From Treponema sp. (GTDB lineage: Bacteria > Spirochaetota > Spirochaetia > Treponematales > Breznakiellaceae): 64,000 nucleotides of DNA. Below, in pieces: positions 1 to 64,000 of the stretch. The first letter of the stretch is position 1; each line of letters opens with the position of its first letter. The notes beneath the pieces were generated by a model that worked only from the letters and a program-made list of their open reading frames with translations, had not been told where the DNA came from and searched no databases. The stretch lies in the NCBI GenBank assembly GCA_031257675.1, contig JAIROG010000034.1, positions 1 through 64,000 of the forward strand. Direction: 5' to 3'. The position numbers were made by a program, and so were the translations under genes.

Positions 1-1
1 G

Positions 2-264
2 AAGAACCCTAGGCGCGTCACGCTGGAGGCGGCGCTGTTGCGGAACGTCAACACCTCCCGGAAACACGCCGATCTTTTGGCGGAATTCGCGCGAGGGTTG
101 GACGCGGCGGTAAACGTCAGTGGAATCCGGTCGCGGGACTGCGTTTTGAGGGCGTCCCGTTGCGGGCGCCGGACAAGGCGGAGGTCGAGCGGTTCACCGC
201 GGCTTTGCGAAGAAGGGGGACATTGCGGGCGCACGCGGGCAGTTGGGGTGAGGGCGCGCGATAA
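2..264 (+). pseudogene. Broken 3' end of an rlmN-like 23S rRNA methyltransferase gene
   Basis: Reading from base 2, the frame gives KNPRRVTLEAALLRNVNTS and continues to VNV at 110-118. This matches the C-terminal part of RlmN/Cfr radical-SAM methyltransferases, where R-(V/I)-TLE-x-(A/V)-L and V-N-L-I-P-x-N-P are conserved. The expected continuation WNPVAGLRFEGVPL is present but one frame over, starting at base 121, so about four bases have been lost between VNV and WNP. The end of the gene reads GQLG-stop at 237-251 in a third frame. The usual R-G-D-D-I-D-A-A-C-G-Q-L tail is missing its middle, including the catalytic cysteine. The upstream half lies outside the window, so this could be the tail of an otherwise long gene, but the copy cannot encode a normal enzyme. 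The family assignment is by remembered motifs. Confidence 0.62.
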
Positions 265-269
265 AAAGA

Positions 270-327
270 GGCGGCTCCAGAACAAAATGTTTAGGAGCCG
301 CCCCAAACGCCCGCTCTTGGAGCGGGC
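270..327. terminator. Two tandem hairpins between converging gene remnants
   Basis: The first stem pairs ggcggctcc (270-278) with ggagccgcc (294-302). The second pairs gcccgctc (309-316) with gagcgggc (320-327) over a 3-base loop. They lie just after the rlmN remnant and directly after the stop (328-330) of the minus-strand remnant, where a bidirectional terminator would be expected. Neither is followed by a clean T run, so they may equally be repeat hairpins. Confidence 0.45.
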
Positions 328-829
328 TTAGGCGTTAGTAATCAAATTGGGCGTAGTAAAATAGGCGCCATTGTCGTAATAACTGCTGCGGCTATATAAA
401 CGCCGCCTCCAGAGTTCCAATTAGAGGACGGGAGATTTTTCCTCGCATTGTCAGCGAATTCCACTACGCTTGGGCGTAGACATACGAGCCAGTTCCCGCG
501 TCCGGCACGTCAATAGACTTAGCCGCCACCGTCGCGGCTTCGAGTTCGGCTTTGTTGAACTCGATGGCATTGCTGTACTTGCCATACCGATAGCTGGAGG
601 AGCCGCCTTTCACCCAGCAAATGACGAGTTTGCCGCCGTCTGGAAGGATATTCTTGTAGGCTAGGGACGGGGCGACCGCGTATTTCGCCGCACCGGCGGA
701 GGCGTTTTTAGCGGCGACGCTTACGCTTATCGCGGCGGAGGCGAAGTTTTTGGGATCAACGGAAACAAAAACGCCGCCGCCCCTTGCGCGGATTGAGATT
801 CTTCGTCTTGGATTTGATGTTTTCGATGT
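328..829 (-). pseudogene. Decayed coding remnant, function unknown
   Basis: A minus-strand frame is open from 829 to a stop at 464-466, with no ATG or GTG at its 5' end. It reads as plausible protein (for example GVFVSVDPKNFASAAISVSV and LPDGGKLVICWVKGGSSSYR). After the stop, a coherent peptide resumes in another frame and ends SYYDNGAYFTTPNLITNA-stop at 328-330. This is best read as one gene that lost its start and suffered at least one frameshift. I recognise no family; the Ser/Gly/Ala-rich composition would suit a secreted or surface protein, but that is a guess. It lies downstream of tssM on the same strand, beyond the repeat at 880-897. Confidence 0.45.
783..800 (+). repeat. 18-base direct repeat, copy 1
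   Basis: CTTGCGCGGATTGAGATT occurs here and at 30124-30141 in the same orientation. The similarity extends for about seven more bases (C/T-TTC-G/A-TC) and into GC-rich CCGCCG sequence on the other side. On the minus strand both copies can be read as Asp-Glu-(Lys/Glu)-Ser-Gln-Ser-Ala-Gln. The second copy is inside the DnaQ-type exonuclease gene. Confidence 0.6.
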
Positions 830-879
830 TTATCTATCTTGCCTTATATATTATCCTCGTTCGTTCATTGACTTTACAC

Positions 880-897
880 AGTATGAACACGCCCTAG
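880..897 (-). repeat. 18-base inverted repeat, left copy, at the tssM stop codon
   Basis: On the minus strand this reads CTAGGGCGTGTTCATACT and includes the TAG stop of tssM (894-896). The identical 18 bases occur on the plus strand at 29558-29575, where they include the TAG stop of the SpoIIE-type gene. The two copies point outward from the block between them. A CTAG at the edge would suit the target duplication of some IS5-group elements, but no transposase is visible beside either copy. Confidence 0.6.
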
Positions 898-3800
898 CGC
901 CTGACCGTAACCATACCGTCCATGATCCTGAGATTTGGCCACGTCGCGGCGGTATACCACCGATCAGCTCCGGGTATCTCGACGTTGAAATCGATTTCCG
1001 TAAAATACACATATTGGCCTTGTTCATCCTGTAAAAAGACGGGATAATAGGAAACTCCTTTGTCGTCTTTTACCGCATCCTTATGCAGATACAGATCAAA
1101 GATTGACCATGGTTGATTCATGACAAAGACCGCCGCAGGCACCCTGTCCGATGACGCCCGATAAAATTTGAGGCTCACATCTTTGTCAATGGGGCCGCCT
1201 TCGGCCAAGGCGGTTTTTTCGTTGCTATAGGTGTTATAGGATTTCGGGGTCTGTCCGGCGACGGATGCCTCAAGATATCTGAAACGGCTTACCGCAAGCA
1301 GACGTCCGCTCGGGGAGAGTTTCCCATGGATATCAATGGGAGGTTGGGAAAGTGTCCATGTGAGGGGCTTTGAGGAGCTCGCCGCCGCCGAGGCGAATTG
1401 GTAGAGTGTCTGCGCCCAAGACCGGGCGATGGAGCCGCGGAACAGAACAGGATGCAACACCCCTTCCAAGGGGTCAGCGTCTTCGGATTCCGCCATATCG
1501 CCTGCTCCCATGTCTTGCAACAACAAGGCCAGATCCTCCAGGGTTTCAAGGGACAGTACATCCTCCCGGGGGGCATCGGCAACCAGGGGAAACACTTTAA
1601 GGTTTTTCAACATGCCGGAAAAGGCTTCCAGCTTGATGCGGCTAAAGGTATTTGAGAGGATACCAACACCATCCATGATAAAATCGTTCCACCAGCCGAT
1701 GCTGATGTTCCGGGTGTCGGAATAGACAGTCATGTAGGTATCTTTAATTTCATCCAGGGGCAATACGCGGATCTGCCTAAAGGCCGTTTCCGCATCTGCG
1801 GGCAGTCTGCCCCAGGCTGTGAGCATACGATCCGCGTCGGCGCTCATAAAAGCGGAGAGCAACTTTATCCGGTCATTCAGGGATGCGACGGAATCGGCTT
1901 TCTCCCGCTTCAGCACGTCGGACAACACAATATTGTTGATATCGTTTAATATGCCGATGCATTCGCTGTAGAGGGACTGGAGGACCGAATTGATCTGGTA
2001 AGGTTTTATCTGTCCCACCCGCGCCCGGTACTCCCGCCAGTCCGTCGAGGGCATATAGGCGTTGTCGGGGTAATTCCCCCAATAGCTGAGGTATGATCCC
2101 AGGTACGCGCTGAAACCTTCGGTTTGATAGAGAGCCCCATCCCGGTTTTGCAGGAATTTCGGCTGTTCTTTCAAATTCACATGCTGGGTAAAGAAATCGT
2201 TATAGTTCGCGATGCCGTCGGTTATCTCCTTTACTATACCCGGATCATAACTCCGGTTGTACTGTATTCCCCCAAGGGCGCTTTGAATCGCCCGGCCGGA
2301 GAGGGAGAATACCTCACGGTCATCTTCTTCCGAACGGGAGGCTATCATAGCCTGTATGTTTTCGGCGGGACCGGAAAGGAAGTCATATTCCACGCTGAGG
2401 ACGACGTAACGGTTAAGATATGCCTGGGCCGCAAGGATGATCCTGCCGCCGCCGATAAGGACGGAGACTTTTTCGTTTTCTAGGTAGGGTTTAACGTAGG
2501 CTTCGTAATTGTCAAAAGCGGCGGCAATATCGTACTGTCCGCTCATCAAGCTTAGATGGGGGGTATTCCTCAGTTGTACCGGGTCCGGTATGTCAATCGC
2601 CCCGGCAAGATTCAGTATCTTTTCCACCACCATAAAAAGGGAATCCGAATCGGCTTCTTTGGTCATTTTTTCGGACAAAAGCTCGTTTGTTCTCAGGCTC
2701 CGGGCGCCTGCCCGCAGGGATTCCAGTTCCCGGTTCAAATTGCCGGAAAAATCACGCTCCAGAGCGCTGACAGTTCCCAGTACGCCGTCCTTGCTTTCGC
2801 CGCTTTTCTCCCTGATAAAATCCATATCCCTTTTGAAGAGATCGCTGTAATTCTTTACCGCGTAATTGATCACCAGATCGTTAAAAAGGTAATCGTTGAT
2901 CAGGTTATTGCCGAAGGGATCCCCGTCCCCGTTAAAAACTATGGGTATATTAATCTGTAGCATTTCATTTTTTATGTCATCAAAAAGCTCCCTGCCCCGG
3001 GCGATAAGGCTGTTTTGGGTTTGGCTCAAATCCTTCCATTCGGCGACCAGGTTCTGCACCTCCCGCAGGGAAGAAGCGTCGCCGGCCCGGCGCAGAAGCA
3101 GGGTAATCCGCCCGTAATTGGTGACAATATTCTGGGACAGGGAAACCAGGTCTTTTATTTTGCCGTAGAGGGAATCGGGATAGACCGAAAGGCGCTGCCA
3201 AGCGGAAAGCACGATTCGCAGAGCGGCCTCCTTGGCCCGCAGGAATTCATCGGAGAAGACATAGTCCGTTTCCCCGGCAAAGGTGTAACGCTGGTCATAC
3301 CGGGGGATAAAGCTGTTGAGGAGCGCCAATGAATCGTTGGAAAGCTCGGGCAGAAGATAACGTATCATGGTTTCGGCATCGTAGCGGTTGGACTGGAAAA
3401 GCCGCTGGAAATCCGTCTGATCCAGTTCGTCAAGCTGGGTGAAGGATTCAATGACCGAGCGCAGTTCCCGGTCAAGCGTCGGGGAGGCGGAGGATTGATC
3501 GATTAGTTTGGAACCCACGTTCTTGATCAAAGGAGTCCTGATCAGACTCCCGAAAAGCTGGTTGGCAATAAAAATCCGATCCCGCCGGCCCATGTCGAAT
3601 TCTCTGAACACCAGCAGATCCGAAAGCAGAAAACCCGGGGAAGGGATCAATTTGGCGTTCCGGTAGGCCAGGGCGTTGTAGTAAAACTGCACCGGACTTG
3701 AACCGTTGTTTTGCCCTCCGGAATTGTTGTCAATGGAAAAGGTCATGTCCCTGTTTTTTACGATCAACGGCGATCCCAAGTGGGAGGGGGCGCCACGCGG

Positions 3801-5243
3801 GGTGGAGGCAAGGGACTGGTAGTATCCGGCAGGATGAGAGAGGGACGCGCCAAGGTCACCGGCTCTGAAAAGGGCGGAATAAAGGGTGACGCAAGAAAGA
3901 ATCGCCAGAACCCCGCAGAGGGCAAAGAGGGGTATCGCCCGATTGAGAGCTTCCTTCCTGACAAAAACCGCCCGGGGGGAAGGGTTGAAGATAAACTTTT
4001 GCAGGGCGTCCCGGACAAAATAGGAGTGGGAAACAGAAGGTTTTGTCCCGGTTAAAAGGAGATCTTCGGCGTTCTTCTCCGCCAGAGCGGCCATGCCGGG
4101 GCTAAAGGAAAAGCCTGTGTCCGTGGAACTGGTGAAAAACAGTCCCTCGAAAACCGTATCCTTGGTGCTATGAAAGGTATCCTCGCTGAACAGGGTTTCA
4201 AGATAAATATGGAGGTTTTGATACAGGGCGTCGAAATTTTCGGGGAACAAAAAGAGTTTTCCCGCCGTATCCATCCGGTTTGTCGCGCCGGAGAGGTGGA
4301 GCATGAATTCCCGGGAATACATGCTTTTTTTGTAACCAGAACGCAACCGCGAAAGGAGACCGTTCCAAAAGCGTTTGAATTCTTCCGGCCGGTACACGGC
4401 GGTTTCGTTCTCGTACCCCAGAATCTGGTTTCGCAGTTCCCCCGAAAGCCCCATGACGTATTCCCGAAAACCGTTTGCCATGTCGAGCTTGGTAACCACC
4501 ACATAACAGGGCAAGCGCATGCCGCCGGCATCCAGGAGGTGGGCCAGCTCGTTTGCCATGAGGGTGGCCTTTTTACGGGTCATGTCCCTGTCATCCAACA
4601 GGAGGGCGTCCACGGGGATAGTCAGGATAACGCCGTCCAGGGGTTTACGGTAATGCCTGCGGCATATCTGCCGGATAATATGGGTCCATTCCGCGCTGCT
4701 GCCTTCAAGCCAGCGGTCAAAAAAAACGCCGCCGCTTACATCGCAGACCACCGCTTTGCCCCCCAGCCAGAACCGTACCGGCAGGCTTTTGTCCCCGGGA
4801 TCGGACTTTTCTTCCTCCGTCGAAGGGATCATTTCCAGTTCGCTCTCCCGGAGCAGGGTTGATTTTCCCGAACCGGGTTCCCCCAGGAGCATGAACCACG
4901 GCACCCCGTAAAGTCCCCTGCCGTGGAGGGCGGCCAAGTCAAAGCCCTGCTTGAGGAGTTCGTTTATCTTTATGATATTGTCCGAAAGCTCTTCCTTGGC
5001 CTTGTTGTGTTCCTCCCCGCCCTGAGCAAGCCGGGCCACATGACGCCAGATCATCAGGTCCTTGAGGATGTTCCGGGTTTCATGGGCCTTGATCCGTTTG
5101 CGCCGGAGCTTTCCAATAAGGGGCAGCGCCACCAAAAGAAGGAGGAGAAGCAGGATGACAGCCAAAACAACCTTGGCCATGGTACTGGTTCGCAACAGAT
5201 CGAGAGCCTTGGAAATAAAAGAAAAGGATTGATTCTCCATCAT
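894..5243 (-). CDS. tssM: T6SS inner-membrane protein TssM (IcmF family)
   Basis: TssM is the large inner-membrane stator of the T6SS membrane complex, joining TssL in the membrane and TssJ in the periplasm. The protein has 1449 residues, longer than the usual 1100-1200. One hydrophobic segment lies at about 21-43, followed by a cytoplasmic NTPase-like domain with Walker A GEPGSGKS at 121-128 and a TKLD motif at 251-254. A second membrane segment at about 435-457 precedes a long periplasmic region. Most family members have two N-terminal membrane segments; I see only one. The start ATGATG overlaps the tssL stop by four bases, so translation is probably coupled. The stop lies inside the 18-base repeat at 880-897. 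It is the last gene of the operon. Confidence 0.95.
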   Translation of the reverse strand: MMENQSFSFISKALDLLRTSTMAKVVLAVILLLLLLLVALPLIGKLRRKRIKAHETRNILKDLMIWRHVARLAQGGEEHNKAKEELSDNIIKINELLKQGFDLAALHGRGLYGVPWFMLLGEPGSGKSTLLRESELEMIPSTEEEKSDPGDKSLPVRFWLGGKAVVCDVSGGVFFDRWLEGSSAEWTHIIRQICRRHYRKPLDGVILTIPVDALLLDDRDMTRKKATLMANELAHLLDAGGMRLPCYVVVTKLDMANGFREYVMGLSGELRNQILGYENETAVYRPEEFKRFWNGLLSRLRSGYKKSMYSREFMLHLSGATNRMDTAGKLFLFPENFDALYQNLHIYLETLFSEDTFHSTKDTVFEGLFFTSSTDTGFSFSPGMAALAEKNAEDLLLTGTKPSVSHSYFVRDALQKFIFNPSPRAVFVRKEALNRAIPLFALCGVLAILSCVTLYSALFRAGDLGASLSHPAGYYQSLASTPRGAPSHLGSPLIVKNRDMTFSIDNNSGGQNNGSSPVQFYYNALAYRNAKLIPSPGFLLSDLLVFREFDMGRRDRIFIANQLFGSLIRTPLIKNVGSKLIDQSSASPTLDRELRSVIESFTQLDELDQTDFQRLFQSNRYDAETMIRYLLPELSNDSLALLNSFIPRYDQRYTFAGETDYVFSDEFLRAKEAALRIVLSAWQRLSVYPDSLYGKIKDLVSLSQNIVTNYGRITLLLRRAGDASSLREVQNLVAEWKDLSQTQNSLIARGRELFDDIKNEMLQINIPIVFNGDGDPFGNNLINDYLFNDLVINYAVKNYSDLFKRDMDFIREKSGESKDGVLGTVSALERDFSGNLNRELESLRAGARSLRTNELLSEKMTKEADSDSLFMVVEKILNLAGAIDIPDPVQLRNTPHLSLMSGQYDIAAAFDNYEAYVKPYLENEKVSVLIGGGRIILAAQAYLNRYVVLSVEYDFLSGPAENIQAMIASRSEEDDREVFSLSGRAIQSALGGIQYNRSYDPGIVKEITDGIANYNDFFTQHVNLKEQPKFLQNRDGALYQTEGFSAYLGSYLSYWGNYPDNAYMPSTDWREYRARVGQIKPYQINSVLQSLYSECIGILNDINNIVLSDVLKREKADSVASLNDRIKLLSAFMSADADRMLTAWGRLPADAETAFRQIRVLPLDEIKDTYMTVYSDTRNISIGWWNDFIMDGVGILSNTFSRIKLEAFSGMLKNLKVFPLVADAPREDVLSLETLEDLALLLQDMGAGDMAESEDADPLEGVLHPVLFRGSIARSWAQTLYQFASAAASSSKPLTWTLSQPPIDIHGKLSPSGRLLAVSRFRYLEASVAGQTPKSYNTYSNEKTALAEGGPIDKDVSLKFYRASSDRVPAAVFVMNQPWSIFDLYLHKDAVKDDKGVSYYPVFLQDEQGQYVYFTEIDFNVEIPGADRWYTAATWPNLRIMDGMVTVRR

Positions 5244-5950
5244 GGAACCTCGTAGGAGGGGATCTGGATTTCCCTGACCCGAAGCGCGGCGCCGGACAAA
5301 CTCTCCCTAAAGAAGCGGGTGGTCTTGAAAAAAACGGCAAAATTAAAGACAAGGGAAAAAACCAACAGGAGAATCGAAAGAGCCATGACCATCCGCAGGG
5401 GTCGCAGGACCTGCCGCCGTTTTGACCCGGAGATCCGCTTTTTCGTCTCCACCGTAACGATAGGTTCTTCCCGAATATCAAGCGATTCGGGGATTTTGGC
5501 GGCGCAGTCATTCATGGTTTTTTCGATAAACAGGCGATCCTGAGCATAGGCTCCATCAAAGCCAAGTCCGAGCATGGTGTAAAAGAGGGGGATGGCGCTA
5601 TAGGCTTTGTTGTCTATCAGGGCTTCCTCAAGGAGGTTGAAAAATTTTTCATCCCCGGAAAGCTCGTTGTAGTTTCTGCCCAGTTCCCGCCACTCCCGGT
5701 TAAAAGGAAAACACCCCTCTTTGACCATAAAGTCGATAAAAAAAACCAGCGGCCGTTCTATCCGTTCATATTCATGGAACAAAACCGGGTCCGCCGAGGA
5801 CAAACGTTTCGCGTCATTCAGGGAGGCTTCAATATCTTTCCTGAACTTTTCCTCTGCGGGGGGATGCCCCGCTTGGTTCAATTGCCAATAATTGCAGAGA
5901 CAGGTAAAAACCGGACGGCAAAGCTCTTCAAGGTTTACTGGGGCGCTCAT
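5240..5950 (-). CDS. tssL: T6SS inner-membrane protein TssL (DotU family)
   Basis: TssL is the C-tail-anchored partner of TssM and links the membrane complex to the baseplate. The DotU-type cytoplasmic domain fills most of the protein, with the typical segment LFYTMLGLGFDGAY near residue 145. A single membrane helix lies near residues 205-223 and a short periplasmic tail follows. It has no peptidoglycan-binding extension. ATG codons occur at 5956 and 5950. I chose 5950 because AGGAG then lies six bases upstream; from 5956 it would almost touch the start codon. It follows tssK directly and overlaps tssM by four bases. Confidence 0.93.
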   Translation of the reverse strand: MSAPVNLEELCRPVFTCLCNYWQLNQAGHPPAEEKFRKDIEASLNDAKRLSSADPVLFHEYERIERPLVFFIDFMVKEGCFPFNREWRELGRNYNELSGDEKFFNLLEEALIDNKAYSAIPLFYTMLGLGFDGAYAQDRLFIEKTMNDCAAKIPESLDIREEPIVTVETKKRISGSKRRQVLRPLRMVMALSILLLVFSLVFNFAVFFKTTRFFRESLSGAALRVREIQIPSYEVP

Positions 5951-5959
5951 GGGCATCTC

Positions 5960-7336
5960 CTATTCCACTATGGTTATAAAGAGGGACATTTCCATTCCGG
6001 GGAAAAGCTCCTTGGCATAATCAATGATCATACCTTTTTCTTCGCACACATCCCTCCAGACTTTTGACGATTCCTCAATGGCCAGCCGGAACCAGAGTGT
6101 CCCGTCGAGGACCGGCAAAAACCGGGGGGGATAGCGCAGGCCGGTAAGTTTTATGCCCCGGACGCGCAGGAATTTTGACCCGGGATTGATCAGCTTAAAG
6201 GTATCCCCCTGCTCCAGAGACCGGATCACCTCCTCTCCCGCCGCCGCGGTCTTTACGGCTAGGTACATTTCGCTTGACTCGGCGATGTCCTCGGTTTTGA
6301 CGGCGGCAAAGAGATAGTTCCCCCCGTCGATAGGCGTAAAGTTGAGCCTGATATACCCGGCCCCTCCTTCGCTCCTGATAAAAGAGCGGATATCCTTAAA
6401 GAGTTCGGTAAACACCGGCAAGCGATCATCGTGATCGTAACGCCAGCTCTCCCGGATTCCATTGTGGGGGTTAATGCCCATGAGCTCCGCCAGAAACGAG
6501 GACAGCTCCAGGTACAGGGCAAAGGGAGTGACAAATCCGTCCACCAAAAGGGAAGAAAGCCTGGTGTTGTAGTAGTTCAGCGTCCGCAACAGCATAAGGG
6601 ACCGGATGTCACCCAGTACGCCGGCCCGGGAAAAGTCCTCCCCGGCCGAGACGGTGGACAGATCGTTTTGCAGTTTGTCCCGGCAACGGCGGATGTCCGG
6701 CATAAGTCCCGTGGCAATGTTGAAAAGGGGATCGTCCGCAGTGAGCATCATAAAAGGAGGGATGTATTTTTCGTCTACCCTGACCATGGACTGGCTTATA
6801 CCCTTGGTAATCACCTCCAGTTTAAGGATGGGCAGGAGTTGCATATCCTTGGTGTCGTCCTGATCCGTTACCAGCCGGGCGTTGATCCTGCGGGTGATGA
6901 GGGTTATTTCGTTATCCCCGGAATTCTCGTCCCGGACCCGTTTTTTTTGGGTCAGGTAGAGCCTCTTTTCCTGGGGAGCGTCCTCATCCGCCATGTTCGC
7001 CTCGAATTCAGACCAATGGGGAGAGGCCGCGTACACGGTAAGTCCCGTGGGATTATTTCTGAGGGCGTCGCTCAGGTCCAAGGGCTTGAGGATGCAGTTC
7101 CCCGGCATGGAAAGTTCCAAGCCGTCCTCCATGACGGCGGAAAAACGTTTGACCGCCACCCGTCCGCCCTTGAGGGCTTCCGGATCAAACTCAAGGTTCA
7201 GAAACCCCCATGGATAGGGCAGAAAAAAGGAACGGTTAAGCCGGGCATACTCCGCGACCGTCCGCTGTTGATACTGAAAATGATGAGGTTGTAGAAACAG
7301 CCCGTCGTTCCAATGCAATAGTTCTTCAAAACGCAT
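5960..7336 (-). CDS. tssK: T6SS baseplate protein TssK
   Basis: TssK connects the T6SS baseplate to the TssL/TssM membrane complex. The N terminus MRFEELLHWNDGLFLQPHHF matches the family signature in which a Trp, a short linker and QPHHFQ follow the start. The length of 458 residues is normal for the family. A GAGGAG ribosome-binding site lies just upstream of the ATG. It sits between tssJ (three bases upstream) and tssL, the usual J-K-L-M order. Confidence 0.95.
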   Translation of the reverse strand: MRFEELLHWNDGLFLQPHHFQYQQRTVAEYARLNRSFFLPYPWGFLNLEFDPEALKGGRVAVKRFSAVMEDGLELSMPGNCILKPLDLSDALRNNPTGLTVYAASPHWSEFEANMADEDAPQEKRLYLTQKKRVRDENSGDNEITLITRRINARLVTDQDDTKDMQLLPILKLEVITKGISQSMVRVDEKYIPPFMMLTADDPLFNIATGLMPDIRRCRDKLQNDLSTVSAGEDFSRAGVLGDIRSLMLLRTLNYYNTRLSSLLVDGFVTPFALYLELSSFLAELMGINPHNGIRESWRYDHDDRLPVFTELFKDIRSFIRSEGGAGYIRLNFTPIDGGNYLFAAVKTEDIAESSEMYLAVKTAAAGEEVIRSLEQGDTFKLINPGSKFLRVRGIKLTGLRYPPRFLPVLDGTLWFRLAIEESSKVWRDVCEEKGMIIDYAKELFPGMEMSLFITIVE

Positions 7337-7339
7337 AAG

Positions 7340-7918
7340 CTACTCCTCATCCGGTGATTGGTGGATTCTCAGCGCCGGTTCCCGGTTGTCCGGCCGTGTG
7401 TTTGCCGCAGGAAGATCGGTCTTGGGGTCCTGGGGGGCGTCGAAAACTCTGGTGAGCTTTTGAGGTTCAATTTCCACATAAACGGACCGGACAAAAACGC
7501 TGTCCTTCTTGAGGTCAATGTAGATGATCCGGGGATCATCCCCGGTCATATCCGGCGAATGGGGCAGGTCCGCGATAAGCGCCAGGGTTACGGGTTTTTT
7601 CTTGAGCCACCGGTCCCAGTATGCCGACCGGAAGGGCAGGACGCCGGGCTGGGTCCGCTCCTGGGAAAAATAGACCGTAAAGGGATCAAGCCGTTTTCGC
7701 AGGGCGCCGCCGGGGGCGAAATACTTGTCCACCCCGTCGCTTTTTATCTGATCCGCTTCTTCGGCGGTAACCGCCACGGCGTCAAATTCTATTGAAGGAT
7801 ATATGGCATAGTAGTCCTCTATTTCCCGGGAAAGACCCACCACCACCGTGCGCTGGGTGGCGCAGCCCGCGAAGAGACAGAGAGAAACCGCCGCCATCCC
7901 TGTCAAAAGCCTGTTCAC
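7340..7918 (-). CDS. tssJ: T6SS outer-membrane lipoprotein TssJ
   Basis: TssJ is a lipoprotein that caps the periplasmic end of TssM. I place the start at the GTG at 7918, giving VNRLLTGMAAVSLCLFAGC with the lipobox LFAGC and the lipidated Cys at residue 19. AAAGGAG lies ten bases upstream of this GTG. Upstream in-frame starts would overlap the preceding gene and bury the signal peptide. The mature part contains the motif VTLALIADLPHSPD and a beta-sandwich-like pattern typical of TssJ, although sequence similarity in this family is low. The C-terminal 40 residues are Pro/Asp/Asn-rich. Context between a DUF6931-like gene and tssK supports the call. Confidence 0.85.
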   Translation of the reverse strand: MNRLLTGMAAVSLCLFAGCATQRTVVVGLSREIEDYYAIYPSIEFDAVAVTAEEADQIKSDGVDKYFAPGGALRKRLDPFTVYFSQERTQPGVLPFRSAYWDRWLKKKPVTLALIADLPHSPDMTGDDPRIIYIDLKKDSVFVRSVYVEIEPQKLTRVFDAPQDPKTDLPAANTRPDNREPALRIHQSPDEE

Positions 7919-7937
7919 TTTCGTTTTTCTCCTTTCA

Positions 7938-9095
7938 TCAAATTCCGGGGTTTTTCGGATTCCACCGTTCGTAGCCGTTGGCGGGAACTCCATTAGCGGG
8001 AGCGCCATTGGCGGAGCTTCCGTTGGCGGGGACGGTCTCGTGGGGGGCGCTCCCGCTGGCGAGGCTGTCCTCCCAGTTGTCCTTCCCGCTTACCACATCC
8101 ACCCCCAAGTTAAAGTAATGCTCGTACCGTTCCTTGACCTTGCGGGTCCCGCCCTTATGGAGGGCGCACATTAAGAGCGTCTGGGAAAGTCCGTTGGCCG
8201 CCAGCCCCGGCGGGGTGGGAACGGTCTGGTCGCCGCCGGGCATAAGGTTGCCGAATGCCCAGAACGCGCTGAGGGACAGAAGCCCCGCGGGGGTATCGGG
8301 ACATTCGTTCCCAATATCAAGGCAGGCCTTGCTGTTCGGCTCATCCGGAACGGCAATCCACCGGTACACCGCGGAGAGGGCGTTGTCCCGCATCTTCTTT
8401 TCGTGTTCGGGAACCTTGGGCGGGATAACCGCTTTGATAGTGTCCACCGCGTCTTTCCGGGCCGCCTGAATCTGGGACTTGAGTTTTTCCGCCTCCACAA
8501 AGAGGGGGGAATTGGGATCGATTTTATACGGGTCCTCTTTGCAACGCTCCACCGCCTTTTTCAAGAGATCCATTGGGTGTATGCCGTGGACCCGCTTGAA
8601 TTCCTGAAAGGCCACCTCCACCGCGTCCCGCACATATTGTCTCATCTCCGGGTCGATTTTAGACTGGGCTTCGGCAAGCTTCGCCTTGGCGTCGGCCAAA
8701 GCCGAGTCTAGCCGCTGGTTCACCTCCGGGGGAACCTGAGGCAGTTCCACCTTGGCAAAATCCGGCACGGTCGTCTCAAAGCTGGCCGCTATGTCCGCAA
8801 TATCCCGGTCCACCGCGGGATTTCGCCCCAATTCCTCCAACAGGGAGAGGACGCAACGGTAAACCCACCAAACCCCCGCCCGGCGGTGGGCGATATACGC
8901 CAAAAGCTCGCAGGCGCTCTTGTAGTCTCCAAGGCGGGCGAACTTGAACGCCATTTCCTCCGCGTCCCGAACACCCACAAAGTGTTCGGCCAAATCCGGC
9001 CGGATTTTGTACCCCTCCTTGTCCACCGCGTCGTTCAGGGTAACGTACCGAATGAGGGTCAAGTGCTTGTTTAACCAGTCTAGTTTATCTGCCAT
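7938..9095 (-). CDS. DUF6931-like T6SS accessory protein b
   Basis: The N-terminal half (about 1-260) is helical and charged, with no family I can name. The segment around 270-350 contains GLLSLSAFWAFGNLMPGGDQ, a Pro-rich turn and a KVKERYEHYFNLGVDV stretch. It is closely related to a segment of the gene at 12960-13790. The style resembles the DUF6931 domain found beside T6SS genes, named from memory. The C terminus has five PANG/SANG/GANG-like repeats followed by ERWNPKNP; its paralogue has an Asn-rich linker followed by NRWKPELP. Position between the spike genes and tssJ suggests a spike-loading, adaptor or cargo role, which is inference. No signal peptide or membrane segment is visible. 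Confidence 0.7.
   Translation of the reverse strand: MADKLDWLNKHLTLIRYVTLNDAVDKEGYKIRPDLAEHFVGVRDAEEMAFKFARLGDYKSACELLAYIAHRRAGVWWVYRCVLSLLEELGRNPAVDRDIADIAASFETTVPDFAKVELPQVPPEVNQRLDSALADAKAKLAEAQSKIDPEMRQYVRDAVEVAFQEFKRVHGIHPMDLLKKAVERCKEDPYKIDPNSPLFVEAEKLKSQIQAARKDAVDTIKAVIPPKVPEHEKKMRDNALSAVYRWIAVPDEPNSKACLDIGNECPDTPAGLLSLSAFWAFGNLMPGGDQTVPTPPGLAANGLSQTLLMCALHKGGTRKVKERYEHYFNLGVDVVSGKDNWEDSLASGSAPHETVPANGSSANGAPANGVPANGYERWNPKNPGI
7972..8040 (-). repeat. In-frame short tandem repeat encoding the PANG tail
   Basis: Imperfect units of about 15 bases (GGAACT/GGAGCG/GGAGCT with CC-TTGGCG) encode the repeated Ala-Asn-Gly linker in the C terminus of the DUF6931-like protein b. The repeat stays in frame and looks like a flexible spacer. 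Confidence 0.6.
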
Positions 9096-9105
9096 CGTGT
9101 TCCTC

Positions 9106-9498
9106 TCAGGTCATTTTGAGGGCTTTAACCTCAATATCCGAGGCCCCGGCCTTGGTCCTGAGGGCGGAAGCCCCCGAGTCCGCGGCGGTCGCCTCGCCGG
9201 TCAAGGCCCGCGCCTCGGTCTCGCTGGCCTTAACCTCGCCCTCCGCTACGGCGACCCTGTCCTCCGCCAGCTTGCCTTCCGTTTCGGCGGCGGCCACTTC
9301 CGACTTGCTTATGGCCGTGCCGCTTTCCGTCGGATGCATCTCGGTCTTGCCCGTCATGGTGTCCGACTCGTAATTGGTCGCCACCATATCCAGCAGCTTG
9401 CTGGCGACCGCCGCCACAAGCCCCGCGGCCAGCGACGACCCGATAATAGGCGCCACCTCCGCCAGAATCATCGCTCTGGCATCTCCATCAAGTTCCAT
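9106..9498 (-). CDS. Small Ala/Glu-rich protein of unknown function in the T6SS operon
   Basis: The protein has 130 residues. The first 40 include IIGSSLAAGLVAAVASKLLDMV, a glycine/alanine-rich amphipathic or membrane-seeking helix. The remaining 90 residues are a low-complexity run of Ala, Glu, Thr and Ser with repeated ETE/EVKA motifs, likely extended or coiled. A GGAGGAG ribosome-binding site precedes the ATG. It lies between the C-terminal vgrG gene and the DUF6931-like gene b, 13 and 10 bases from them, so it is clearly part of the operon. I do not recognise a family. A spike-delivered or spike-associated small protein is possible but unproven. Confidence 0.65.
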   Translation of the reverse strand: MELDGDARAMILAEVAPIIGSSLAAGLVAAVASKLLDMVATNYESDTMTGKTEMHPTESGTAISKSEVAAAETEGKLAEDRVAVAEGEVKASETEARALTGEATAADSGASALRTKAGASDIEVKALKMT

Positions 9499-9511
9499 AC
9501 ACGCTCCTCCT

Positions 9512-11644
9512 CTATAATTTTTCTACGTAAGACGGTATCACTTCGGTTTTATCCAAGGCCTGTACCGCCAGCTTGCCCACATCGGCGCCCAATTTCGTGA
9601 CGGCGGCGGCAACTTTTATCCCAAACTGGACCTTTTCCGCCGCAATGGACACCGGGACAGAAACATGCTCGCTGGTCTCCGCGTACAGCTTTTTCTGCTT
9701 GCCCGCCTTTATGACAATGTCCCCGCTGCTTTGTAGGCCTATGGACGCAGGCCCACCGATTCCCCCCACTATGGCTATACTCTGTAGGAAACTCTGAATG
9801 ATTCCGTTATCAACGTCCATAGCGCATATATTCAAGCAATCCCTAAACTCGACCTTCTCGGACGGGGTAGGCGCTTTTACGCTCGAATCCGTAAGGCCCG
9901 CCCTAAGAGTCGTCTGCCAACTGCGGGTATACACTTTTTCTACCGCAAAGTAGACATGGGCGGTTATGCCCAGTATCATATTCAGCACGGATACGGCCGT
10001 TTGAATTGGATCGGCGGACGCGGCTCCAATATTCATAACTTCCGCCATAGCGTCTGCCGATATGAGTTCATCCCGCTTGTCGACATCATTATATGCTTCC
10101 ATCTCTGCCAGTATTTCTCTTGCCGCCGTCTTTTCATCGTCGGTGCCAGTCTCCAACTTGTTGATACAGTCCACCATGTGCTTCTCCTCAAGATAGTCGC
10201 TCAAAGCCTTCTCCCTCAAATCAGCGAGTTTTTGTTTACGTTCAGTCATATGTTTGTAATCGCCCCACAAATCATAGAAACTTTTGCCGTTAGTGACGAG
10301 CATTTTGGCGACGTCAAAACCATAATTAACCCAGCCCGAAGCATAAATTTTATTTGGAGCCGCGAGAGACGCGTTAGCCACCGCTATATCTTGCGTGAGG
10401 GTAATCAAATTCATCAGCGCCGCGAATATCTGTTGCGTCTCGCCGTAGGTTTTCTGGTTTATCTGTATGCCGGACATACTCAGCATTCCCACCACGCTTG
10501 AGAGTCCTCCGCCCCAGGCATCGGCGATGCTGAATTTGCGGGACGAAGCGATGTCCACGTTCTCCCCGAACATGCTTATCCCGCCCCGTGCCTTCAGGCT
10601 TAAAGAGGTGGTCTGGGAAAGGACCGCGTTGGTGCGGAGCTTCCCCGTGGTTACCGTGAACCCGGTGTCGTCAATGACCACGACGGTGCGCCCCACCTGA
10701 AGCCGGATCTCCCCCTGCGCCTTAATGACAACGCTTCTGCCCGCCCGGATGTGCACATCCCCGCTGTGGAGCGCCGAATCGTCCCCGGCGGTGTCTCCCA
10801 GGGGCGCCTTGTCCTCCGACCAATACTGCCAACTGTCTCTGGCGTTATCCGCCCGTGTTTCCGGGCTCAGTTCGTCCGTGTTCGACAGCAACTCAAACCG
10901 CTTTGCCTTTATCAGATGGTAATTCTCGGCGCGGGACTCAATATCCCCGGCGGACTGGATATTGATCACGTCCTGACGGAAGTACCGCCGGGGGTCAAGC
11001 GCATTGCCGGACTTCGTCTCATCAAACGTTTTGAGGGTATTCGGCCACTTGGCTTTTTTGTTGTAAAAACCAATTTCCGACCATTTCGCGTTCGACGCCG
11101 CCGTTGGCTGGGTTTCGAGTTCTACGCCATCCTTTTCTTTCTTTTGGGTTTTATTTGTGTTTTTCTCCGCCTTGTAGCGCATCGCCATGCCGTTATCATT
11201 AATAAAATCTGTCATACTGGCGGGATTCAACTGATCCGCAATGTAACCCGTTTTCGTGTTGTCGGTCGTAGACTTCGAGTCTTTTGGGTAGAAGGGAGCA
11301 TTGGCAGCTGGCGTATCAATAAAATAAGACAAAAGAACCCAGTCGCCGCCAGGCGGCGTTACCCCGGTCAGTACGTTTTGAGCGCCGACTCTTGCCTCCG
11401 TATACACGGTTTCCCCTAGCTTTCCTATCAACACCCATTCTCCAACCCGGGGAAAACGAAAAAGCCCCATATCCCCCCCTACAGGCATGGTAACATGGGA
11501 TCGCTTTACATTCGACGCGCCGCTTTTGCCGTCCGGCATGGCATAAAAGATATAATTATTAAAGTCCGCCCGAATCGACTTTCCGATGTCCGCTTCCAAC
11601 ACGGAACCGTCCGAATTACAAACTCTACATTTTAAAAGATCCAT
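9512..11644 (-). CDS. Split VgrG, gp5-like OB and beta-helix part
   Basis: This 710-residue protein looks like the C-terminal half of a VgrG spike. Residues 1-100 form an OB-type module containing VTMPVGGDMGLFRFPRVGEW. From about 280 to 380 a run of short repeats such as GDVHIRAGRSVVIKAQGEIR fits the gp5 triple beta-helix needle. At about 395-610 the pattern changes to a helical, charged insertion, then beta-helix-like repeats resume (SSGDIVIKAGKQKK). The gp27-like half is encoded by the separate upstream gene at 11703-12947. The insertion could be an effector or docking domain; I recognise no fold in it. An AGAGGAAGAAG ribosome-binding site precedes the ATG. Confidence 0.8.
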   Translation of the reverse strand: MDLLKCRVCNSDGSVLEADIGKSIRADFNNYIFYAMPDGKSGASNVKRSHVTMPVGGDMGLFRFPRVGEWVLIGKLGETVYTEARVGAQNVLTGVTPPGGDWVLLSYFIDTPAANAPFYPKDSKSTTDNTKTGYIADQLNPASMTDFINDNGMAMRYKAEKNTNKTQKKEKDGVELETQPTAASNAKWSEIGFYNKKAKWPNTLKTFDETKSGNALDPRRYFRQDVINIQSAGDIESRAENYHLIKAKRFELLSNTDELSPETRADNARDSWQYWSEDKAPLGDTAGDDSALHSGDVHIRAGRSVVIKAQGEIRLQVGRTVVVIDDTGFTVTTGKLRTNAVLSQTTSLSLKARGGISMFGENVDIASSRKFSIADAWGGGLSSVVGMLSMSGIQINQKTYGETQQIFAALMNLITLTQDIAVANASLAAPNKIYASGWVNYGFDVAKMLVTNGKSFYDLWGDYKHMTERKQKLADLREKALSDYLEEKHMVDCINKLETGTDDEKTAAREILAEMEAYNDVDKRDELISADAMAEVMNIGAASADPIQTAVSVLNMILGITAHVYFAVEKVYTRSWQTTLRAGLTDSSVKAPTPSEKVEFRDCLNICAMDVDNGIIQSFLQSIAIVGGIGGPASIGLQSSGDIVIKAGKQKKLYAETSEHVSVPVSIAAEKVQFGIKVAAAVTKLGADVGKLAVQALDKTEVIPSYVEKL

Positions 11645-11702
11645 TTCTTCTTCCTCTTATATACGTTAAGAATAGTTTTGGAAACTCTCTTCCGGTTTTT
11701 CC

Positions 11703-12947
11703 TCAAGAAAGACTTCCAGCCCTTTTGCTGTCGGCTGACAGCGGACAGAACCGCCGCTCCGCGCCGCTTCCCCATTCCAGGCAACTTCCCCGCACTTCGG
11801 TTATTTCGCCGGCAACGCTTTCCGTCCGCGCCGCCAGTTCCACAGGCCACACGGTCCGGTGACGGAGCGTCGTGTGGGTAACCATGGCGGTCATAACTTC
11901 GGAATCCTTCATCCCGTAAAAATGACGCAACTCCAGGACAAGTCCCGGCCGGAAAGACATGGCGGTGGTCCCGGCGGTCCACAGGGCTTTCTCCCGCTCC
12001 GTCTCCATGCGCCGCGCCGCAAGGATAAGCCGTATGTCGTCGTCAACCTCGGCGGGTTGCGCGTCCCGATCATACGTATGAAAGAGGCCGTTCCGGTGTA
12101 TGTGCCGGGCGCCCGGTTCCGTCCCGCCCCATTTCCACTGATCCGATCCGTAATCGGCGTTGGGATATACGGCGCTCACCTTGAAGCCGTCAACTCCGAT
12201 GCTCCGGGTTACGGCCCACCTATCCATTCTCCAGACGCTTTTACCCTCGTCGGCGCTTAAAAAATCAAAGGCGGCGGACACAGGTTCTTCCCGTTTATCG
12301 GAATAAACGACCGGCGAGAGAGGGAATCGTTCGCCGTCTGAAAAATATAACTCCGCGCCGCCCAAGGAATTCTCTGCGGTTTTTGGATGGGTGAACATAA
12401 AGGAAATGCCGTACATGCGCGCAATGCTGTCTATCATATCAAAATCCGACATCATCGACTGCTCAAAACACAGATGTTTGCCGTAGATGCGGCGGGAACA
12501 GTACTTTTCTTCTATCCGGCTCTTGATCTTATATTTGTTCAGGATCGCCTCAAAGATATCCGGGGGATTCATTTGGTAATACGACGCGGACAGCCTGGTA
12601 TGTTTGAGCCGGACAAGTTCCGGTTCCACGACAAAAACATAGCGGTAACAATCCGCCGCCGTTCCGTTGCTGAAGACCCCGTCGTTTGTAATCTCCGTAA
12701 CAATCCCGTGGAGATACCGGGTCCGTCTGGTTTTCGCGTCCCCCAGTTTTTGGGTCATGGTCAGGGAAATTCCCTTGTCCAAGAGCCCGGAAAGCTCCTT
12801 CATATTGCGCTTCTTTTTTGAAAGCGCCGTCAGTTTCCCCCGGTAAGTCTGGGAAAAACCCTCCTCCAACACTAACTCCCAGGGGTACAGATCCTCAAAA
12901 CCGCCCCCGGCAAAATGCATGGTCATGCTGGTAATGTTGTCCGCCAT
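11703..12947 (-). CDS. Split VgrG, gp27-like hub part
   Basis: This 414-residue protein matches the N-terminal gp27-like hub of VgrG/phage gene D proteins. Residues 70-200 contain the family features RYLHGIVTEI, YRYVFVVEPELVRL and PPDIFEAILNKY followed by an FDMIDSIARMYGISF segment. A late domain ends near residue 390 with WPVELAARTESVAGEITEV. In ordinary VgrG the OB and needle domains follow in the same chain, but here the frame stops and a new gene starts 58 bases later with its own ribosome-binding site. No coding frame links the two, so this looks like a true split gene rather than a sequencing frameshift. Together with the next gene it should form the T6SS spike hub. Confidence 0.82.
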   Translation of the reverse strand: MADNITSMTMHFAGGGFEDLYPWELVLEEGFSQTYRGKLTALSKKKRNMKELSGLLDKGISLTMTQKLGDAKTRRTRYLHGIVTEITNDGVFSNGTAADCYRYVFVVEPELVRLKHTRLSASYYQMNPPDIFEAILNKYKIKSRIEEKYCSRRIYGKHLCFEQSMMSDFDMIDSIARMYGISFMFTHPKTAENSLGGAELYFSDGERFPLSPVVYSDKREEPVSAAFDFLSADEGKSVWRMDRWAVTRSIGVDGFKVSAVYPNADYGSDQWKWGGTEPGARHIHRNGLFHTYDRDAQPAEVDDDIRLILAARRMETEREKALWTAGTTAMSFRPGLVLELRHFYGMKDSEVMTAMVTHTTLRHRTVWPVELAARTESVAGEITEVRGSCLEWGSGAERRFCPLSADSKRAGSLS

Positions 12948-12959
12948 ATCGATCTCCTA

Positions 12960-13790
12960 TCAGTGTTTATCACGAGCATTCGGCAACTCCGGCTTCCAGC
13001 GGTTATGGCCGCCGGCGTTTCCATTTGCGTTCCTGTTTTCGTTCTTATTCCCATTTTCGTTTCTGTTCCCTCTTCCTTCCCCGCTCTCCGGCGGCGCTTC
13101 CGGCGAAGGAAGAGGTCTTCCTATGGACTCGGCGATGAACCGCGCTATGGACTTTTCCTTCTCATCATCCGGCGACTCCGCTATCCCCGCCTCGTCCTGC
13201 CATTCCGCGGCGCTCTTGTCCGACGCCTTGGTCCAGTCCGGGTCGGGGAGCCGCTCGTGGGGCATTCTGCTGTCCGCGAGGGAAGCCTCCCAGTTATCCG
13301 TTCCGGTAAGGACATCAACGCCAAGCCTGAAATATTCGGCGTAACGCTCCTTGACCTTGCGGACACCCCCCGGAGAGAGGGCGCAGAGGAGCAGGGTCTG
13401 GGTAAGTCCGTTGGACGCGAGACCCGGCGGCGGGGGAATCACCTGGTCCCCCGCAGGCATCAGGTTGCCGAATGACCAGAACGCGGTCAGGGCGAGGAGT
13501 CCCCCGGGCTGATTGGTAAGAAAATTGTTCCTCACCTCCGAGTCGCTGGGAATGTAGCCCAGCAAGTAATACTGGCCGTCGCTGGCGCTGTCGACAAGGA
13601 CGCTCTCTCCATCGCGGGGAAACCGGTAAAAACCGGTTTCCTTGCCGCCTACGGGCATGACGATATTCACCACTAGCGTCTCGGAATCCGCTTTTTCGCT
13701 TACCTTCGCGTAAAACTGATAGGGATATTTTGCGACCCCACTGGACTCGCCGGCTTTCACGGCGGATACGATCATTTTCTGTAAAGCCAT
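12960..13790 (-). CDS. OB-module plus DUF6931-like T6SS accessory protein a
   Basis: Residues 1-80 form an OB-like module with VVNIVMPVGGKETGFYRFPR, which resembles the module at the start of the split VgrG C part (MPVGG..G.FRFPR.GE.VL). Residues 90-170 contain GLLALTAFWSFGNLMPAGDQ and KVKERYAEYFRLGVDVLTG, the segment shared with the gene at 7938-9095. The tail is an Asn/Glu/Arg/Lys-Asn-Gly repeat linker ending HNRWKPELP. The protein therefore joins a spike-type OB fold to a DUF6931-like domain. I infer a spike-associated adaptor or cargo, with the two paralogues bracketing the vgrG genes. It starts with a good TTGGAGG site upstream of the ATG. Confidence 0.72.
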   Translation of the reverse strand: MALQKMIVSAVKAGESSGVAKYPYQFYAKVSEKADSETLVVNIVMPVGGKETGFYRFPRDGESVLVDSASDGQYYLLGYIPSDSEVRNNFLTNQPGGLLALTAFWSFGNLMPAGDQVIPPPPGLASNGLTQTLLLCALSPGGVRKVKERYAEYFRLGVDVLTGTDNWEASLADSRMPHERLPDPDWTKASDKSAAEWQDEAGIAESPDDEKEKSIARFIAESIGRPLPSPEAPPESGEGRGNRNENGNKNENRNANGNAGGHNRWKPELPNARDKH

Positions 13791-13816
13791 AACACCTCCA
13801 AGTCACTGCTCCTTGT

Positions 13817-14039
13817 TTAGGGGATCGCCGCCGGCGCGACGGCGCTGAAATCCCCTTCCCGGTTGATCTCCCGGCGACCCGCGAAGCAGACGGTTTTGAC
13901 CCGGTACTTCCCGTCTAAGGTTATCGAAAAGGAATGACGGGCGTCGAAGGCGGAGTTGACCATATCCTTCTTCCGCCTCGTCCCGCAACTCCCTTTCGAA
14001 GGCGGCAACATTAGTCGCGTTTTCAAGGTTTGCAGTCAT
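13817..14039 (-). pseudogene. Small T6SS-operon gene split by a frameshift
   Basis: From the ATG at 14039 the frame gives MTANLENATNVAAFERELRD and then runs into Arg/Gly-rich sequence that looks out of frame. At about 13965-13970 a one-base shift gives KDMVNSAFDARHSFSITLDG and continues sensibly to a stop at 13817-13819. The composite of about 73 residues reads as one protein, so a single-base indel is likely. It could be a real mutation, a sequencing error or programmed frameshifting at the purine run GGAAGAAGG. No family is recognised. It lies between the PAAR gene and the DUF6931-like gene a. Confidence 0.5.
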
Positions 14040-14106
14040 ATCAGGTCTCCTTATTTTTCGGGGATCGCTCCTCGTTTCCGGCAGGCGGCAAAACTCGCTC
14101 CCTATT

Positions 14107-14397
14107 TTATACGATCACGTTTACGTTGGGGCAAACCAACACTGCGGTGGAAACCGGGAAGCCCAGCATGGACACCCCCGTGACCAAGCTGCCGATGTTT
14201 GCCGTGGGACGTCCCTTGGCCAGCTTGTTTATCGCGGTGGTCATGGTGATGACCCCGGCAATACACAGGGGTCCCGCCACGGCATCCCCCATGCAGGCCA
14301 CGGGCAGTCCCTTGACCATGGTAGTCAGGGCGCCGGGGCCGATGATCACATCCCCGGTGGCGGTTAAGTTGGCGATGGTCGCGGTAGGTGTGGGCAT
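14107..14397 (-). CDS. PAAR-like spike tip protein
   Basis: A 96-residue Gly/Thr/Val-rich protein with the turn-rich pattern of PAAR proteins: GDVIIGPGALTTMVKGLPVA, then CMGDAVAGPLCIAG and a later CPNVNVIV end. PAAR proteins form the sharp cone on the VgrG needle and can carry effectors. This copy has no extra domain, so it is a plain tip. Its ATG follows the tssH stop with no gap, and the AAGGAGG site is inside the end of tssH, so the two are translationally linked. Confidence 0.85.
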   Translation of the reverse strand: MPTPTATIANLTATGDVIIGPGALTTMVKGLPVACMGDAVAGPLCIAGVITMTTAINKLAKGRPTANIGSLVTGVSMLGFPVSTAVLVCPNVNVIV

Positions 14398-17061
14398 TTA
14401 CTCCTCCTTGTTCTCAAAATTATAGACAAACTGCTCGTCGTTAACATCAATGACGGCCTGTTTCAGGGTATGGCCTTCCATGGTGTTCCGCAGGAATTCC
14501 GCGCTGATCTCTGGCAGTATGCTGTTGTTGATTATCGAGTCGATGAGCCGGGCCCCGCTGGCGGCGTTGTCGCAACGGCGGATGATCTCGTCCTTTACCG
14601 CGTCGGTAACGGACAACTCCGCCCGGTAGTTCTCAGCCACCCGCTTTTTGATCTTTCCCAGTTTAAGGTCGATGATACTGTAAAGCTCCCGTTTGCCCAA
14701 GGGATAATAAGGCACGATCTGGAGACGCCCCAGCAGGGCGGCGGGGAATACCCGCAGCATCTCGGGCCGGATGGCCGCTTCCAGAACATGGGGATCCGGC
14801 AACCTTTCCTCGTCAACGCAGAGGTCCGCGATCACATGGTCTCCTACATTAGTGGTCAGGATGATGATGGTGTTGCGGAAATTGATGAGCCGGCCCGCGC
14901 CGTCCTCCATCTGCCCCTTGTCAAAGACCTGGAAGAATATCTCGTGAACGTCCGGGTGGGCCTTCTCCACCTCATCAAGGAGGATCACGCTGTAGGGCTT
15001 CCGCCTCACCGCCTCGGTCAGAACCCCGCCTTCGCCGTAGCCCACGTATCCCGGGGGCGCGCCCTTGAGGGTGGACACCGTGTGGGCTTCCTGGAATTCG
15101 CTCATGTTTATGGTAACGATGTTCTCCTCGCTGCCGTATATCTGTTCCGCCAAGGCAAGGGCGGTTTCGGTCTTTCCGGTGCCGGAGGATCCCGCCAGCA
15201 TGATCACCGCGATAGGCTTGTCGGGGTCCGCCAAGGACGCCCGGGCTGTGGTTACCCGTTTGGCAATGACCGAGAGTCCGTGATCTTGGCCGATAACCCG
15301 GTTTTGCAACTCTTTGTCCAGCGTGAGGATGGATTGAATCTCGTTCTTCACCATCCGGCCCAAGGGGATGCCGGTCCATTCGGAGATAACCGCGGAAACC
15401 GCCTGTCCGTCCACCATGGGGAACACGAGGGGGTCTTCCCCCTGGACTTCCGCCAGTTCCTTCCGTTTCGCGTCCAGTTCCGCCTTGAGGTCCCTGCCCT
15501 TTTCCGATCCTTCCTTTGTTTCTTTCTTCGCCGCTTCCTCCCGGAGCCGGATAATATCCGACACCAAGACTTTTTCCTTTTCGAGCCGTTGTTCCAGGGC
15601 GGCCTTTTTCTCCTCCTCCCCGGTCAGTTCCTCTGCAATGTCCGTGAGTCTTTCGCCGTGGTCGAAGCCCCCCGCTTCTTCCCGCGCGAGAATGTCCCTT
15701 TCCAATTTCAGGGACTCTATCCTGCGGCGGCAGTATTCCAGTTCCGCGGGTTCGGCGTTTTGGCTTAAAGCGACCTTGGCGCAGGCGGTGTCCATAACGC
15801 TCACCGACTTGTCAGGAAGTTGCCGGGCGGGGATGTAGCGCCGGGAAAGTTTTACCGACTGGCTCAGGGCCTCGTCCAGGATGGACACCCGGTGGTGGGC
15901 CTCCAGCGCGGCGGCTATGCCCCGCATCATCTCTGTGCCTTTTTCATCGTCGGGTTCGTCCACGATGATATTCTGGAAGCGCCGGGCCAAGGCCGGGTCC
16001 TTTTCAAAGTATTTGATGTACTCCTGGTAGGTGGTGGCGGCGATACAGCGGATCTGCCCCCGTGCCAGAGCGGGCTTTAAAAGGTTGGCGGCGTCGTTCT
16101 GCCCCGCCTGTCCGCCCGCGCCGATGAGGGTGTGGGCCTCGTCAATAAAGAGGATGATCGGGGTTTCGGAGATCTGCACCGCCTCGATTACCTGTTTCAA
16201 GCGGTTTTCGAATTCACCCTTCATGCTGGCCCCGGCCTGGAGGAGTCCGATGTCCAAGGAAAGGAGGCGGGTCCCCTTGAGGCTGGCCGGCACATCCCCC
16301 GCGGCGAGCCGCCGGGCGAAGCCTTCGGCCACTGCGGTCTTGCCGACTCCCGCGTCACCGGTGATGATGGGGTTGTTCTGGCGGCGGCGCATCAGGATGT
16401 CGATGATCTTGCGTATCTCCATGTCCCGCCCTACAATGGGGTCGCTTTTACCGGAAGCGGCGGCGGCGGTCATGTCCGCCGTGTAGAGCCGCAACGCCTC
16501 GGCGCCGCCCATGGCGGCGCTCCCCATAAGCGACCCGGCCTGGCCGGTAGCGCCGACTTCTCCGGTAGACGCCGCCGGGGAAGCCTCCTCTGCATTCTTG
16601 ACGATCTCCGCGAATTGCTCTACCAGCATATCCCCGTTGATCTTGACGAATTCCCCGCTCATGTTGTGGAGCTGCCGGGCATACTCCGGGGTCTGCTTTA
16701 TGGCGGCAAGAAGGTGTCCGGTCCTGATGGCTCCCTCCTTAAAAACCAGGGAGGCGATCATCCAGGCGTCCTTGATCACCAGTTCTATGGCGCTGGAAAA
16801 GTCCGAGATGGAGGACGCGCCCCGGGGCAGGGCGTCCATGGCGGCGATCATGTCCTTTGACAGTTTTCCCTCATCAAGGGCAAAAAAGCGCATCGCATCG
16901 TGCCAGTCGGTATTTTCCGAAAGGAGTATCTGGTTTACCCAGTGGGTCAATTCAACGTAGGGATTGCCCCGTGTTTTACAGAGAATCGTGGCGCTTTCTA
17001 TTGACTTATACGCCTTCTCGTCGAGTTTTGAAAAAAGCTGAATCCGTTTAAGTTTGCTCAT
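14398..17061 (-). CDS. tssH: T6SS sheath-recycling AAA+ ATPase TssH (ClpV)
   Basis: ClpV disassembles contracted TssB/TssC sheaths. The protein has 887 residues from the ATG at 17061, where AAAGGAG precedes the codon; an upstream extension to 17307 is just open frame overlapping tssG. The N-domain (1-150) is ClpV-like and is followed by an Ala/Gly-rich linker. The first AAA module has Walker A GDAGVGKT at 235-242 and Walker B LFIDEAH. A middle coiled coil is rich in Glu and Lys, and the second AAA module has GSSGTGKT and a LLDEVEKAHPDV Walker B. Both ATPase sites look intact. It lies ten bases after tssG. Confidence 0.95.
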   Translation of the reverse strand: MSKLKRIQLFSKLDEKAYKSIESATILCKTRGNPYVELTHWVNQILLSENTDWHDAMRFFALDEGKLSKDMIAAMDALPRGASSISDFSSAIELVIKDAWMIASLVFKEGAIRTGHLLAAIKQTPEYARQLHNMSGEFVKINGDMLVEQFAEIVKNAEEASPAASTGEVGATGQAGSLMGSAAMGGAEALRLYTADMTAAAASGKSDPIVGRDMEIRKIIDILMRRRQNNPIITGDAGVGKTAVAEGFARRLAAGDVPASLKGTRLLSLDIGLLQAGASMKGEFENRLKQVIEAVQISETPIILFIDEAHTLIGAGGQAGQNDAANLLKPALARGQIRCIAATTYQEYIKYFEKDPALARRFQNIIVDEPDDEKGTEMMRGIAAALEAHHRVSILDEALSQSVKLSRRYIPARQLPDKSVSVMDTACAKVALSQNAEPAELEYCRRRIESLKLERDILAREEAGGFDHGERLTDIAEELTGEEEKKAALEQRLEKEKVLVSDIIRLREEAAKKETKEGSEKGRDLKAELDAKRKELAEVQGEDPLVFPMVDGQAVSAVISEWTGIPLGRMVKNEIQSILTLDKELQNRVIGQDHGLSVIAKRVTTARASLADPDKPIAVIMLAGSSGTGKTETALALAEQIYGSEENIVTINMSEFQEAHTVSTLKGAPPGYVGYGEGGVLTEAVRRKPYSVILLDEVEKAHPDVHEIFFQVFDKGQMEDGAGRLINFRNTIIILTTNVGDHVIADLCVDEERLPDPHVLEAAIRPEMLRVFPAALLGRLQIVPYYPLGKRELYSIIDLKLGKIKKRVAENYRAELSVTDAVKDEIIRRCDNAASGARLIDSIINNSILPEISAEFLRNTMEGHTLKQAVIDVNDEQFVYNFENKEE

Positions 17062-17071
17062 GCCGTCTCCT

Positions 17072-18121
17072 TTATAACTTGCTTTTCTTCCTTCGCGCAA
17101 ACCGGGAAGCGTCGATCCGTAGTTCCAACTTCCTGTCCGTGCTGCCGATCCAGCAGGTATATCCTGCATGGGCCGCATCGTCGTTGGACTGGGTCCAGTC
17201 AAAGCCAAGCCGCGCCGGAGGAACCGCGCCTCGCTCAAGCTGGACAACAAAGGTATAATCCAAAGGCCGGTCCATGTAGAGGTTAATGACCCGGCACAGT
17301 ACCTCAAAACCGCCGGAGGGAGTCATCAAGGACTGATAGAAGTCAAAGCCAATGGGCCCTATCTCTATCTCAACCCGGCGGGTTACACAGAGGCAACTTC
17401 GTCCAATCTGCATGTTCAAGCCCAGTGTTGCGGTGGCGGGATTCCCCAAAACGGCGCGGTGATCCAGATCGAGGTCATAGGGGGCGGCGATAAAGTCCTT
17501 TACCCTTACCCCGGTCTTGAGCATACACCGCAGGGTATCCTCCAGTCCGCTCCGGTTCCTGGCCATAAAGGAAAAATTTTCCGCATAGGAAAGGACGGCA
17601 GACTCGGAAACCGGATCAAAGCCCATGTGCGGAGGCAATCCGGCAAAACTTTTTACAATGTCCCTCACCGGGTCATCACCGGGGCGGTCAAAGCTGATGC
17701 TCTGCTCGTTCTGGGCAAAGGCCCGGTAAAAAAATACATGCATCCGGTGGTGGATAATATCCAGAAACCGCCGCCAGGTTTGATCGTAATAATTGTAGGA
17801 ACGCTGATGCACATAATGGGTAAATTCCAGGGGCATGGGCCCGTTTACCCCCAGAAGGCCGAAGAAGTAGGTAAACAGCGCCGCTTCAACGCCGGACTTT
17901 TTCCCTTCTACAACCTCCGCGATATCGGTGGCGGGAAAGTAGAGGTAGGGCATTTGTCCAAAACGGACATTTTCCTCCGCCGGATGTTTGGCGTAGCCCA
18001 AGCGAGGCCGGTCTGGGGCATTTTTTTCGAGTCTCCGCACAAAGCCCCAAAAATCCGGGGACGCCACACCCTTGCGAAGTCTCTGGGACCAGGTCCGGAT
18101 CAGTCTTCTAAGGTCTTCCAT
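17072..18121 (-). CDS. tssG: T6SS baseplate protein TssG
   Basis: TssG pairs with TssF in the baseplate wedge. I chose the ATG at 18121 (MEDLRRLIRTWSQRL), which has GGGAG nine bases upstream and overlaps the tssF stop by 22 bases; an extension to 18229 would be Cys-rich shadow sequence. The protein has the family segments FTYFFGLLGVNGPMPLEFT and HRMHVFFYRAFAQ. It also has the late stretch LGLNMQIGRSCLCVTRRVEIEIGP. The length of about 349 residues is normal. Confidence 0.93.
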   Translation of the reverse strand: MEDLRRLIRTWSQRLRKGVASPDFWGFVRRLEKNAPDRPRLGYAKHPAEENVRFGQMPYLYFPATDIAEVVEGKKSGVEAALFTYFFGLLGVNGPMPLEFTHYVHQRSYNYYDQTWRRFLDIIHHRMHVFFYRAFAQNEQSISFDRPGDDPVRDIVKSFAGLPPHMGFDPVSESAVLSYAENFSFMARNRSGLEDTLRCMLKTGVRVKDFIAAPYDLDLDHRAVLGNPATATLGLNMQIGRSCLCVTRRVEIEIGPIGFDFYQSLMTPSGGFEVLCRVINLYMDRPLDYTFVVQLERGAVPPARLGFDWTQSNDDAAHAGYTCWIGSTDRKLELRIDASRFARRKKSKL

Positions 18122-19908
18122 ACCGCAACAGCTCCCGATTGTTTGGTTAAAAAATGGATCTCCAGAAGGGAATTGACCGGGGCAAAGGACATTAAAACTT
18201 CCGCAATGATCTTCCCAAAAACATAGCATCCGATACCGGCGTAGGCGGTTTCGTCAAGGGTAAAGGTGATCTTCCATCCCAGTTCAAAAAAAACCGCCCC
18301 CCTCTTTATAAAGCGAAAGGCGCTGCTTTCACTCTTCAGGGAAACTATGCCCTCCAGCATGCGTTCCGTTTCCTCCCCCGCCCTGACTTGATAGGAAGCT
18401 ATAAGCGTCCTGAAAGCCTCCAAGGGGAATTTTCCGTTCTGCCACAACAGGGCGGAGAGGTTAAAAGTAACATGACTCAGTTTTGAAAAATCCGAAGTTT
18501 TCCCCTGCTGAAAGAGGGAATATTCCGGCCTTGTGGGACGGACGATAAAGACCGCCCCGGTCAGGAGGGGGCTGTGGGCGTTCAGCGGCGTTTCCGGCGG
18601 TATGAGTAGGGGCAGATCCCGATTGGTACAGATCGTATCCGCAGAAAACTGGTAGGACCCTTCCATTTTTTTATCCTGTACCGAAAAGGACACAAAGACT
18701 TCGGAGCCTTCATAAGAACTGCGCCGGACATTCCGTGAATTCACCAGGCTCTTGTTGCGGCGCTGGCTGAAAAAATTCTTCATGGACTTTTCTTCCAGAG
18801 GATTGTCATCGTAAAAGCTATTGGCGAAAAAAAGAGTTTCGTTTTGCTCGTTAAAGAATTCCAGACGCTGAATATGCGCCACCTCATAATCATGGGGCGC
18901 CGTCCGGTCTGGAACAACATGAAACTGATATGCCTCTTTTTCGATCAACACCCGGTCGGATCGTTTGGCAAAAAGATTTAAGACGGGAACACAGTTCAGT
19001 CTGAGGGAAGAACTCTTGATGGAAATCAAGGACGGCTCCCGGCGATTAAAAACCAGCAGGAGTTCCACGGTGTTTACGGAGGAAGAAAAAACGCCGCTCA
19101 GGTTCCTAATGGTAAAAAACTTAAAAAAGGCAGGGTAGGCAAAAAAATTTTGCAGCGCCTTGAGTCCCAGAGCATGCCCCCTGATCTGTCCGGAAAGAAG
19201 TTTTTCCCCTGAAGCCAAGGGCATATCAAAAGAAAGCCCCTGTAAGGGAACAAATTGTGTTCCCGCTTCGGCGCGGATATAACAGTCCGCCCTTTCGTGC
19301 ATGATCTGGCGAAGGAGCAGGGAAGCGTCGGCTTCCGCCAGATTGATGTAAACGGTGAGTTCGTCCGGCAGGGAAAAAATGGCGTCCCCGGTAACGGAGG
19401 AGAGTTTTATACGGAGCCCCGCAAGACCCTGGGGATTATTGATCCCGTAATCCGAAAGGTTTCTGGTTATGTATTCCGCGTCTTCTACCGCAAGGGGCAA
19501 GATCACCCTGTCGTCCAGCGTCGAAAAACGGCAGGGAGTGTTAATGGTGGGGATAAAAGCATCCAGCACGGCGCCCGCACCAAGGACGGCGGCGTTCGAA
19601 CGCACCTGCTCGTTGCCGGCGTTGAGGGCCAACTCCAGCACCGCCCCCGAGGGAATGGGATACAGGGCGGCGGGAGACACGGAATTCAAAACCGATTCCA
19701 ATAAATGGTAATACCCTTCGTCAAGTTTTTTCTCTACCCTGGCGGATAAAAAAGCGGTTCCCTCCAGGAGCCGTTCAATATAAGGATCTTCACATTCAAA
19801 TTCATCCAGCCCCAAACGTCCCGCGACCTTGGGAAACTCCGCGGCAAACTCCGCGGCTAAATTCCTTATATAGGTAAGATTATCACGATAATAATCCAAA
19901 AATTCCAT
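18100..19908 (-). CDS. tssF: T6SS baseplate protein TssF
   Basis: TssF builds the baseplate wedge with TssE, TssG and TssK. The N terminus MEFLDYYRDNLTYIRNLAAE followed by EFPKVAGRLG is the classic family start. The start at 19908 has AGGA seven bases upstream; a TTG two codons earlier is also in frame but less likely. Length (602 residues) is normal. A weakly conserved C-terminal region ends inside the start of tssG. It is ten bases downstream of tssE. Confidence 0.94.
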   Translation of the reverse strand: MEFLDYYRDNLTYIRNLAAEFAAEFPKVAGRLGLDEFECEDPYIERLLEGTAFLSARVEKKLDEGYYHLLESVLNSVSPAALYPIPSGAVLELALNAGNEQVRSNAAVLGAGAVLDAFIPTINTPCRFSTLDDRVILPLAVEDAEYITRNLSDYGINNPQGLAGLRIKLSSVTGDAIFSLPDELTVYINLAEADASLLLRQIMHERADCYIRAEAGTQFVPLQGLSFDMPLASGEKLLSGQIRGHALGLKALQNFFAYPAFFKFFTIRNLSGVFSSSVNTVELLLVFNRREPSLISIKSSSLRLNCVPVLNLFAKRSDRVLIEKEAYQFHVVPDRTAPHDYEVAHIQRLEFFNEQNETLFFANSFYDDNPLEEKSMKNFFSQRRNKSLVNSRNVRRSSYEGSEVFVSFSVQDKKMEGSYQFSADTICTNRDLPLLIPPETPLNAHSPLLTGAVFIVRPTRPEYSLFQQGKTSDFSKLSHVTFNLSALLWQNGKFPLEAFRTLIASYQVRAGEETERMLEGIVSLKSESSAFRFIKRGAVFFELGWKITFTLDETAYAGIGCYVFGKIIAEVLMSFAPVNSLLEIHFLTKQSGAVAVWKTLED

Positions 19909-19917
19909 TAACAATCC

Positions 19918-20430
19918 TTATCTCATATAGCTCAGACTTATGTTCCCCGTTTCCATATCCAACCGGGAAATAAAAAGCATCTCTTCGTTTATCTGTTCCA
20001 CATTAATGCGTCCCGAAATACGCAGTTCCAGCAGGGAACGCATGGAAGCGTCGGGGTTGGTAAATTCCACTTCTACGGAATCCGGCGCCAGCCGGGGTTC
20101 AAAATCCCTAATCTGCTTTTTTATATGCTCCAACAGAAATTCCCGCTCGTCATCATTGCATATCTTGCCGCAGTAATCGGAGATACCGTAGCCCAATACG
20201 GAATTCTCCACATCCTCATAGCCTTTTAGTTCTTCCAAGGAGGGGTGGGGCCGGGAAGAAAAAAGCATTTCAATATTCCTGAAAATGTCGTCCTTCACCT
20301 GTTTTTCTGTTATGACATTCAAAGCCGTTTCTTTTTTCTCGTAAGGTTCGTCATCGGTTAAACGCTTGAGTACGTAGGGTTTGTACCGGACATCTTCCCT
20401 TCTGCCGCTCCGGCGGTTTTCGCTTGCCAT
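19918..20430 (-). CDS. tssE: T6SS baseplate protein TssE (gp25-like)
   Basis: TssE is the small gp25-like wedge protein that seeds sheath assembly. The C-terminal two thirds carries the gp25 fold. It includes VENSVLGYGISDYCGKIC, corresponding to the family's N-Y-G-L/I-D-L turn, and the strand-rich end RSLLELRISGRINVEQINEE. The first 60 residues are charged and variable. At 170 residues it is in the family range. CAGGAG precedes the ATG, and a strong hairpin (20447-20468) separates it from hcp. Confidence 0.88.
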   Translation of the reverse strand: MASENRRSGRREDVRYKPYVLKRLTDDEPYEKKETALNVITEKQVKDDIFRNIEMLFSSRPHPSLEELKGYEDVENSVLGYGISDYCGKICNDDEREFLLEHIKKQIRDFEPRLAPDSVEVEFTNPDASMRSLLELRISGRINVEQINEEMLFISRLDMETGNISLSYMR

Positions 20431-20446
20431 ACGCCTCTCCTGGGCG

Positions 20447-20468
20447 AGGGCGCCCGAAAGGGCGCCCT
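20447..20468. promoter_or_regulatory. Nine-bp hairpin between hcp and tssE
   Basis: agggcgccc (20447-20455) pairs with gggcgccct (20460-20468) over a 4-base loop. In the operon's direction it is not followed by T residues, so it is unlikely to stop transcription fully. It is well placed to block 3'-5' decay and raise hcp mRNA relative to downstream genes. On the plus strand it is followed by TTTTT. Confidence 0.55.
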
Positions 20469-20480
20469 TTTTAATCCTTG

Positions 20481-20975
20481 TTATTCGTTAGCGATCTGGT
20501 CGAAGGCGGCTTCAATCGCCCCGTCCTTGGAGCCGTCGGGCTTGATGGGGGTAACCTTCCAAGTGATCTTTCCGGCCACCAGCTCCACCTCTTCCACCGG
20601 CTGCTGGGCAAGGGGATCATTAGCATTGGTATCAATAGTCTTGACTTCTGTCTTCGCCACCCGCACATTTTCCAGGGTAACCTCGTATACCGGAGTGGGA
20701 GCGCCGCCAATTACCCTGCAATACTGGAGCACGGCCTTGCCTATTTTACTGCCATTCACGCAGTAAAGCTGAATCTTCGGCGTTGCCTTGTCCACCGCGT
20801 GGACAAACGTAAAGGGTTGAAATTCCCCCCGACCGGCCACATCGCCGCCCCGCTGGATGGATACATTCTGCTTTGCGCCATGGGCGAAAGCAATAAGTTC
20901 CAGCCATTTGTCATGGGCCTTGTCGGCCGCCTGACCCTCAATTCCTTCGAGTTGCAGAAAATATGTTCCTGACAT
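20481..20975 (-). CDS. hcp: T6SS tube protein Hcp (TssD)
   Basis: Hcp hexamers stack into the inner tube that carries effectors. The 164-residue protein starts MSGTYFLQLEGIEGQAADKA and has the family's early substrate of a beta-barrel with HDKWLELIAFAHG and a central QPFTFVHAVDKATP segment. No C-terminal effector extension is present. A strong TTTGGAGG site precedes the ATG. Hairpins lie on both sides of the gene, which would suit differential expression of the most abundant T6SS protein. Confidence 0.94.
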   Translation of the reverse strand: MSGTYFLQLEGIEGQAADKAHDKWLELIAFAHGAKQNVSIQRGGDVAGRGEFQPFTFVHAVDKATPKIQLYCVNGSKIGKAVLQYCRVIGGAPTPVYEVTLENVRVAKTEVKTIDTNANDPLAQQPVEEVELVAGKITWKVTPIKPDGSKDGAIEAAFDQIANE

Positions 20976-20998
20976 AAAAACACCTCCAAAAAATTTTT

Positions 20999-21018
20999 AT
21001 CCGCAAAAAATTGCGGAT
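20999..21018. promoter_or_regulatory. Eight-bp hairpin in the tssC-hcp gap
   Basis: atccgcaa (20999-21006) pairs perfectly with ttgcggat (21011-21018) over a 4-base loop. In the operon's direction it is followed by AAAAATTTTTT and then the hcp ribosome-binding site. It could be an attenuator or an RNA-processing site that separates tssABC from hcp. Function is inferred from position only. Confidence 0.5.
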
Positions 21019-21030
21019 TGAAACACATGT

Positions 21031-22515
21031 TTAGGACCCGCTGGGGACCTTCGTAACCAGCCGCAGGGAAGCGGTAAGCCCCTCAAGCTGGTAATGGGGC
21101 CTGAGGTAAAACCGCGCGGTGTAATACCCCGGCTGTCCTTCAACCGCTTCAACCTCTACCTTTGCCTCCGCCAGAGGATATTTCGCCTTGATCTCTTCGG
21201 ATGCGTTGGGGTCCCCTGTTACATACCCGGCTATCCAGTTGGAAAGCCAGACCTGCATATCCTCTTTTTCCTTAAAGGAGCCGATCTTGTCTCGGACGAT
21301 GCACTTGAGGTAATGGGCGAAGCGGCTGGTGGCAAAAATGTAGGGAAGCCGGGCGGAAAGACTCGCGTTGGCCGTCGCATCGGGCGAATCGAATTCCTGG
21401 GGGCGGTTCACCGTCTGCCCGCCCAGGAACACCGCGTGATCGGTGTTTTTCCAGTGAAGCAAGGGCAGGAAACCGCTCTTTGAGAGCTCCGCTTCCCGGC
21501 GGTCGGTGATGGCGATTTCCGTGGGGCACTTCATGGACACGCCGCCGTCATCGGAAGGGAACGTGTGGGTCGGCAGACCTTCCACCATGCCGCCCGATTC
21601 CACTCCCCGAATGTTGGCGCACCAGCCGTAGTTGGAGAAGGAACGGTTGATGTTTACCCCCATGGCGTAGGCCGCGTTCATCCAGTTGTACTTATCGCTG
21701 GCGCCGGCGCCGGTATCTTCCTCGAAATCGAATTCCTCGACCGGATTGCTCTTGGCCCCATAGGGGGTCCGGCTCAAAACCCGGGGCAGACAAAGCGCCA
21801 CATAGCGGCTGTCATCGGAATCCCGGAAAGAACGCCACGCCGCGTACTCGGGTGTGGCAAAGATATTGGCGATATCCCGGGGGTTGGCCAATTCCTGCCA
21901 CGAATCCAGGTTCATGATCGAGGGGTCCGCCGCAGAGATAAAAGGCATGTGGGCGGCTGCCGCGATCTGTCCCAAACCCTTGAGTATTTCCATGTCCGGC
22001 GGCGTCTGGTTAAAGTAAAAATCGCCTATCAGGGCGCCGAAAGGTTCGCCCCCGGCGGTGCCGTATTCCTCTTCGTAGAATTTTTTGAAGAGGGGGCTTT
22101 GATCCCAAGCGGTTCCCTTGAAGCGTTTTATCACCTTGCCGATCTCCGACTTGGAGATATTCATCACCCGGAGCTTCATCCGTTCCCCGGTGGCGGTATT
22201 GCTCACCAGATAATCTAGCCCCCGCCATGCCCCTTCCAATTTGGAAAAATCCGGGTGGTGGATGATAAGATTTACCTGGGCCGAAAGTTTCTTGTCCAGC
22301 TCCGCGATGATCCCCTCGATGGTTTTAACCGTATCATTGGAGATCAGCGCGGCGTTTTCCAGAGCTTGACTTACCAGGGTTTTTACCGCCCCCTGTACCG
22401 CCGATGTGGCTTCTTCCGATTTGGGCTTGAACTCATGGTTCAGGAGACTCTCAAAATCGGACAACTCCAGGGTTTCGGGATTAAGGACATCCTGTTTTTC
22501 CGCTATGTCTGACAT
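21031..22515 (-). CDS. tssC: T6SS sheath large subunit TssC (VipB)
   Basis: TssC forms the contractile sheath with TssB. The 494-residue length is typical. Family segments include HHPDFSKLEGAWRGLDYLVS, GALIGDFYFNQTPPDMEIL and PYGAKSNPVEEFDFEED. The C-terminal domain ends with YYTARFYLRPHYQLEGLTAS, which is characteristic. A GGAAGG site precedes the ATG. The gene lies 13 bases after tssB. Confidence 0.97.
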   Translation of the reverse strand: MSDIAEKQDVLNPETLELSDFESLLNHEFKPKSEEATSAVQGAVKTLVSQALENAALISNDTVKTIEGIIAELDKKLSAQVNLIIHHPDFSKLEGAWRGLDYLVSNTATGERMKLRVMNISKSEIGKVIKRFKGTAWDQSPLFKKFYEEEYGTAGGEPFGALIGDFYFNQTPPDMEILKGLGQIAAAAHMPFISAADPSIMNLDSWQELANPRDIANIFATPEYAAWRSFRDSDDSRYVALCLPRVLSRTPYGAKSNPVEEFDFEEDTGAGASDKYNWMNAAYAMGVNINRSFSNYGWCANIRGVESGGMVEGLPTHTFPSDDGGVSMKCPTEIAITDRREAELSKSGFLPLLHWKNTDHAVFLGGQTVNRPQEFDSPDATANASLSARLPYIFATSRFAHYLKCIVRDKIGSFKEKEDMQVWLSNWIAGYVTGDPNASEEIKAKYPLAEAKVEVEAVEGQPGYYTARFYLRPHYQLEGLTASLRLVTKVPSGS

Positions 22516-22528
22516 ACTATACCTTCCT

Positions 22529-23062
22529 TTATTCCGTTCTGGAATCTTCCGTTGGCGCGGCTTTCGCTTCCTTTGCCTTTTGGGACAGGGCTTTAAGCAG
22601 GGCAGGATCCTTGAGCACCTTGTTCAGAAGATCCTCCGCCCCCTGTTTCCCGTCCATGTAGGAAAGCAGATTGGCAAGCTGTTGCCGGGCTTCCATGAGC
22701 TGCTTGATGCCGTCTACCTTGGAAGTAACCGCCGCGGGGGAAAAATCCGCCATGCTTTCAAAGGTCATTTCCACAGGGATATTACCCTCCCCGCCTATTA
22801 TGTTGGGAACCGTAAAGGCTACCCGGGGCTTGATCGCCTTGAGGCGGTCGTCAAAATTCTCGCTGTCTATTTCCAAGACCTGCCTATCTTCGACCCTGGG
22901 CAGGGGATCAGCGGGTTTGCCCGAAAGATCCGACATAACCCCCATGACGAAGGGCAAATCGACCTTTTTTTCCACGCCGTTCATTTCAACATCGTATTCG
23001 ATTTGAACCCTGGGCGCTCTGTTCTTTGCGATAAACTTTTGACCACTGTTACTTGAAGCCAT
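22529..23062 (-). CDS. tssB: T6SS sheath small subunit TssB (VipA)
   Basis: TssB pairs with TssC in the sheath. The 177-residue protein has the N-terminal RAPRVQIEYDVEMNGVEKKV strand and LPFVMGVMSDLSGKP followed by a DRQVLEID segment. The C-terminal helices contain LLSYMDGKQGAEDLLNKVL. An ACAGGAGG site precedes the ATG. It is the second gene of the operon, 29 bases after tssA. Confidence 0.96.
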   Translation of the reverse strand: MASSNSGQKFIAKNRAPRVQIEYDVEMNGVEKKVDLPFVMGVMSDLSGKPADPLPRVEDRQVLEIDSENFDDRLKAIKPRVAFTVPNIIGGEGNIPVEMTFESMADFSPAAVTSKVDGIKQLMEARQQLANLLSYMDGKQGAEDLLNKVLKDPALLKALSQKAKEAKAAPTEDSRTE

Positions 23063-23091
23063 TCCGAACCTCCTGTTTATTATTATGATTC

Positions 23092-24141
23092 CTATGAATC
23101 CGGCTTTATGCCTAAAATATCACGCCCTCGCGCAAGGGCATCGGGCGCGATGTCCCCAATTATTTCGATAAAACTCATTTCGGAGAAACGCAACGCCCTG
23201 TTTATCAAAAAGGGGATGGGGCTGTTGGGTTCCTGGTCATGAAAATACTCGGACCCTTTTTTCAACAGCAACAGCGCCTCCGCCCGGGTTGCGGCATGAT
23301 AGGAAAGGAGGGAAATCTTTTCCCCGGAAACGGGGGCGGCGCCCTCCTTTGAAGGTGTATCGGGGGTTTCCTCCGGAACGTTTTGGGAAGCCGGTATCTG
23401 GGAATCAATGTGGGCGCCGTAAAAGGCGGCGAGCCGGTCCAGTTCATGGCACAACGCGGACATGTCCAAGGTATAGCCCTGCATCTTGCCGTTCATTGCA
23501 TCCCGAAGTTCCGTAATAAGGACAAGCCCTTCTTTGACCAGAGCCGACTGGGACTCAACCTCCGCAACCGGCACGTTCATCAGTTCCGCCCGCAACAGTT
23601 TGAGGTCGACGGCTTTGTCGTCGCTCACCTCAATTTCGTTGAGGGAAATGAGCAGGTCCCGCAGGGTATAGCGCAGGGAAGGAACCAAGCGGGTTTCGCG
23701 GAAACGGGGAATAAACATGATCGGATCGTTAATGGCCCCGGACTGGGGGGACAACATGGAAAGAATATTCAGCCGTTCCAGGGAGTCGTTGCCATCGTCA
23801 GGATCAAGCCGGGGATAAAAGGAGTCCCAGAGTTCCTTGACTAGAAACACCAGCACCTTGAGACCGGCGGACAGCCCCGCAATGCCACCGATAATGGACT
23901 CGGCGATGACGAGGTATACGGCCACCCGGAGGTCCCGGGTCTTGGTCCACAGTTCAAGGCAGTTTTTGCTGAGTTTTTTCCACTCCGGCCCCCGCCCCTC
24001 GATTTTGGAGTCCCCCATAAAACTATCCGAGACTTCTACCGCCAAGGAGTCCATCTCCATGTACAGAGGATCGTATTCAAGGTTCTGCCCGGCGGGGTCC
24101 GCTCCCTCAAGCTTAACGCTTAACGCTCCAGCATCGATCAT
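23092..24141 (-). CDS. tssA: T6SS assembly protein TssA (ImpA_N domain)
   Basis: TssA primes and coordinates sheath polymerisation. The N-terminal ImpA_N domain includes GPEWKKLSKNCLELWTKTRD and LSAGLKVLVFLVKELWDSFY, then PRLDPDDGND. The C terminus has the VasJ-like end EPNSPIPFLINRALRFSEMS. The open frame extends to a TTG at 24162, but the ATG at 24141 has AAGGTG five bases upstream and is preferred, giving 349 residues. It is the first gene of the T6SS operon, with a promoter candidate about 50 bases upstream. Confidence 0.9.
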   Translation of the reverse strand: MIDAGALSVKLEGADPAGQNLEYDPLYMEMDSLAVEVSDSFMGDSKIEGRGPEWKKLSKNCLELWTKTRDLRVAVYLVIAESIIGGIAGLSAGLKVLVFLVKELWDSFYPRLDPDDGNDSLERLNILSMLSPQSGAINDPIMFIPRFRETRLVPSLRYTLRDLLISLNEIEVSDDKAVDLKLLRAELMNVPVAEVESQSALVKEGLVLITELRDAMNGKMQGYTLDMSALCHELDRLAAFYGAHIDSQIPASQNVPEETPDTPSKEGAAPVSGEKISLLSYHAATRAEALLLLKKGSEYFHDQEPNSPIPFLINRALRFSEMSFIEIIGDIAPDALARGRDILGIKPDS

Positions 24142-24192
24142 CAAAACACCTTCATTCTCCAAAACTACAGTTTTTGGAACATGCCCATATAA

Positions 24193-24222
24193 ATACTACG
24201 CAGTTTCTTTGTTAGTTGTCAA
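24193..24222 (-). promoter_or_regulatory. Candidate sigma70-type promoter of the T6SS operon
   Basis: On the minus strand TTGACA (24217-24222) is followed after 18 bases by TAGTAT (24193-24198). The predicted start near 24186 gives a leader of about 45 bases before the tssA ATG. The -35 is a perfect match, so basal transcription could be substantial. Confidence 0.6.
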
Positions 24223-24300
24223 GTGGCAAAACTTCCATTCTTCGAGTTTTATCCTGTCAAACGCAAATTTTTTCCGTAACGCGGACTCCCCGTCGGGCGC

Positions 24301-24522
24301 TCACCTAAACTCCAATTCGCGCGAAACGCGCCACGTACCGGAGCCAACCGGCATGATGTTTCCCCACCGGAAGGAATCCTCCTGGTTATGGGGGCTGACA
24401 TCCTCAAACATCCGCAACACTTGATGCGGGGTATACGAGGGAACAACCGTCCGGTCCGGACCAAGTACGAACGGTATATGCAACAGCAGGGCAAAATACC
24501 TAAGATTAGCCGGAGATTCCGT
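24301..24522 (-). other. Open frame continuing in phase after the barrel gene stop
   Basis: Immediately after the TGA of the barrel gene (24523-24525) the same frame stays open for 73 codons to a TGA at 24301-24303. It reads TESPANLRYFALLLHIPFVL and later RWGNIMPVGSGTWRVSRELE, which looks like real protein. There is no ATG; the first usable start would be TTG at 24483. It may be a former C-terminal extension cut off by a nonsense mutation, a separate small gene, or chance. The rest of the gap to tssA holds the T6SS promoter. Confidence 0.3.
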
Positions 24523-25299
24523 TCATAAACGGTATTCTATTCCTATGGCGGGGGCCAGGGTCATGGCGTCCCGAACACTCAGGTTCCCCAATTCCAGAGC
24601 GATCTTGATGATAAAAAAATCAAAGAAGTAATCAAACTCCGCCTTTAGGCTAAAAAAATCAAAGGATTCCTTGGCTTTGAAGGTAATTCCCCCGTAAAAC
24701 TGATCCTTGGTATAATTAAGGGTAAACTCCATGCCGTCAAAGACGGACGAGGGGACGACAAGAAAATTGAGGATGACCTCGAACCCTATCCCGAAGGGAC
24801 TGACATAGGCCGCCGCCGGGTCAAGGCCGAAAAAGAAATCCTCCGCGGACCGGCTGCCGTAGCCCAAAGGAAAGCCCAGGTCAAGGGAAAAATCCCCCGC
24901 CGCCGAAAACAGGACGCCGCCCAGTTCCGGCGTTACCTTGCCGGCGGCCCGGCCGTTGTCCCCATCCGGGTCAATCAGCATCTCATTTTCGTTCCGGATC
25001 CTGAACTGTAGGTTCGCGCGGGAACCCAAGGGCAGGCGGGCGGCGAACTTTTCTTCCGCAAAAAAGAACTGAGGAAGGAATTTGAAAAGATGAAAGGAAT
25101 ATTCCCCCAAAAAATGCAGATCGAAATTCTGGAAGGAACGCCCGTATTCAAGACGGGGGGTGATAAAATAGTCCCGCTCGCCGGCCAGCAGATCGGGGCT
25201 GTCAAGATAGAAACCGGCGCGGAACCCAAGAGTATCCGCCGCTACGGAACCGCGCCAAAATAACGAGAAAAATAAAAAAAAACAAACCGTTTTTCGCAT
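24523..25299 (-). CDS. Putative outer-membrane beta-barrel protein
   Basis: Starting at the ATG at 25299, MRKTVCFFLFFSLFWRGSVA is a signal peptide followed by ADTLGFRAGF. The 258-residue chain is rich in alternating hydrophobic and polar residues and in Phe/Tyr/Gly (for example FDLHFLGEYSFHLFKFLPQF and FFSLKAEFDYFFDFFIIKIA). It ends IGIEYRL, as expected for a small outer-membrane barrel. I recognise no specific family; treponemes have many such proteins. An upstream start at 25344 would put 15 charged residues before the signal peptide and is less likely. It precedes the T6SS operon on the same strand but has a separate promoter region. Confidence 0.65.
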   Translation of the reverse strand: MRKTVCFFLFFSLFWRGSVAADTLGFRAGFYLDSPDLLAGERDYFITPRLEYGRSFQNFDLHFLGEYSFHLFKFLPQFFFAEEKFAARLPLGSRANLQFRIRNENEMLIDPDGDNGRAAGKVTPELGGVLFSAAGDFSLDLGFPLGYGSRSAEDFFFGLDPAAAYVSPFGIGFEVILNFLVVPSSVFDGMEFTLNYTKDQFYGGITFKAKESFDFFSLKAEFDYFFDFFIIKIALELGNLSVRDAMTLAPAIGIEYRL

Positions 25300-25353
25300 G
25301 GTATGCCTGAGCTTATTCCCCAAAAACGAACTATATAATGCCAAGTGAGCGGG

Positions 25354-25476
25354 CGCGATTATTTTTTCGGCGCAAATTTAGCCCTACCGGTAAATCAGGC
25401 GGACGAGGGCGTTGCGGGGGCGTCCCTCCGCAGAGGGAGACTTCCCCCTGAAATACGCCGAAAAAAAATAATCGCG
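25354..25476. repeat. 123-base palindromic element in the divergent gap
   Basis: cgcgattattttttcggcg at 25354-25372 is mirrored by its reverse complement at 25456-25476, differing only by two extra A residues. The 83 bases between contain a second nested hairpin, tccctc-cgca-gaggga. It occupies most of the gap between the barrel gene and the STAS gene. It could be a small MITE-like element, a folded non-coding RNA or a bidirectional terminator. The rest of the gap to 25623 holds no gene I can see. Confidence 0.55.
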
Positions 25477-25623
25477 TCTCAGGGGAGTATACAATACAAA
25501 AAAAAAGATGTAAAGTAGTTTAATAGGTTAATAGGGGAAGGCGGAGCGAGGCTTGTTCGGGCTAAAGCAAATGCCTTCTCCCGGGTAATTTTGGAAAGAA
25601 TTTGAGAATCGAGGATAAAACAA

Positions 25624-25935
25624 ATGGAAATAGTAAAGACCCTGTTGGAGGGCAAAATTGTCCTTTCGATTAATGGAAAACTAAGCGCCGCCACAAGCGG
25701 GGACTTTAACGTTGCTGTGGAGGAAGCTCTGGGGGAATCAAACGCCATTGATTTGGACTTCAGGGATGTCGATTATCTGGCGTCGGCCGGGCTGAGGGTA
25801 TTGGTGGCGGCGCAAAAAAGACTGCGCGCGTCGGGCGGGTCCCTGCGCCTGCTCAATGTCCGCAAAGAAGTAATGGAAGTTTTTGAGATAACCGGCCTGG
25901 ACGAGATTTTTGGTATTCGACCGGAGACAATTTGA
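25624..25935 (+). CDS. STAS-domain anti-sigma factor antagonist
   Basis: A 103-residue STAS protein of the SpoIIAA/RsbV type. In partner switching the unphosphorylated form frees a target by binding the kinase/anti-sigma factor. The core LDFRDVDYLASAGLRVLVAA carries the conserved phosphorylation serine at residue 54 (in ASAG). A GAGG site lies nine bases before the ATG. Its stop TGA overlaps the ATG of the next gene by one base, so the three genes 25624-29561 form one unit. The cognate kinase is most likely the C-terminal domain of the third gene. Confidence 0.9.
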   Translation: MEIVKTLLEGKIVLSINGKLSAATSGDFNVAVEEALGESNAIDLDFRDVDYLASAGLRVLVAAQKRLRASGGSLRLLNVRKEVMEVFEITGLDEIFGIRPETI

Positions 25936-26957
25936 TGATCGTCTACAACAAGCGCCGGGAAGCTCTGGAAGTTACCGTCCGTCTGGCCCAGCAGGAGGAT
26001 GCGCCGGATATTATCGCCCTTCTTATCAAACAACATGGCGCTTGTCACCCCAATGCGGATCTCTACAACACGGATTTTCTCAGAACGGCCATAGCCGGGG
26101 GAGACATCTACGTTGCCGTAGCGGAACTTGAAAACGGACTTCTGTTAGGAATAGCCGGGGCGAACCGGAAGAATCAGTTTGCCGGCGCCCTGGAATTAGG
26201 TATGATGACCATACATCCTGACTACCGGGGATTTGGCATGGGGAAACATCTCTCCTCCTTTCTGCTGGAAAGTCTGACCCGGGACGCCTATGCCTGTAAC
26301 TACTGTCATTGTATGTCTCTGGATATCGCAAGCCAAAAAATCTCCACGGATTTAGGCTTCCGTATAACCGGAATGATTTTGAACTGTTACCGTACGGATC
26401 CCCGGTCCGAAAATTTTTCTGGTCTGGATATTCCTTTCAAGCATACCCTCGTGGTTGTTTGCCGGGCGGGGAGTAAAAGAGACGCGGGTCCCCTGTACGC
26501 GCCTTTAGCTCACACCGGGTATATTGACGGGGTTTATGACGGCCTTGGGGTGGCGTATACCCTCATGGAGGATCAGAATAGGACGCCGGAAGGACCGGCA
26601 TCGGTACGTACCGTTACCCTGTCGGAAAAACACCGGTACTGCGAAGTATTGGCGAAAAGAATAGGGCCGGATTTTGAAAGGATTTTGGAGGATATTCTGG
26701 ACCGCTACGGACATCTTGAAGGCCAGACGTTTAACGTCTTGATCAATCTCAATGATTCCTCCGCTTCCTGGGCATGCCGTCTTTTGGAAGAATGGGGGTT
26801 TTTCTTTACCGGAATACACCCGCTGTCGGGTCCCTGTGAGTACATAATTTTCCATTGTTCCCTCCGCTTACCGGTTCCTTTTGACCGGATCGCGGTCCTG
26901 CCCGAATTTACAGAGGGCTTTGCCTACATACGGTCCCGGTACGACAGGAGCCGGTAA
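25935..26957 (+). CDS. GNAT-family N-acetyltransferase in a partner-switch operon
   Basis: Residues 15-160 form a GNAT domain: VRLAQQEDAPDIIALLIKQH, the acetyl-CoA loop HPDYRGFGMGKHLSSFLL, and the end MSLDIASQKISTDLGFRITG. The second half (about 180-340) is a divergent region that may hold a degenerate second GNAT fold (DSSASWACRLLEEWGFFFTG), a guess from its helix-strand pattern. The start is the ATG in TGATG, overlapping the STAS stop. The stop TAA is followed at once by the ATG of the phosphatase gene. Substrate unknown. Being tightly inserted between STAS and SpoIIE genes, it may modify a component of the switch. Confidence 0.8.
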   Translation: MIVYNKRREALEVTVRLAQQEDAPDIIALLIKQHGACHPNADLYNTDFLRTAIAGGDIYVAVAELENGLLLGIAGANRKNQFAGALELGMMTIHPDYRGFGMGKHLSSFLLESLTRDAYACNYCHCMSLDIASQKISTDLGFRITGMILNCYRTDPRSENFSGLDIPFKHTLVVVCRAGSKRDAGPLYAPLAHTGYIDGVYDGLGVAYTLMEDQNRTPEGPASVRTVTLSEKHRYCEVLAKRIGPDFERILEDILDRYGHLEGQTFNVLINLNDSSASWACRLLEEWGFFFTGIHPLSGPCEYIIFHCSLRLPVPFDRIAVLPEFTEGFAYIRSRYDRSR

Positions 26958-29561
26958 ATGTCTATCAAATCTAAAATTACAGCGGTTATTCTCTCTACCT
27001 GTCTGGGATCCCTTCTGGTCTTCGGACTTGTCATTATGGCGGGTATTAGCGATATACGGAGGGCAACCATTTTTCACAGCGATATACTGGGAAATACGGC
27101 GGCTTTGGAAAGTCAAAATGCGCTGGAATCCCAGATCTGGCAGGAAATGAGAACCCTCACCCGGAGCAAAGCCTTGCTGGCGAATGACAAATTTCTCATG
27201 GTAAAAAATCAGATAACAAGGATTGCCGCCACTGCCGAACATATCTTCACTTTCAAAGAACGATACCAGTCCAAACCCATCAATTACCTGCAAGATGCGG
27301 AAAAGAGGACGGGGAGTCCCTTTCTTCTGACCGCGCCGGAGGCGTCCCTCTCCGCCATTCGGGAGGAAGTTTTCCTGGCGGCAAATATTTCCGATGTTCT
27401 GTGGCAGTCTGTGGCGGTGGACATCGGACTTGCCGCAACCTATATCGGAGGAGAAGCCGGTTATGTGATCATGGCGGACAGGGATACTTCCATCACCAAT
27501 GCAACCGCTTTTGACGTCAAAAGCCGTCCCTGGTATGCGGGGGCCCGGGAAAGGGACGGACTCTTTTGGACCGATGTCTATGAGGACGCCTTTGGCCGGG
27601 GCGCCTGTATTTCCTGCGCCATACCCTTTTACGATTACTCCGGCGAAACGCGGGTTTTCAAAGGGGTGGCCGGCGGCGGCATCCTTTTAACGGATGTGGA
27701 ACGGAGCATAGATTTGGACTTCAACAGAAAAGAGAATTACGGATCGTTGCCAAATAGCATTGAACAAAACGGGTATAGTTTCCTGCTTGACAACAAGGGG
27801 CGGGCGATTATGTCCTCTCAAAAAGAGGGCGGCGGCGATACAAACAGGGATTACCTGCACGATGACAACCCGGAGTTGCGGGAGCTTGCGGCGCGGATGA
27901 TTGATAAACAAGAGGGTGTCTTACGGTTAGAAATGTTCGGAGAGGACGTGTTTGTCGCCTTTGGACCTCTGGAGGCGGCCGATTTCAGCATTGGGATCGT
28001 TATGCCCGTAAAGGAAATTTTCGCGCCGGTCCATTCCATACGACAGAACATAAACGAACTCACCAAGAAGGCGGTCGAGGCTATTAATGGAAATTTTGTG
28101 AAGATGCTGTTTGCCTTCTTCGGAATGATCATCCTAACCAGCGGCATCGCCTTGTCGCTCGCCATCCTGTTATCCCGAAACCTCACCGCTCCCATCGTAA
28201 ATCTCTGCAAAGGGGCGAAGATTATCGGCGCCGGCAATTTGAACTATCAGCTTGAGGTCAGTTCCGGGGACGAGATTGGGATCATGTCCGAAACCTTTAA
28301 TCAGATGATCCGGAACATTAAAACGATCAACAGCGAAAAGGAACGGATCAACGGCGAGTTAAGCGCCGCGGCGGATATTCAAAGGAGTATGCTGCCCAAA
28401 ATCTTCCCCAAATTCACGGAACGCAGCGAACTGATCCTTTACGCGAAAATGATACCGGCGAGAGAGATAGGCGGGGATTTTTATGACTTTTTCTACCAGG
28501 ACAAGGAAGAGACAAAAATCGCCTGTATCATTGCCGATGTCAGCGGAAAGGGCGTCCCTGCGGCGTTGTTCATGGTCATCGCCAAAACCCTGCTCAAGAT
28601 CCACCTGCTCAGGGGCATCAATCCCGCGGAAACCTTGGAAGCGGTAAACAAAGTCCTCTGCGAAGAAAACCTCCAGAACATGTTTGTTACGGTCTTTCTC
28701 TGTGTCCTTGATTTGGAAACCGGAAAAATGATCTATGCCAACGGCGGGCATAACCCTCCCCTTCTTTCCCTTTCCGGGGAACCATATCAATTTATGAGGC
28801 TTAAAAAGGGAGTGCCTCTGGGCATGTTCGAGGAATCCGGGTATTACCAGGAAGAACTGCATCTCAGTTCTGGAGACAAACTCTACCTGTATACCGACGG
28901 GGTAAACGAGACGATGAACGGGGCGGAGGAACAATTCGGCAACCGCCGTTTTTTGGAAAAGGCGAACGCCTGCCGCGATCTGTCGCCGGAAGACCTTGAT
29001 GAGGCCGTCAGGCGGGAGCTTGCCCTTTTTGCGGCGGGGGCCGAACAGTTCGACGACATCACGACCATAGCGATGACTTACACCGGCGGGAATGCCGGCA
29101 AGTCCCCGCGAAACTCCGCCTCCCCTGAATCGCCGCCGGTTTTTGAACGGGAAACAACCCTTCCCGCCGTCCTTGACAATCTTGACCGGCTGTTTGAATG
29201 GGTAGAAACCTTTCTGGCGGATTATTCCTGCCCCACAAAGGTATGCCGTCAGTTTGCGATGGTAACGGAAGAAGTTTTTGTGAATATCGTACATTGCGCC
29301 TATCCTGGAAAAACCGGGGATGTAACCCTGAGGGCAGGCAGGGCGGGAGAAGCTTTTGTACTACAATATGAGGATGAGGGGGTGCCTTTTAATCCTCTGG
29401 AATGGCCCACGCCGGACATAAAAGCCGGTCTTGAGGATCGCGGACTCGGCGGACTCGGCATATACCTGATCAAAAAGATGATGGACCAGGTTGTCTATAC
29501 CCGGCTGCCAGACAAAAATCAACTGACTGTCCGCATGACTCCGCGCGAATCAAAGTCCTAG
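26958..29561 (+). CDS. Cache-HAMP-SpoIIE phosphatase fused to RsbW-like kinase
   Basis: An 867-residue membrane sensor. A membrane segment at 8-28 is followed by an extracytoplasmic Cache-like domain (29-360), with VKSRPWYAGARERDGLFWTD typical of dCache. A second membrane helix (about 375-400) leads into a HAMP domain. The SpoIIE/PP2C phosphatase (about 475-690) has REIGGDFYDFF and IIADVSGKGVPAALFM with its metal-binding Asp and Gly residues. The C-terminal HATPase (about 730-860) has the N-box EEVFVNIVHCAY, DEGVPFNP and RGLGGLGIYLI. One chain thus holds both the phosphatase and the kinase for the STAS protein. The stop lies in the 18-base repeat at 29558-29575. The signal and output are unknown; the nearby T6SS is a candidate target by position only. 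Confidence 0.92.
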   Translation: MSIKSKITAVILSTCLGSLLVFGLVIMAGISDIRRATIFHSDILGNTAALESQNALESQIWQEMRTLTRSKALLANDKFLMVKNQITRIAATAEHIFTFKERYQSKPINYLQDAEKRTGSPFLLTAPEASLSAIREEVFLAANISDVLWQSVAVDIGLAATYIGGEAGYVIMADRDTSITNATAFDVKSRPWYAGARERDGLFWTDVYEDAFGRGACISCAIPFYDYSGETRVFKGVAGGGILLTDVERSIDLDFNRKENYGSLPNSIEQNGYSFLLDNKGRAIMSSQKEGGGDTNRDYLHDDNPELRELAARMIDKQEGVLRLEMFGEDVFVAFGPLEAADFSIGIVMPVKEIFAPVHSIRQNINELTKKAVEAINGNFVKMLFAFFGMIILTSGIALSLAILLSRNLTAPIVNLCKGAKIIGAGNLNYQLEVSSGDEIGIMSETFNQMIRNIKTINSEKERINGELSAAADIQRSMLPKIFPKFTERSELILYAKMIPAREIGGDFYDFFYQDKEETKIACIIADVSGKGVPAALFMVIAKTLLKIHLLRGINPAETLEAVNKVLCEENLQNMFVTVFLCVLDLETGKMIYANGGHNPPLLSLSGEPYQFMRLKKGVPLGMFEESGYYQEELHLSSGDKLYLYTDGVNETMNGAEEQFGNRRFLEKANACRDLSPEDLDEAVRRELALFAAGAEQFDDITTIAMTYTGGNAGKSPRNSASPESPPVFERETTLPAVLDNLDRLFEWVETFLADYSCPTKVCRQFAMVTEEVFVNIVHCAYPGKTGDVTLRAGRAGEAFVLQYEDEGVPFNPLEWPTPDIKAGLEDRGLGGLGIYLIKKMMDQVVYTRLPDKNQLTVRMTPRESKS

Positions 29562-29575
29562 GGCGTGTTCATACT
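29558..29575 (+). repeat. 18-base inverted repeat, right copy, at the phosphatase stop codon
   Basis: CTAGGGCGTGTTCATACT, identical to the minus-strand sequence at 880-897. The TAG at 29559-29561 is the stop of the SpoIIE-type gene. The sequences diverge beyond both ends, so the match is limited to this box. Confidence 0.6.
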
Positions 29576-29890
29576 ACGCAAAATGTGATATACTGACGGC
29601 ATAAACATAACATGGGAACAACGATAGATTTTCGGCTCTTCCCAAACAAAGCCGAAAAGAAAGCGCCGCGCTATGCGTAACGCGCGCGCCATGGTCAGGC
29701 GGCGCGTAAAGAAGGATCGCGCGGGAGACGCGCCGTCCGGTTTTGGCGGGCTTGAGAAGAGCAATCGCTGTCTTGAGAAAGGGCGCGTCTTTTAACCGCT
29801 ACAGGCGGCGCGGGGGCAAAGCGTCCCGCCCGAAAGTCCAATCATTTTGAAATTTCCATAGAAACATTCATTGGAAAGCGCTATGCCACA
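29576..29890. other. Convergent gap with one hairpin and no convincing gene
   Basis: The gap separates the plus-strand phosphatase gene from the minus-strand exonuclease gene. ttttcggc (29629-29636) pairs with gccgaaaa (29651-29658) over a 14-base loop and could terminate transcription. A tiny frame with ATG at 29612 encodes about 22 residues and has a -10-like TATACT before it, but is too short to call. The rest is GCGC-rich, with reading frames that are Arg-rich and look non-coding. No transposase or transfer-related motif is visible despite the repeat at 29558. Confidence 0.5.
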
Positions 29891-30547
29891 TCACAACGCT
29901 GTTTTCTCCATTTCACGTTGAACGCAGCGCAGAAAAATTTCCATGCACACACGGGCGTCGTCTTCAGCGCGGTGGGCGTTATTGGCGGTTATGGCGAGAG
30001 AAGCGGCCAAATCCTGCAAATTGTACTTGTACATATTAGGGAAAGCTTCTTTCGCAAAGGCGATTGTGTCAACAATACGGTTGGGAAGAGCGGGAAAAGG
30101 CGGCGGCCGCGAAACCGCCGCCGCTTGCGCGGATTGAGATTTTTCATCCAAAAACAGTCCGGACCCCTCTTCTTCATCTGCCGGAACGGTTTTATACCGG
30201 ACCTTAAGCCCTTCATTGATGAAACCGCAGTCAAATGGAGCGTTATGGGCGATGACAACAGCGTCATTTATAAAACGAAGAAAATCGGGAAACACCGCGT
30301 CTAGAGAGGGCTTGTCTTTCAGCATGTCATCGGTGATATTGTTCACCGCGCTTGCGCCCGCAGGAATGGAGACGCCCGGATATATCAGTACGGAAAACCG
30401 GCTTATGATCCCGTTTTTATCGAATTTAACGGCTCCAATCTCCACGATGCGGTCTTTTTTCGGGTCCAAACCGGTTGTTTCAAGGTCAAACGCAACGAAC
30501 CGTCCACCTTCGTTGAAGAACGGAGCTATTTCCGCAAAAACCGGCAT
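29891..30547 (-). CDS. DnaQ-type 3'-5' exonuclease (DEDDh), with an inserted linker
   Basis: A proofreading-type exonuclease of the DEDDh class: DLETTG (21-26), HNAPFD (101-106) and HRAEDD (192-197) give all five catalytic residues. It is 218 residues long and has no polymerase or helicase domain, so it is an epsilon-like or PolC-exonuclease-like stand-alone protein. Residues about 119-150 form an extra, low-complexity loop between HNAPFDCGF and FPALPNRIVDTIAFAKE. It includes DEKSQSAQAAAV, encoded by the copy of the 18-base repeat found also at 783-800. The ATG follows the phosphomutase stop directly. Confidence 0.9.
   Translation of the reverse strand: MPVFAEIAPFFNEGGRFVAFDLETTGLDPKKDRIVEIGAVKFDKNGIISRFSVLIYPGVSIPAGASAVNNITDDMLKDKPSLDAVFPDFLRFINDAVVIAHNAPFDCGFINEGLKVRYKTVPADEEEGSGLFLDEKSQSAQAAAVSRPPPFPALPNRIVDTIAFAKEAFPNMYKYNLQDLAASLAITANNAHRAEDDARVCMEIFLRCVQREMEKTAL
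30124..30141 (+). repeat. 18-base direct repeat, copy 2, inside the exonuclease gene
   Basis: CTTGCGCGGATTGAGATT matches 783-800 exactly and in the same orientation. Here it encodes, on the minus strand, part of the non-conserved loop of the exonuclease. Confidence 0.6.
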
Positions 30548-32317
30548 TTAATCCCCAATAACCGCACGAATGTCCTTCTTGATGGCATCCAGCTTTGCGG
30601 CGACCTCGGCTTTCGCGGCGTCCAAGCCGCCGGAACCGACTTCGGCGCAACAGCTCGCGTAAAACTTGATCTTGGGTTCGGTGCCGCTTGGACGCGCGCT
30701 CACCACGGCGCCGTCTTTCAAAAAGAACTGGATCACATCGCTCTTGGGAAGGGACGCCGGCTCGGTCTTGCCTGAATTATGCGGATAGATGATGATGGAA
30801 TTTCCGATGTCGCGCACTTTTTCAACCTCAATGCCGCCAAGCGTTTTGGGCGGATCTTTCCGGTATCGCTCCATGATGCCACTCATAACGCCGGGACCTT
30901 CAATGCCCTGAAAGTATTTGGAGACGCCGATTTCCTGCCAATAGCCGCAGAAGCCGTACAACTCGTTCAGCCTGTCGAGGAGGCTCTTGCCTTTGCTGCG
31001 CCAGTACAGCGCCATTTCCGCGGTCATCGCCGCGGCGGAAACTCCATCCTTGTCGCGGACTTCGTTTTCGATCAAATAGCCATAGCTTTCTTCGGCGCCG
31101 AATACGATTGTATAGGGAATCTCGCGTTGCTCCGCCTTCCGCATCACATCGGCTATCCATTTGAATCCGGTAAGACACTCAATACAGGCCGCCCCGTAAT
31201 GCGCGGCAATCCGCTTGTGCATGCCGGTTGTTACAATGGTGTTGACCATTGCGGCGTTTGCGGGCAGTTCGCCCCGTTCTTTGAGCGAAAGGAAGATGTA
31301 ATCCGCCAGAAGGGCGCCTATTTGATTGCCGGTAATGAGGGTGAAATCGCCTTTGCCGTCGTTCGCCGCAATGCCGAACCTGTCCGCATCCGGATCGGTC
31401 GCCATAACGAGATCGGCCGCTTCTTTTTTCGCCAGTTCAACCGCCATTTTCAGGGCGGGCGCTTCTTCGGGATTCGGGAACGCCACAGTCGGGAAATCGC
31501 CGTCGCCTTCACGCTGTTCCGGCACGGTGATAACCTTCAGCCCAAGGCTTCCAAGCACGGTTTCAACGTGCAGGGCGCCTGTTCCATGCAACGGCGTATA
31601 CACGATCTTCACTTCGCCGGCTTTTTCCTTGATCAGCGCCGGACGGAACAGCTTGCTCCGCGCCATAGCTTGGTATTTTTCGTCAATATCCTTGTCAATG
31701 ATCGTGAGAAGCCCTTTTGCAATCGCGGTCTCCCTGTCGATTTCCTTAATGGACGTTACGGCGTTGACTTCGTTGATGACGCCCTCGTCATGCGGCGGAA
31801 TAACTTGGGAGCCGTCGTTCCAGTACGCCTTGTATCCATTGTACTGCTTGGGGTTATGGCTCGCCGTAATCACGATGCCGGTCTCGCAGCCAAGTTGCCG
31901 TATGGCGAAAGAAAGCTCCGGCGTGGGGCGCATGCTGGAAAACAGATAGGTCTTAATGCCGTTGGCGGCAAAAACCAACGCCGCGCTTTCGGCGAATTCC
32001 GGCGAATAGCGCCTGCTGTCAAAGGCGATGGCCGCAGACAGGGCGCCTTTCGCCGCTTTTTCGGGAAAAGCCTTAATCACATACGTCGCAAGCCCTTGGG
32101 TGGCGGATCGCGTCACAAAGGTGTTCATGCGGTTAAACCCGCCGCCTATCACCCCTCGCAGACCGCCGGTGCCGAATTCCAGCGTGCGGTAGAACCTGTC
32201 CTCAAGCTCTTTCCAATCTTCGGCTTTGAGCAGACGCTCAACTTCAGCCTTGAACCGTTCGTCTTTCTCTTTTGCAAGATACTCATTCGCTGCCGCTATG
32301 ACGGCGTTTTTTTCCAT
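30548..32317 (-). CDS. Phosphohexomutase (phosphoglucomutase/phosphomannomutase family)
   Basis: Interconverts hexose 1- and 6-phosphates. The 589-residue alpha-D-phosphohexomutase has the active-site loop TASHNPKQYNGYK (151-163; phosphoserine Ser153), the metal loop DPDADR (308-313) and the phosphate-binding loop RPSGTEPKIKFY near the C terminus. Length and motifs fit the PgcA/PGM2-like branch. A TTTGGAGG site precedes the ATG, and TATAAT lies upstream (minus strand near 32340), so it has its own promoter. The exonuclease gene follows without a gap. The large plus-strand open frame antisense to it is a shadow. Confidence 0.94.
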   Translation of the reverse strand: MEKNAVIAAANEYLAKEKDERFKAEVERLLKAEDWKELEDRFYRTLEFGTGGLRGVIGGGFNRMNTFVTRSATQGLATYVIKAFPEKAAKGALSAAIAFDSRRYSPEFAESAALVFAANGIKTYLFSSMRPTPELSFAIRQLGCETGIVITASHNPKQYNGYKAYWNDGSQVIPPHDEGVINEVNAVTSIKEIDRETAIAKGLLTIIDKDIDEKYQAMARSKLFRPALIKEKAGEVKIVYTPLHGTGALHVETVLGSLGLKVITVPEQREGDGDFPTVAFPNPEEAPALKMAVELAKKEAADLVMATDPDADRFGIAANDGKGDFTLITGNQIGALLADYIFLSLKERGELPANAAMVNTIVTTGMHKRIAAHYGAACIECLTGFKWIADVMRKAEQREIPYTIVFGAEESYGYLIENEVRDKDGVSAAAMTAEMALYWRSKGKSLLDRLNELYGFCGYWQEIGVSKYFQGIEGPGVMSGIMERYRKDPPKTLGGIEVEKVRDIGNSIIIYPHNSGKTEPASLPKSDVIQFFLKDGAVVSARPSGTEPKIKFYASCCAEVGSGGLDAAKAEVAAKLDAIKKDIRAVIGD

Positions 32318-32356
32318 GCTATTCCTCCAAATTCGTATTATACGCTGTTAAAGCGT

Positions 32357-32998
32357 TCACTTTCTTCGTTTTGAATTCACAAGACGCTCAAAATCACTAA
32401 TATTTTTAACGATGATATGATCAGGCGTAACTTCGATCCTGTGTTGAGCAACGAAACGGTTAAGCACGTCCCGCACCAGACGGGCGTCCATGCCGGCCCA
32501 ATGGGAGATGCCCTCCGCCGTAGTCTTGAACTCGCGGCGCATTGTGGCGCGGTCGATGTCCGGCTGAGTTTCGTCAAGCATAAGGAACACGTCGGCCACC
32601 CTCGCCTGATCGTCATCAAGCATCAATATCATAAATCTGCGCTTCTGATCGTAAATGCGCTTAGTGAACATCTTAAGCAGCTTGAAGGCAAGCTGAGGGT
32701 AGCCCGTCATAAGCGCATCGAAATTTTGCTTGTTAAATTCCAGAAGTCTTACAGAATCAAACGCCACCGCCGTTGCGGAGCGCGGCGAGTTCTCGAGAAT
32801 CGCCATTTCACCGAATATTTCCGAAGGCTGCAAAATATCAATGGTCTTTTCAATATCCCCAATGACTTTTGTAAGCTGAACCCTGCCCGATATGATAAAA
32901 TAAAATGTCTCTCCTATCTCAAATTCGGAAAATATCATTTCTCCGGCTTTGAAATCCTTTGAAAAACGAGCGAAAGCTGAAAAATCGAAATCACTCAT
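32357..32998 (-). CDS. Crp/Fnr-like cyclic-nucleotide-binding regulator
   Basis: The start at ATG 32998 gives MSDFDFSAFARFSKDFKAGE, then a cyclic-nucleotide-binding beta-roll (about 15-125) with SGRVQLTK and the phosphate-binding cassette FGEMAILENSPRSATAVAFD. The conserved Arg and Ser/Thr of the cAMP pocket are present. A long dimer helix follows, then a C-terminal winged-helix region (about 140-210). This end is degenerate relative to Crp but contains the helix KTTAEGISHWAGMDARLVRD. It overlaps the preceding gene by eight bases. It is likely a transcription factor; the ligand is not proven. Confidence 0.82.
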   Translation of the reverse strand: MSDFDFSAFARFSKDFKAGEMIFSEFEIGETFYFIISGRVQLTKVIGDIEKTIDILQPSEIFGEMAILENSPRSATAVAFDSVRLLEFNKQNFDALMTGYPQLAFKLLKMFTKRIYDQKRRFMILMLDDDQARVADVFLMLDETQPDIDRATMRREFKTTAEGISHWAGMDARLVRDVLNRFVAQHRIEVTPDHIIVKNISDFERLVNSKRRK

Positions 32999-34070
32999 TC
33001 CCCACTCCCCGCATTCTTTTATAACCGTGAAGCGCCTTGAGATAGAGGGCGTCATCTTTTTTTTTGATGGCGGTGAGCGATGTTTTTTTATAAATATCCA
33101 TCGCCAGCCTATCGTCGCCCATTTCCTCGTGGGATTGCCCTATGAAGAAAAGCGCCTCCCCCAAGAAAGCGTGATCTGGACGTTTGACGAGCATCTGGGT
33201 GTAGTATCTAATGCATTCGCTGTATTCGCCCATACGAAAAAGACAGCGCCCAATTTCAAAAGAACTTTTTGGCTCGAATTCGGGATCGTTTCCATCGGCA
33301 ATCTCTTTCAACAGGCGGCATGCGGGCATATAGTTCTTTTGCGAAATAAGATGCATCGCCTCGTTATACCGGTTGGCGGCGTCAGGAACGCGCGCCCCTT
33401 CCGAAGCGGGCGGCCCTAAGAAATCTTCGCCCTGCTGTTCGCCAAAAGCGCCGGCGGCAGGCGCGTCACCCGCGGGAACGGCAGAGTCGTCATCAATCTC
33501 CCGCTTTACGCCTAGTCCATCGCCATACCGGGAGATGAAACTGACAACAACGTCCAAATCCGCCCGAACCGCATCCACGTACGCCCCTTCTGGATAATAG
33601 GTCAAGTATTTGGCGTATATATGCCGGGTATAGGCGTACTTTTTATTTTTAAAATAAAATTTGCCCAACTGATACAGACCGTCTTCCGGCTTTTGGTCTT
33701 GAGATTCGGCGTTGTTCATAAGAAAAGCGACTTGCTTATGAGTTCTGCGCGTCTGGTTTGAAAAAACCTTGAGCATTTTTATAATGAGATGGGCGTTTTT
33801 CGTGGCAATCTCTTCAAATTCAGAAACGCTAAAAGCCAGCATTATGGAATCTTTCGCCACTATCGCGTCTTCTTCCCGGGGATAATGACCGAGCGCGGAC
33901 TTAACGCCAAAAAATTCCCCTTTGGACAGAATCTCGCTGACATCTCTGCCTGACTCAATATCTACATGCAGGAGCTTAACGCCGCCTTCCTGCAAAAGAA
34001 AAACTTTTTCCGCAACATCTCCCTCAAAATAAATGACAGAATTCGCTCTATACCGCAACTGTTTCGGCAT
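32991..34070 (-). CDS. Cyclic-nucleotide-binding domain plus TPR protein
   Basis: Residues 1-120 form a cNMP-binding beta-roll (ANSVIYFEGDVAEKVFLLQE, then a GEFFGVKSALGHYPREEDA cassette). A helical linker follows, then TPR-like repeats at about 130-165 (YQLGKFYFKNKKYAYTRHIY) and 245-345 (SSFEIGRCLFRMGEYSECIR; GEALFFIGQSHEEMGDDRLA). A low-complexity Pro/Ala/Gly linker lies between. There is no DNA-binding domain, so it probably works by protein contacts, perhaps with the regulator encoded immediately downstream. The pair CNB-TPR and CNB-regulator is typical of treponemes as far as I remember. Confidence 0.85.
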   Translation of the reverse strand: MPKQLRYRANSVIYFEGDVAEKVFLLQEGGVKLLHVDIESGRDVSEILSKGEFFGVKSALGHYPREEDAIVAKDSIMLAFSVSEFEEIATKNAHLIIKMLKVFSNQTRRTHKQVAFLMNNAESQDQKPEDGLYQLGKFYFKNKKYAYTRHIYAKYLTYYPEGAYVDAVRADLDVVVSFISRYGDGLGVKREIDDDSAVPAGDAPAAGAFGEQQGEDFLGPPASEGARVPDAANRYNEAMHLISQKNYMPACRLLKEIADGNDPEFEPKSSFEIGRCLFRMGEYSECIRYYTQMLVKRPDHAFLGEALFFIGQSHEEMGDDRLAMDIYKKTSLTAIKKKDDALYLKALHGYKRMRGVGNE

Positions 34071-35318
34071 TTACACCTCCGGCTCAAAAGGCAGATAATC
34101 TAGAACTTTTTTAAATCCTATTTTTTTGCGGCACATAGCATAATGCCGCGCAGGATCTCCAATTACAAACATGGGGCGGTTGTTCACCCGTATTTGGGCG
34201 TATCCATCGGGCAATTCACCGCCCAAAAGATCGATAAACCGCATCTCCCCATACACCGGCTTGCCCGCGAGGATCAGCAGTTCAATGTCGCGCATCTCCG
34301 CTCCAGCAAAGTTCTCAAACGGATCGCTATTGTTGGCTTTCAGCAGCATTATGTCGCCCAGTTTTCCCTCATCCAGCGCACCGGTCTCTTTATCCATCCA
34401 GAACGCTTTTGCGGCGTTAGCCGTCGTCATTTCAAACAGCGTTTTTGCGGGGAGGTCTTCGCCGTACATTTCACGGTACAGTTTCCGGTCATAACGCATC
34501 TCCGCAAGGATGTTGATTGATCCGCTTGCCGAAGAATCGGTGCCGATGGTGACATTCACGCCGGCTTGCAGGAATTTTCTGATTTTGCAGGTGACATTAA
34601 ACATAAGCATATTGGAAGCCGCGCACCATGAAACGCTTGCCCTCGCCTTTGCGACGGCTTGTATATCCTCATCGCTGAATCCAATGCAATGGACGAACAG
34701 GCAATGCTTGTCCAAAATCTTCAGCTTTCTCAAATTTTTCACGCCGTTCATGGCTTCTTCATCAAAACCTTCAGACAAATGGGTGATGAAGGGGCATTTG
34801 TTTTTCACCGCCAGCTTGTGTTCTTGCTCAACGCCGTCTCCCCATTTTAAATCGTAGGAAGAGGCCTCATGCGCGAGAGCGTAGTTGGTGATAGCGCGAA
34901 TGGGCAGTTTGGGAAGAATAGCCTCATTCAACGACCTGGGAAAGTGATCGTTCACGGTAAGAGCGCCGGAAAATAAGTTTTTATACGCGCTCAACAGGTA
35001 GAGGTCTTCCCGTGAGAGATGAGAGCGCTCAATAAAAGTGTCCGACGCTTTTAAATCATTGTCCCACGGAAGCCAATTCAAATAGTAGCAGCCAGGTCTG
35101 GGACCCACGCGGGGAAGATAATTTCCCTGCATGTGATCGTGCGTATTGATGAGGGACGGATACACTATGGATGCGCCGCCTAAATCTATTGAAACGCCGC
35201 CGCCAGCGGCGCCCTTTGCGTTTGAGGCAATCTTGCCATCTTTTATGGAAATTGAACCCGCTTCAACCTTTTTGGCGGAAGAAACAATGATTCCGTTTGA
35301 CAATGTATACTCGGACAT
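34071..35318 (-). CDS. Amidohydrolase-family metal-dependent deaminase/hydrolase
   Basis: A 415-residue TIM-barrel amidohydrolase. The metal ligands appear in order: NTHDH (HxH, about residue 79), THLSEG, FVHCIGFSDED and GTDSSAS. The N- and C-terminal small beta domain (GIIVSSAKKVEAGSISIKDG at the start; VNNRPMFVIGD near the end) is also typical. Substrate cannot be read from the sequence; the closest style is the TRZ/ATZ or cytosine/guanine-deaminase branch. Upstream on its strand TATAAT and a GAGGGGGTGG site precede the ATG. It forms an operon with the two CNB genes downstream (no gap to 34070). Confidence 0.82.
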   Translation of the reverse strand: MSEYTLSNGIIVSSAKKVEAGSISIKDGKIASNAKGAAGGGVSIDLGGASIVYPSLINTHDHMQGNYLPRVGPRPGCYYLNWLPWDNDLKASDTFIERSHLSREDLYLLSAYKNLFSGALTVNDHFPRSLNEAILPKLPIRAITNYALAHEASSYDLKWGDGVEQEHKLAVKNKCPFITHLSEGFDEEAMNGVKNLRKLKILDKHCLFVHCIGFSDEDIQAVAKARASVSWCAASNMLMFNVTCKIRKFLQAGVNVTIGTDSSASGSINILAEMRYDRKLYREMYGEDLPAKTLFEMTTANAAKAFWMDKETGALDEGKLGDIMLLKANNSDPFENFAGAEMRDIELLILAGKPVYGEMRFIDLLGGELPDGYAQIRVNNRPMFVIGDPARHYAMCRKKIGFKKVLDYLPFEPEV

Positions 35319-35457
35319 TCCACCCCCTCTTTTCTATTATATGGTTATATGAAAAAACAATCAAGAAGGAATAGTCATTTTTGCCGCTGTTTTGCGGCGA
35401 TGAAGCGCGGCTGGAGCATTGAAATTCTTGTGAGGGAATCTCAAATTCGCCAATGCC

Positions 35458-35486
35458 TTGACACTTTTTGCGTTTTGATCTAGTTT
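35458..35486 (+). promoter_or_regulatory. Promoter abutting the start of the 35492 gene
   Basis: TTGACA (35458-35463), 17 bases, TAGTTT (35481-35486). The ATG begins five bases after the -10, so any transcript would be leaderless. Confidence 0.45.
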
Positions 35487-35491
35487 ACAGT

Positions 35492-36031
35492 ATGCGTAGC
35501 GCTTTTTCTCATATAAATGACGCCATTCCAGAAGAGTATCAAGAAATCGCGGCGGCTTTATTTCTGGAAGATTCGTCTCTTGAAACGGTTGACAGGTTTG
35601 CCGATGTTTTGGGGATAGGAAACGATTATAAACGCTTTCTTGCGATAACAGACCCCGCCGAGATTCACAAACGATTGGAGCATTTCCAGAACAATCTGAA
35701 CATCCTGATCCAGAAAACATGGGTGGAGAAAGCCGATGAAGTCCGCAAGGAAAAATTGCAGGATCGGACGCCGGATTTTATTGAGCAGATTGAAAAGGGC
35801 GATTACCAAAGGGCGTTGAAAGATTTCAACGGCATTCTTGACGAATTGGCGTACCTTTTCTTCGGCATACAGAGCCATAAAGAGGATTTCACCGAGTACA
35901 CGTTCCGTATTGACACCCAGATGGGGCTTTTCTGGTGGTACGGCAACCAACTGGCGTCCTGCAAACAGACCGATTCAGGGCATCTCAAAGCGCTGTTGGC
36001 GCTCGGCGTTTGTTATTTGACGAATTTTTGA
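35492..36031 (+). CDS. Conserved-looking cytoplasmic protein of unknown function
   Basis: A 179-residue, mostly helical, charged protein with no signal peptide or membrane segment. It starts MRSAFSHINDAIPEEYQEIA; a TTG start at 35468 is possible but no ribosome-binding site is seen for either. Features include DVLGIGNDYKRFLAITDPAE and an aromatic stretch MGLFWWYGNQLAS near the C terminus. The spacing from the promoter at 35458-35486 suggests a leaderless mRNA from the ATG at 35492. I recognise no family, and neighbours (amidohydrolase, metY) give no clear hint. Confidence 0.7.
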   Translation: MRSAFSHINDAIPEEYQEIAAALFLEDSSLETVDRFADVLGIGNDYKRFLAITDPAEIHKRLEHFQNNLNILIQKTWVEKADEVRKEKLQDRTPDFIEQIEKGDYQRALKDFNGILDELAYLFFGIQSHKEDFTEYTFRIDTQMGLFWWYGNQLASCKQTDSGHLKALLALGVCYLTNF

Positions 36032-36049
36032 TTCTTTACGAAATAGGCA

Positions 36050-36078
36050 TTGACATAAATGTGATGGGATGGTATAAT
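36050..36078 (+). promoter_or_regulatory. Perfect consensus promoter of metY
   Basis: TTGACA (36050-36055), 17-base spacer, TATAAT (36073-36078): a perfect sigma70-type promoter. The transcript starts near 36085. A small inverted repeat, tatgtt (36093-36098) with aacata (36103-36108), lies in the leader and may be an operator. Confidence 0.8.
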
Positions 36079-36136
36079 TCATAGTATTATCGTATGTTTT
36101 ATAACATATTGTATTTTATACTTTGAGGAGACCATC

Positions 36137-37429
36137 ATGGCAACCAAAACCAACATTGAGCAATGGGGCTTTGAAACCAAACAACTGCATATCGGGCAGG
36201 AAAACGCGGATCCCGCGACCGACGCCCGCGCCGTTCCCATTTATCAGACCACATCTTACGTATTCCACAACGCGGCTCACGCGGCGGCTCGTTTCAACTT
36301 AACCGACGCGGGCAATATTTACGCCAGGCTCACCAATCCGACCCAGGGCGTACTTGAGGCGCGCATCGCCGCGCTGGAAGGAGGCGCCGCGGCTTTGGCT
36401 GTGGCGTCCGGCGCCGCGGCTGTCACCTACACCTTCCTGACCCTCGCCCACTCAGGCGATCACATCGTGTCAGCGAAGACCATTTACGGAGGCACATACA
36501 ACCTTCTAGAGCATACCCTGCCTAAATACGGCGTCTCCACCACCTTTGTAGAGCCTGATTTAGCGGAATTTGAAAAGGCGATCAAACCAAACACCAAAGC
36601 CATCTTCATCGAAACCCTGGGCAATCCCCATTCAAACATCATCGACATTGAGGCGCTTGCGAAAATCGCCCACGCGAACAAAATCCCGCTTGTGGTTGAC
36701 GACACTTTCACCACGCCGTACCTGCTCCGTCCGTTTGAACTCGGCGCGGACATCGCGGTAATCTCGGCGACCAAGTTCCTCGGCGGACACGGCGTCGCCT
36801 TGGGCGGACTCATTGTAGAAAGCGGCAAATTCGACTGGATAGCGAGCGGCAAATTTCCGCAGCTTGTAGAGCCGAATCCAAGCTACCACGGCGTTTCCTT
36901 CGCCAAGGTTGTAGGTCCCGCGGCGTTTGTCACCAGCATCCGCGCCCTGCTGTTAAGGGACACCGGCGCCGCCATTGCGCCGCTCAACGCCTTTCTCATT
37001 TTACAGGGCATTGAAACGCTCTCTTTGCGCGTGGAACGCCACATTCAGAACACGCTCAAGGTGATCGAATATCTCAAGACCCAGCCAAAGGTTGAAAAAA
37101 TCCATCATCCCTCCCTTCCCGATGATCCGGGCCACGCCCTCTACAAGAAGTATTTCCCGAACGGCGCAGGTTCGATTTTCACCTTTGAGATCAAGGGCGG
37201 ACAAAAAGAAGCCCACGAGTTCATCGACCGGCTCCAAATTTTCTCGCTGCTCGCCAATGTCGCCGACGTGAAATCCCTAGTCATCCATCCGGCGACCACC
37301 ACTCATTCCGAGCTGAACGAAGCTGAGTTAGCCGAGCAAGGCATTAAACGGAACACCGTCCGTCTTTCCATCGGCATTGAGAACGTCAAGGATATTATCG
37401 CCGATCTTGACCAAGCGTTTGGAAGGTGA
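36137..37429 (+). CDS. metY: O-acetylhomoserine sulfhydrylase (MetY-like)
   Basis: A PLP enzyme of the Cys/Met-metabolism family that makes homocysteine from O-acetylhomoserine and sulfide. The 430-residue length and the start IEQWGFETKQLHIGQENADP followed by ARAVPIYQTTSYVF are typical of MetY. The PLP-binding lysine is K213 in ISATKFLGGHG, the Asp that contacts the pyridine nitrogen is in VVDDTF (187-191), and the phosphate-contact region SGAAAVTYT is present. GAGGAG precedes the ATG. It has a perfect promoter and a leader, and stands alone with no other sulfur genes around it. Confidence 0.93.
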   Translation: MATKTNIEQWGFETKQLHIGQENADPATDARAVPIYQTTSYVFHNAAHAAARFNLTDAGNIYARLTNPTQGVLEARIAALEGGAAALAVASGAAAVTYTFLTLAHSGDHIVSAKTIYGGTYNLLEHTLPKYGVSTTFVEPDLAEFEKAIKPNTKAIFIETLGNPHSNIIDIEALAKIAHANKIPLVVDDTFTTPYLLRPFELGADIAVISATKFLGGHGVALGGLIVESGKFDWIASGKFPQLVEPNPSYHGVSFAKVVGPAAFVTSIRALLLRDTGAAIAPLNAFLILQGIETLSLRVERHIQNTLKVIEYLKTQPKVEKIHHPSLPDDPGHALYKKYFPNGAGSIFTFEIKGGQKEAHEFIDRLQIFSLLANVADVKSLVIHPATTTHSELNEAELAEQGIKRNTVRLSIGIENVKDIIADLDQAFGR

Positions 37430-37480
37430 GAAACCAAACCGAAAAAAACTTACAGCGACATATTTTACACTCATAGTTAT

Positions 37481-37531
37481 TTGCCGTTTCTATATAAAAT
37501 CCTGATAATAGTATTGTCATCTTTTATATAG
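37481..37531 (+). promoter_or_regulatory. Promoter with an inverted-repeat operator, upstream of the XRE gene
   Basis: TTGCCG (37481-37486), 17 bases, GATAAT (37504-37509). A perfect 10-base inverted repeat, CTATATAAAA (37490-37499) and TTTTATATAG (37522-37531), brackets the -10 box, with centres 32 bases apart, about three helical turns. This is what an autoregulated HTH repressor would need, so the downstream XRE protein is the likely binder. Confidence 0.65.
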
Positions 37532-37543
37532 AGGCGGCTTGAT

Positions 37544-37900
37544 ATGGCAGGAGCTGAAATACGCCGGTTATTTGGCAAAAACTTAAAGCGCATACGGTTA
37601 CAACAAGGTTTATCTCAGTTTCAATTATCTATAGAAGCGGGGTTGACACATAACTTTATCAATGACATCGAAAAAGGCGAAAAATGGCTTTCATCCGAGA
37701 GTTTTGGCAAACTTATTTCGGCTCTTAACGTCGCGCCGCACTGTTTTTTTTTATCTGGGAGCGGCGGAGGCGACTTGGCGGCGGGCGCCGATCCATACCT
37801 CATTGACTTTTCTGATTCCCTCCAGAAGATGGCGCATGAGTTGCAACAGCGGTACGGAACCGAACCGGCGGCGGCCATCACGGACAAAACCACTGAATGA
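37544..37900 (+). CDS. XRE-family helix-turn-helix regulator
   Basis: A 118-residue protein with an HTH_3 domain at about 10-68: GKNLKRIRLQQGLSQFQLSI is helix 1-2 and GLTHNFINDIEKGEKWLSSE is the recognition region. A short Gly/Ala-rich linker and a helical tail (about 85-110) may dimerise. The start has GAGGCGG upstream. An inverted repeat across the promoter suggests autoregulation. It is convergent with purN and not beside a toxin or restriction gene, so its other targets are unknown. Confidence 0.9.
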   Translation: MAGAEIRRLFGKNLKRIRLQQGLSQFQLSIEAGLTHNFINDIEKGEKWLSSESFGKLISALNVAPHCFFLSGSGGGDLAAGADPYLIDFSDSLQKMAHELQQRYGTEPAAAITDKTTE

Positions 37901-37921
37901 CCAGCGGCGGCGAAGCCGGCG

Positions 37922-38512
37922 CTATACCATGTTGCGCACCGCCTCGACAATAGCGGCGTGTTCCTGAACGTGTATGCGTTCCGCAAGCGTTTCCGGCGTG
38001 TCGCTGGAAAGCACGGGAATGGCGCGTTGCAGGATGATCTGTCCCGTATCGGCGCCCGCGTCAACAAAATGCACGGTGCAGCCGGACTCTCGCTCCCCCG
38101 CGTCAAGCGCGGCGCGATGCACTTTTTCGCCGTACATGCCCTGACCGCCGAATTTGGGAAGAAGGCTGGGGTGTATGTTGATCATTCTGGATGCGTATGC
38201 GGCGATAATATCCCCGCTCAGAATCGACAAAAATCCCGCGCAAACAATGAAATCGATCTTTAATTCACAGGCTTTCGCCAGAATGCGGTTGGATAGTTCC
38301 AGCCGCCGCTCCCGCTTGGGAAGACTCTTGTCGGGAAGCAGCGTGAATGCGGGAATTCCAGCGTTTTTCGCCCGCTCAAGAGCGAAAGCGCCGGGCTTAT
38401 CCGAAATAACCGCGGCAATCGTCCCGTTTCCAAGCCCGCTTTGCCTTTCAGCATCAATCAACGCCTGCAAATTCGTGCCGTTTCCAGAAACAAGAACCAA
38501 AATATGTTTCAT
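37922..38512 (-). CDS. purN: Phosphoribosylglycinamide formyltransferase PurN
   Basis: Transfers the formyl group of 10-formyl-THF to GAR, the third step of purine synthesis. The start MKHILVLVSGNGTNLQALID has the GAR-binding loop. The middle has IDFIVCAGFLSILSGDI and the catalytic region INIHPSLLPKFGGQGMYG with its Asn and His. The catalytic Asp is in HFVDAGADTGQII. Length of 196 residues fits. The ATG at 38512 is preferred over the open frame reaching 38605, which runs back into purM. It lies 19 bases after purM on the same strand. Confidence 0.93.
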   Translation of the reverse strand: MKHILVLVSGNGTNLQALIDAERQSGLGNGTIAAVISDKPGAFALERAKNAGIPAFTLLPDKSLPKRERRLELSNRILAKACELKIDFIVCAGFLSILSGDIIAAYASRMINIHPSLLPKFGGQGMYGEKVHRAALDAGERESGCTVHFVDAGADTGQIILQRAIPVLSSDTPETLAERIHVQEHAAIVEAVRNMV

Positions 38513-38531
38513 TTTTTCATTCTTCAGGCTT

Positions 38532-39632
38532 TCAAACAAAACGCGCCTGTCTTGAGCCTTTTTCCACCCTGCCGATTTCCCAGGCGGGAAACCCGCTTTC
38601 TTCAAGGAAGGCTTTCGCCTGCGCCGCGTCTTTGGACGCTATTGCCAGCGCGAATCCAATGCCCATGTTAAACGTCTCGAACATGACCTTGCGGACTTCC
38701 CTGTCCGTATTGAGAATTTCCATGCCGGCGGCTTCAGCTTCGCCGCCAGTAAGACCGCCCGCTGCGCCGTCCGCCTCGCAACAACGCAAGCCGTATGCGA
38801 TGCGGTTGAAGAGCGGCGGAATGGACCAGCTTCCGGTTGAAATAACCGCGTCATAGTCCGCCTTGAACATACGCGGGATGTTTTCATAAAAACCGCCCCC
38901 TGTGATATGCGCCATGCCCCGAATGTCAATGCGTTCCATTAAACGCAGAACAGGTTTTACATATATGCGGGTCGGCTCAAGGAGGGCGCCGCCTATGGCC
39001 ATGCCGCCGAAGTCCTCGTCCAGATCCGGCAACGCCTTGCGGATGAGGCTGAAGCCGTTTGAGTGCGCACCGGAGGAGGCTATGCCAATGAGGGCGTCGC
39101 CTTCCCTGACCCCGCCGCCGTCAATGATGTTCTTGCGGTCGACAATGCCCACGCCGAAACCCGCAAGGTCGTATTTACCCTCATCGTAAAATCCGGGCAT
39201 TTCGGCGGTTTCCCCTCCTAACAGCGCGCAATCCGCCTCACGGCAGCCTATAGCGACGCCTTTCACCAGTTGGGCGGCGACATCGGCGTCAAGTTTCCCG
39301 CATGCAAGGTAATCCAAAAAGAACAGCGGCTTGGCGCCGTGGCACAAGATGTCGTTTACGCACATCGCCACACAGTCGATGCCGACCGTTCCATAGTTTT
39401 TCATTTTAAAGGCTATGTCCAGTTTGGTTCCAACGCCATCGGCGCCCGATGTCAGTACGGGGTCTTCCATGCCTTTTCCCGCATTGACAAATTCTTTGAG
39501 GGAAAACATGCCCGCAAAACTGCCAATGCCGTTCAACACGGCGGCGCTGGCTGTCGCTTTAGCCAACTCCCGGTATTTGCCGACGGCGCGATAGCCTTCC
39601 CTTATGTTTACGCCCGCTTCTCTGTAATTCAT
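38532..39632 (-). CDS. purM: Phosphoribosylformylglycinamidine cyclo-ligase PurM
   Basis: Makes AIR from FGAM, fifth step of purine synthesis. From the ATG at 39632 (MNYREAGVNIREG) it has 366 residues, a little long. Motifs: SGADGVGTKLDIAF, GIDCVAMCVNDIL, LLGGETAEMPGFY and AHITGGGFYENIPRMF. Between SWSIPPLFNRIA and FNMGIGFA there are about 41 residues; by memory other PurM proteins have about 13, so a Gly/Ala/Glu-rich insertion of some 28 residues is present. The -10 box is only six bases before the ATG. Confidence 0.95.
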   Translation of the reverse strand: MNYREAGVNIREGYRAVGKYRELAKATASAAVLNGIGSFAGMFSLKEFVNAGKGMEDPVLTSGADGVGTKLDIAFKMKNYGTVGIDCVAMCVNDILCHGAKPLFFLDYLACGKLDADVAAQLVKGVAIGCREADCALLGGETAEMPGFYDEGKYDLAGFGVGIVDRKNIIDGGGVREGDALIGIASSGAHSNGFSLIRKALPDLDEDFGGMAIGGALLEPTRIYVKPVLRLMERIDIRGMAHITGGGFYENIPRMFKADYDAVISTGSWSIPPLFNRIAYGLRCCEADGAAGGLTGGEAEAAGMEILNTDREVRKVMFETFNMGIGFALAIASKDAAQAKAFLEESGFPAWEIGRVEKGSRQARFV

Positions 39633-39638
39633 GGCAAG

Positions 39639-39667
39639 AGTATAGCAACAACGGGGAAATGTTACAA
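39639..39667 (-). promoter_or_regulatory. Promoter directly at the purM start
   Basis: On the minus strand TTGTAA (39662-39667), 17 bases, TATACT (39639-39644), then six bases to the purM ATG. The transcript should begin at or next to the start codon. Confidence 0.6.
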
Positions 39668-39721
39668 TAACACAAACCGGTTTGGAATTCTTTTGCGGCA
39701 TGCGATATATTATTTAGACCT

Positions 39722-40756
39722 ATGAAAGGGATTCGTATGAATAAAAAAATAATGTTGCTGCCGCTTGTCTGTTGTTTTGCAAGCGAGATGTTCGCGGATG
39801 ATTGGAACACGGCGTTGTTGGATACGGCGCGGAATGTGGACTATATGTCCGTTGTTGAAAAAGACGTTGTTTTTGAACTGAACAAGGCGAGGAGCGATCC
39901 GCAACGGTACGCCGAGGAGTATATCAAACCGAGGCTCGCGTATTTTTCAGGGAAAATATATGCGGCGCCGGGAAAACCCAGAGCCGCCACCAATGAAGGG
40001 GTGAACGCAGTATATGCGTGCGTCGGCGCGATGGCGAAACAACAGCCCGCGCCGCCCCTCGCGCCGGAGCGGGGCATGAGCATCGGCGCTCAGGATCATG
40101 TGAGGGATTTGACTGTCAACGCCGCCGGACACATGAGCGGCGACAAAAACGATCCCGCCAAGCGCATAAGCCGCTACGGACAGTGGACAAATACATGGGG
40201 CGAGAACATCGCCTATGGCGCAGCAACCGGACGTGATATTGTCATTGAATTGTTGATTGACGACGGCTCGCCAAACCGGGTGCATTATAACAACAATATG
40301 AACAAGGCGTTTGGCAAGATCGGCGTCGCTGTTGGTCCGCACAAGAGGTACGGAACCGTGTGCGTCATTGATTTTGCGGGCGGCTATACCACCGATGCGA
40401 CCTACGCCGCGCCGCCCGCGCTTGTCGCGCCGGTTGAGACATGGACGGTCGTCCTTGCCAATAAAAGCGGGTACACGTGGACTAAATTGTACATAGCCGG
40501 CAAGAGAGACTCAACATGGGGAAACGACGTGTTAGCGGGCGCGAAAATAAGACCTGACGGCAGAGCGACAGTCTCACTCCCAAAAGACGCCGCGTTGTAC
40601 GACATAAAAATCGTTGCGGATATGGGAAGAATCTACTATATGTTCAACCTTGATCGCAACAGACACCAGTTGACGCCGTCCTCTTTTGGAATACAGCATA
40701 TCTTTTTTGTGGAGAAATTTTCTCTGGACACAAAGGATGCGTCCGGAAGAAAGTGA
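39722..40756 (+). CDS. Secreted CAP/SCP-domain protein
   Basis: MKGIRMNKKIMLLPLVCCFA is a signal peptide cleaved after about MFA. Residues 40-230 form a CAP (SCP/PR-1) domain: VFELNKARSDPQRYAEEYI, MSIGAQDHVRDLTVNAAGHM, the signature WTNTWGENIAYG and a later KIGVAVGPHKRYGTVCVIDF. The C-terminal 100 residues are a beta-rich domain of unknown type beginning WTVVLANKSGYTWTKLYIAG. Bacterial CAP proteins are extracytoplasmic with varied or unknown roles. Two starts are possible: 39722, which lies ten bases after a TATATT box, and 39737, which has AAAGGG upstream. Divergent from purM. Confidence 0.85.
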   Translation: MKGIRMNKKIMLLPLVCCFASEMFADDWNTALLDTARNVDYMSVVEKDVVFELNKARSDPQRYAEEYIKPRLAYFSGKIYAAPGKPRAATNEGVNAVYACVGAMAKQQPAPPLAPERGMSIGAQDHVRDLTVNAAGHMSGDKNDPAKRISRYGQWTNTWGENIAYGAATGRDIVIELLIDDGSPNRVHYNNNMNKAFGKIGVAVGPHKRYGTVCVIDFAGGYTTDATYAAPPALVAPVETWTVVLANKSGYTWTKLYIAGKRDSTWGNDVLAGAKIRPDGRATVSLPKDAALYDIKIVADMGRIYYMFNLDRNRHQLTPSSFGIQHIFFVEKFSLDTKDASGRK

Positions 40757-40807
40757 GGCGGATCGCATCCGCCGGAGGCGAAGCCGCGCCGCGTAACTTT
40801 TTTACCC
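40757..40807 (+). terminator. Terminator-like hairpins after the CAP gene
   Basis: ggcggat (40757-40763) pairs with atccgcc (40767-40773) over CGC. A second short stem, ggc-gaa-gcc, follows, then GTAACTTTTTTAC with a run of six T. It lies immediately after the CAP gene stop. Confidence 0.55.
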
Positions 40808-40844
40808 TTGCCAATTACTCCTCTTCTATGATACTATACTATAT

Positions 40845-42176
40845 ATGAACACATTAACCTTTCCAAACGATTTCCTGTGGGGAACCGCAACAGCCAGTTA
40901 TCAAGTGGAAGGCGCCGCAGGCGAGGGCGGACGGAGTGAGAGCATCTGGGATACATTTTGCCGCGTACCGGGCGCGGTGTACGCCGGGGAAACCGGAAGC
41001 ATAGCCTGCGATCAATACCACCGTTATAAAGAAGACGTCGCCCTCATGGCAAAACTGGGCTTCAAAAGCTATCGTTTTTCCATTGCGTGGCCCCGTATTC
41101 TGCCGGGTGGCGTTGGAGAAACGAATGCGGAAGGGGTCGCCTATTATCGCAACCTCTGCGCCGAGCTTCACAAATACGGCATACAGGCGTGCGCCACATT
41201 GTACCACTGGGACCTGCCGCAAGTCCTTCAAGACAAGGGCGGCTGGGCAAAACGGTTTATTGTGGAGGCTTTTGTTGACTATGCGAAGGTTTGTTTTGCG
41301 GAATTGGGCGATTGCGTTGATCAGTGGATCACCATGAATGAGCCGCTCTGCGTTACATTTCTGGGGTATTTGGCGGGAGCGCATGCGCCCGGCGTCAAAG
41401 ACCCCGCCCAAGCGGCGGCGGCGGTTCATCATATACTGCTGGCGCACGGCGCGGCGGTCAAGGAGTACCGGAAAACAGGGCTTAAAGCGCCTATCGGCGT
41501 CACGCTGAACATCAATACGCCCCGTCCGGCGACTAAGAGCGAAGCGGACGTTGAGGCCGCCCGCAGGGCGCATGCGTTTGAAGCGGAAGTGTTTTTGTTC
41601 CCGCTTATTGGCAAAGGGTATCCTGAAATTGTCCTGCAAGCAGGCTGGGAATTTCCTGTCAAGCCAGGCGATTTAGAGGTGATGTCTGAAAAAATGGACT
41701 TTATCGGCTTGAACTATTACTTTGAGAATGCCGTCGCATGGAACGAAAGCGTCCCCGACAAGTATTCCACTGTCCCGTTCTGGCAGGAACGCTCGGACAT
41801 GGGCTGGCCCGTGGTTCCGTGGGGTCTGTACCGTCAGATCAAGTTGGTAAGCGAGGCGACGGGTGGAAATCTCCCCATTTATATTACGGAAAACGGCTAT
41901 GCGAACCCCGATTCGGTCGACGGCGACGGCAGGGTTCACGATGAAAAGCGCATAGAGTACCTCAAGAAGCATATAAGCGTTTGTTCAACGTTGATTAAAG
42001 AGGGGGTCAAGCTCAAAGGATATTTTGTCTGGTCGTTTCTTGACAATTTTGAATGGACGTGGGGATACTCAAAACGGTTCGGCATCGTCCATGTTGATTA
42101 TAAAACCCAAAAACGGACATTGAAAGACAGCGCCTACTTTTTTAGAGATGTCATGGCCGGTTTCGGAGAGTGGTAA
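40845..42176 (+). CDS. Beta-glucosidase, glycoside hydrolase family 1
   Basis: A 443-residue GH1 enzyme hydrolysing beta-linked glucosides such as cellobiose; no signal peptide, so cytoplasmic. The N-terminal FLWGTATASYQVEGAAGEGG is the family signature. The acid/base is E166 in TMNEPL and the nucleophile is E349 in YITENGYANPD. Sugar-contact residues in HWDLPQ and in FVWSFLDNFEWTWGYSKRFG are intact. TACTAT lies seven bases before the ATG (-35 TTGCCA, 18-base spacer), so the mRNA is probably leaderless. A PAP2-like gene starts one base after its stop. Confidence 0.96.
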   Translation: MNTLTFPNDFLWGTATASYQVEGAAGEGGRSESIWDTFCRVPGAVYAGETGSIACDQYHRYKEDVALMAKLGFKSYRFSIAWPRILPGGVGETNAEGVAYYRNLCAELHKYGIQACATLYHWDLPQVLQDKGGWAKRFIVEAFVDYAKVCFAELGDCVDQWITMNEPLCVTFLGYLAGAHAPGVKDPAQAAAAVHHILLAHGAAVKEYRKTGLKAPIGVTLNINTPRPATKSEADVEAARRAHAFEAEVFLFPLIGKGYPEIVLQAGWEFPVKPGDLEVMSEKMDFIGLNYYFENAVAWNESVPDKYSTVPFWQERSDMGWPVVPWGLYRQIKLVSEATGGNLPIYITENGYANPDSVDGDGRVHDEKRIEYLKKHISVCSTLIKEGVKLKGYFVWSFLDNFEWTWGYSKRFGIVHVDYKTQKRTLKDSAYFFRDVMAGFGEW

Positions 42177-42177
42177 A

Positions 42178-42657
42178 TTGTCAACCATAAACTCCGCGTC
42201 TGTAAAGGCGTTTTTTGAGAATTCGCTCTTTCTCGCGCCGATTACAAGCTGGTTCTTTGCGCAACTTATCAAGGCGGCGATCATGTTGTCCGGCAAGCGC
42301 AGAAAGACGGCGAAAGACGTGCTTGAAGCCCTTGCGTGGCGTACGGGCGGCATGCCTTCAAGCCATTCGGCGCTTGTCACCTCCATGGCGACCGCGGCGG
42401 TTTTCAAAGAAGGATTCGATTCAAACGTGTTTATCCTCTCGTTGTGGTTTGCCCTGATCGTCATACGGGACGCAATGGGAGTGCGGCGCGCTTCCGGGAT
42501 ACAGGCGCACGTCTTAAATCTTTTGGGAAAGAAGGTCTCCGAAAAAATGGGAATCGAATACCATCCGGTTAAAGAGATCCACGGACACACCCCGCGTCAG
42601 GTGATGGTCGGCGGGTTGCTGGGCATTTTCATTGCCATAGCGTATGTTTTTTTGTAG
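42178..42657 (+). CDS. DUF212/divergent PAP2-family membrane protein
   Basis: A 159-residue integral membrane protein. It has WFFAQLIKAAIMLSGKRRK, then WRTGGMPSSHSALVTSMATA and IVIRDAMGVRRASGIQAHVL. The end VKEIHGHTPRQVMVGGLLGI carries the second conserved His. These are the marks of the acid-phosphatase/vanadium-dependent haloperoxidase-related (DUF212) family; the substrate is unknown. I take the TTG at 42178 (STINSASVKAFFENSL) as the start, with GGAGAG upstream and one base after the GH1 stop; the longer frame from 42148 overlaps the GH1 gene. Confidence 0.88.
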   Translation: MSTINSASVKAFFENSLFLAPITSWFFAQLIKAAIMLSGKRRKTAKDVLEALAWRTGGMPSSHSALVTSMATAAVFKEGFDSNVFILSLWFALIVIRDAMGVRRASGIQAHVLNLLGKKVSEKMGIEYHPVKEIHGHTPRQVMVGGLLGIFIAIAYVFL

Positions 42658-42672
42658 GTTGTAGGATAGAAC

Positions 42673-44265
42673 ATGCCTTTGAAATCACGGATCATCCCCG
42701 CCGTCTTAATCGCGCTCTGTTCCTTGGGTTTTTCGGCTCTTCTTTTCAGGGAAGCGAGAAAAATCATGCCGCAGGAAGGAAACAATGGGTACGCGGCGCT
42801 GATGTTTGACGCATCGTACCCAGACAGGGAGATCGGAGAACGCATCGCGCAGACCAGCTTCGGCGGCGGCTGCATCTCGGAGTCAACGCAAACGGTTTTT
42901 TTGGATAACTTCGGCGAACTAGAGGCGATTCCCTTAGACGCATGGGAGGGGCGTTTAGAAAATTTTGATCCGAGGCATGATGGATACGCCGAAAAACTCA
43001 AGGCGTTTTTTATACGGGGCGACAAGCGGTTGTTTTTTGTCCCGCTTTCAGTTGAAGCGAACAAACTTGGCGCCGGGAACATACAAGCGGCCTTTGCGGA
43101 CGCGCTTGGCGACATTCCTTTTTCCGTTGAGTTTTTGGGCTATGACAGGCCCATCGCCTTTTACTTTCTGCTGTTCGCCGCCGCGTCGTTCATGGGGGCG
43201 CTGGCATCGGGACGCCCGCTGTCCACTCTTGCGCTTGCGCCGCTTTTCGCGGGTTTTGCGTTTGCCGGCTCCGCAGGACTGGCGCTCTCGGCGATTGCGT
43301 TAGCCATGACGAGCGTCATCACGAATCCGTTGCGGACGTTGTTCATGGCAAGGCGGTACGGAGACGCAAAGGAGACGGTTTGGGCGCGGTTGACCTATCT
43401 TTTTCATCCTGTTAAAAGCATAACGCTGAATATCAAGCCTACAGCGAACGGTTCTGCGCAAAGCCGCCGCTTGCGGGGTGTAAAACCGGTTGAAATTCTG
43501 CTTCCCGCAGTGTTGTTTCTTTTGCTTATGGGGCTGTATATATACACCGGCATACGCAACGGCGTGTCTTTTGTATTTGAAGGCGCTGTTTTTGGATGCA
43601 GTTGCATTGTTTTGACGCTCATCGTGTGGGCGGAATCGAACAGGGGCGGCTCGCAAGATCACATCAGGTTCACGCCGGTGCCTATCATCGGAAGCGTCGC
43701 AAAGGCGCCGCTGTTTACCCGCGCCGTCATTCCTTTTACCCTTGCGGCTTTTCTGGCTTTGGCATTGCCCGATACATTGGGGCTGACTCAATACCGCGAG
43801 CCTTCCGGTTATCTGAAAAACCACTTGATTCAGGCGAGCGATTACAAAGCGCATCTCGCCTTTCAAACGTCGTTTTCGTTTACCCCGCTTGGAGAAAATC
43901 GGGGAGTGGAAGCTGACGATGGGTATCTACAGTATCAGCTTGGGGATGACGGACTCATAGCGGGAGCAAAAGACGCCGCCAGCTACGTCGCCGCTGGCGG
44001 TCAAGAAAAAAAAGCTGGATATTTCGGCCAATTTCCACAATTTCCATTGGAAGACCTTATGGATTTTTTGAGCGAATCAGGTCATAATGAAAAAAATAGT
44101 ATTGTAGGGACCGGTATTGACACACGGGACATGCTTCCCATAGCCTTGCTCGTCGCGCCGTGTATTCTTGCGTTGTTTAATATCGGACAAAAAAGAGGCA
44201 GGAAAAAGAATATGCTAGTATATAGTGAGAAATGGAATTTGTTCCGTAAACGGATAGCGGCATGA
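42673..44265 (+). CDS. Large membrane protein of unknown function upstream of rnfC
   Basis: A 530-residue protein. An N-terminal membrane anchor (SRIIPAVLIALCSLGFSALL) is followed by an extracytoplasmic region to about 150. A cluster of membrane helices lies at about 160-220 (FYFLLFAAASFMGALASG, LALAPLFAGFAFAGSAGLAL), further helices at about 275-325 and 355-375, then a soluble stretch. A final helix (LPIALLVAPCILALFNIG) precedes a Lys/Arg-rich tail. I recognise no family. Its stop overlaps the ATG of rnfC by four bases, so it is translationally coupled to the Rnf-like operon and may be an extra subunit or assembly factor. Confidence 0.75.
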   Translation: MPLKSRIIPAVLIALCSLGFSALLFREARKIMPQEGNNGYAALMFDASYPDREIGERIAQTSFGGGCISESTQTVFLDNFGELEAIPLDAWEGRLENFDPRHDGYAEKLKAFFIRGDKRLFFVPLSVEANKLGAGNIQAAFADALGDIPFSVEFLGYDRPIAFYFLLFAAASFMGALASGRPLSTLALAPLFAGFAFAGSAGLALSAIALAMTSVITNPLRTLFMARRYGDAKETVWARLTYLFHPVKSITLNIKPTANGSAQSRRLRGVKPVEILLPAVLFLLLMGLYIYTGIRNGVSFVFEGAVFGCSCIVLTLIVWAESNRGGSQDHIRFTPVPIIGSVAKAPLFTRAVIPFTLAAFLALALPDTLGLTQYREPSGYLKNHLIQASDYKAHLAFQTSFSFTPLGENRGVEADDGYLQYQLGDDGLIAGAKDAASYVAAGGQEKKAGYFGQFPQFPLEDLMDFLSESGHNEKNSIVGTGIDTRDMLPIALLVAPCILALFNIGQKRGRKKNMLVYSEKWNLFRKRIAA

Positions 44266-45578
44266 GAAGAATGTATTCATTTCCTCGCGGAGGTTTTGTT
44301 TTTGAAGACCCCTATGCGCCGTGCAACGCATCAATAGAGACCGCGTTCTTGCCGGCATTCGCGGTGATACCCTTGATTCAGCATACGGGAAACAAGGCGT
44401 ACCCCGTTGTGTTCATTGGGGAATACGTCAAAGAAGGCATGTTGATAGGACGCGGGCAGGGACCGGGATCCGCAAACATTCACGCGACGGTGCCGGGAAA
44501 AGTTGTGCGTATGGCTTCATGGAAAACCATAGATGGCGTCGCCAACGACGCTCTTGTCATACGCATGGAGGGAAGTTTCGAGCGGCTGGGGAAGAGGGAA
44601 GTCGTATACCCGTGGAACGATCTCCCGCCGCTTGAATTGCAACGGCTCATAGCGGAATACGGCATCGTTGAATTGGATGCGGGAGGGAAGCCGATAGTCG
44701 ACATCTTGAACGCTCTCAACGTGAAGAAAGAAGTGATCACGCTGGTGATCCGGTGCGTGTTTGACGATCCGTGGTTTGTCGCAGACAGGACAATCTGCAA
44801 TGAGCGGATCAAGGAGGTCGTCGAAGGCGGCTTCATCATCGCAAAGGCGTGTGAAGCGAAACGCATCGTATACGCCGTTTCATATACGGAAAAGCAGCTT
44901 ATAGACAACATACAGAAAACAGTAAAAACCCTGCAAAATTTGCACTCGATCCAAACTCCCCTGTCGGTGGTCCTAGTGGGGAACAGATACCCGCAACACA
45001 ACCAACGGGAACTTGAGCTGGTGCTGAGGGAGTATGAAAAAAAAGAAACCGCCTTGTTGGGCCGCCTTTTTATGATAAGCCCTTCTACATTATCAGCGAT
45101 ACACGATGCGGTGAAACTCCACAAACCCATACTGGACAGATACATCGCCATAGGCGGTTCCGCAGTGAAGGCGCCCAAGGTGTTCAAAGCGCGGATAGGG
45201 ACGCGGTTGCGCGATCTTTTTGAGCAGTGCGGCGGACTCACAGCCCCTCCCGCACGGATAGTGATAGGGTCGCCTTTAGCCGGACGCGCCGCGCTTGATC
45301 TTGACGAACCGGTGACGAAAACAAGTTACGCGGCGTTGGCTCTTTTGGAAAAGGATGTCGGCGGCACGATTTCGAGAAGTTGCATTGACTGCGGAGAGTG
45401 CCGCGCGGTCTGCCCCACAGGGCTTGATCCTGAGCTGTTGTACAAACAGATCGTCAGCGGCGCCAAGCGTCCGCTTGCGTTAGAGTGCCACGGGTGCGGG
45501 TGTTGCGAAGCGGTTTGCCCCTCACGGTTGCCTGTCAGTACGACCATCTATACAGCCGTCAAGGAGGCGCGTATATGA
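44262..45578 (+). CDS. rnfC: RnfC-like subunit with two intact [4Fe-4S] motifs
   Basis: RnfC is the peripheral electron-input subunit of the Rnf complex. The C-terminal ferredoxin part is intact: C374, C377, C380, C384 in SCIDCGECRAVCP and C409, C412, C415, C419 in ECHGCGCCEAVCP. The N-terminal region (FPRGGFVFEDPYAPCNASIE and a later VPGKVVRM biotinyl-like fold) fits RnfC. However, where canonical RnfC has the Gly-rich G-x-x-G-x-G-G-A NADH/FMN loop, this protein reads GIVELDAGGKPIVDILN, so NADH binding is doubtful. The 438-residue length is normal. It overlaps both neighbours by four bases. Confidence 0.85.
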   Translation: MRRMYSFPRGGFVFEDPYAPCNASIETAFLPAFAVIPLIQHTGNKAYPVVFIGEYVKEGMLIGRGQGPGSANIHATVPGKVVRMASWKTIDGVANDALVIRMEGSFERLGKREVVYPWNDLPPLELQRLIAEYGIVELDAGGKPIVDILNALNVKKEVITLVIRCVFDDPWFVADRTICNERIKEVVEGGFIIAKACEAKRIVYAVSYTEKQLIDNIQKTVKTLQNLHSIQTPLSVVLVGNRYPQHNQRELELVLREYEKKETALLGRLFMISPSTLSAIHDAVKLHKPILDRYIAIGGSAVKAPKVFKARIGTRLRDLFEQCGGLTAPPARIVIGSPLAGRAALDLDEPVTKTSYAALALLEKDVGGTISRSCIDCGECRAVCPTGLDPELLYKQIVSGAKRPLALECHGCGCCEAVCPSRLPVSTTIYTAVKEARI

Positions 45579-46537
45579 GACCTCAGGTGAATCTTTCCCG
45601 TCCTACCGCGAGCAGGATGTGGCTGGTAAGCTTGGCCGCCCTTATGGCGATCATGCAGTCTTCCCTCACGGACGCTTTTCTGTCTCTTGTTATAGCGGTA
45701 ACGGCGGTGATTGCGGCGTTTTTCTGTGAGTTCATCATCTATTTCAGAACCGAAAAGTCCGCGATGATCAAGGATGGGAGCGCCATTACATCAGCTCTGG
45801 TTCTCACGCTGATGTTGCCGAACCACATCAGCCCCATATATGCGGCGATAGGCGTAGTTTTCGCCATGATCGTTGTGAAGTACAGTTTCGGCGGGCTTGG
45901 CTCCAACTGGCTGAACCCCGCGATAGGCGGCTGGCTTTTTGTTCGTTTTACATGGAACTCCATGTATGAACAGGCTTTGGCAAGCGCGGCGTCTGCGGGA
46001 AACGGGGCCTTTGACGGCGTTGTCAGCGATTTTCTGAACAAGACCGTGTTTTCGGCTTTAGGCGCGAAACTGCCCGATGGCTATATAACGCTTTTCAACG
46101 CAGCCGGCGCAAGCGTCATTGCGGACAGGGGGGTATTGGCGCTCCTTGTGGGGTCTATCCTCCTCCTGTCGTCTCGGGTGAGCCGCGTGTGGACGCCCGC
46201 CGTCTACCTTGGGGGATACGGGCTTCTGATACGGCTTTTCGGCGCATTGCCCGATGGCGGCGGTTTCGGCGACGGCGACATGTTAAGCGGATTTCTGACG
46301 GGCGGAACATTAGTAGCGGCGTTCTTTTTGGCGCCGGAACCGGTTACCGGACCAAAATCAACGCAAGGAGCGTTAATTGTCGCTCTTGTAATGGCAACGT
46401 TCACCTTTATTTTCAGATATTTAGGCGGGGAACTGTATGGCGCATTCTTTGCGGCGGCTCTGTTGAACGCGCTGGTTCCCATTGTCCGGAGCGTTGAGAG
46501 CCGGTTTCTATATGCAAGGCGGAGGATCGTACTGTGA
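45575..46537 (+). CDS. rnfD: RnfD-like membrane subunit, flavin motif not found
   Basis: A 320-residue polytopic membrane protein with the RnfD/NqrB pattern: an early FRTEKSAMIKDGSAITSALV segment, NPAIGGWLFVRFTW, and late SGFLTGGTLVAAFFLAPEPV which matches the canonical G-G-T-x-x-x-A-F-F-I-A-T-D-P-V. The loop that should hold the flavinylated S-G-A-T motif reads AFDGVVSDFLNKTVFSALGA and has no SGAT. ATG at 45575 overlaps the rnfC stop (ATGA). It is the expected second gene of an rnf operon. Confidence 0.82.
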   Translation: MRPQVNLSRPTASRMWLVSLAALMAIMQSSLTDAFLSLVIAVTAVIAAFFCEFIIYFRTEKSAMIKDGSAITSALVLTLMLPNHISPIYAAIGVVFAMIVVKYSFGGLGSNWLNPAIGGWLFVRFTWNSMYEQALASAASAGNGAFDGVVSDFLNKTVFSALGAKLPDGYITLFNAAGASVIADRGVLALLVGSILLLSSRVSRVWTPAVYLGGYGLLIRLFGALPDGGGFGDGDMLSGFLTGGTLVAAFFLAPEPVTGPKSTQGALIVALVMATFTFIFRYLGGELYGAFFAAALLNALVPIVRSVESRFLYARRRIVL

Positions 46538-46953
46538 AAAATACCGGCATCGCGCTTGCTTGGATAGCCGGGATACTCCTTTTCGGCTGGCTTTTGTTTT
46601 TTTTAACCCGCTCTCTCCAAGTCAATGTGTTTATACAGGCGGTGAATAAAACGCTCGCGCAGGCGGAAGATGCGAGGCATGTGGAAAAAGAGATCCTCGG
46701 CAAAACATCGTTGGGAAATTGGCGCCGGTTTGTAGGCGCAACTGGTGAAGTGGAAGGCAATGCCCTCCTTTTCTCTATGTTTGACAATGGCATCTTGATT
46801 CTATGCATAGCGTTTGTCCCGGCTACAGGCGAGAACGCCGGCAAAGTTGAGATTCTTCCGCTGAACAATCATGCACGGGCGGTCTTTCCGTATATTCACC
46901 AGGGGGAGATTGACATTTATCGCAGGCGTATCGAAAAGGAGCTACTGCCATGA
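46534..46953 (+). CDS. Short RnfG-position protein lacking the FMN-attachment motif
   Basis: It starts at GTG 46534 within the rnfD stop. The 139-residue protein has an N-terminal membrane helix (GIALAWIAGILLFGWLLFFL) and a periplasmic domain. Position between rnfD and rnfE and single-anchor topology match RnfG/NqrC, but it is about 60 residues shorter than usual and lacks the S-G-A-T-x-(S/T) flavinylation motif; the nearest string is FVGATGEVEG. It may be a diverged RnfG or an unrelated replacement. Overlaps the next gene by four bases. Confidence 0.65.
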   Translation: MKNTGIALAWIAGILLFGWLLFFLTRSLQVNVFIQAVNKTLAQAEDARHVEKEILGKTSLGNWRRFVGATGEVEGNALLFSMFDNGILILCIAFVPATGENAGKVEILPLNNHARAVFPYIHQGEIDIYRRRIEKELLP

Positions 46954-47576
46954 CAAAGAATGCGTTTCAGATTTTCTTTAATGCGCGCAACCCCCTTTTT
47001 ACGCTGACATGCATAGGACTGACGCTTTTCTCTTCAAGCCGGTTGTCGTTTGCCATTGTGGTTGCCGTAGCCATTGCGTGGGTGTATGTCTTGACCGCGC
47101 TGGCCGTTCTTGTGGCAAAACCGATATTGCCGGGTAAAGGGCGGAGCATCGTCGTGGTGTTTCTGTCCAGTCTCGTCGCGGTTTTGTTCCTTTTTATTCT
47201 CTGGTTTATAAGTCCTCTGTTGACAATAGAGCTTTTATACGTTACATTGCTGGTTCCGGTCTCTTTTATTGGAGCGTTTCCTCTGGAGAAACTGGATTCG
47301 CTTAACGCATCCGAAACGGTGGTCGAGGCGTTTAGCCATGCATGCGTAACAGGAGGCATTATTATCGCGCTTTCCCTTGTCAGGGAGCCATTAGGTTTTA
47401 TGACGCTTTCATTTCCGGGCGGCGTAGAGGGTTTTATCGAATTGTTTAATGTTTCCAGCGCCACCGGCTTCTTTCCGCTGCGGATATTAGCGGTGGCTTC
47501 CGGCGCGCTTCTCCTGTTAGGATACATAACGGCGTTGTTTTACACGATTATAAAACGCTTAAGGAGGACGGTATAA
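46950..47576 (+). CDS. rnfE: RnfE-like membrane subunit
   Basis: A 208-residue, six-helix membrane protein. The start FFNARNPLFTLTCIGLTLFS aligns with RnfE/NqrD (N-P-x-x-x-x-x-L-G-L-C-P). SHACVTGGIIIALSLVREPL matches the later G-x-x-x-x-x-x-x-G-x-(I/L)-R-E segment. The second membrane cysteine (canonical T-N-C) is replaced by LLVPVSFIGAFPLEKL, so the [2Fe-2S] cluster shared with RnfA looks unlikely. ATG at 46950 overlaps the previous stop; its TAA overlaps the next ATG by one base. Confidence 0.78.
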   Translation: MTKNAFQIFFNARNPLFTLTCIGLTLFSSSRLSFAIVVAVAIAWVYVLTALAVLVAKPILPGKGRSIVVVFLSSLVAVLFLFILWFISPLLTIELLYVTLLVPVSFIGAFPLEKLDSLNASETVVEAFSHACVTGGIIIALSLVREPLGFMTLSFPGGVEGFIELFNVSSATGFFPLRILAVASGALLLLGYITALFYTIIKRLRRTV

Positions 47577-48160
47577 TGGCGGCTTTAGTATCGGCGGCTC
47601 TTTTCGCAAGTCTTTCTCTCAATCTGATAATCCAATTTGGATTGGGAATTGAGGAGATGCCGGAAGACGGCGTTGTACGCCCATTGCCTTTTTTTCAGGC
47701 GGGGGTGTTGTTTATAACGGTTTTTGCGCTCTGGGTTTTGTTCTTTTATGTTGTCACGCCGTTCTTCTCTATTCTCTTTAAATATTTTCTTTTGTTTCCT
47801 TTCTCCATGCTTTCCTGTTGGGCGCTTGAGGCCGCCGCAAGCCGTTTTATCCCGAAGATCGTTCCTCAAAAGAAGTTGTTCGGCGTGGCGACCGCTTACA
47901 ATGGACTCGCTTTTACGGCGTTATTGCTTACATTGCACATAGCATCAACCGTATTAGAAGCGCTTGTTGTTTCATTGAATTTTTCTTTGGGGCTTCTTTT
48001 TTCGATACTCATACTGGACGAGATCCAAAAACGATCTTCTTTTGAAGCTATACCCGTATTTTTACGTGGAAAGCCTTTGCGCCTTATATCCATGGGATTT
48101 TTATCGATTATCTTTAGTTCAACCGCAGCGATTCTGTTAATCGCTTTAAGCGCAACCTGA
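47576..48160 (+). CDS. rnfA: RnfA-like membrane subunit lacking both conserved cysteines
   Basis: A 194-residue membrane protein in the RnfA position. The end FLRGKPLRLISMGFLSIIFS aligns with the canonical P-F-R-G-x-x-x-x-L-I-x-x-G-L-M-S-L-x-F. The two half-helix motifs that bind the intramembrane [2Fe-2S] cluster, L-G-x-C-P and T-N-C-A, correspond here to QFGLGIEEMPEDG and FGVATAYNGLAFT, both without Cys. The gene closes the Rnf-like operon, 31 bases before the GH57-like gene. Confidence 0.75.
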   Translation: MAALVSAALFASLSLNLIIQFGLGIEEMPEDGVVRPLPFFQAGVLFITVFALWVLFFYVVTPFFSILFKYFLLFPFSMLSCWALEAAASRFIPKIVPQKKLFGVATAYNGLAFTALLLTLHIASTVLEALVVSLNFSLGLLFSILILDEIQKRSSFEAIPVFLRGKPLRLISMGFLSIIFSSTAAILLIALSAT

Positions 48161-48191
48161 TTCCAACGCCGGCCAAATAATTAGGAGAACA

Positions 48192-50159
48192 ATGAAAAAA
48201 ATGAAAAAACGGGTCAACTTCATCCTGGGTTCGCACAATCACCTTCCCTTTGGAACAACCGATGATGAATTTGAGAAAAACTACCGGGTAAAACTCAAAC
48301 CGTTTATTTCAACATTAAATAAGCATCCTCAAATTCCGGCTGTTTTGCATTATTCGGGAGTTCTTCTCTACTGGCTGGAACGGGCGCATCCTGAATTTCT
48401 CATGCTTCTAGCGGACATGATCTCCAGAAAACAGATTGAGTTGTTAGGAGGCGGTTTTTACGAGCCTATGTTCCCCTTGATTCCGCCATCCGACAAAATC
48501 GGGCAGATCGAGTTGCTGACAACCTATCTCCGCAAACAGTTCGGCAAGCGTCCCTTGGGTTGTAGATTGCCGGCGCTTGCGTGGGAGCAAAACCTCGTCA
48601 GCGTCTTGAACAACTGCGGCATGCTCTATACATTCCTCAACGGGGAGCAGTTTTCTCTGGCGGGGCTGCCTGACAACGCGCCGTGCATCACCGAAGATCA
48701 GGGGAAGATACTCGCCGTATTTCCCATATCAATGAGACTCAACGCGCTGTTTGCCCAGCAACGAGCCTCGCTTGTCATGGAAAACCTCCTTGCGCAAACG
48801 AATATGGATGAAATATCCATACTCTGTGTGTTTCCCGAACAGATTTTTATGGAGAGCGACGAGCAGGCGCCGGATATTACGTATCAGATATTTTTTGAAG
48901 ATATTTCCCGTTTTGAAAAGAGCGTTAACTTCACCGTTCCGTTCAAAATCTACAATACCCTGACTGGTCTCAAAAAGGTGTATTTTCCTCCATGCTTAAG
49001 TTTGCCTTCGCAGCCGGAATACACGCGGCGCAGGCGGTCGAATCGGCAATTCGACTTGCCGCGGCAGTCCCTGATTGACTATCCTGAGGCTAATTATCTA
49101 TATTCAAAGATGATGTTCACCCATGTCCTTATCAACCAGCTTCACGGGGATAAATCACGAAAACGCACCGCGAGAGAAGAGCTTTGGAAGGCGCAAGGGT
49201 ATGACGCATTCTGCCCGACCTCAGGCGGCGGCATTTACCGGCATTCGGTGCGCAAGGCGGCTTACCGTGTCTTGCTCGAAGCGGAGAAAATAAGCAGGGA
49301 AAAAGGGATATTCGTCCCTTCTCTCATGGCGTTTGACTTTGACTTGGATGGGAAGGAAGAATATCTTTTTCAGGAAGAAAACATTAATTGCTATATTAAA
49401 ACATTAGGCGCGGATGTTTTTGAATTGGATTACTTGCCAAAGTCTTGGAATTATTTGGATACTTTTTCCCTCTCCGCCGGGACAAACCCCTGCAAGCGGG
49501 CTTCGTGGACGGACATTCTCGCCCCCCGCGAAATTTTTGAAGCGACCTTCGCCGACCGTATCGGCGAGATAAAGATGCAGACCGCGCAAACGGGCTTTTT
49601 AGAGGGCGGACCTGGCGAGAACGCTTTTCGATTCTGCAAAAATGAAATTTTTGAAGTGTTGGAAATGGACAAGACGCACGGAAAGCTCAGTTTCAGGCTT
49701 CCGTCCAATGCCGCCGTTCCTTACGGAAACATAGAAATAGAAAAAACGTATCAGCTAAAAAAAAGCATTCTTTCTATTCATTATACGCTTGTCAATAGGG
49801 GGGAGAACAGTGAAACATTTACGTTTATCCCCAGCATTGACCTTTCTTTCCCCGGCGAAGGGGACGCTTTCCTGCGGATTTATAAACTCAACACCGATGT
49901 AAAAGAAACCATTAGTATTGGAGAAGTGGTTGAACATGTTCAAGGCATCAAATTTCAGGATATAAAGAATGAAGTGATCATCATCATCGCTTCAGACAAA
50001 CTTTTTGACGCTTATATATTGCCGGTAAGAACGCCATGCGCTATCGAAGGTGAAACGATTGATATGTATCAATCGACTAACATTATGCCTATCAAACAAG
50101 TCTCGTTAGGACCGGACGAACGGTTTGAAACCGAGTTCAGCATGAGAATGTATCATTGA
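48192..50159 (+). CDS. GH57-like alpha-glucanotransferase homologue, probably catalytically altered
   Basis: A 655-residue protein related to GH57 4-alpha-glucanotransferases/alpha-amylases: FILGSHNHLPFG replaces the usual H-N-H-Q-P, IELLGGGFYEPMFPLIP is canonical, and the C-terminal half is a beta-rich DUF1926-like domain. The region that should carry the nucleophile (x-T-E-R-V-W) reads CRLPALAWEQNL, with Ala at the Glu position. The acid/base region (canonical D-D-G-E-K-F-G) reads CVFPEQIFMESDEQ. Both catalytic residues therefore seem absent. It may be a pseudoenzyme, a carbohydrate-binding regulator, or use other residues. A GGAG site precedes the ATG; the next gene is a GT4 glycosyltransferase 12 bases away. 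Confidence 0.8.
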   Translation: MKKMKKRVNFILGSHNHLPFGTTDDEFEKNYRVKLKPFISTLNKHPQIPAVLHYSGVLLYWLERAHPEFLMLLADMISRKQIELLGGGFYEPMFPLIPPSDKIGQIELLTTYLRKQFGKRPLGCRLPALAWEQNLVSVLNNCGMLYTFLNGEQFSLAGLPDNAPCITEDQGKILAVFPISMRLNALFAQQRASLVMENLLAQTNMDEISILCVFPEQIFMESDEQAPDITYQIFFEDISRFEKSVNFTVPFKIYNTLTGLKKVYFPPCLSLPSQPEYTRRRRSNRQFDLPRQSLIDYPEANYLYSKMMFTHVLINQLHGDKSRKRTAREELWKAQGYDAFCPTSGGGIYRHSVRKAAYRVLLEAEKISREKGIFVPSLMAFDFDLDGKEEYLFQEENINCYIKTLGADVFELDYLPKSWNYLDTFSLSAGTNPCKRASWTDILAPREIFEATFADRIGEIKMQTAQTGFLEGGPGENAFRFCKNEIFEVLEMDKTHGKLSFRLPSNAAVPYGNIEIEKTYQLKKSILSIHYTLVNRGENSETFTFIPSIDLSFPGEGDAFLRIYKLNTDVKETISIGEVVEHVQGIKFQDIKNEVIIIIASDKLFDAYILPVRTPCAIEGETIDMYQSTNIMPIKQVSLGPDERFETEFSMRMYH

Positions 50160-50171
50160 CGGAGGCGCTTC

Positions 50172-51305
50172 GTGAGAATAGGGATTGACACTTTTGCCTG
50201 CGCCAGGGGCAAATCGGCGGTTGGCGCATATTTACTGCAATTATTAAAACGGATTCCGCCGTCCGGCGGGCAATACGAATTATTTGGATGGGAATTCGAC
50301 AGTTTCGCCTATAAAGAGGTCGCCCCTCAATTAAATTTTATCCCCCAAGGCTCTGTAAACAGACGGCTGGCAAATCTCAGTTGGCATATGTTTCAATATC
50401 CTAAATTCGCAAAAGAACGCGCCTACGCCGCCTGCTTTTTTCCAGCGGCGCATAAGCGGCTTCCCAATAACTCGCCCTGCCCCGCCATAGGAACGATTCA
50501 CGATATGGCCGCCTATTGGGGCGTCCGCGAAAACAAAGACCCGCTCGGTCGCATCATCCGTTTTGTTTTTCCCAACATCCTGCGTCAAATGGAAAAGATC
50601 ATTGCGGTGAGCGCTTTTGTCAAACAAGAATTGATCGACATTGCCAAAGTGAAAGAATCCCGCATTGAGGTGGTGCCGGACGGCATTGACACAACGGTTT
50701 TCTATCCGCGTCCTAAAAACGCGGACAGCGTGGTGTTGATTCAGCCGTTCAGTTTCCGCCAGCCCTATATTCTGTATACCTCGCGCATTGAACATCCTGT
50801 CAAGAATCACATCAAGTTGATAGAAGCGTTTGATATATTTAAAGAAATAACTCATTATCCGCATAAACTCATCCTCGCGGGAGACGAAAGTCACGGCGCG
50901 GAAAAGGTTAAAGCGGCCGCCAGTTCCGCGACGTACAAAACCGATATTTTTTTCCCCGGACATTTTTCCCAAAAGCACCTTCCTGAGTTGTACGCGGGAG
51001 CCGATATGGTGGCGATTCCCTCCCTGTACGAAGGCTTCGGCATGGGCATCCTTGAAGCGATGGCATCAGGCGTACCGGCGGCTTGCGCCCGCGCCGCGTC
51101 GCTTCCCGAAACCGCCGACCATGCGGCGCTGTACTTCGACCCGAATGACGCCGAAGACATGGCCGACCGGCTTGTAACACTGGCGACAAATCGTACTGTT
51201 TACCATAATTGCCGCTCTTTAGGGCTTGAGCGGGTGAAAGCCTATTCGTGGGAGCGATGCGCCGAACGGACGCTGGGCATAATTCAGGCGATGGCGGGCA
51301 AATAG
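50172..51305 (+). CDS. Glycosyltransferase family 4
   Basis: A 377-residue GT-B fold retaining glycosyltransferase using a nucleotide sugar. The acceptor half contains GTIHDMAAYWGV and AVSAFVKQELIDIAKV; the donor half begins YILYTSRIEHPVKNHIKLIE and holds the E-x7-E-like signature SLYEGFGMGILEAMASGVPA followed by SLPETADHAALYFDP. The start is GTG at 50172 with GGAGG upstream. It probably acts on an envelope polysaccharide or glycogen-like glucan, the latter suggested only by its GH57-like neighbour. Confidence 0.92.
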   Translation: MRIGIDTFACARGKSAVGAYLLQLLKRIPPSGGQYELFGWEFDSFAYKEVAPQLNFIPQGSVNRRLANLSWHMFQYPKFAKERAYAACFFPAAHKRLPNNSPCPAIGTIHDMAAYWGVRENKDPLGRIIRFVFPNILRQMEKIIAVSAFVKQELIDIAKVKESRIEVVPDGIDTTVFYPRPKNADSVVLIQPFSFRQPYILYTSRIEHPVKNHIKLIEAFDIFKEITHYPHKLILAGDESHGAEKVKAAASSATYKTDIFFPGHFSQKHLPELYAGADMVAIPSLYEGFGMGILEAMASGVPAACARAASLPETADHAALYFDPNDAEDMADRLVTLATNRTVYHNCRSLGLERVKAYSWERCAERTLGIIQAMAGK

Positions 51306-51418
51306 CTGTTATGCGCAGCTACGCCTGAGATTTTTGGAAAATAAACCTGCTCCGCCTTGAAGCGCGGGACAGTCCATCAGCGTCGTTCGGAACCCTCACG
51401 TTTCCGAGCGCAATTCAG

Positions 51419-52035
51419 CTATAACCTATCAAGCGCTTTGAGAACGCCGTAATTGTCGTTTGAATCCGCGACAAAGGCGGCGTATCGCATCATGTCTTCG
51501 GAGGCGTTTTGGACGATGTAACTGTGTTTTACACTTTGCAACATTTCTATGTCGTTGCAGGCGTCGCCGAAAGCCATCATTTGTTCTGGCGTCACATCCA
51601 GTTGTTCCGCCAGAAAACGCATGGCTTTGCCTTTGTCTATTCCGCTGTTCATAATGTCAATCCAAATGGCGTCGCAGGCTGTAACGGAAAAAGCGCCGCC
51701 GTATTCTGGCTTGAATATGGTTTCGTACTGCGCTTTGCTGTTTTTATTTTGTATATCGCATCTTTTTGAGCGATAAAACCGGAAGCCAACCCGCAAAGAA
51801 TGGGAACGCCGTCTGTCTCTTCGCTTGCAAACCGAATCATCGGCTGGCAATCTTCCGGCTTCAAGATGCTTTTGAAAATAATGTCGTCTTTGTAGTTGAT
51901 AACGCCGCCGTTGTCAGCGATAAAAATCAGTTTGCGTTTCATTCTGGAGAACATGGTATATAGCGTAGACAAAGTCTTTCCGCTCGCAATGACAAAACAA
52001 CGCCCCGTTTTTCCAGTTTTAAAACATAATCGTTA
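51419..52035 (-). pseudogene. Broken Cof-type HAD hydrolase
   Basis: The C-terminal half is clear from about 51720 to 51421: MRFLAEQLDVTPEQMMAFGD then ACNDIEMLQSVKHSYIVQNA, the HAD-IIB motif IV region. Upstream, in another frame, are KLIFIADNGGVINYKDD and ASGKTLSTLYTMFSRM (motif II), and further up DYVLKLEKRGVV in a third frame. At least two frameshifts are needed, near 51755 and 52000. Motif I (D-x-D-G-T) is missing; the sequence is cut by a palindromic hairpin at 52046-52064. No intact protein can be made. The neighbouring gap 51306-51418 contains a small hairpin after the GT4 gene. Confidence 0.75.
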
Positions 52036-52045
52036 CAGTAATAAT

Positions 52046-52064
52046 CCGCCGGCAGAGCCGGCGG
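52046..52064. repeat. Perfect 8-bp GC hairpin at the break of the HAD gene
   Basis: ccgccggc (52046-52053), AGA, gccggcgg (52057-52064). A near copy, cgccagc-aga-gccggcg, is at 52454-52470. Similar GC stems with GAA/AGA loops follow other genes, suggesting a REP-like family. Confidence 0.5.
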
Positions 52065-52744
52065 CTTTAGGAAGCCCCCTTTCAAGGTGGCTGTAAATTA
52101 AAATTTAGCTCCGCCTAGATTTAACGCGCCTTGCCTCCCATTGCCAAGACACTCTTGGCTCTTGATATATTCTCTCGCCCTCTTTTCATCTAATCCCGCC
52201 GTACTCGCATACTATCCACGGGCCCAGAAATCCCTATTCGCCCTCCCTTTCCCCCGGTTTATTTCCCGATATATTCGTATCGCGCTTTTCCCTTTCATGC
52301 GCCGCGCTTCGGCGGCGCTGACAGGCGCGCATGGACACGCTCCGGCCCCGCATGCCCTTCCAACGCTTCCACCCCCTTCCCCCGCATAATTCCCGCGGGA
52401 CTTCCCCCGCTTTCCGCCGAACATTCCCATACAGCGCCTTCCTTTTCAAGCCTCGCCAGCAGAGCCGGCGCTTTTATTTTTTAATAATCCGGATGCGGGA
52501 TACATCCGCCCGTTTGACGAAACGTTTCGTAAGCCTATCTCCACTCCGTTTTTGCAAAGGCTTCTTTCCCATACGTTCATACTGCATTGTTCCTTTAACT
52601 TCTTCAATATTGGAGCTTTTCCCATTGAACAACAGCCAGCGCCAGCCGCGTTAGCCCGCGCCGGGCGCGCGTATCGCAGCTTTAGAAGCGCCCGCTGTCC
52701 GCCCGCTGTCCGTTTTTTCCTCTTTTCATTTTCCATATATATGT
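52065..52744. other. Gene-poor stretch with one short coding-like frame
   Basis: Most frames here are Pro/Arg/Ser-rich and look like translated non-coding DNA. One minus-strand frame from 52650 to a TAA at 52474-52476 reads coherently: WRWLLFNGKSSNIEEVKGTM, then QYERMGKKPLQKRSGDRLTK and RFVKRADVSRIRIIKK. It has an ATG at 52587 preceded by AAAGGA, giving a 37-residue basic peptide. It may be a remnant of a longer gene bounded by the hairpins at 52454-52470 and about 52640-52670. Function unknown. Confidence 0.3.
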
Positions 52745-52750
52745 TATAAT
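52723..52750 (+). promoter_or_regulatory. Promoter abutting the MBL gene
   Basis: TTTTCA (52723-52728), 16 bases, TATAAT (52745-52750). The ATG starts at 52757, six bases later, so the mRNA is likely leaderless. The -10 is perfect and the -35 weak. Confidence 0.55.
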
Positions 52751-52756
52751 GCCATT

Positions 52757-54211
52757 ATGAGTATACTATTCTATTCACTCGGCGCGGCTGAGGAAGTGAC
52801 TGGCTCCAAACATGTGCTGGAGATTGACGGGAAATCTTTCCTTGTGGACTGCGGCGCGTTCCAGGGATCGCGGCTGGAAGCTGACCGGAAAAACCGCAAT
52901 CTCGGCGTAGACCCGGACCGTATTGAGGCGGTGGTATTAACGCACGGACATCTCGACCACTGCGGACTTCTGCCCTTGCTTGCCAAAAAAGGATATAGAG
53001 GGAACATATACGCGACGCCTGCAACACGGGATATAGCCAGCCTTATTATGATGGACAGCGCGAATATTCAGGCGCATGACGCGAATCACCTGCGCAAACA
53101 GGCGCATAAAAAAGGCGAGAAATTCGATTGGCTGCCGATCTTTGACGAGCAGGACGCGATTCAGGCGACAAGCCAGATCATGGGCGTATCCTACAACCGC
53201 CCGCTGAACATCAGCGGCGATGTACAACTGGAGCTGTTTGACGCGGGGCATATTTTAGGGTCGGCGATGGCTCTGTTTACGGTGCGGCAGAACGGCAAAA
53301 CGGTGAAAATACTCTGTTCAGGCGACTTGGGGCGTCCCGGCAAGCCCATTATCCGCGATCCGGAAACCACGATCCCCGCGCCCGATTACATCGCGCTTGA
53401 AAGCACCTATGGCAACAGGCGCCACGACAACACAGACGACGCCATGCAAAAGCTGGCTGACGTGTGCAAGCGCACCGTAAAAAACAAGGGTTGCATCCTT
53501 ATCCCTTCGTTTGCCATTGAGCGTACGCAGGAATTGGTCTACTATTTCCATATACTGACGGATGAGGGAGTCATCCCCGAAATTCCTACTTTTGTGGACT
53601 CGCCAATGGCCACCAACGCGACCACGATATTTCAGGTTCATCCCGAATGTTACGATGAAACCATACGCGAAGCCTTCATCAAACATCACAAAAATCCCTT
53701 CGGCTTCAATGCCCTGCACTTTACCGCCAGCGTCGATGAATCGAAAGCCTTAAACAACCACCCGGGACCGCTCATCATCATAAGCGCCGACGGCATGTGC
53801 GAAGCGGGGCGCATTCAACACCACCTCATCAACCGCATCGGCAATCCGGATTCCACCATCCTGACAGTCGGCTACATGGCGGAAAACACGCTCGGCAGGC
53901 GCATCCGCAACCGCGAGAAAGAAGTGAAAATCCACGGGCAGTGGTTTTCACGGCGCGCTGAGGTTGAAGAAATCAACGCATTCAGCGCCCACGCGGACTA
54001 TGTGGAAGCGTTGCGGTGGCTCAAAAGTTTTGACACATCCCGCCTCAAGAAGATATTCCTTGTGCATGGCGAACCCAAGCCGCAAGCGGCTTTCAGGCAG
54101 TACCTCGCGGACAACGGATTCCCGCAAACGGAAATTGTGAAATATGGGCGGACGTATGATATGAGCGAGAGCGGAGATTCCGGCGAATGTACCGGCGGAG
54201 GCTCTATATGA
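52757..54211 (+). CDS. MBL-fold beta-CASP nuclease-like protein with RMMBL domain
   Basis: A 484-residue metallo-beta-lactamase-fold hydrolase of the beta-CASP class, which includes RNA-processing nucleases such as YsnF/CPSF-like enzymes. THGHLDHCG (62-70) is the metal motif II. Later metal sites are in FDAGHILGSAMA and CSGDLG. The beta-CASP insert begins FAIERTQELVYYFH and has FVDSPMATNATTIF. The RMMBL end has FSAHADYVEALRWLKSF and LVHGEPKPQAAF. Cytoplasmic; exact substrate unknown. It overlaps the Rrf2 gene by four bases, so both are coexpressed. Confidence 0.93.
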   Translation: MSILFYSLGAAEEVTGSKHVLEIDGKSFLVDCGAFQGSRLEADRKNRNLGVDPDRIEAVVLTHGHLDHCGLLPLLAKKGYRGNIYATPATRDIASLIMMDSANIQAHDANHLRKQAHKKGEKFDWLPIFDEQDAIQATSQIMGVSYNRPLNISGDVQLELFDAGHILGSAMALFTVRQNGKTVKILCSGDLGRPGKPIIRDPETTIPAPDYIALESTYGNRRHDNTDDAMQKLADVCKRTVKNKGCILIPSFAIERTQELVYYFHILTDEGVIPEIPTFVDSPMATNATTIFQVHPECYDETIREAFIKHHKNPFGFNALHFTASVDESKALNNHPGPLIIISADGMCEAGRIQHHLINRIGNPDSTILTVGYMAENTLGRRIRNREKEVKIHGQWFSRRAEVEEINAFSAHADYVEALRWLKSFDTSRLKKIFLVHGEPKPQAAFRQYLADNGFPQTEIVKYGRTYDMSESGDSGECTGGGSI

Positions 54212-54642
54212 AAATCTCAACGCGGGGACGCTACGGCATCAGACTCCTCATCGACCTCGCCGAACATATGGACGAACCGCATGTTTCTTTGGCGAGCATC
54301 GCCAAACGGCAGCATATCAGCGTCCGGTATCTTGAACAGGTCGCCGTCATACTCAGGCGGACGCTTTTTATCCGTTCCGTAAAAGGAGCGTCCGGCGGTT
54401 ATACGCTTGCCCGTCGTCCGGAGGACATCATCATAGGCGACGCGCTGAGGGAACTTGAAGGCGATATGCTGGTGGTTGATCCGCCGATTCCCAACGTACA
54501 GGAGACCAAACTGCAAAAAGTCATCAGGCAAACGGTGTTTGACAGGCTTAACGAGCGGATCGCTTCGGTGATTGACCGGGAAACGCTCGCCTCCTTGATA
54601 GGGACTGTTGATCCGGACGAATCGTATATGTATTTTATATAG
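54208..54642 (+). CDS. Rrf2-family regulator without cysteines
   Basis: A 144-residue Rrf2 winged-helix protein: MKISTRGRYGIRLLIDLAEH is the standard start, SLASIAKRQHISVRYLEQVA is the HTH, and KGASGGYTLARRPEDIIIGD the wing. IscR/NsrR-type members bind Fe-S through three cysteines in the next loop; this protein has no Cys at all, so it cannot bind such a cluster and must sense something else or be constitutive. The ATG at 54208 overlaps the MBL stop. Confidence 0.93.
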   Translation: MKISTRGRYGIRLLIDLAEHMDEPHVSLASIAKRQHISVRYLEQVAVILRRTLFIRSVKGASGGYTLARRPEDIIIGDALRELEGDMLVVDPPIPNVQETKLQKVIRQTVFDRLNERIASVIDRETLASLIGTVDPDESYMYFI

Positions 54643-55651
54643 AGTCTTTAACCGCGATCCGCAATGTATGATGAAAAAGCGATGGCAATAGGGATGCAAA
54701 GAGACGCCTGAAATAACGTCCATGGCAATCAAGCGCCCGCGCCGCCAGAGCCTTGACATAATGCGAAACCTCGGGCGTGTCTTTCGGAACGCCCGCGTGC
54801 GGTTCGCGTTACATTCTCCTGTAAAAATCGTCACCAAGAGGCTTGCGTAGAAAAACATTGACGTATTATGTATTCATGCTCTTAATAACGCCAGAAAGAC
54901 AGCGTACGCCCCGCGGTCTCCGAAATTATTTTTGAAATTTCAAAAAGTTTTCTTGGAAAAGCGTTGATAATCGGCGTCTTCGCCTGTTAAGCAAAACCTC
55001 TACATTCCTATTTTTTGGTCAAGATTTCCCCTTATGGCGCCCTATTGATCCATTAGGGAACCCGATTAACCTAAAAAGCGAGGAACTGGATAACCGTACG
55101 TCTGACAAAAATGACCGGGTGGAATATACCCCAACCGGTGATAACCACGCTCCAGCCCCTCTCGCAGGCGCCGGAAGCCGGCTCGAAACCGCAAAAAACG
55201 GGACGACCCACGCCTCCGCAGCCACGGCGCATGTCATGGCGGAGACGCATCCGGTTGGGCGCCGTGGCACAGGAGGAGTGGACAGGAACCGGAGGAGTAT
55301 TTTATATACATTCAGGTGAATTCCCAAATCCCGAACTACTTCTATACCAATGGCCAATCATGGACGGGACATTGAGGTTTCCGGTTCAACAAATATTGCT
55401 GACTATGATTCAAAACTTCCAAAGAAAAGGGAAGCCTATACCAATTGGCTTTATCTGGCAAATTTACAACAGGAAAATTTATAGTAAGTGAGCCGGTTTC
55501 AGAACGCGGACTACGTTCAGCGAACTTTCGGTTTCGAACTACGTTAGCCTTGGTTTTGGAACTGACTTGAGGAAAAGCCGTCTAAGCGGACTAAAGTCAG
55601 ACCCGCTTTTCCCCTTAGATCCGCAGCGGCTCTCCTCCCAATTTGCCCGTC
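54643..55651 (+). other. One-kilobase stretch of decayed coding sequence
   Basis: No intact gene is visible. A plus-strand frame open at about 54936-55321 has no early start; it reads FGQDFPLWRPIDPLGNPINL and later YTPTGDNHAPAPLAGAGSRL. Further on, sensible peptides appear in shifting frames: IPNYFYTNGQSWTG, then DIEVSGSTNIADYDSKLPKK after a one-base shift, then SGKFTTGKFIVSEPVSERG after another. This pattern fits one or more pseudogenes, perhaps for a surface protein. A small ORF (54721-54850) encodes 42 basic residues (MAIKRPRRQSLDIMRN...), unlikely to be real. An 18-base perfect palindrome lies at 54929-54946. Confidence 0.45.
54929..54946. repeat. 18-base perfect palindrome
   Basis: TTTTTGAAATTTCAAAAA is fully self-complementary. 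It lies in the decayed stretch after the Rrf2 gene. It could be a regulator site left from a lost gene, or a short hairpin. Confidence 0.4.
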
Positions 55652-56926
55652 CTATAATAGGGCTTCCACAGCCTCCATTGTCAGCGTCGCAACGTAATCT
55701 TCAATGGTTTCCCGGCGCCGTATCTGGAGAATTGAGCCGTCAGGACGAAGCAACAATTCGCCGCACCGGAGTTTGCCGTTGTAGTTAAAGCCCATAGCCC
55801 TGCCATGGGCGCCCGCGTCGTGAATGACAACAAGGTCGCCGTCAATGCCGGTTGCAATCGCGGGCAGTTTCCGCTGAACCGCGAATTTGTCGTTGTTTTC
55901 GCAGAGACTGCCGACTACATCGTACGTTTCTGTAAGCGGGGCGTCTTCCTTGCCCGCCACAGTAATATGGTGGTACGCGCCGTACAGGGCGGGGCGCATA
56001 AGGTCAGCCATGCAGGAGTCAAGGGCGATATATTCACGGTAGATGCTTTTGCGATGTACGGCGCGGGATACGAGCCAGCCGTACGGACCTGTTATCGCCC
56101 GCCCCCATTCGGTGTGGACGCCAAGCGGATCAAGCCCCGCAGGCGCGATAATGGCATCGTACGCGGCTTTGACGCCCGATGCCAGAGTCTCGTAATCAAC
56201 GGACGTTTGTTCGGGCAGATACGGAATCCCCACGCCGCCGCCTAGATTCACAAACTCAAGGCGGACGCCGGCTTTCTCTTGTATCTCAACAGCCAGTTCA
56301 AACAAAAGCCGCGCCGTCTCAATATGGTACTCGACGTTCAATTCATTGGAAGCCACCATGGCGTGCAGGGCGAACCGCTTCGCGCCCTTTTGTTTAAGCA
56401 GGCGGAACCCTTCCAGTATTTGCTCCCGTGTGAACCCGTACTTCGCCTCTTTCGGCTTGCCGATGATGGCGTTGCCCGTTTTCCTGTCGCCCGGATTGTA
56501 GCGGCACGACACAAGCTCCGGGATTCGGGCGTATTTCTCCAGAAATTCGATGTGGGTGAAATCGTCCAGATTGATGACCGCGCCCAGTTCAAGGGCTTTC
56601 CGGTATTCGGCTATGGGCGTTTCATTCGATGTAAACATGATGTCTTCGCCCGTTATGCCGGCCATGCCGGATAGCAACAGTTCCGGCAGGCTTGAGCAGT
56701 CCGCGCCGAAGCCTTCACGGGCCAAGACCTTCAGTATAGCGGGATTCGGCAGCGCCTTAACCGCGAAATGCTCCCTAAAAGAAGGGAACGCCGAAAAGGC
56801 TTTTTTGAAACGCCTTGCATTTTCTACAATGCCTTTTTCATCGTACACATAAAACGGGGTCGGATACGTTTTGACGATTTCTTCCAACCGCGCTTTGGCA
56901 AGCGGGAAGCGTTTTGTGCAACTCAT
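55652..56926 (-). CDS. lysA: Diaminopimelate decarboxylase LysA
   Basis: Final step of lysine synthesis, from meso-diaminopimelate, PLP-dependent. A 424-residue fold-type III enzyme: PLP lysine K57 in HFAVKALPNPAIL, RYNPGDRKTGN, the glycine-rich phosphate loop NLGGGVGIPYLPEQ and HTEWGRAITGPYG. The substrate-binding end is SCMADLMRPALYGAYHH. The usual S-C-E-S/T dimer-site motif before GAYG appears as VVGSLCENND. Its ATG overlaps the asd stop by four bases, so asd and lysA are cotranslated; both belong to the aspartate pathway. Confidence 0.93.
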   Translation of the reverse strand: MSCTKRFPLAKARLEEIVKTYPTPFYVYDEKGIVENARRFKKAFSAFPSFREHFAVKALPNPAILKVLAREGFGADCSSLPELLLSGMAGITGEDIMFTSNETPIAEYRKALELGAVINLDDFTHIEFLEKYARIPELVSCRYNPGDRKTGNAIIGKPKEAKYGFTREQILEGFRLLKQKGAKRFALHAMVASNELNVEYHIETARLLFELAVEIQEKAGVRLEFVNLGGGVGIPYLPEQTSVDYETLASGVKAAYDAIIAPAGLDPLGVHTEWGRAITGPYGWLVSRAVHRKSIYREYIALDSCMADLMRPALYGAYHHITVAGKEDAPLTETYDVVGSLCENNDKFAVQRKLPAIATGIDGDLVVIHDAGAHGRAMGFNYNGKLRCGELLLRPDGSILQIRRRETIEDYVATLTMEAVEALL

Positions 56927-58023
56927 CCCACATACCCTTTCACTTTCAAAAGCTCCGCGTTCAGAATGCCGCCGCCGGCCGCGCCGCGCACCGTATTGTG
57001 CGAACAGCCCACGAACCGCGCGTCAAACACCGGACAGGGTCTCACGCGCCCCACAGTCACCGCCATCGCCTTGTCCGCGCCGCCGTCCTTGCGCGGCTGC
57101 GGACGGTTGTCCTCTTCCCGCACGATAATTGGCTGAACCGGCGCGAAAGGCAGGTCCATTTTCTGAGGCAACGCCTTAAATTCCCTCCATATGCGCTTTA
57201 TTTCTTCAATTGACGGCTTTTTTTCACCGAATTCCATGCTGACGCAGGCGATATGCCCATTTATCACCGGCACACGGTTGCAATGCGCCGCAATTTTGGG
57301 GAATTCCGCGTTTGCGATGCCGCCGGCGCCTACGGATCCCAGTATCTTGAGCGGCTCTTTTTCGGACTTTTCTTCCTCGCCGCCGATAAACGGCACAACG
57401 TTATCTATAATGTCAAGGCTCGCTACGCCGGGGTAGCCCGCGCCGGAAACCGCCTGCAATGTGGCGACCATAGCCCGCCTTATCTCAAAGCCCGCCTCAA
57501 TAAGCGCGTAGAACGGCGTCATGTAACTCTGAATGGAACAGTTCGGCTTCACCGCAATAAAGCCCTTCTCCCACCCCCGCGCTTTTTGCTGCAAGGGGAT
57601 GACATCCGTGTGATGGGGATTCACTTCGGCGATAAGCATCGGCACATCGGGGGTCCACCGGTGCGCGGATGCGTTGGAAATCACCGGAATTCCGGCCGCC
57701 GCATACGCTTCTTCCAGCGCCTTGATCTCATCCTTGTCCATTTCGAGCGCGGAAAAAACAAAGGCGCAATCGCCCCGTTTTGACGCATCAACCGCCGCCG
57801 GGACATCATTGGCATCAGCCACGACAAGTTCGCCGGTCGCCGGTTTGTACGTCTTTTCAAGATGCCACCGCCCGGCGACAGTTTCTTTGTATGGTCTGCC
57901 CGCGCTTCTAGGAGACGCCGCGACAAAGCGCACTTCAAACCACGGATGCTCGTTGAGCAGGGCGATGTAATTCTGCCCCACCATGCCGGTCGCTCCTAAA
58001 ACGCCAACGGGAATCTTGCGCAT
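56923..58023 (-). CDS. asd: Aspartate-semialdehyde dehydrogenase Asd (archaeal/fungal-type)
   Basis: Makes aspartate semialdehyde from aspartyl phosphate for lysine, threonine and methionine. From ATG 58023 (MRKIPVGVLGATGMVGQNYI) it has 366 residues. The NADP loop is GATGMVG (10-16), the catalytic Cys is C162 in VKPNCSIQSYMTPFY, and the active-site His is in NGHIACVSMEFG. C-S-I-Q instead of the E. coli C-T-V/I and the overall layout place it with the archaeal/fungal-type enzymes, as in other spirochaetes from memory. CAGGAG lies six bases before the start. Confidence 0.94.
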   Translation of the reverse strand: MRKIPVGVLGATGMVGQNYIALLNEHPWFEVRFVAASPRSAGRPYKETVAGRWHLEKTYKPATGELVVADANDVPAAVDASKRGDCAFVFSALEMDKDEIKALEEAYAAAGIPVISNASAHRWTPDVPMLIAEVNPHHTDVIPLQQKARGWEKGFIAVKPNCSIQSYMTPFYALIEAGFEIRRAMVATLQAVSGAGYPGVASLDIIDNVVPFIGGEEEKSEKEPLKILGSVGAGGIANAEFPKIAAHCNRVPVINGHIACVSMEFGEKKPSIEEIKRIWREFKALPQKMDLPFAPVQPIIVREEDNRPQPRKDGGADKAMAVTVGRVRPCPVFDARFVGCSHNTVRGAAGGGILNAELLKVKGYVG

Positions 58024-58239
58024 AATTGCTCCTGTTTGAGGCCGTTCCAAACGCGGCTTATAGCCGGCAACCTACGGTCGGCGGCTTTTGAAGCGGCGCA
58101 TTTAGATTAAGCGGAAAAGCGGGATTTGGATCGCTTTTTCCAAAGCCAATTTTATGGGATTGATTCTGACAAAAAAAACGTAAAAATTCAAGAGGAAAGT
58201 CTTTAAAAAATAACGATGATGCTGTATATTTATATCTCA

Positions 58240-58797
58240 ATGAAGAAAGCATGTTTGTTTTTTATATTGGTTCTGCCGCTTGTCTCTTTTTTAATGTGCA
58301 AGTCGTCTCCTTCGGCGGATGCGGACGATTCTTCAAAGGCGGACGCCAATACGCCGCAATGGGCAGGTGAGATTCCGCCGGCGGATATAATCTGGGGCGT
58401 TGGGATAGCGATTGATGAAAAGCAAAGCAATGCAATGTGGACGGCTGAAAAAAGAGGGAAAGAATCTGTCGGGCGGATGTTGAAAGCCTACGTGAGCGAT
58501 GTATGTAAGGAATACGCCGAGATTCCCCAGGAAGCGGAGGAAGACATACACGACAAAATAACACAGGCGCCGTTCAATGAAGCTGCGGCGGTCCTGAGAT
58601 GGAAAGCCTCGAATGGCGCGTGGTGGTACCGCGTTGAATATGCAAAAGCGGACGCCCGCGATTTTCTGTCCGGCATTTTTGATGAAGAAGAGGAAGCGTT
58701 TCCAGAATTCGACGCGACGCGGGCTATGCAACTTCTGGACTTGCGGATGACAGTCGAAGACGTTCCGTTTCAAACCGGCGGCGCGGAACAGCCATGA
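58240..58797 (+). CDS. Small LPP20-like lipoprotein
   Basis: From the ATG at 58240 the start MKKACLFFILVLPLVSFLMC is a lipoprotein signal with Cys20 as lipid site, followed by an Asp/Ser-rich tether. The body begins TPQWAGEIPPADIIWGVGIA, matching the LPP20 pattern (P-x-W-hydrophobic-P, G-V-G, then a helix with repeated Ala/Lys). No ribosome-binding site is evident; TATATT lies nine bases upstream, so the mRNA may be nearly leaderless. First gene of the envelope lipoprotein cluster. Confidence 0.8.
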   Translation: MKKACLFFILVLPLVSFLMCKSSPSADADDSSKADANTPQWAGEIPPADIIWGVGIAIDEKQSNAMWTAEKRGKESVGRMLKAYVSDVCKEYAEIPQEAEEDIHDKITQAPFNEAAAVLRWKASNGAWWYRVEYAKADARDFLSGIFDEEEEAFPEFDATRAMQLLDLRMTVEDVPFQTGGAEQP

Positions 58798-58866
58798 ATC
58801 GGCCGGCGCATCTCTTCTTATATAGAAAAATTTAAAAAGTGGAAAGATTTTTTTATAAAAAAGAGG

Positions 58867-58906
58867 TATATTAGTCAGGTGGATACAAGTCCTCTCGTAT
58901 GAGAGG
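58867..58906 (+). promoter_or_regulatory. Promoter and leader hairpin of the LPP20 operon
   Basis: TATATT (58867-58872) is a likely -10. The leader contains cctctc (58891-58896), GTAT, gagagg (58901-58906), followed by TTTAAAAATTTA. The ATG at 58943 has AAGAGGAG upstream. The hairpin may stabilise the mRNA. Confidence 0.45.
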
Positions 58907-58942
58907 GCTTTAAAAATTTATCTTTATTAAGAGGAGTTTCTT

Positions 58943-59530
58943 ATGAAAAAATGCGTGTATGTGCTTTTAACAGCCATTATTGCACTTTCTCTCACACTGG
59001 CAGGCTGTGGCTCATCGCCGTCTCCAGCTTCGGCGAAGCAAGCCGCAAAAAAGTTGCCGGGTTTCGTGCTTAATCCTCCGACTGCGGAAGGCGTGGTGTA
59101 CGGGGTTGGTTCTTCGACATCTCAGGATACGTCTGTAGCCCTGCGGCAGGCGAAAGAACGCGCAAAGGTTGATCTTGCGAACAAATTAAGCTCTCAAGTT
59201 AAAGCTATGGTAACCGATTATACGCGGCAAGCGGGAACCGGACAGGACGTAACGGATCTTAAATTCTATGAGAGCATCAGCCAATCCTTGACAAACACAA
59301 CCTTGCGCGGCTTGCAGGACGGACCCGCGGAATTCACCGAAGATGGAACGCTCTGGATCTACGTTAAAATCAGCAAAGCCGACGCCGCTCAGGTTGCCGC
59401 CGAAGTCTTTGAAAGCGAAGCCAGCCAGTACGCCGAATTCAAGGCTATGAATGCGCTTGCGGCTATGAACGCCCAACTGGAAAAAAATGATCCTGCGTTG
59501 GCACCCGGCGAACCGAAAGCGGCCTACTAG
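58943..59530 (+). CDS. LPP20-family lipoprotein
   Basis: MKKCVYVLLTAIIALSLTLAGC is a clear lipobox (LAGC, Cys22). The body is a standard LPP20 domain: LPGFVLNPPTAEGVVYGVGS, then a long helix VALRQAKERAKVDLANKLSS and a strand LWIYVKISKADAAQVAAEVF. It ends in an Ala/Asn/Pro-rich tail. A strong AAGAGGAG site precedes the ATG. Outer-membrane or periplasmic, of unknown function; close copies occur at 59576 and 62340. Confidence 0.9.
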   Translation: MKKCVYVLLTAIIALSLTLAGCGSSPSPASAKQAAKKLPGFVLNPPTAEGVVYGVGSSTSQDTSVALRQAKERAKVDLANKLSSQVKAMVTDYTRQAGTGQDVTDLKFYESISQSLTNTTLRGLQDGPAEFTEDGTLWIYVKISKADAAQVAAEVFESEASQYAEFKAMNALAAMNAQLEKNDPALAPGEPKAAY

Positions 59531-59545
59531 TCAATATCAGGTGAC

Positions 59546-59568
59546 AGCGACCCCCCTAAGGGGTCGCT
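59546..59568 (+). promoter_or_regulatory. Nine-bp hairpin covering the next gene's ribosome-binding region
   Basis: agcgacccc (59546-59554) pairs with ggggtcgct (59560-59568) over CCTAA. The only purine-rich, SD-like sequence before the ATG at 59576, AAGGGG (59558-59563), is part of the stem. It may limit translation of the second lipoprotein or terminate part of the transcripts. Confidence 0.5.
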
Positions 59569-59575
59569 CTAAACA

Positions 59576-60427
59576 ATGAACAACCAGCATATCAAAGCTA
59601 TTGTCAAATTTTTATTTGCAACTTCTTGTGCGGCGTTTCTTTCCTGCGCGGGATCTCCTCCCATGCGACAGCAACCCGCACAGGAACATTCTCTTGAAGC
59701 CGCGCCGAAAAAGCGCCCTAACGGGTCCGAAAAGGCGTTCTGGAACACCTCTACGTCTGGCGGAGATTTGATCGTTGTGGGCGTTGGCGGCGTTCAAATG
59801 TACGACAGCGGCTCCATTCAGAAAGCTCTTGAAGACGCGGCGAGAAAAGTGTCGCTTTTTACCGGTCTAAAGGGAGTCGCCGTGTATTATGAACAGATCG
59901 GCGCTTCGTTCTGGCGCTATAGTATAGCGAACGCTACAAAAATTGATTATAACGAGGACTATCTGGGGTATATCGATCAATTGAGTTATGACCCCGATAG
60001 CGACATTATTATAAATGAAAGGGGCGCCTTTGTCCGCGTCAGATATAAACTCCCCAATCCTTTTCATGCCATCTACCCTTCTTCAGGCAGCGAGACGGAA
60101 AAACCCGATTGGGTGATCAATCCGCCTTCAAGCGTCGCCGGTTTTACGGCTGGAGTCGGCTATGCCCGTCCGCAAATGTTCCCGAACGCCACCTATGTGG
60201 CCTCGTATGAGGCCGCCATTGCCAATCTTGTGAGCAAGGGTTCCCATAGCATAGAAGCAAAAAGCATGCAACTTCAGGGCGAGGGTTATAATTATGACGA
60301 CATTCGGGAATTCATCACAACCGCAACCGCTGTAATAGACGGCTTCTACATCCTTCAAGTGTGGGTTGATCCCGCGGATGGGGGCGTGTATACTTTAGCG
60401 ATAGCGCAATTTGTGAAAGGACTGTAA
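59576..60427 (+). CDS. Lipoprotein with one or two LPP20-like domains
   Basis: The N terminus IKAIVKFLFATSCAAFLSCAG has a lipobox (FLSC). The first half contains GGDLIVVGVGGVQMYDSGSI and IQKALEDAARKVSLFTGLKG; the second half PDWVINPPSSVAGFTAGVGY and ATYVASYEAAIANLVSKGSH. Both resemble LPP20 cores, so it seems to be a tandem LPP20 protein. Surface- or periplasm-facing, function unknown. Its stop is two bases before the LpoB-like gene. Confidence 0.82.
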   Translation: MNNQHIKAIVKFLFATSCAAFLSCAGSPPMRQQPAQEHSLEAAPKKRPNGSEKAFWNTSTSGGDLIVVGVGGVQMYDSGSIQKALEDAARKVSLFTGLKGVAVYYEQIGASFWRYSIANATKIDYNEDYLGYIDQLSYDPDSDIIINERGAFVRVRYKLPNPFHAIYPSSGSETEKPDWVINPPSSVAGFTAGVGYARPQMFPNATYVASYEAAIANLVSKGSHSIEAKSMQLQGEGYNYDDIREFITTATAVIDGFYILQVWVDPADGGVYTLAIAQFVKGL

Positions 60428-60429
60428 GT

Positions 60430-61038
60430 ATGAAAAGATTTATTTTATTTGCCGCGCGCGTCGCGCCGGTTTTTTTTATGTTGTCTTGTGGAAGCGCGCC
60501 CAGTGTAAGCAGGGTTCCTTCCAATTCTCTCACTGATTTAAGCGGGTATTGGAACAACACCGACGTTCGGATCGTATGTACGAGTTTGATCGATTCATGT
60601 CTGAATTCTCCACGGATCATCCGGTTTGCCGGAGAGAATGACCGGCTTCCCCGGATCAAGATAGGAACCTTTAAGAACAACACCGACGAACACCTTGATC
60701 CAGCCATTATTCCCAATACGATGAAGGTGGTTATAACCAACAGCGGCAGGGCGGAATTTGTGGCGGACAGCGCCACTCAGAACGAGTTGCGCGCGGAAAA
60801 ACAAGACCAACTCGGCTCCGCCAGCTTTGAGACTGCGGCAAGCATCGGCAATGAAACGGCGCCGGATTTTATGCTTACCGGCTCGGTTAAGACCATAGTT
60901 GATCGCGCGGGACGCATGTCGACAAGAACCTATATTGTGAACGCGGAGCTAACCCACATCGAAACGGGCGTGATATACTGGACAGATGAAAACAGCGAGA
61001 TCAAGAAGGTTGTTCAGCAACCGAAAATAAGATTCTAG
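60430..61038 (+). CDS. LpoB-like lipoprotein (PBP activator family)
   Basis: The signal MKRFILFAARVAPVFFMLSC leads to a lipid Cys20. The body matches LpoB/COG3417: TDLSGYWNNTDVRIVCTSLI, PRIKIGTFKNNTDEHLDPAI, NSGRAEFVADSATQNELRAE and a late YIVNAELTHIETGVIYWTDE. In E. coli LpoB activates PBP1b; spirochaete proteins of this type likely act in the periplasm but their partners are unknown. Clusters with a COG3014-like gene and LPP20 genes, a known association as far as I recall. Confidence 0.87.
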   Translation: MKRFILFAARVAPVFFMLSCGSAPSVSRVPSNSLTDLSGYWNNTDVRIVCTSLIDSCLNSPRIIRFAGENDRLPRIKIGTFKNNTDEHLDPAIIPNTMKVVITNSGRAEFVADSATQNELRAEKQDQLGSASFETAASIGNETAPDFMLTGSVKTIVDRAGRMSTRTYIVNAELTHIETGVIYWTDENSEIKKVVQQPKIRF

Positions 61039-61047
61039 CTGACAACA

Positions 61048-62352
61048 ATGAAGGCGCTTTTCAGAAAGCCACTTTTAATTTTTCCTCTAATTTTGTGCGC
61101 GGCATGCGCGTCCGGTCCGTATGCGCATGTTGACAAGCCCGTAGCGGCGGGAAATTTTAGGCAAGGCATTGGTGTTTTAGAAAACGAGAAATACAGCCTG
61201 TATCAATCGCAGGACAAGGTGTTGTACTATTTGGACAAGGGTATGCTCTCCCACTACGCCGGGGCGTATAGCGAGTCCATAACGTTGTTGCAGTCTGCTG
61301 AACAAGGCATTCAAGCGGCTTTTACCAAAAGCGTCACTATGGAGATAGGCTCCTATATAGTCAATGATATGGCGCAGGAATACGCGGGCGAAGATTACGA
61401 AGACATTTACATCAAGGCGTTTAACGCCTTAAACTATTATCACAAAGGCGAGTTGGAAAGCGCGTTGGTTGAAATCAGAGGCATGAGCCTGAAACTTGAT
61501 GGACTTGCCGCGAAATACGCCGGTTTGATCGCTGACATGCAAGAGGAAGCCCGAAAAAATGGCGCGCCGGTCGCGGATTCCAAAGCCGCGACCGCTTTCT
61601 CCAATTCCGCGCTTGGCTGTTATTTGAGTATGCTTTTTTACCGTGGAACAGGCGATCCCAATGCGGAGGTTGACTGGAGGAATTTACGGAGGGCTTTTAC
61701 CGATGCGCCCGCAGTGTATAATTTTCCGGTTCCTTCAACGGTTGAAGATGAGCTTGAGATGCCAGAAGGCAAAGCCCGCCTCAACATCGTAGGTTTTTCG
61801 GGGCTTTCGCCGGTAAAAGAAGAGCGTGTAGTGCGGGTCCCGCTTCCTTCCGGGTGGATTAAAATCGCTCTGCCCGTTTTGGTCTCGCGTCCCTCGGCAG
61901 TTCACAGTATAGAGCTTGTTTTTGAGAATGGAGACCGGCATCCCCTTGAACTGCTGGAAAACATCGAAGCCATTGCGAGAGAGACGTTTAAGGCGAAAGA
62001 ATCCCTCATTTACACAAAGTCTGTGATACGCGCCGCCATTAAAGGCGCAATCGCAAGCGCGATGTCTGAAACAGCGAGAGAAGTCGATGATGCCGTCGCC
62101 AGCCTTGTTATTGGGTTGTTCGGCTTGGGCGCTCAGATTTTCGCAGAGGCGAGCGAACAGGCGGATTTGCGGATTTCCCGCTACTTTCCAGCCAAGGCGT
62201 ACGTAACGGGAATCACGCTTGATCCCGGAATATATTCTTTCTCGATAAATTATTATGACAGACATGAAAGATTGATAGAATCTTTCCCGTTTGAAAATGT
62301 TCGCGTTGATGAACATACGCTTAATCTAAAGGAGGCGATATGCGTAAAATAG
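61048..62352 (+). CDS. COG3014-like lipoprotein with TPR-type helices
   Basis: KALFRKPLLIFPLILCAACA is a lipoprotein signal (CAAC). The next 180 residues are helical: VLYYLDKGMLSHYAGAYSES and EDIYIKAFNALNYYHKGELE are TPR-like, a hallmark of the COG3014 family found next to LpoB genes. A Gly-rich segment near 320-350 (AIKGAIASAMSETAREVDDA) and a beta-rich end follow. Likely an envelope scaffold; function unknown. It overlaps the next gene by 13 bases, and its last codons hold that gene's AAAGGAGG site. Confidence 0.82.
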   Translation: MKALFRKPLLIFPLILCAACASGPYAHVDKPVAAGNFRQGIGVLENEKYSLYQSQDKVLYYLDKGMLSHYAGAYSESITLLQSAEQGIQAAFTKSVTMEIGSYIVNDMAQEYAGEDYEDIYIKAFNALNYYHKGELESALVEIRGMSLKLDGLAAKYAGLIADMQEEARKNGAPVADSKAATAFSNSALGCYLSMLFYRGTGDPNAEVDWRNLRRAFTDAPAVYNFPVPSTVEDELEMPEGKARLNIVGFSGLSPVKEERVVRVPLPSGWIKIALPVLVSRPSAVHSIELVFENGDRHPLELLENIEAIARETFKAKESLIYTKSVIRAAIKGAIASAMSETAREVDDAVASLVIGLFGLGAQIFAEASEQADLRISRYFPAKAYVTGITLDPGIYSFSINYYDRHERLIESFPFENVRVDEHTLNLKEAICVK

Positions 62353-63626
62353 CATCTCTTGTTCTAAGAATCGGTGGGATCATTCTTTTGCTGGCATGCG
62401 CCGCAGCGTGCGCCGGCGCTCCAACAAGCGTTGGAACCGGAACGGACACTTCGTCGCGGAGAAACAGCGGCGCTGCGGCGGAAGCGGCGGCTCAGTCCGC
62501 GTTAAACGCCATGAACAACGGCGGGCAGCCTGTTTCAGGCGGCAATTCTGGCGGCGCGTCCAATGCGCCACAGCCGGCAGGCAGGCAGAACGCGCCGCCG
62601 CCTGTGGCGCCCCGGCAACAAGCGCCGGCGTCTGCGGCAACCGGCGGGAAACCCATGTGGGTCGACTCGGCGGATCCGGCGTATGCCGCGTATATCACGA
62701 GAGCAGGTTTAGGCGCGACCCGGGATCAGGCGGATCAGAGAGCGTTTTCTGAGCTTGTCGCGTATTTCAGGCAGTCAATACAATCCGAGACAACATTGAG
62801 AAGTTCGTATTCGGAAGCGCAGACGGGAGATTCCGTAAAAACAGAGAGCAGTCTCAGAATGGAAGAGGCCATACGGATATCTTCACAGTTGGATGCGCTT
62901 GAAGGCGCGATAATCGCCGCCCGTTGGTATGACGGCAAAAACACCTACTACTCATTGGCAACCATGGACAAGGCGGAGACAATCAGGATTTATACGGAGC
63001 TTGTCAACGCGAATCTGAACGCCATTAACAACCTGTTGAATATAACCAAAGCGGAGAAAGAGAGCTTTGATGGGTATTTACGGTACCAGCAGGCGGCGGC
63101 GCTGGCGGATCAAAATCAGGCGTACGCAAGCGTGTTGAGCGTAGCGGGAGACATGAGCAATATTCGCGGCAACCTGAGAACTGGCTTTGAGTACCGGAAT
63201 GAAGCGAGGACAACTATTATCCCCAAGATCCCAATAGGCGTGATCGTTAATCCCGCGACTCCAAATGTAAACGCGATCAAGGCGGGACACATTGAAGCGG
63301 CTTTTTCAAACGCGATAACAAAGAACGGCTTCCAGGGCGGTACGGCTCGATCCCGGTATATACTCACCGTTGATGTCGCGCTTGAGGAAATTTCTTACCC
63401 GAATAATTCCAATAAATTCTCCCGTCTTTCTTTAAACGCCGCTTTAAGAGACACTCAGAGTGGAAACAGATTGTTCGCCTATGGCTTTTCTCCCCTGCGT
63501 GAAGGACACGCAACGCTTGCCGAGGCTGAGAACTGGTGCGTTAGAACCGCGGTGACAAAAATCGGACACGCTCAGGATGGGTTTGGCAAAAAATTATCGG
63601 ATTACCTCGCTTCGTTGTCTGAATAA
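62340..63626 (+). CDS. Long LPP20-type lipoprotein
   Basis: A 428-residue lipoprotein (IILLLACAAAC lipobox). After an Asn/Gly/Ala/Gln/Pro-rich tether (about 25-105), the LPP20 part starts GKPMWVDSADPAYAAYITRA and runs through RDQADQRAFSELVAYFRQSI. The C-terminal half (about 260-428) is a second domain with LRTGFEYRNEARTTIIPKIP and a YILTVDVALEEISYPNNSNK strand, and looks unlike LPP20. A strong AAAGGAGG site lies in the end of the COG3014-like gene. Confidence 0.85.
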   Translation: MRKIASLVLRIGGIILLLACAAACAGAPTSVGTGTDTSSRRNSGAAAEAAAQSALNAMNNGGQPVSGGNSGGASNAPQPAGRQNAPPPVAPRQQAPASAATGGKPMWVDSADPAYAAYITRAGLGATRDQADQRAFSELVAYFRQSIQSETTLRSSYSEAQTGDSVKTESSLRMEEAIRISSQLDALEGAIIAARWYDGKNTYYSLATMDKAETIRIYTELVNANLNAINNLLNITKAEKESFDGYLRYQQAAALADQNQAYASVLSVAGDMSNIRGNLRTGFEYRNEARTTIIPKIPIGVIVNPATPNVNAIKAGHIEAAFSNAITKNGFQGGTARSRYILTVDVALEEISYPNNSNKFSRLSLNAALRDTQSGNRLFAYGFSPLREGHATLAEAENWCVRTAVTKIGHAQDGFGKKLSDYLASLSE

Positions 63627-63630
63627 TGGC

Positions 63631-63657
63631 GCGTAGCCGCGCGCGTTGCGGCTACGC
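63631..63657 (+). terminator. Ten-bp hairpin after the lipoprotein operon
   Basis: gcgtagccgc (63631-63640) pairs perfectly with gcggctacgc (63648-63657) over a 7-base loop; a further gctacgc follows. There is no T run, so it may be a REP-like or rho-linked terminator between the lipoprotein operon and the TPR gene. Confidence 0.5.
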
Positions 63658-63665
63658 GGCTACGC

Positions 63666-63694
63666 TTGACATTTTGCCAAATGACGGATATATT
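63666..63694 (+). promoter_or_regulatory. Promoter of the truncated TPR gene
   Basis: TTGACA (63666-63671), 17 bases, TATATT (63689-63694), eight bases before the ATG at 63703. Perfect -35 and near-consensus -10; probably leaderless. Confidence 0.7.
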
Positions 63695-63702
63695 TCATTA
63701 TT

Positions 63703-64000
63703 ATGAAAGCAGGGCCTCTTTTTTTACTTTTTTTATTGATTGTTGTTTACGCTCTTGGCGCACAAACTTCACCGAAACCTGACGCTTTGCAACAGTACCG
63801 CATTGGGCGGGAACGTGAAGCGCAGAATCGCTTGTCTGAAGCGAACAGGTACTACAATGAAGCCGTCCGTATCTGTAGGGTAGAAATCGACCAAAAAATA
63901 GCCACCGCCGATTCATACACCGTTTTTACATGGGCGTTGCAACGTCTTAAAAACTACCGCGAAGTTATCGCATGGGGAGAGAGGGGGCTTGCGCTGTACC
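63703..64000 (+). CDS. Exported TPR protein, cut by the window end
   Basis: The first 99 residues are visible. MKAGPLFLLFLLIVVYALGA is a signal peptide, then AQTSPKPDALQQYRIGRERE and NRLSEANRYYNEAVRICRVE and YTVFTWALQRLKNYREVIAW form TPR-like helix pairs. Such signal-peptide TPR proteins are common in treponemes. The rest lies beyond the window. No ribosome-binding site; transcription probably starts at the ATG. Confidence 0.75.
   Translation, partial: MKAGPLFLLFLLIVVYALGAQTSPKPDALQQYRIGREREAQNRLSEANRYYNEAVRICRVEIDQKIATADSYTVFTWALQRLKNYREVIAWGERGLALY

What the first reader, a model, noticed from the sequence alone, without database searches (positions are those of the whole stretch)
894..24141. 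Complete type VI secretion operon in a spirochaete-like genome
All core genes tssA-M plus hcp, PAAR and vgrG parts are on one strand with gaps of at most tens of bases, and the domain motifs look intact (both ClpV Walker sites, TssM Walker A, TssJ lipobox, TssF and TssK N-terminal signatures). T6SS is mainly known from Proteobacteria and Bacteroidetes; in spirochaetes it is rare. The gene order (A-B-C-D-E-F-G-H-PAAR-...-I-...-J-K-L-M) and extra genes may define a distinct subtype.
Basis: partly seen in the sequence, partly recalled or inferred. Interest (0 to 1): 0.75.

Follow-up and report, generated by a model that had tools for sequence, protein, structure and literature searches.

The report
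Spirochaete secretion island with split VgrG
A gut spirochaete carries a complete contractile injection machine, probably acquired from elsewhere, in which the tip protein, normally one piece, is encoded as a fixed base and a separate, apparently interchangeable spike; this would be a simple way to swap payloads.

Summary
In detail: window 894-24162 (minus strand) is a near-canonical type VI secretion operon, A-B-C-D-E-F-G-H-PAAR-[spike parts]-J-K-L-M, in a family whose members are named Treponema/Spirochaetaceae MAGs. The A-to-H order also occurs in proteobacterial clusters with close TssC, so gene order does not make a new subtype. The unusual part is the middle: VgrG is split into a 414-aa gp27-like hub (11703-12947) and a separate 710-aa protein (9512-11644) whose start fits the VgrG OB domain. 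The stand-alone hub is found in 19 of 27 T6SS-bearing genomes (11 genera), one full copy each. Spikes occur up to four times per genome; 26 of 31 are followed by a DUF6931 protein. Hub sequence distances track the core machine; those of spike, 130-aa protein and DUF6931 do not. I read this as one fixed hub with exchangeable spike-payload cassettes; an in-frame relic (12960-13790) marks a deleted one. Congeners lack the roughly 29-kb segment (insertion here or loss there). Eight genomes show no full hub. Francisella is a precedent for separate gp5 and gp27 parts. Assembly, payload and targets are untested.

The parts
23092..24141 (-). tssA (short, ImpA_N; likely ATG at 24141)
   Evidence: Pfam ImpA_N 84 bits; TIGR03363 159.7 bits, cut-off 160.85
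22529..23062 (-). tssB, sheath small subunit
   Evidence: Pfam 187 bits; TIGR03358 180 bits
21031..22515 (-). tssC, sheath large subunit
   Evidence: Pfam VipB 427 bits; best PDB match 5n8n
20481..20975 (-). tssD/hcp, tube
   Evidence: Pfam 102 bits; TIGR03344 63 bits
19918..20430 (-). tssE, gp25-like
   Evidence: Pfam 45.6 bits; TIGR03357 59.5 bits, over cut-off
18100..19908 (-). tssF
   Evidence: Pfam 392 bits
17072..18229 (-). tssG (start may be internal; overlaps tssF)
   Evidence: Pfam 214 bits
14398..17061 (-). tssH/clpV, ATPase (likely start at 17061)
   Evidence: TIGR03345 1179 bits; two Walker A motifs
14107..14397 (-). PAAR-like tip, 96 aa
   Evidence: Pfam PAAR 23.6 bits, below cut-off 27; homologues next to hub genes in other loci of the family
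12960..13790 (-). relic: spike head fused in frame to a DUF6931 tail
   Evidence: residues 1-93 best match the L078 spike head (55%), 89-267 best match the L078 DUF6931 tail (57%)
11703..12947 (-). hub: stand-alone gp27-like half of VgrG, 414 aa
   Evidence: Phage_GPD over nearly the whole model; profile matches the N-terminal part of VgrG structures; found in 19 of 27
9512..11644 (-). spike: stand-alone gp5-like half of VgrG with a variable helical C-terminal part, 710 aa
   Evidence: residues 1-113 superpose on the VgrG OB domain in a modest model; weak TssI_Fran match 293-372
9106..9498 (-). 130-aa cassette protein
   Evidence: alignment of 18 relatives; after the spike in 21 of 31 cassettes
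7938..9095 (-). DUF6931 protein, candidate payload adaptor
   Evidence: Pfam 82 bits; after the spike in 26 of 31
7340..8008 (-). tssJ-like lipoprotein (by position and lipobox)
   Evidence: no family match; homologues next to tssK in other loci
5960..7336 (-). tssK
   Evidence: Pfam 210 bits; TIGR03353 237 bits
5240..5956 (-). tssL/DotU
   Evidence: Pfam 66 bits; hydrophobic segment at 190
894..5243 (-). tssM/IcmF, 1449 aa
   Evidence: Pfam IcmF-related N-terminal 131 bits; Walker A
25624..29561 (+). STAS, GNAT and PP2C/HATPase genes on the same segment, possible regulators
   Evidence: Pfam; GNAT and PP2C relatives in L072 beside spike cassette genes
880..897 (+). left arm of an exact 18-nt inverted repeat at the edge of the segment
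29558..29575 (-). right arm of the same inverted repeat

Best explanation
It is a T6SSi machine, close to the i3 kind, whose VgrG is encoded as two proteins. A single gp27-like hub (414 aa) is a fixed part of the baseplate and seeds the Hcp tube. A separate gp5-like spike (710 aa) trimerises on top of it, carries a variable payload or docking region at its C-terminal end, and is capped by the small PAAR protein. The spike gene travels in a cassette with a 130-aa protein and a DUF6931 protein that loads or stabilises the payload. Because hub and spike are separate genes, one machine can fire different spikes, and cassettes can be gained or lost without touching the baseplate. The apparatus lies on a segment of about 29 kb that congeners lack, most simply an insertion. 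Shown: gene content, the split, its recurrence, the hub's single full copy, several spikes in some genomes, the cassette layout, the different sequence histories of hub and cassette, the absence of the segment at this place in congeners. Inferred: that hub and spike assemble, that DUF6931 is an adaptor, that the spike end or the 130-aa protein is delivered, that the segment was gained here and not lost there, that the machine is active.
For: Core set and motifs. Hub = Phage_GPD positions 1-300 of 305; 6 of its 7 PDB matches are VgrG-like or eCIS chains, matched in their first 225 residues (the seventh, an AMP nucleosidase, has E 0.86). Spike residues 1-113 superpose on residues 353-457 of several VgrG and eCIS hub chains (Z 7.1-8.2); the only two Foldseek matches under E 0.001 are VgrS and VgrG1 (prob 0.97, TM 0.13-0.14). 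Stand-alone hub in 19 of 27 T6SS-bearing genomes, one full copy each; two or more separate spikes in 11 of 27, 7 of them with a hub found, the window's second spike being the relic (my count). DUF6931 follows 26 of 31 spikes, the 130-aa protein 21 of 31. In L078 the cassette lies between PAAR and hub, so hub and spike are not one broken gene. Distances against TssF: TssC 0.94, TssK 0.91, hub 0.61 (p 0.002); DUF6931 0.02, 130-aa 0.11, spike -0.13 (not significant) (17 of the 19 hub genomes used, G622 and G636 left out). DUF6931 covaries with the 130-aa protein (0.47, p 0.002) and with the spike's C-terminal part (0.29, p 0.001). DUF6931 relatives lie between vgrG and PAAR genes on the two Vibrio plasmids read, of six with a match.
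Against: 8 of 27 T6SS genomes show no full hub, nor by profile; fragmented MAGs may explain it, but both g10 genomes lack it while having 3 and 4 spike matches. G486 has three hub-tail pieces, all at contig ends, so several cut hubs there are not excluded (contig data, 116, 119). The spike model is of modest confidence (pLDDT 60.5), its sequence passes no family cut-off, Z of 7-8 is near this tool's background, unrelated OB proteins such as IF-1 score 7.2-7.3 and the top row (Z 9.0) is an unrelated match to the helical part. The missing correlation of cassette genes with TssF could reflect old paralogues, not exchange, since one copy per genome was used. Spike head and 130-aa protein do not covary (0.06). 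No Pfam family at all in 8 variable cassette proteins scanned. The 130-aa model is poor (pLDDT 55). No expression data.
Confidence: 0.75

Rival explanations
1. An ordinary T6SSi in an unusual host; the separate hub and spike are a broken vgrG or an assembly error.
For: The rest of the operon is canonical and TssC is close to known proteobacterial clusters.
Against: The split recurs with intact frames in genomes of 11 genera; 19 aligned hubs share 35 invariant columns; in L078 and L072 hub and spike are arranged differently from the window.
Confidence: 0.07
2. The separate spikes are not payload carriers: the cassette is a structural tip set (spike, 130-aa protein, DUF6931) and effectors ride on Hcp or are encoded elsewhere.
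For: No Pfam domain was found in 8 variable cassette proteins scanned, and no effector-immunity pair is recognisable in the window operon.
Against: The spike's C-terminal part is far more variable (15% identity to the window copy) than its OB (31%) and beta-helix (41%) regions; several cassettes per genome in 11 of 27.
Confidence: 0.3
3. The segment is old in the genus and has been lost by the congeners sampled; in this species it may be decaying too.
For: All 10 other sampled genomes of the genus lack TssF; G593 has a lone tssA-like gene on a 3.5-kb contig; one cassette in the window is a deletion relic; the window TssC is sister to those of neighbouring genus g11.
Against: All core frames in the window are open and closely spaced; the flanks are adjacent or nearly so in four congeners, with inverted repeats at the edges here.
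Confidence: 0.2

Closest known systems
T6SSi of the i3 kind, e.g. P. aeruginosa H1-T6SS (recalled) and plasmid clusters of Thiodictyon, Leisingera, Rhizobium phaseoli
   Same: A-B-C-hcp-E-F-G-H order and ClpV in Thiodictyon and Leisingera; TssC 62-68% identical to the nearest plasmid copies and 738 bits to 5n8n
   Different: VgrG is one 675-aa gene in R. phaseoli, whereas hub and spike are separate here; no TagJ in the window; DUF6931 cassettes are added
Francisella T6SSii (gp5-only VgrG plus PdpA)
   Same: gp5-like and gp27-like parts on separate proteins (PMC10653695, passages seen)
   Different: Francisella lacks ClpV by that paper and its sheath is distant (3j9o, which I recall as Francisella IglB, 246 bits vs 738 for 5n8n); no multiple spike cassettes in the passages seen
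Contractile phages such as T4 (gp27 and gp5 separate)
   Same: separate hub and spike genes (stated in PMC10433429, passages)
   Different: here within a T6SS with membrane complex and ClpV; few-pattern scans of IMG/VR with hub, spike, DUF6931 and 130-aa alignments confirmed no relative
Vibrio plasmid T6SS with VgrG-DUF6931-PAAR
   Same: DUF6931 protein beside the spike genes
   Different: VgrG there is one gene of about 660 codons and the DUF6931 protein is short (about 190 aa)

Membership tests
T6SSi | TssB/TssC sheath of the T6SSi type | tested here: met
   Pfam and NCBIfam over cut-off; TssC 738 bits to 5n8n
T6SSi | ClpV/TssH ATPase | tested here: met
   TIGR03345 1179 bits, cut-off 885
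T6SSi | baseplate TssE-F-G-K | tested here: met
T6SSi | membrane complex TssJ-L-M | tested here: inconclusive
   TssL and TssM over Pfam cut-offs, TssJ by position and lipobox only
T6SSi | spike made of gp27-like and gp5-like modules | tested here: met
   both modules present, on two proteins; the gp5 part rests on a modest model
canonical VgrG/TssI (TIGR03361) | gp27 and gp5 fused in one polypeptide | tested here: not met
   hub matches model positions 10-169 of 513 at 59 bits, cut-off 186; the spike is a separate gene
T6SS subtype i3 | TssB/C placement among i3 references | tested here: inconclusive
   TssC tree with 13 plasmid references puts the spirochaete clade (95/91) beside Thiodictyon, R. 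phaseoli and Leisingera rows, enclosing forks 88/97; the i3 label of these rows is inferred from PMC9113992 and recall, no labelled sequences were used
T6SSii (Francisella) | IglB-type sheath, no ClpV | tested here: not met
   ClpV present; 3j9o is the weakest of 8 PDB matches of TssC
T6SSiii and T6SSiv | their sheath clades | not tested
   no references of these types were put in the tree
extracellular contractile injection system | no TssJLM, no ClpV (recalled) | tested here: not met
   TssL, TssM and ClpV present

The most novel reading that the evidence does not exclude
A T6SSi in which a single dedicated hub protein accepts any of several spike proteins, so that whole spike-payload cassettes are exchanged between genomes and stacked within them, perhaps by recombination at the 3' end of the hub gene, making the tip a modular magazine in place of one VgrG per payload.
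Probability: 0.35. Interest if true: 0.85.

Novelty: new variant of a known kind. Interest (0 to 1): 0.68.

Why it matters
[quoted passage not shown] A ClpV-bearing T6SS with the two parts separate breaks that rule outside Francisella, and a one-hub, many-spikes layout would let experimenters separate what docks the tube from what selects the payload. It also adds Spirochaetota to the phyla with a full T6SS: a 2022 paper lists seven phyla without it (PMC9113992, passages seen).

Tried and rejected
Phage origin of the spike parts: IMG/VR scans with one or two peptide patterns each confirmed no relative of hub, spike, DUF6931 or 130-aa protein; PHROGs gave two weak matches for six proteins. Binning error: rejected; window 52757-58050 is 85-91% identical in DNA to six congeners (G516, G358, G341, G335, G593, G480), 71-74% over its main matches in three others (G295, G373, G479), unmatched in G553, and about 69-73% in genus g11. 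A beta-helical reading of the 130-aa protein: AlphaFold2 gave a low-confidence helical model. DUF6931 fold by sequence: no convincing PDB match. PAAR by PDB sequence: nothing relevant. Hub outside spirochaetes: the genome-contig scan confirmed 24 loci, all titled Treponema or Spirochaetaceae, but used a single peptide pattern, so absence elsewhere is not shown. Plasmid matches of the hub (43 records, 20 listed) are annotated tssI/VgrG in the rows listed and cover at most half of the query. The inverted-repeat core (14 nt) was in none of 135 fetched loci, so it is no mark of T6SS islands in general. Paper searches: T6SS with spirochaete, DUF6931 (13), T6SS with termite and Treponema, gp27/gp5/VgrG/split, T6SS with Spirochaetes clusters, phyla and subtype, Treponema MAG T6SS, an accession, Francisella VgrG, gp27-like/gp5-like/split VgrG. 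From the listings and the passages seen in five papers I found no report of this arrangement or of a spirochaete T6SS; preprints and most subscription journals are not held.
Full report
What is there. Eighteen minus-strand genes between 24162 and 894 encode TssA, B, C, Hcp, E, F, G, H, a 96-aa PAAR-like protein, a 276-aa protein, a 414-aa protein, a 710-aa protein, a 130-aa protein, a 385-aa DUF6931 protein, a TssJ-like lipoprotein, TssK, TssL and TssM. Walker A motifs are intact in ClpV (two) and TssM. The window is bases 1-64000 of a 72,676-base contig of a 2.37-Mb genome assembly, 83% complete.

Whose genome. In a sample of the phylum TssC occurs in 2 of 392 genomes; in a sample of the order TssF occurs in 27 of 390, the window's own included, all in the window's family, over 15 genera, only 3 of them among the 195 genomes at least 90% complete and at most 5% contaminated. 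Named contigs with the same lengths carry the titles Treponema sp. and Spirochaetaceae bacterium. That these MAGs come from termite guts is recalled, not tested. None of the 10 other sampled genomes of the window's genus has TssF.

Which T6SS. TssC matches 5n8n at 738 bits (recalled as P. aeruginosa TssC1 of the H1 system), then 529, 367 and down to 246 bits for 3j9o, Intracellular growth locus protein B. On plasmids the closest is Thiodictyon (68%), then Sinorhizobium, Rhizobium, an E. coli record and Leisingera (62-65%) (40 of 436 records listed, spread down the ranking). Thiodictyon and Leisingera have tssA-B-C-hcp-tagJ-E-F-G-H. In a tree of 37 TssC rows (24 spirochaete rows, two of them one genome, and 13 plasmid references) the spirochaete rows form one clade (95/91) next to rows of Thiodictyon, R. 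phaseoli, Leisingera, Pantoea and Rhizobium Kim5; the enclosing forks have 88/97 and several references have long branches. I take this neighbourhood for i3 from PMC9113992 (passages) and recall. Gene order is therefore no mark of a new subtype.

The split VgrG. The 414-aa protein matches Phage_GPD positions 1-300 of 305 (75 bits, cut-off 30) and TIGR03361 only at 10-169 of 513. A profile of 19 homologues matches seven PDB sequences: six VgrG-like or eCIS chains in their first 225 residues, and an AMP nucleosidase at E 0.86. The 710-aa protein passes no family cut-off. Its AlphaFold2 model (31 sequences, mean pLDDT 60.5; block means 73-87 over the first 50 residues) has VgrS and VgrG1 as the only Foldseek matches under E 0.001, with low TM-scores of 0.13-0.14 because one domain aligns. 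VIA-align places residues 1-113 on residues 353-457 of several VgrG and eCIS hub chains at Z 7.1-8.2; unrelated OB proteins such as IF-1 reach 7.2-7.3, and the top row, Z 9.0, is an unrelated match of the helical part. So an OB fold at the start is supported, and that it is the VgrG one rests on the repeated VgrG rows, the gene neighbourhood and a weak TssI_Fran match at 293-372. In R. phaseoli VgrG is one 675-aa gene.

Recurrence of the split. The hub is found in 19 of 27 T6SS genomes, in 11 of 15 genera, one full-length copy each; the only extra match is a 32-residue piece in G501. In five genomes the match runs over a stop, but the frames called there are 406-423 aa, so the stop is the hub's own end. 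Eight genomes have none; a profile search of those eight finds only pieces of about 40 residues in G486. Spike matches occur in 23 of 27, in G416 only of the C-terminal part. Counting separate spikes, 11 of 27 genomes have two or more: G000 (one is the relic), G356, G460, G486, G487, G495, G501, G604, G606, G616, G628; of these G356, G486, G495 and G606 have no full hub (my count). In L078 the order is PAAR-spike-CTD-130 aa-DUF6931-hub-J-K-L-M, and in L072 PAAR-hub-spike lie divergent from the rest.

Cassettes. Of 31 spikes longer than 300 aa in the fetched loci (window not counted, L026 left out as overlapping L071), 26 are followed by DUF6931 and 21 by the 130-aa protein. Of the five without DUF6931 downstream, four run into contig ends and the fifth, L074, has DUF6931 upstream (and contig lengths). 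Some cassettes hold an unrelated small protein in place of the 130-aa one. Along the spike, mean identity to the window copy is 31% in the OB region, 34% in 119-250, 41% in the beta-helix region, 15% in the helical C-terminal region and 18% at the end. Distances between genomes follow TssF for TssC (0.94, 14 genomes), TssK (0.91, 10) and hub (0.61, 17; p 0.002), but not for DUF6931 (0.02, 15), the 130-aa protein (0.11, 13) or spike (-0.13 and -0.07, 15) (one copy per genome; hub genomes G622 and G636 left out). Over 20 full cassettes DUF6931 covaries with the 130-aa protein (0.47, p 0.002), the spike head (0.29, p 0.013) and the spike C-terminal part (0.29, p 0.001); the 130-aa protein does not covary with spike head (0.06) or C-terminal part (0.09). 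DUF6931 relatives lie between vgrG and PAAR genes on the two Vibrio plasmids read, of six with a match. I therefore propose that DUF6931 is a payload adaptor; known classes are DUF4123, DUF1795 and DUF2169 (PMC10433429, passages).

A relic and possible scars. The 276-aa protein joins a spike head (residues 1-93) to a DUF6931 tail (from 89), and both parts match best the cassette of L078, which lies at the same place between PAAR and hub. The simplest reading is an in-frame deletion of a former second cassette. Pieces of the hub's 3' tail lie inside G501 (two, 20-22 residues, next to the end of one cassette and 38 bases before the next spike) and G495 (12 residues, E 0.005, 43 bases before a spike); G356 shows two at E 0.04 only; the three in G486 lie at contig ends and could be cut hub genes. 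That cassettes enter by recombination at the hub's end thus rests on one clear and one slight case. For this reason I lowered the novel case from 0.4 to 0.35 in checking.

The segment. DNA similarity to congeners resumes at 29,901-29,906 in 6 of 10 other genomes of the genus. In G341 and G593 window 14-218 or 26-218 and 29,901-29,906 onward lie within about 200 bases of each other; in G335 and G516 window 296-776 and 29,672 or 29,699 onward lie 1.2-1.3 kb apart; in G358 and G553 only the right flank was matched in the stretch fetched. The T6SS and the STAS-GNAT-PP2C genes thus lie on a segment of about 29 kb absent at this place in four congeners. Insertion here is the simplest reading; loss there is not excluded, as the window TssC is sister to those of genus g11. 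The edges carry an exact 18-nt inverted repeat (880-897, 29558-29575); six further places in the genome match it with 2-3 mismatches against 2 for the reversed control, but its core is in none of 135 fetched loci. No transposase or integrase was among the 22 proteins of the segment scanned with Pfam; smaller frames were not scanned.

How it works, graded. Shown: gene content, split, recurrence, cassette layout, absence from congeners. Well supported: hub as part of the core machine. Inferred: assembly of hub and spike, adaptor role, delivery of the variable end, gain by insertion. Open: targets. No further gene recurs in the cassettes; immunity genes would vary, so this says little about whether targets are bacterial.

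Known or new. Francisella T6SSii already has a gp5-only VgrG with a partly gp27-like PdpA (PMC10653695, passages). A split within a ClpV-bearing T6SSi, with one hub and several spike cassettes, I did not find in the searches named in Tried and rejected; most of the literature is not held. I file it as a new variant of a known kind.

Noticed in passing
window 25624-29561: STAS, GNAT and PP2C/HATPase genes on the segment; GNAT and PP2C relatives lie downstream of a spike cassette in L072, a PP2C relative (with a weak GNAT match) in L090 and STAS plus PP2C relatives in L104, hinting at a partner-switch control module.
   Followed up: partly
window 774-807 and 30115-30148: 34-nt direct repeat at 91% on either side of the segment, the right copy inside gene 29891-30547, exonuclease-like by a recalled motif.
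   Followed up: partly
L133 220-1287: Lone tssA-like gene (59% identical) on a 3.5-kb contig of congener G593, which lacks TssF.
   Followed up: no
L003 (G356): T6SS cluster A-B-C-E-F-G-H without hcp between C and E and without spike genes; its spikes lie on other contigs and no hub was found.
   Followed up: partly
L038 17014-19899: Repetitive lipoprotein-like gene (962 aa to the end of the stretch) downstream of a spike cassette.
   Followed up: no
window 24523-25344: 273-aa protein with a signal-like start and aromatic-rich strands, possibly an outer-membrane barrel; no Pfam or NCBIfam match.
   Followed up: no

Follow-up and report, generated by a model that had tools for sequence, protein, structure and literature searches.

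This locus raises the question of whether an Rnf-like operon that has lost most of its flavin and iron-sulphur sites can still be a redox-driven ion pump and, if it cannot, what its genes have been kept for. The operon lies in a 64,000-nucleotide stretch of DNA from a Treponema sp. of the Breznakiellaceae, which we refer to as the window. It consists of six genes, X-C-D-G-E-A, at 42673-48160 on the + strand, with overlaps of 1-4 bases between neighbours (Table 1). The original prediction placed the unit at 44262-48160. Its genes C, D, G, E and A do belong together, and they have the canonical order, the short overlaps (-4/-4/-4/-1) and the intact look described there, but the start has to be moved upstream, as gene X is part of the unit. 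All six genes are found in the same order on one strand in 69 of 80 related loci, while the remaining 11 lack one or more of them. Throughout the Breznakiellaceae, a family of termite- and cockroach-gut spirochaetes, the block keeps this order; Breznakiella homolactica RmG30 is one of its carriers.

Table 1. Features of the operon and its flanking genes, with positions in the window.
Feature	Position	Strand	Remarks
Upstream neighbour, DUF212/PAP2-like	42148..42657	+	PF02681 1.4e-41; at many related loci; synteny only, no subunit claim
Gene X, 530-aa membrane protein	42673..44265	+	First gene of the unit; 4-base overlap with C
C, RnfC-like subunit, 438 aa	44262..45578	+	phmmer match to solved RnfC; AF2 pLDDT 88
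C, first [4Fe-4S] motif, C374-x2-C377-x2-C380-x3-C384	45381..45413	+	Four Cys in 80/80 sequences
C, second [4Fe-4S] motif, C409-x2-C412-x2-C415-x3-C419	45486..45518	+	Four Cys in 80/80 sequences
D, RnfD-like subunit, 320 aa	45575..46537	+	PF03116 9e-52; 9eri_D 1.1e-18
D N114, equivalent of riboflavin ligand Asn123 of A. woodii RnfD	45914..45916	+	Alignment; N in 80/80
D E255, equivalent of riboflavin ligand Asp249 of A. woodii RnfD	46337..46339	+	D in 54, E in 27 of 81
G, RnfG-position subunit, 139 aa	46534..46953	+	Membrane segment at the N-terminus; flavinylation motif and FMN_bind domain both absent
E, RnfE-like subunit, 208 aa	46950..47576	+	Both [2Fe-2S] Cys lost; R145-E146-x2-G149 motif kept
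A, RnfA-like subunit, 194 aa	47576..48160	+	Both [2Fe-2S] Cys lost
Conserved downstream neighbour, GH57 family	48192..50159	+	Synteny only; occupies the rnfB position of RnfB-keeping relatives

The relationship to Rnf can be seen in four of the subunits. In phmmer searches C is matched to RnfC of solved structure (5.5e-49) and D to RnfD (1.1e-18), and E and A give profile matches to RnfE (1.1e-5) and NqrE/RnfA (3.5e-11). The AF2 model of C is matched by Foldseek to 9eri_C with a TM of 0.86. All the same, the proteins miss the NCBIfam cut-offs: 224 vs 246 bits for rnfC, 112 vs 207 for rnfD and 19 vs 229 for rnfA.

Gene X has about seven hydrophobic segments plus soluble domains, and no match in a Pfam search; it represents a new family. 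Its AF2 model (pLDDT 80.7) has no significant fold match in the PDB (best E 0.06, prob 0.13) and none among viral structures; its sequence profile finds only weak PDB matches, at E 0.25 and above. X is conserved together with C, in the same position in 69 of the 80 loci, and its profile has matches within the order beyond Breznakiellaceae and a weak one beside a complete Rnf in genome G615. X may be an accessory membrane or extracytoplasmic subunit of the unit.

In C, an alignment agrees with what was predicted: both [4Fe-4S] motifs are present and the glycine-rich NADH/FMN loop is gone. The eight cluster cysteines are also kept in the other tabulated variant rows. At the NADH/FMN site GMGGAxFP is replaced by ELDAGGKP and NGAECEPY by RCVFDDPW, while the PF01512 domain is still recognisable. 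The rebuilt site indicates that C probably does not use NAD(H). Each position of RCVFDDPW is conserved in 75-79 of 80 sequences, which points to a new use of the old pocket and not to drift. C165, C179 and C323 were considered as a new metal site and rejected, as C323 is also found in canonical RnfC; C165 and C179 are new.

D, which most likely starts at ATG 45575 rather than at GTG 45485, has lost the threonine that binds FMN covalently, in a region that is hypervariable over 81 sequences. In A. woodii RnfD, riboflavin is held by N123 and D249 (PMC11889175). Judged by the equivalent residues, N114 and E255, the riboflavin site of D appears to be kept. The claim that the complex is stripped of most flavin motifs thus holds for the covalent FMN sites, but it overlooked these riboflavin ligands. 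In the ligand table most f3 rows other than T. pallidum have a degraded riboflavin site, so a riboflavin-gated function is not universal; only the [4Fe-4S] sites of C are.

The G-position protein has neither an SGAT motif nor an FMN_bind match, so that D and G both lack flavinylation sites, as had been stated, and the profile of G gives only chance-level matches in the PDB. Its homology to RnfG is judged by its position and by a positional homologue in G037 (L191), which still carries FMN_bind and GAT. All four [2Fe-2S] cysteines of A and E are missing when the two are aligned with variant, outgroup and canonical rows. This was predicted for A, while E was thought to lack only one; it lacks both, as its Cys21 misses the ligand column by two residues and is found in just 12 of the 79 orthologues. 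Just past the kink, at the former cluster-cysteine place, E has a new arginine, Arg31, in 74 of 79. Shifted cysteine or SGAT residues, which could have overturned the original prediction, were sought in this alignment, and none of the missing ligands was recovered. The reported absence of rnfB from the operon is also correct: no RnfB adjoins any of the 80 related loci, and the single match near them, at L121, lies on the opposite strand at a distance of about 5 kb.

Without RnfB, [2Fe-2S] clusters in A and E or FMN groups on D and G, electrons would have no route across the membrane and back. The U-shaped electron path known from Rnf and Nqr structures is broken, and redox-driven Na+ pumping by the known mechanism is therefore predicted to be lost. 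Only two kinds of predicted redox site are left in the Breznakiellaceae, namely a pair of [4Fe-4S] clusters in C and a riboflavin pocket in D, and both lie on the cytoplasmic side. Unrelated residues or unlinked proteins could carry cofactors instead.

A possible source of such proteins is found in the same genome, where a search for a second canonical rnf operon and an ApbE, suggested with the original prediction, found both: a complete operon, the only one with RnfB, on contig C36, and ApbE on contig C25. Another FMN_bind protein is also present. The variant subunits might then join canonical RnfB and RnfG, or other flavinylated proteins of the cell, to complete an electron path. We consider this very unlikely, since neither the FMN threonine of D nor the cluster ligands of A and E can be supplied in trans. 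In addition, a T. pallidum-like genome (1,139,633 bp, 99% complete), which is very probably Treponema pallidum itself, has the variant locus as its only Rnf relative found. No canonical RnfA or RnfE and no RnfB N-terminal Fe-S domain (PF04060) were found in it, and borrowing from a canonical Rnf is for this reason not a general explanation. From position and gene order we infer that its locus is the orthologous tp0148-tp0152. The locus lacks X, and its pump ligands are missing in the ligand table as they are in the Breznakiellaceae operon. The claim that the operon encodes a distinct, maintained complex that cannot work as a standard ferredoxin:NAD pump is thus supported, both by the ligands that could not be recovered and by a genome that has the variant alone.

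In a phylum-wide scan with the D profile, moderate scores fail to tell the variant apart from canonical Rnf, and only loci read individually were used. In a concatenated C+D tree all variants nest within the Rnfs of other spirochaete orders, as sister to G615/G621. The separation of the variant from canonical Rnf has support of 100/100, and the f1+f3 clade 100/99. The relatives show a series of losses, beginning with the NADH site of C, continuing with the FMN sites and the [2Fe-2S] cysteines, and ending with RnfB. Seen from the f1 family it might seem that no such complex has an rnfB, but this is wrong: RnfB is still encoded downstream of A in f2, f4 and f5 (except G043) and in some f3 members, where it is shortened and has ferredoxin-type cysteines. 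Rather than being of unrelated origin, the complex descends from an ordinary spirochaetal Rnf that was reduced step by step. We call it Rnf2; it is conserved under selection and coexists in this genome with a complete canonical Rnf. We are highly confident of its identity as an Rnf-derived complex and of the stepwise loss of cofactor sites.

A loss graded along the tree is also what a slowly decaying, functionless pseudo-complex would leave. We disfavour this strongly and regard it as extremely improbable. All six reading frames are intact and their order is kept across the Breznakiellaceae, dN/dS is 0.11-0.36 over the six genes, indicating purifying selection, and these observations led us to reject pseudogene decay; moreover, the complex is retained in the reduced 1.14-Mb genome.

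Compared with Rnf itself (RnfABCDGE; A. woodii 9eri, C. tetanomorphum 7zc6, A. vinelandii 8ahx), the operon shares homologous C, D, E and A, the CDGEA order, the fold of C with its two [4Fe-4S] motifs, and the residues of D that would hold riboflavin. It differs in the absence of RnfB, of the [2Fe-2S] cysteines of A and E and of the covalent FMN sites of D and G, in the replaced NADH/FMN loop of C and in the extra gene X. Na+-NQR has been proposed to derive from Rnf with loss of rnfB (PMC4014512), which is a likeness, and its NqrA, which is related to RnfC, carries no redox cofactors. However, Na+-NQR retains FMN on NqrB/C and the [2Fe-2S] cluster of NqrD/E and adds NqrF, whereas the operon has lost these sites and its C keeps its clusters. 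C resembles NqrA (TM 0.65) less than it resembles 9eri_C, and neither the six genes nor those directly beside them encode NqrF (FAD, [2Fe-2S]). Two-subunit Nqr/Rnf-like complexes have an RnfD-like subunit that lacks the covalent-FMN threonine and has an apparent non-covalent flavin site (PMC11334425), much as D does. They also have a flavinylated RnfG-like subunit and a PF00175 NAD-binding domain fused to the RnfD-like protein; the operon has neither, with no PF00175 domain found on D, but has C, E and A.

What may such a complex do? In our best explanation a low-potential cytosolic carrier would exchange electrons with the clusters of C, these would come to equilibrium with the riboflavin of D, and the charge that riboflavin and clusters carry when reduced would flip the D-A-E membrane module between states. 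The putative complex would then respond to redox state and act in gating, transport or signalling, and X and G would be its accessory membrane or extracytoplasmic parts. This mechanism, with cofactors on the cytoplasmic side only, is tentative and somewhat unlikely to be the right one.

Alternatively, the folds of D and of A/E may move an ion or solute without any redox step, the clusters of C being structural relics or stabilisers. D is related to ammonium and urea transporters and A/E have an alternating-access shape; the membrane cofactor sites other than riboflavin are lost, yet many polar residues are invariant, and Arg31 of E is nearly so. The riboflavin site, too, is lost in several f3 members. 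The invariance of the eight cysteines of C argues instead for a redox or sensing role, and we consider a non-redox transporter or channel unlikely. Another alternative has C and the riboflavin-bearing D as a membrane dock between two cytosolic carriers, in outline comparable to PrdC, a soluble RnfC-like protein whose family model matches C at 9e-25. The cytoplasmic-side position of all kept cofactors and the shortened RnfB of f3 fit such a one-sided relay, but it leaves purifying selection on the membrane subunits A, E and G unexplained and appears quite unlikely. The full account centred on a redox-responsive complex, which joins Rnf2 identity, stepwise loss, lost pumping and redox-responsive function, is a real possibility that falls somewhat short of probable.

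These results affect how T. pallidum is understood. An earlier paper is said to have made the original proposal of an RNF in this species. T. pallidum has been assigned an ion-pumping, flavodoxin-oxidising RNF (PMC7512555, PMC10194888, PMC11371664), and tp0151, under the name rnfD, is counted among the genes of such a pump. The orthologous locus is described as an ion-gradient-forming flavin/flavodoxin complex, although its ligands are missing as they are here. In a search largely outside subscription journals we found no paper noting these missing ligands.

Besides its ordinary form, spirochaetal Rnf occurs in a second, ancient one from which most electron-carrying cofactors are gone but which evolution has kept intact. 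As Rnf is the model flavin and Fe-S ion pump, the graded series amounts to a natural dissection: from a complete Rnf down to two kinds of cofactor, it indicates which parts are dispensable while the membrane module is still needed, with purifying selection at the reduced end. It is quite possible, if not yet probable, that an ordered removal of wiring turned a redox pump into a different membrane complex, for redox-gated or non-redox transport or signalling, conserved over the Treponematales families sampled, and that what has been taken for an energy-conserving Rnf in the syphilis spirochaete is the converted complex instead of a pump. This bears on the open question of how T. pallidum makes enough ATP, and the assumption that its Rnf is a pump can be tested directly.

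The window carries a six-gene variant operon whose successive genes overlap by 4, 4, 4, 4 and 1 bases. In sequence searches C, D, E and A show significant homology to Rnf/Nqr, and C as modelled by AF2 (pLDDT 88) resembles A. woodii RnfC (TM 0.86). For the G-position protein and X, domain and profile searches found no database family; synteny suggests that X is a subunit of the complex. In G615, a genome of another spirochaete order, a weak match to the X profile (2.5e-5; L228:3902-5443) immediately precedes a complete Rnf.

Features of the variant operon and its surroundings in the window
Feature	Position	Strand	Description
CAP-domain (PF00188) protein	39722-40756		likely signal peptide; unrelated to the variant operon
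DUF212	42148-42657		upstream neighbour
Variant operon X-C-D-G-E-A	42673-48160	+	six genes, plausible ribosome sites
X	42673-44265		530 aa; conserved membrane protein, new family associated with variant operons
C			438 aa
D	start taken as ATG 45575		320 aa
G-position protein			139 aa
E			208 aa
A			194 aa
GH57	48192-50159		downstream neighbour

As Rnf ligands we used those given in the literature: the [2Fe-2S] cysteines of A/E, the FMN threonines of D and G, and the riboflavin ligands N123/D249 of A. woodii RnfD (PMC9588780, PMC11889175). In the alignment, the A/E cysteines, the FMN threonine of D, the flavinylation motif of G, and the Gly loop and ECEP motif of C are absent from the window operon and its Breznakiellaceae relatives. 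All eight cluster cysteines of C are kept in 80/80 sequences, and D retains its riboflavin ligands, N114 in 80/80 and D/E255 in 81/81. The former NADH/FMN pocket of C now reads RCVFDDPW; strong conservation of this altered sequence suggests a new use for the pocket.

The complex lacks the RnfB, [2Fe-2S], covalent FMN and NADH site of Rnf, and C, D and A do not reach the NCBIfam cut-offs for Rnf; it is therefore an Rnf-derived complex and should not be classed as a functional Rnf. Nor does it have the defining features of NQR or of the two-subunit Nqr/Rnf-like systems (PMC11334425).

The variant operon is neither decaying nor a lone oddity. All six genes stand in the window order on one strand at 69 of 80 related loci in genome_contigs, with one or more missing at the other 11; subunit A has a strong match in 32/37 Breznakiellaceae genomes of a first sample, and dN/dS is 0.11-0.36 for all six genes against four congeners. 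DUF212 and GH57 are kept as neighbours from Breznakiellaceae to a T. pallidum-like genome, and a glycogen-synthase-like ORF lies further upstream in genome G037.

The window's genome also encodes a full canonical rnf operon (C-D-G-E-A-B, contig C36) that retains every ligand, and ApbE (contig C25). A hybrid of variant and canonical subunits is one alternative reading; the canonical copy is a separate lineage that may stem from duplication or transfer, and the tree of C splits the two forms at 100/100. In the genome of Breznakiella homolactica (G250, the source of L213/L222), 14 FMN_bind matches, many in large open frames of ~600 residues, suggest many flavinylated extracytosolic enzymes.

In a concatenated C+D tree, the variants fall inside the Rnfs of other spirochaete orders, beside G615/G621, which carry complete C-D-G-E-A-B. 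Ligand loss is graded across the groups sampled. In f2, f4 and f5 the C loop is altered or gone, D FMN sites and A/E cysteines mostly remain, and B is present in most. In f3, by inference Treponemataceae from the membership of T. pallidum, the D FMN site is lost, as are the E cysteines except the first in G038/G041, and B is reduced to ~200-250 aa or missing. The shortened RnfB (L201, L205, L207, L208, L210, L215), found alongside A/E ligand loss, apparently misses its N-terminal Fe-S part. In Breznakiellaceae (f1) B is gone, with no FMN threonine or A/E cysteines. Together, placement and gradation indicate a stepwise reduction of an ordinary Rnf. The same ligands are missing in G576, outside the order, where L232 (G576:C1:871000-885000) holds C-D...A genes poor in ligands, preceded by a DUF212-like ORF and one of 563 aa; its likeness to the variant operon may reflect either shared ancestry or convergence (support 61/84).

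In Rnf, electrons pass from B through A/E, G, D-FMN and riboflavin to C and NAD+. Since the residues for the trans-membrane path are absent, the complex would not pump by this route. A one-sided electron relay is an alternative; we infer instead that the C clusters and riboflavin may form a redox unit on the cytoplasm side, gating or signalling through D-A-E. The redox-unit reading is weakest where the riboflavin site is concerned, since not all Treponematales have it, and a non-redox transporter is a further rival. The analysis draws on MAG assemblies (the window is a piece of a contig from a 2.37-Mb MAG, 83% complete), and claims on the complex rest on sequence and single-chain AF2 models. 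Among named genomes, Treponema sp. MAGs and B. homolactica (in NCBI Spirochaetota, Treponematales, Breznakiellaceae) come closest; by their sample codes the MAGs look like termite/cockroach gut material.

Genome G046 (one contig of 1,139,633 bases, 99% complete) is probably T. pallidum, partly because its variant D (173,916-174,446) coincides with tp0151, reported at 174,174 (PMC7162541) and named rnfD (PMC11371664). Its locus in the tp0148-tp0152 region (L206, G046:C1:166000-184000) reads C-D-G-E-A then GH57; DUF212 immediately precedes it, and X is absent. A, E and D lack the ligands that are also lost in the window, and C keeps both [4Fe-4S] motifs; neither PF02508 (RnfA/E) nor PF04060 (RnfB domain) matches in G046. 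An ion-pumping RNF is assumed for T. pallidum (PMC7512555, PMC10194888, PMC11371664); judged by sequence, the cofactor-poor form is the only Rnf form in this T. pallidum-like genome.
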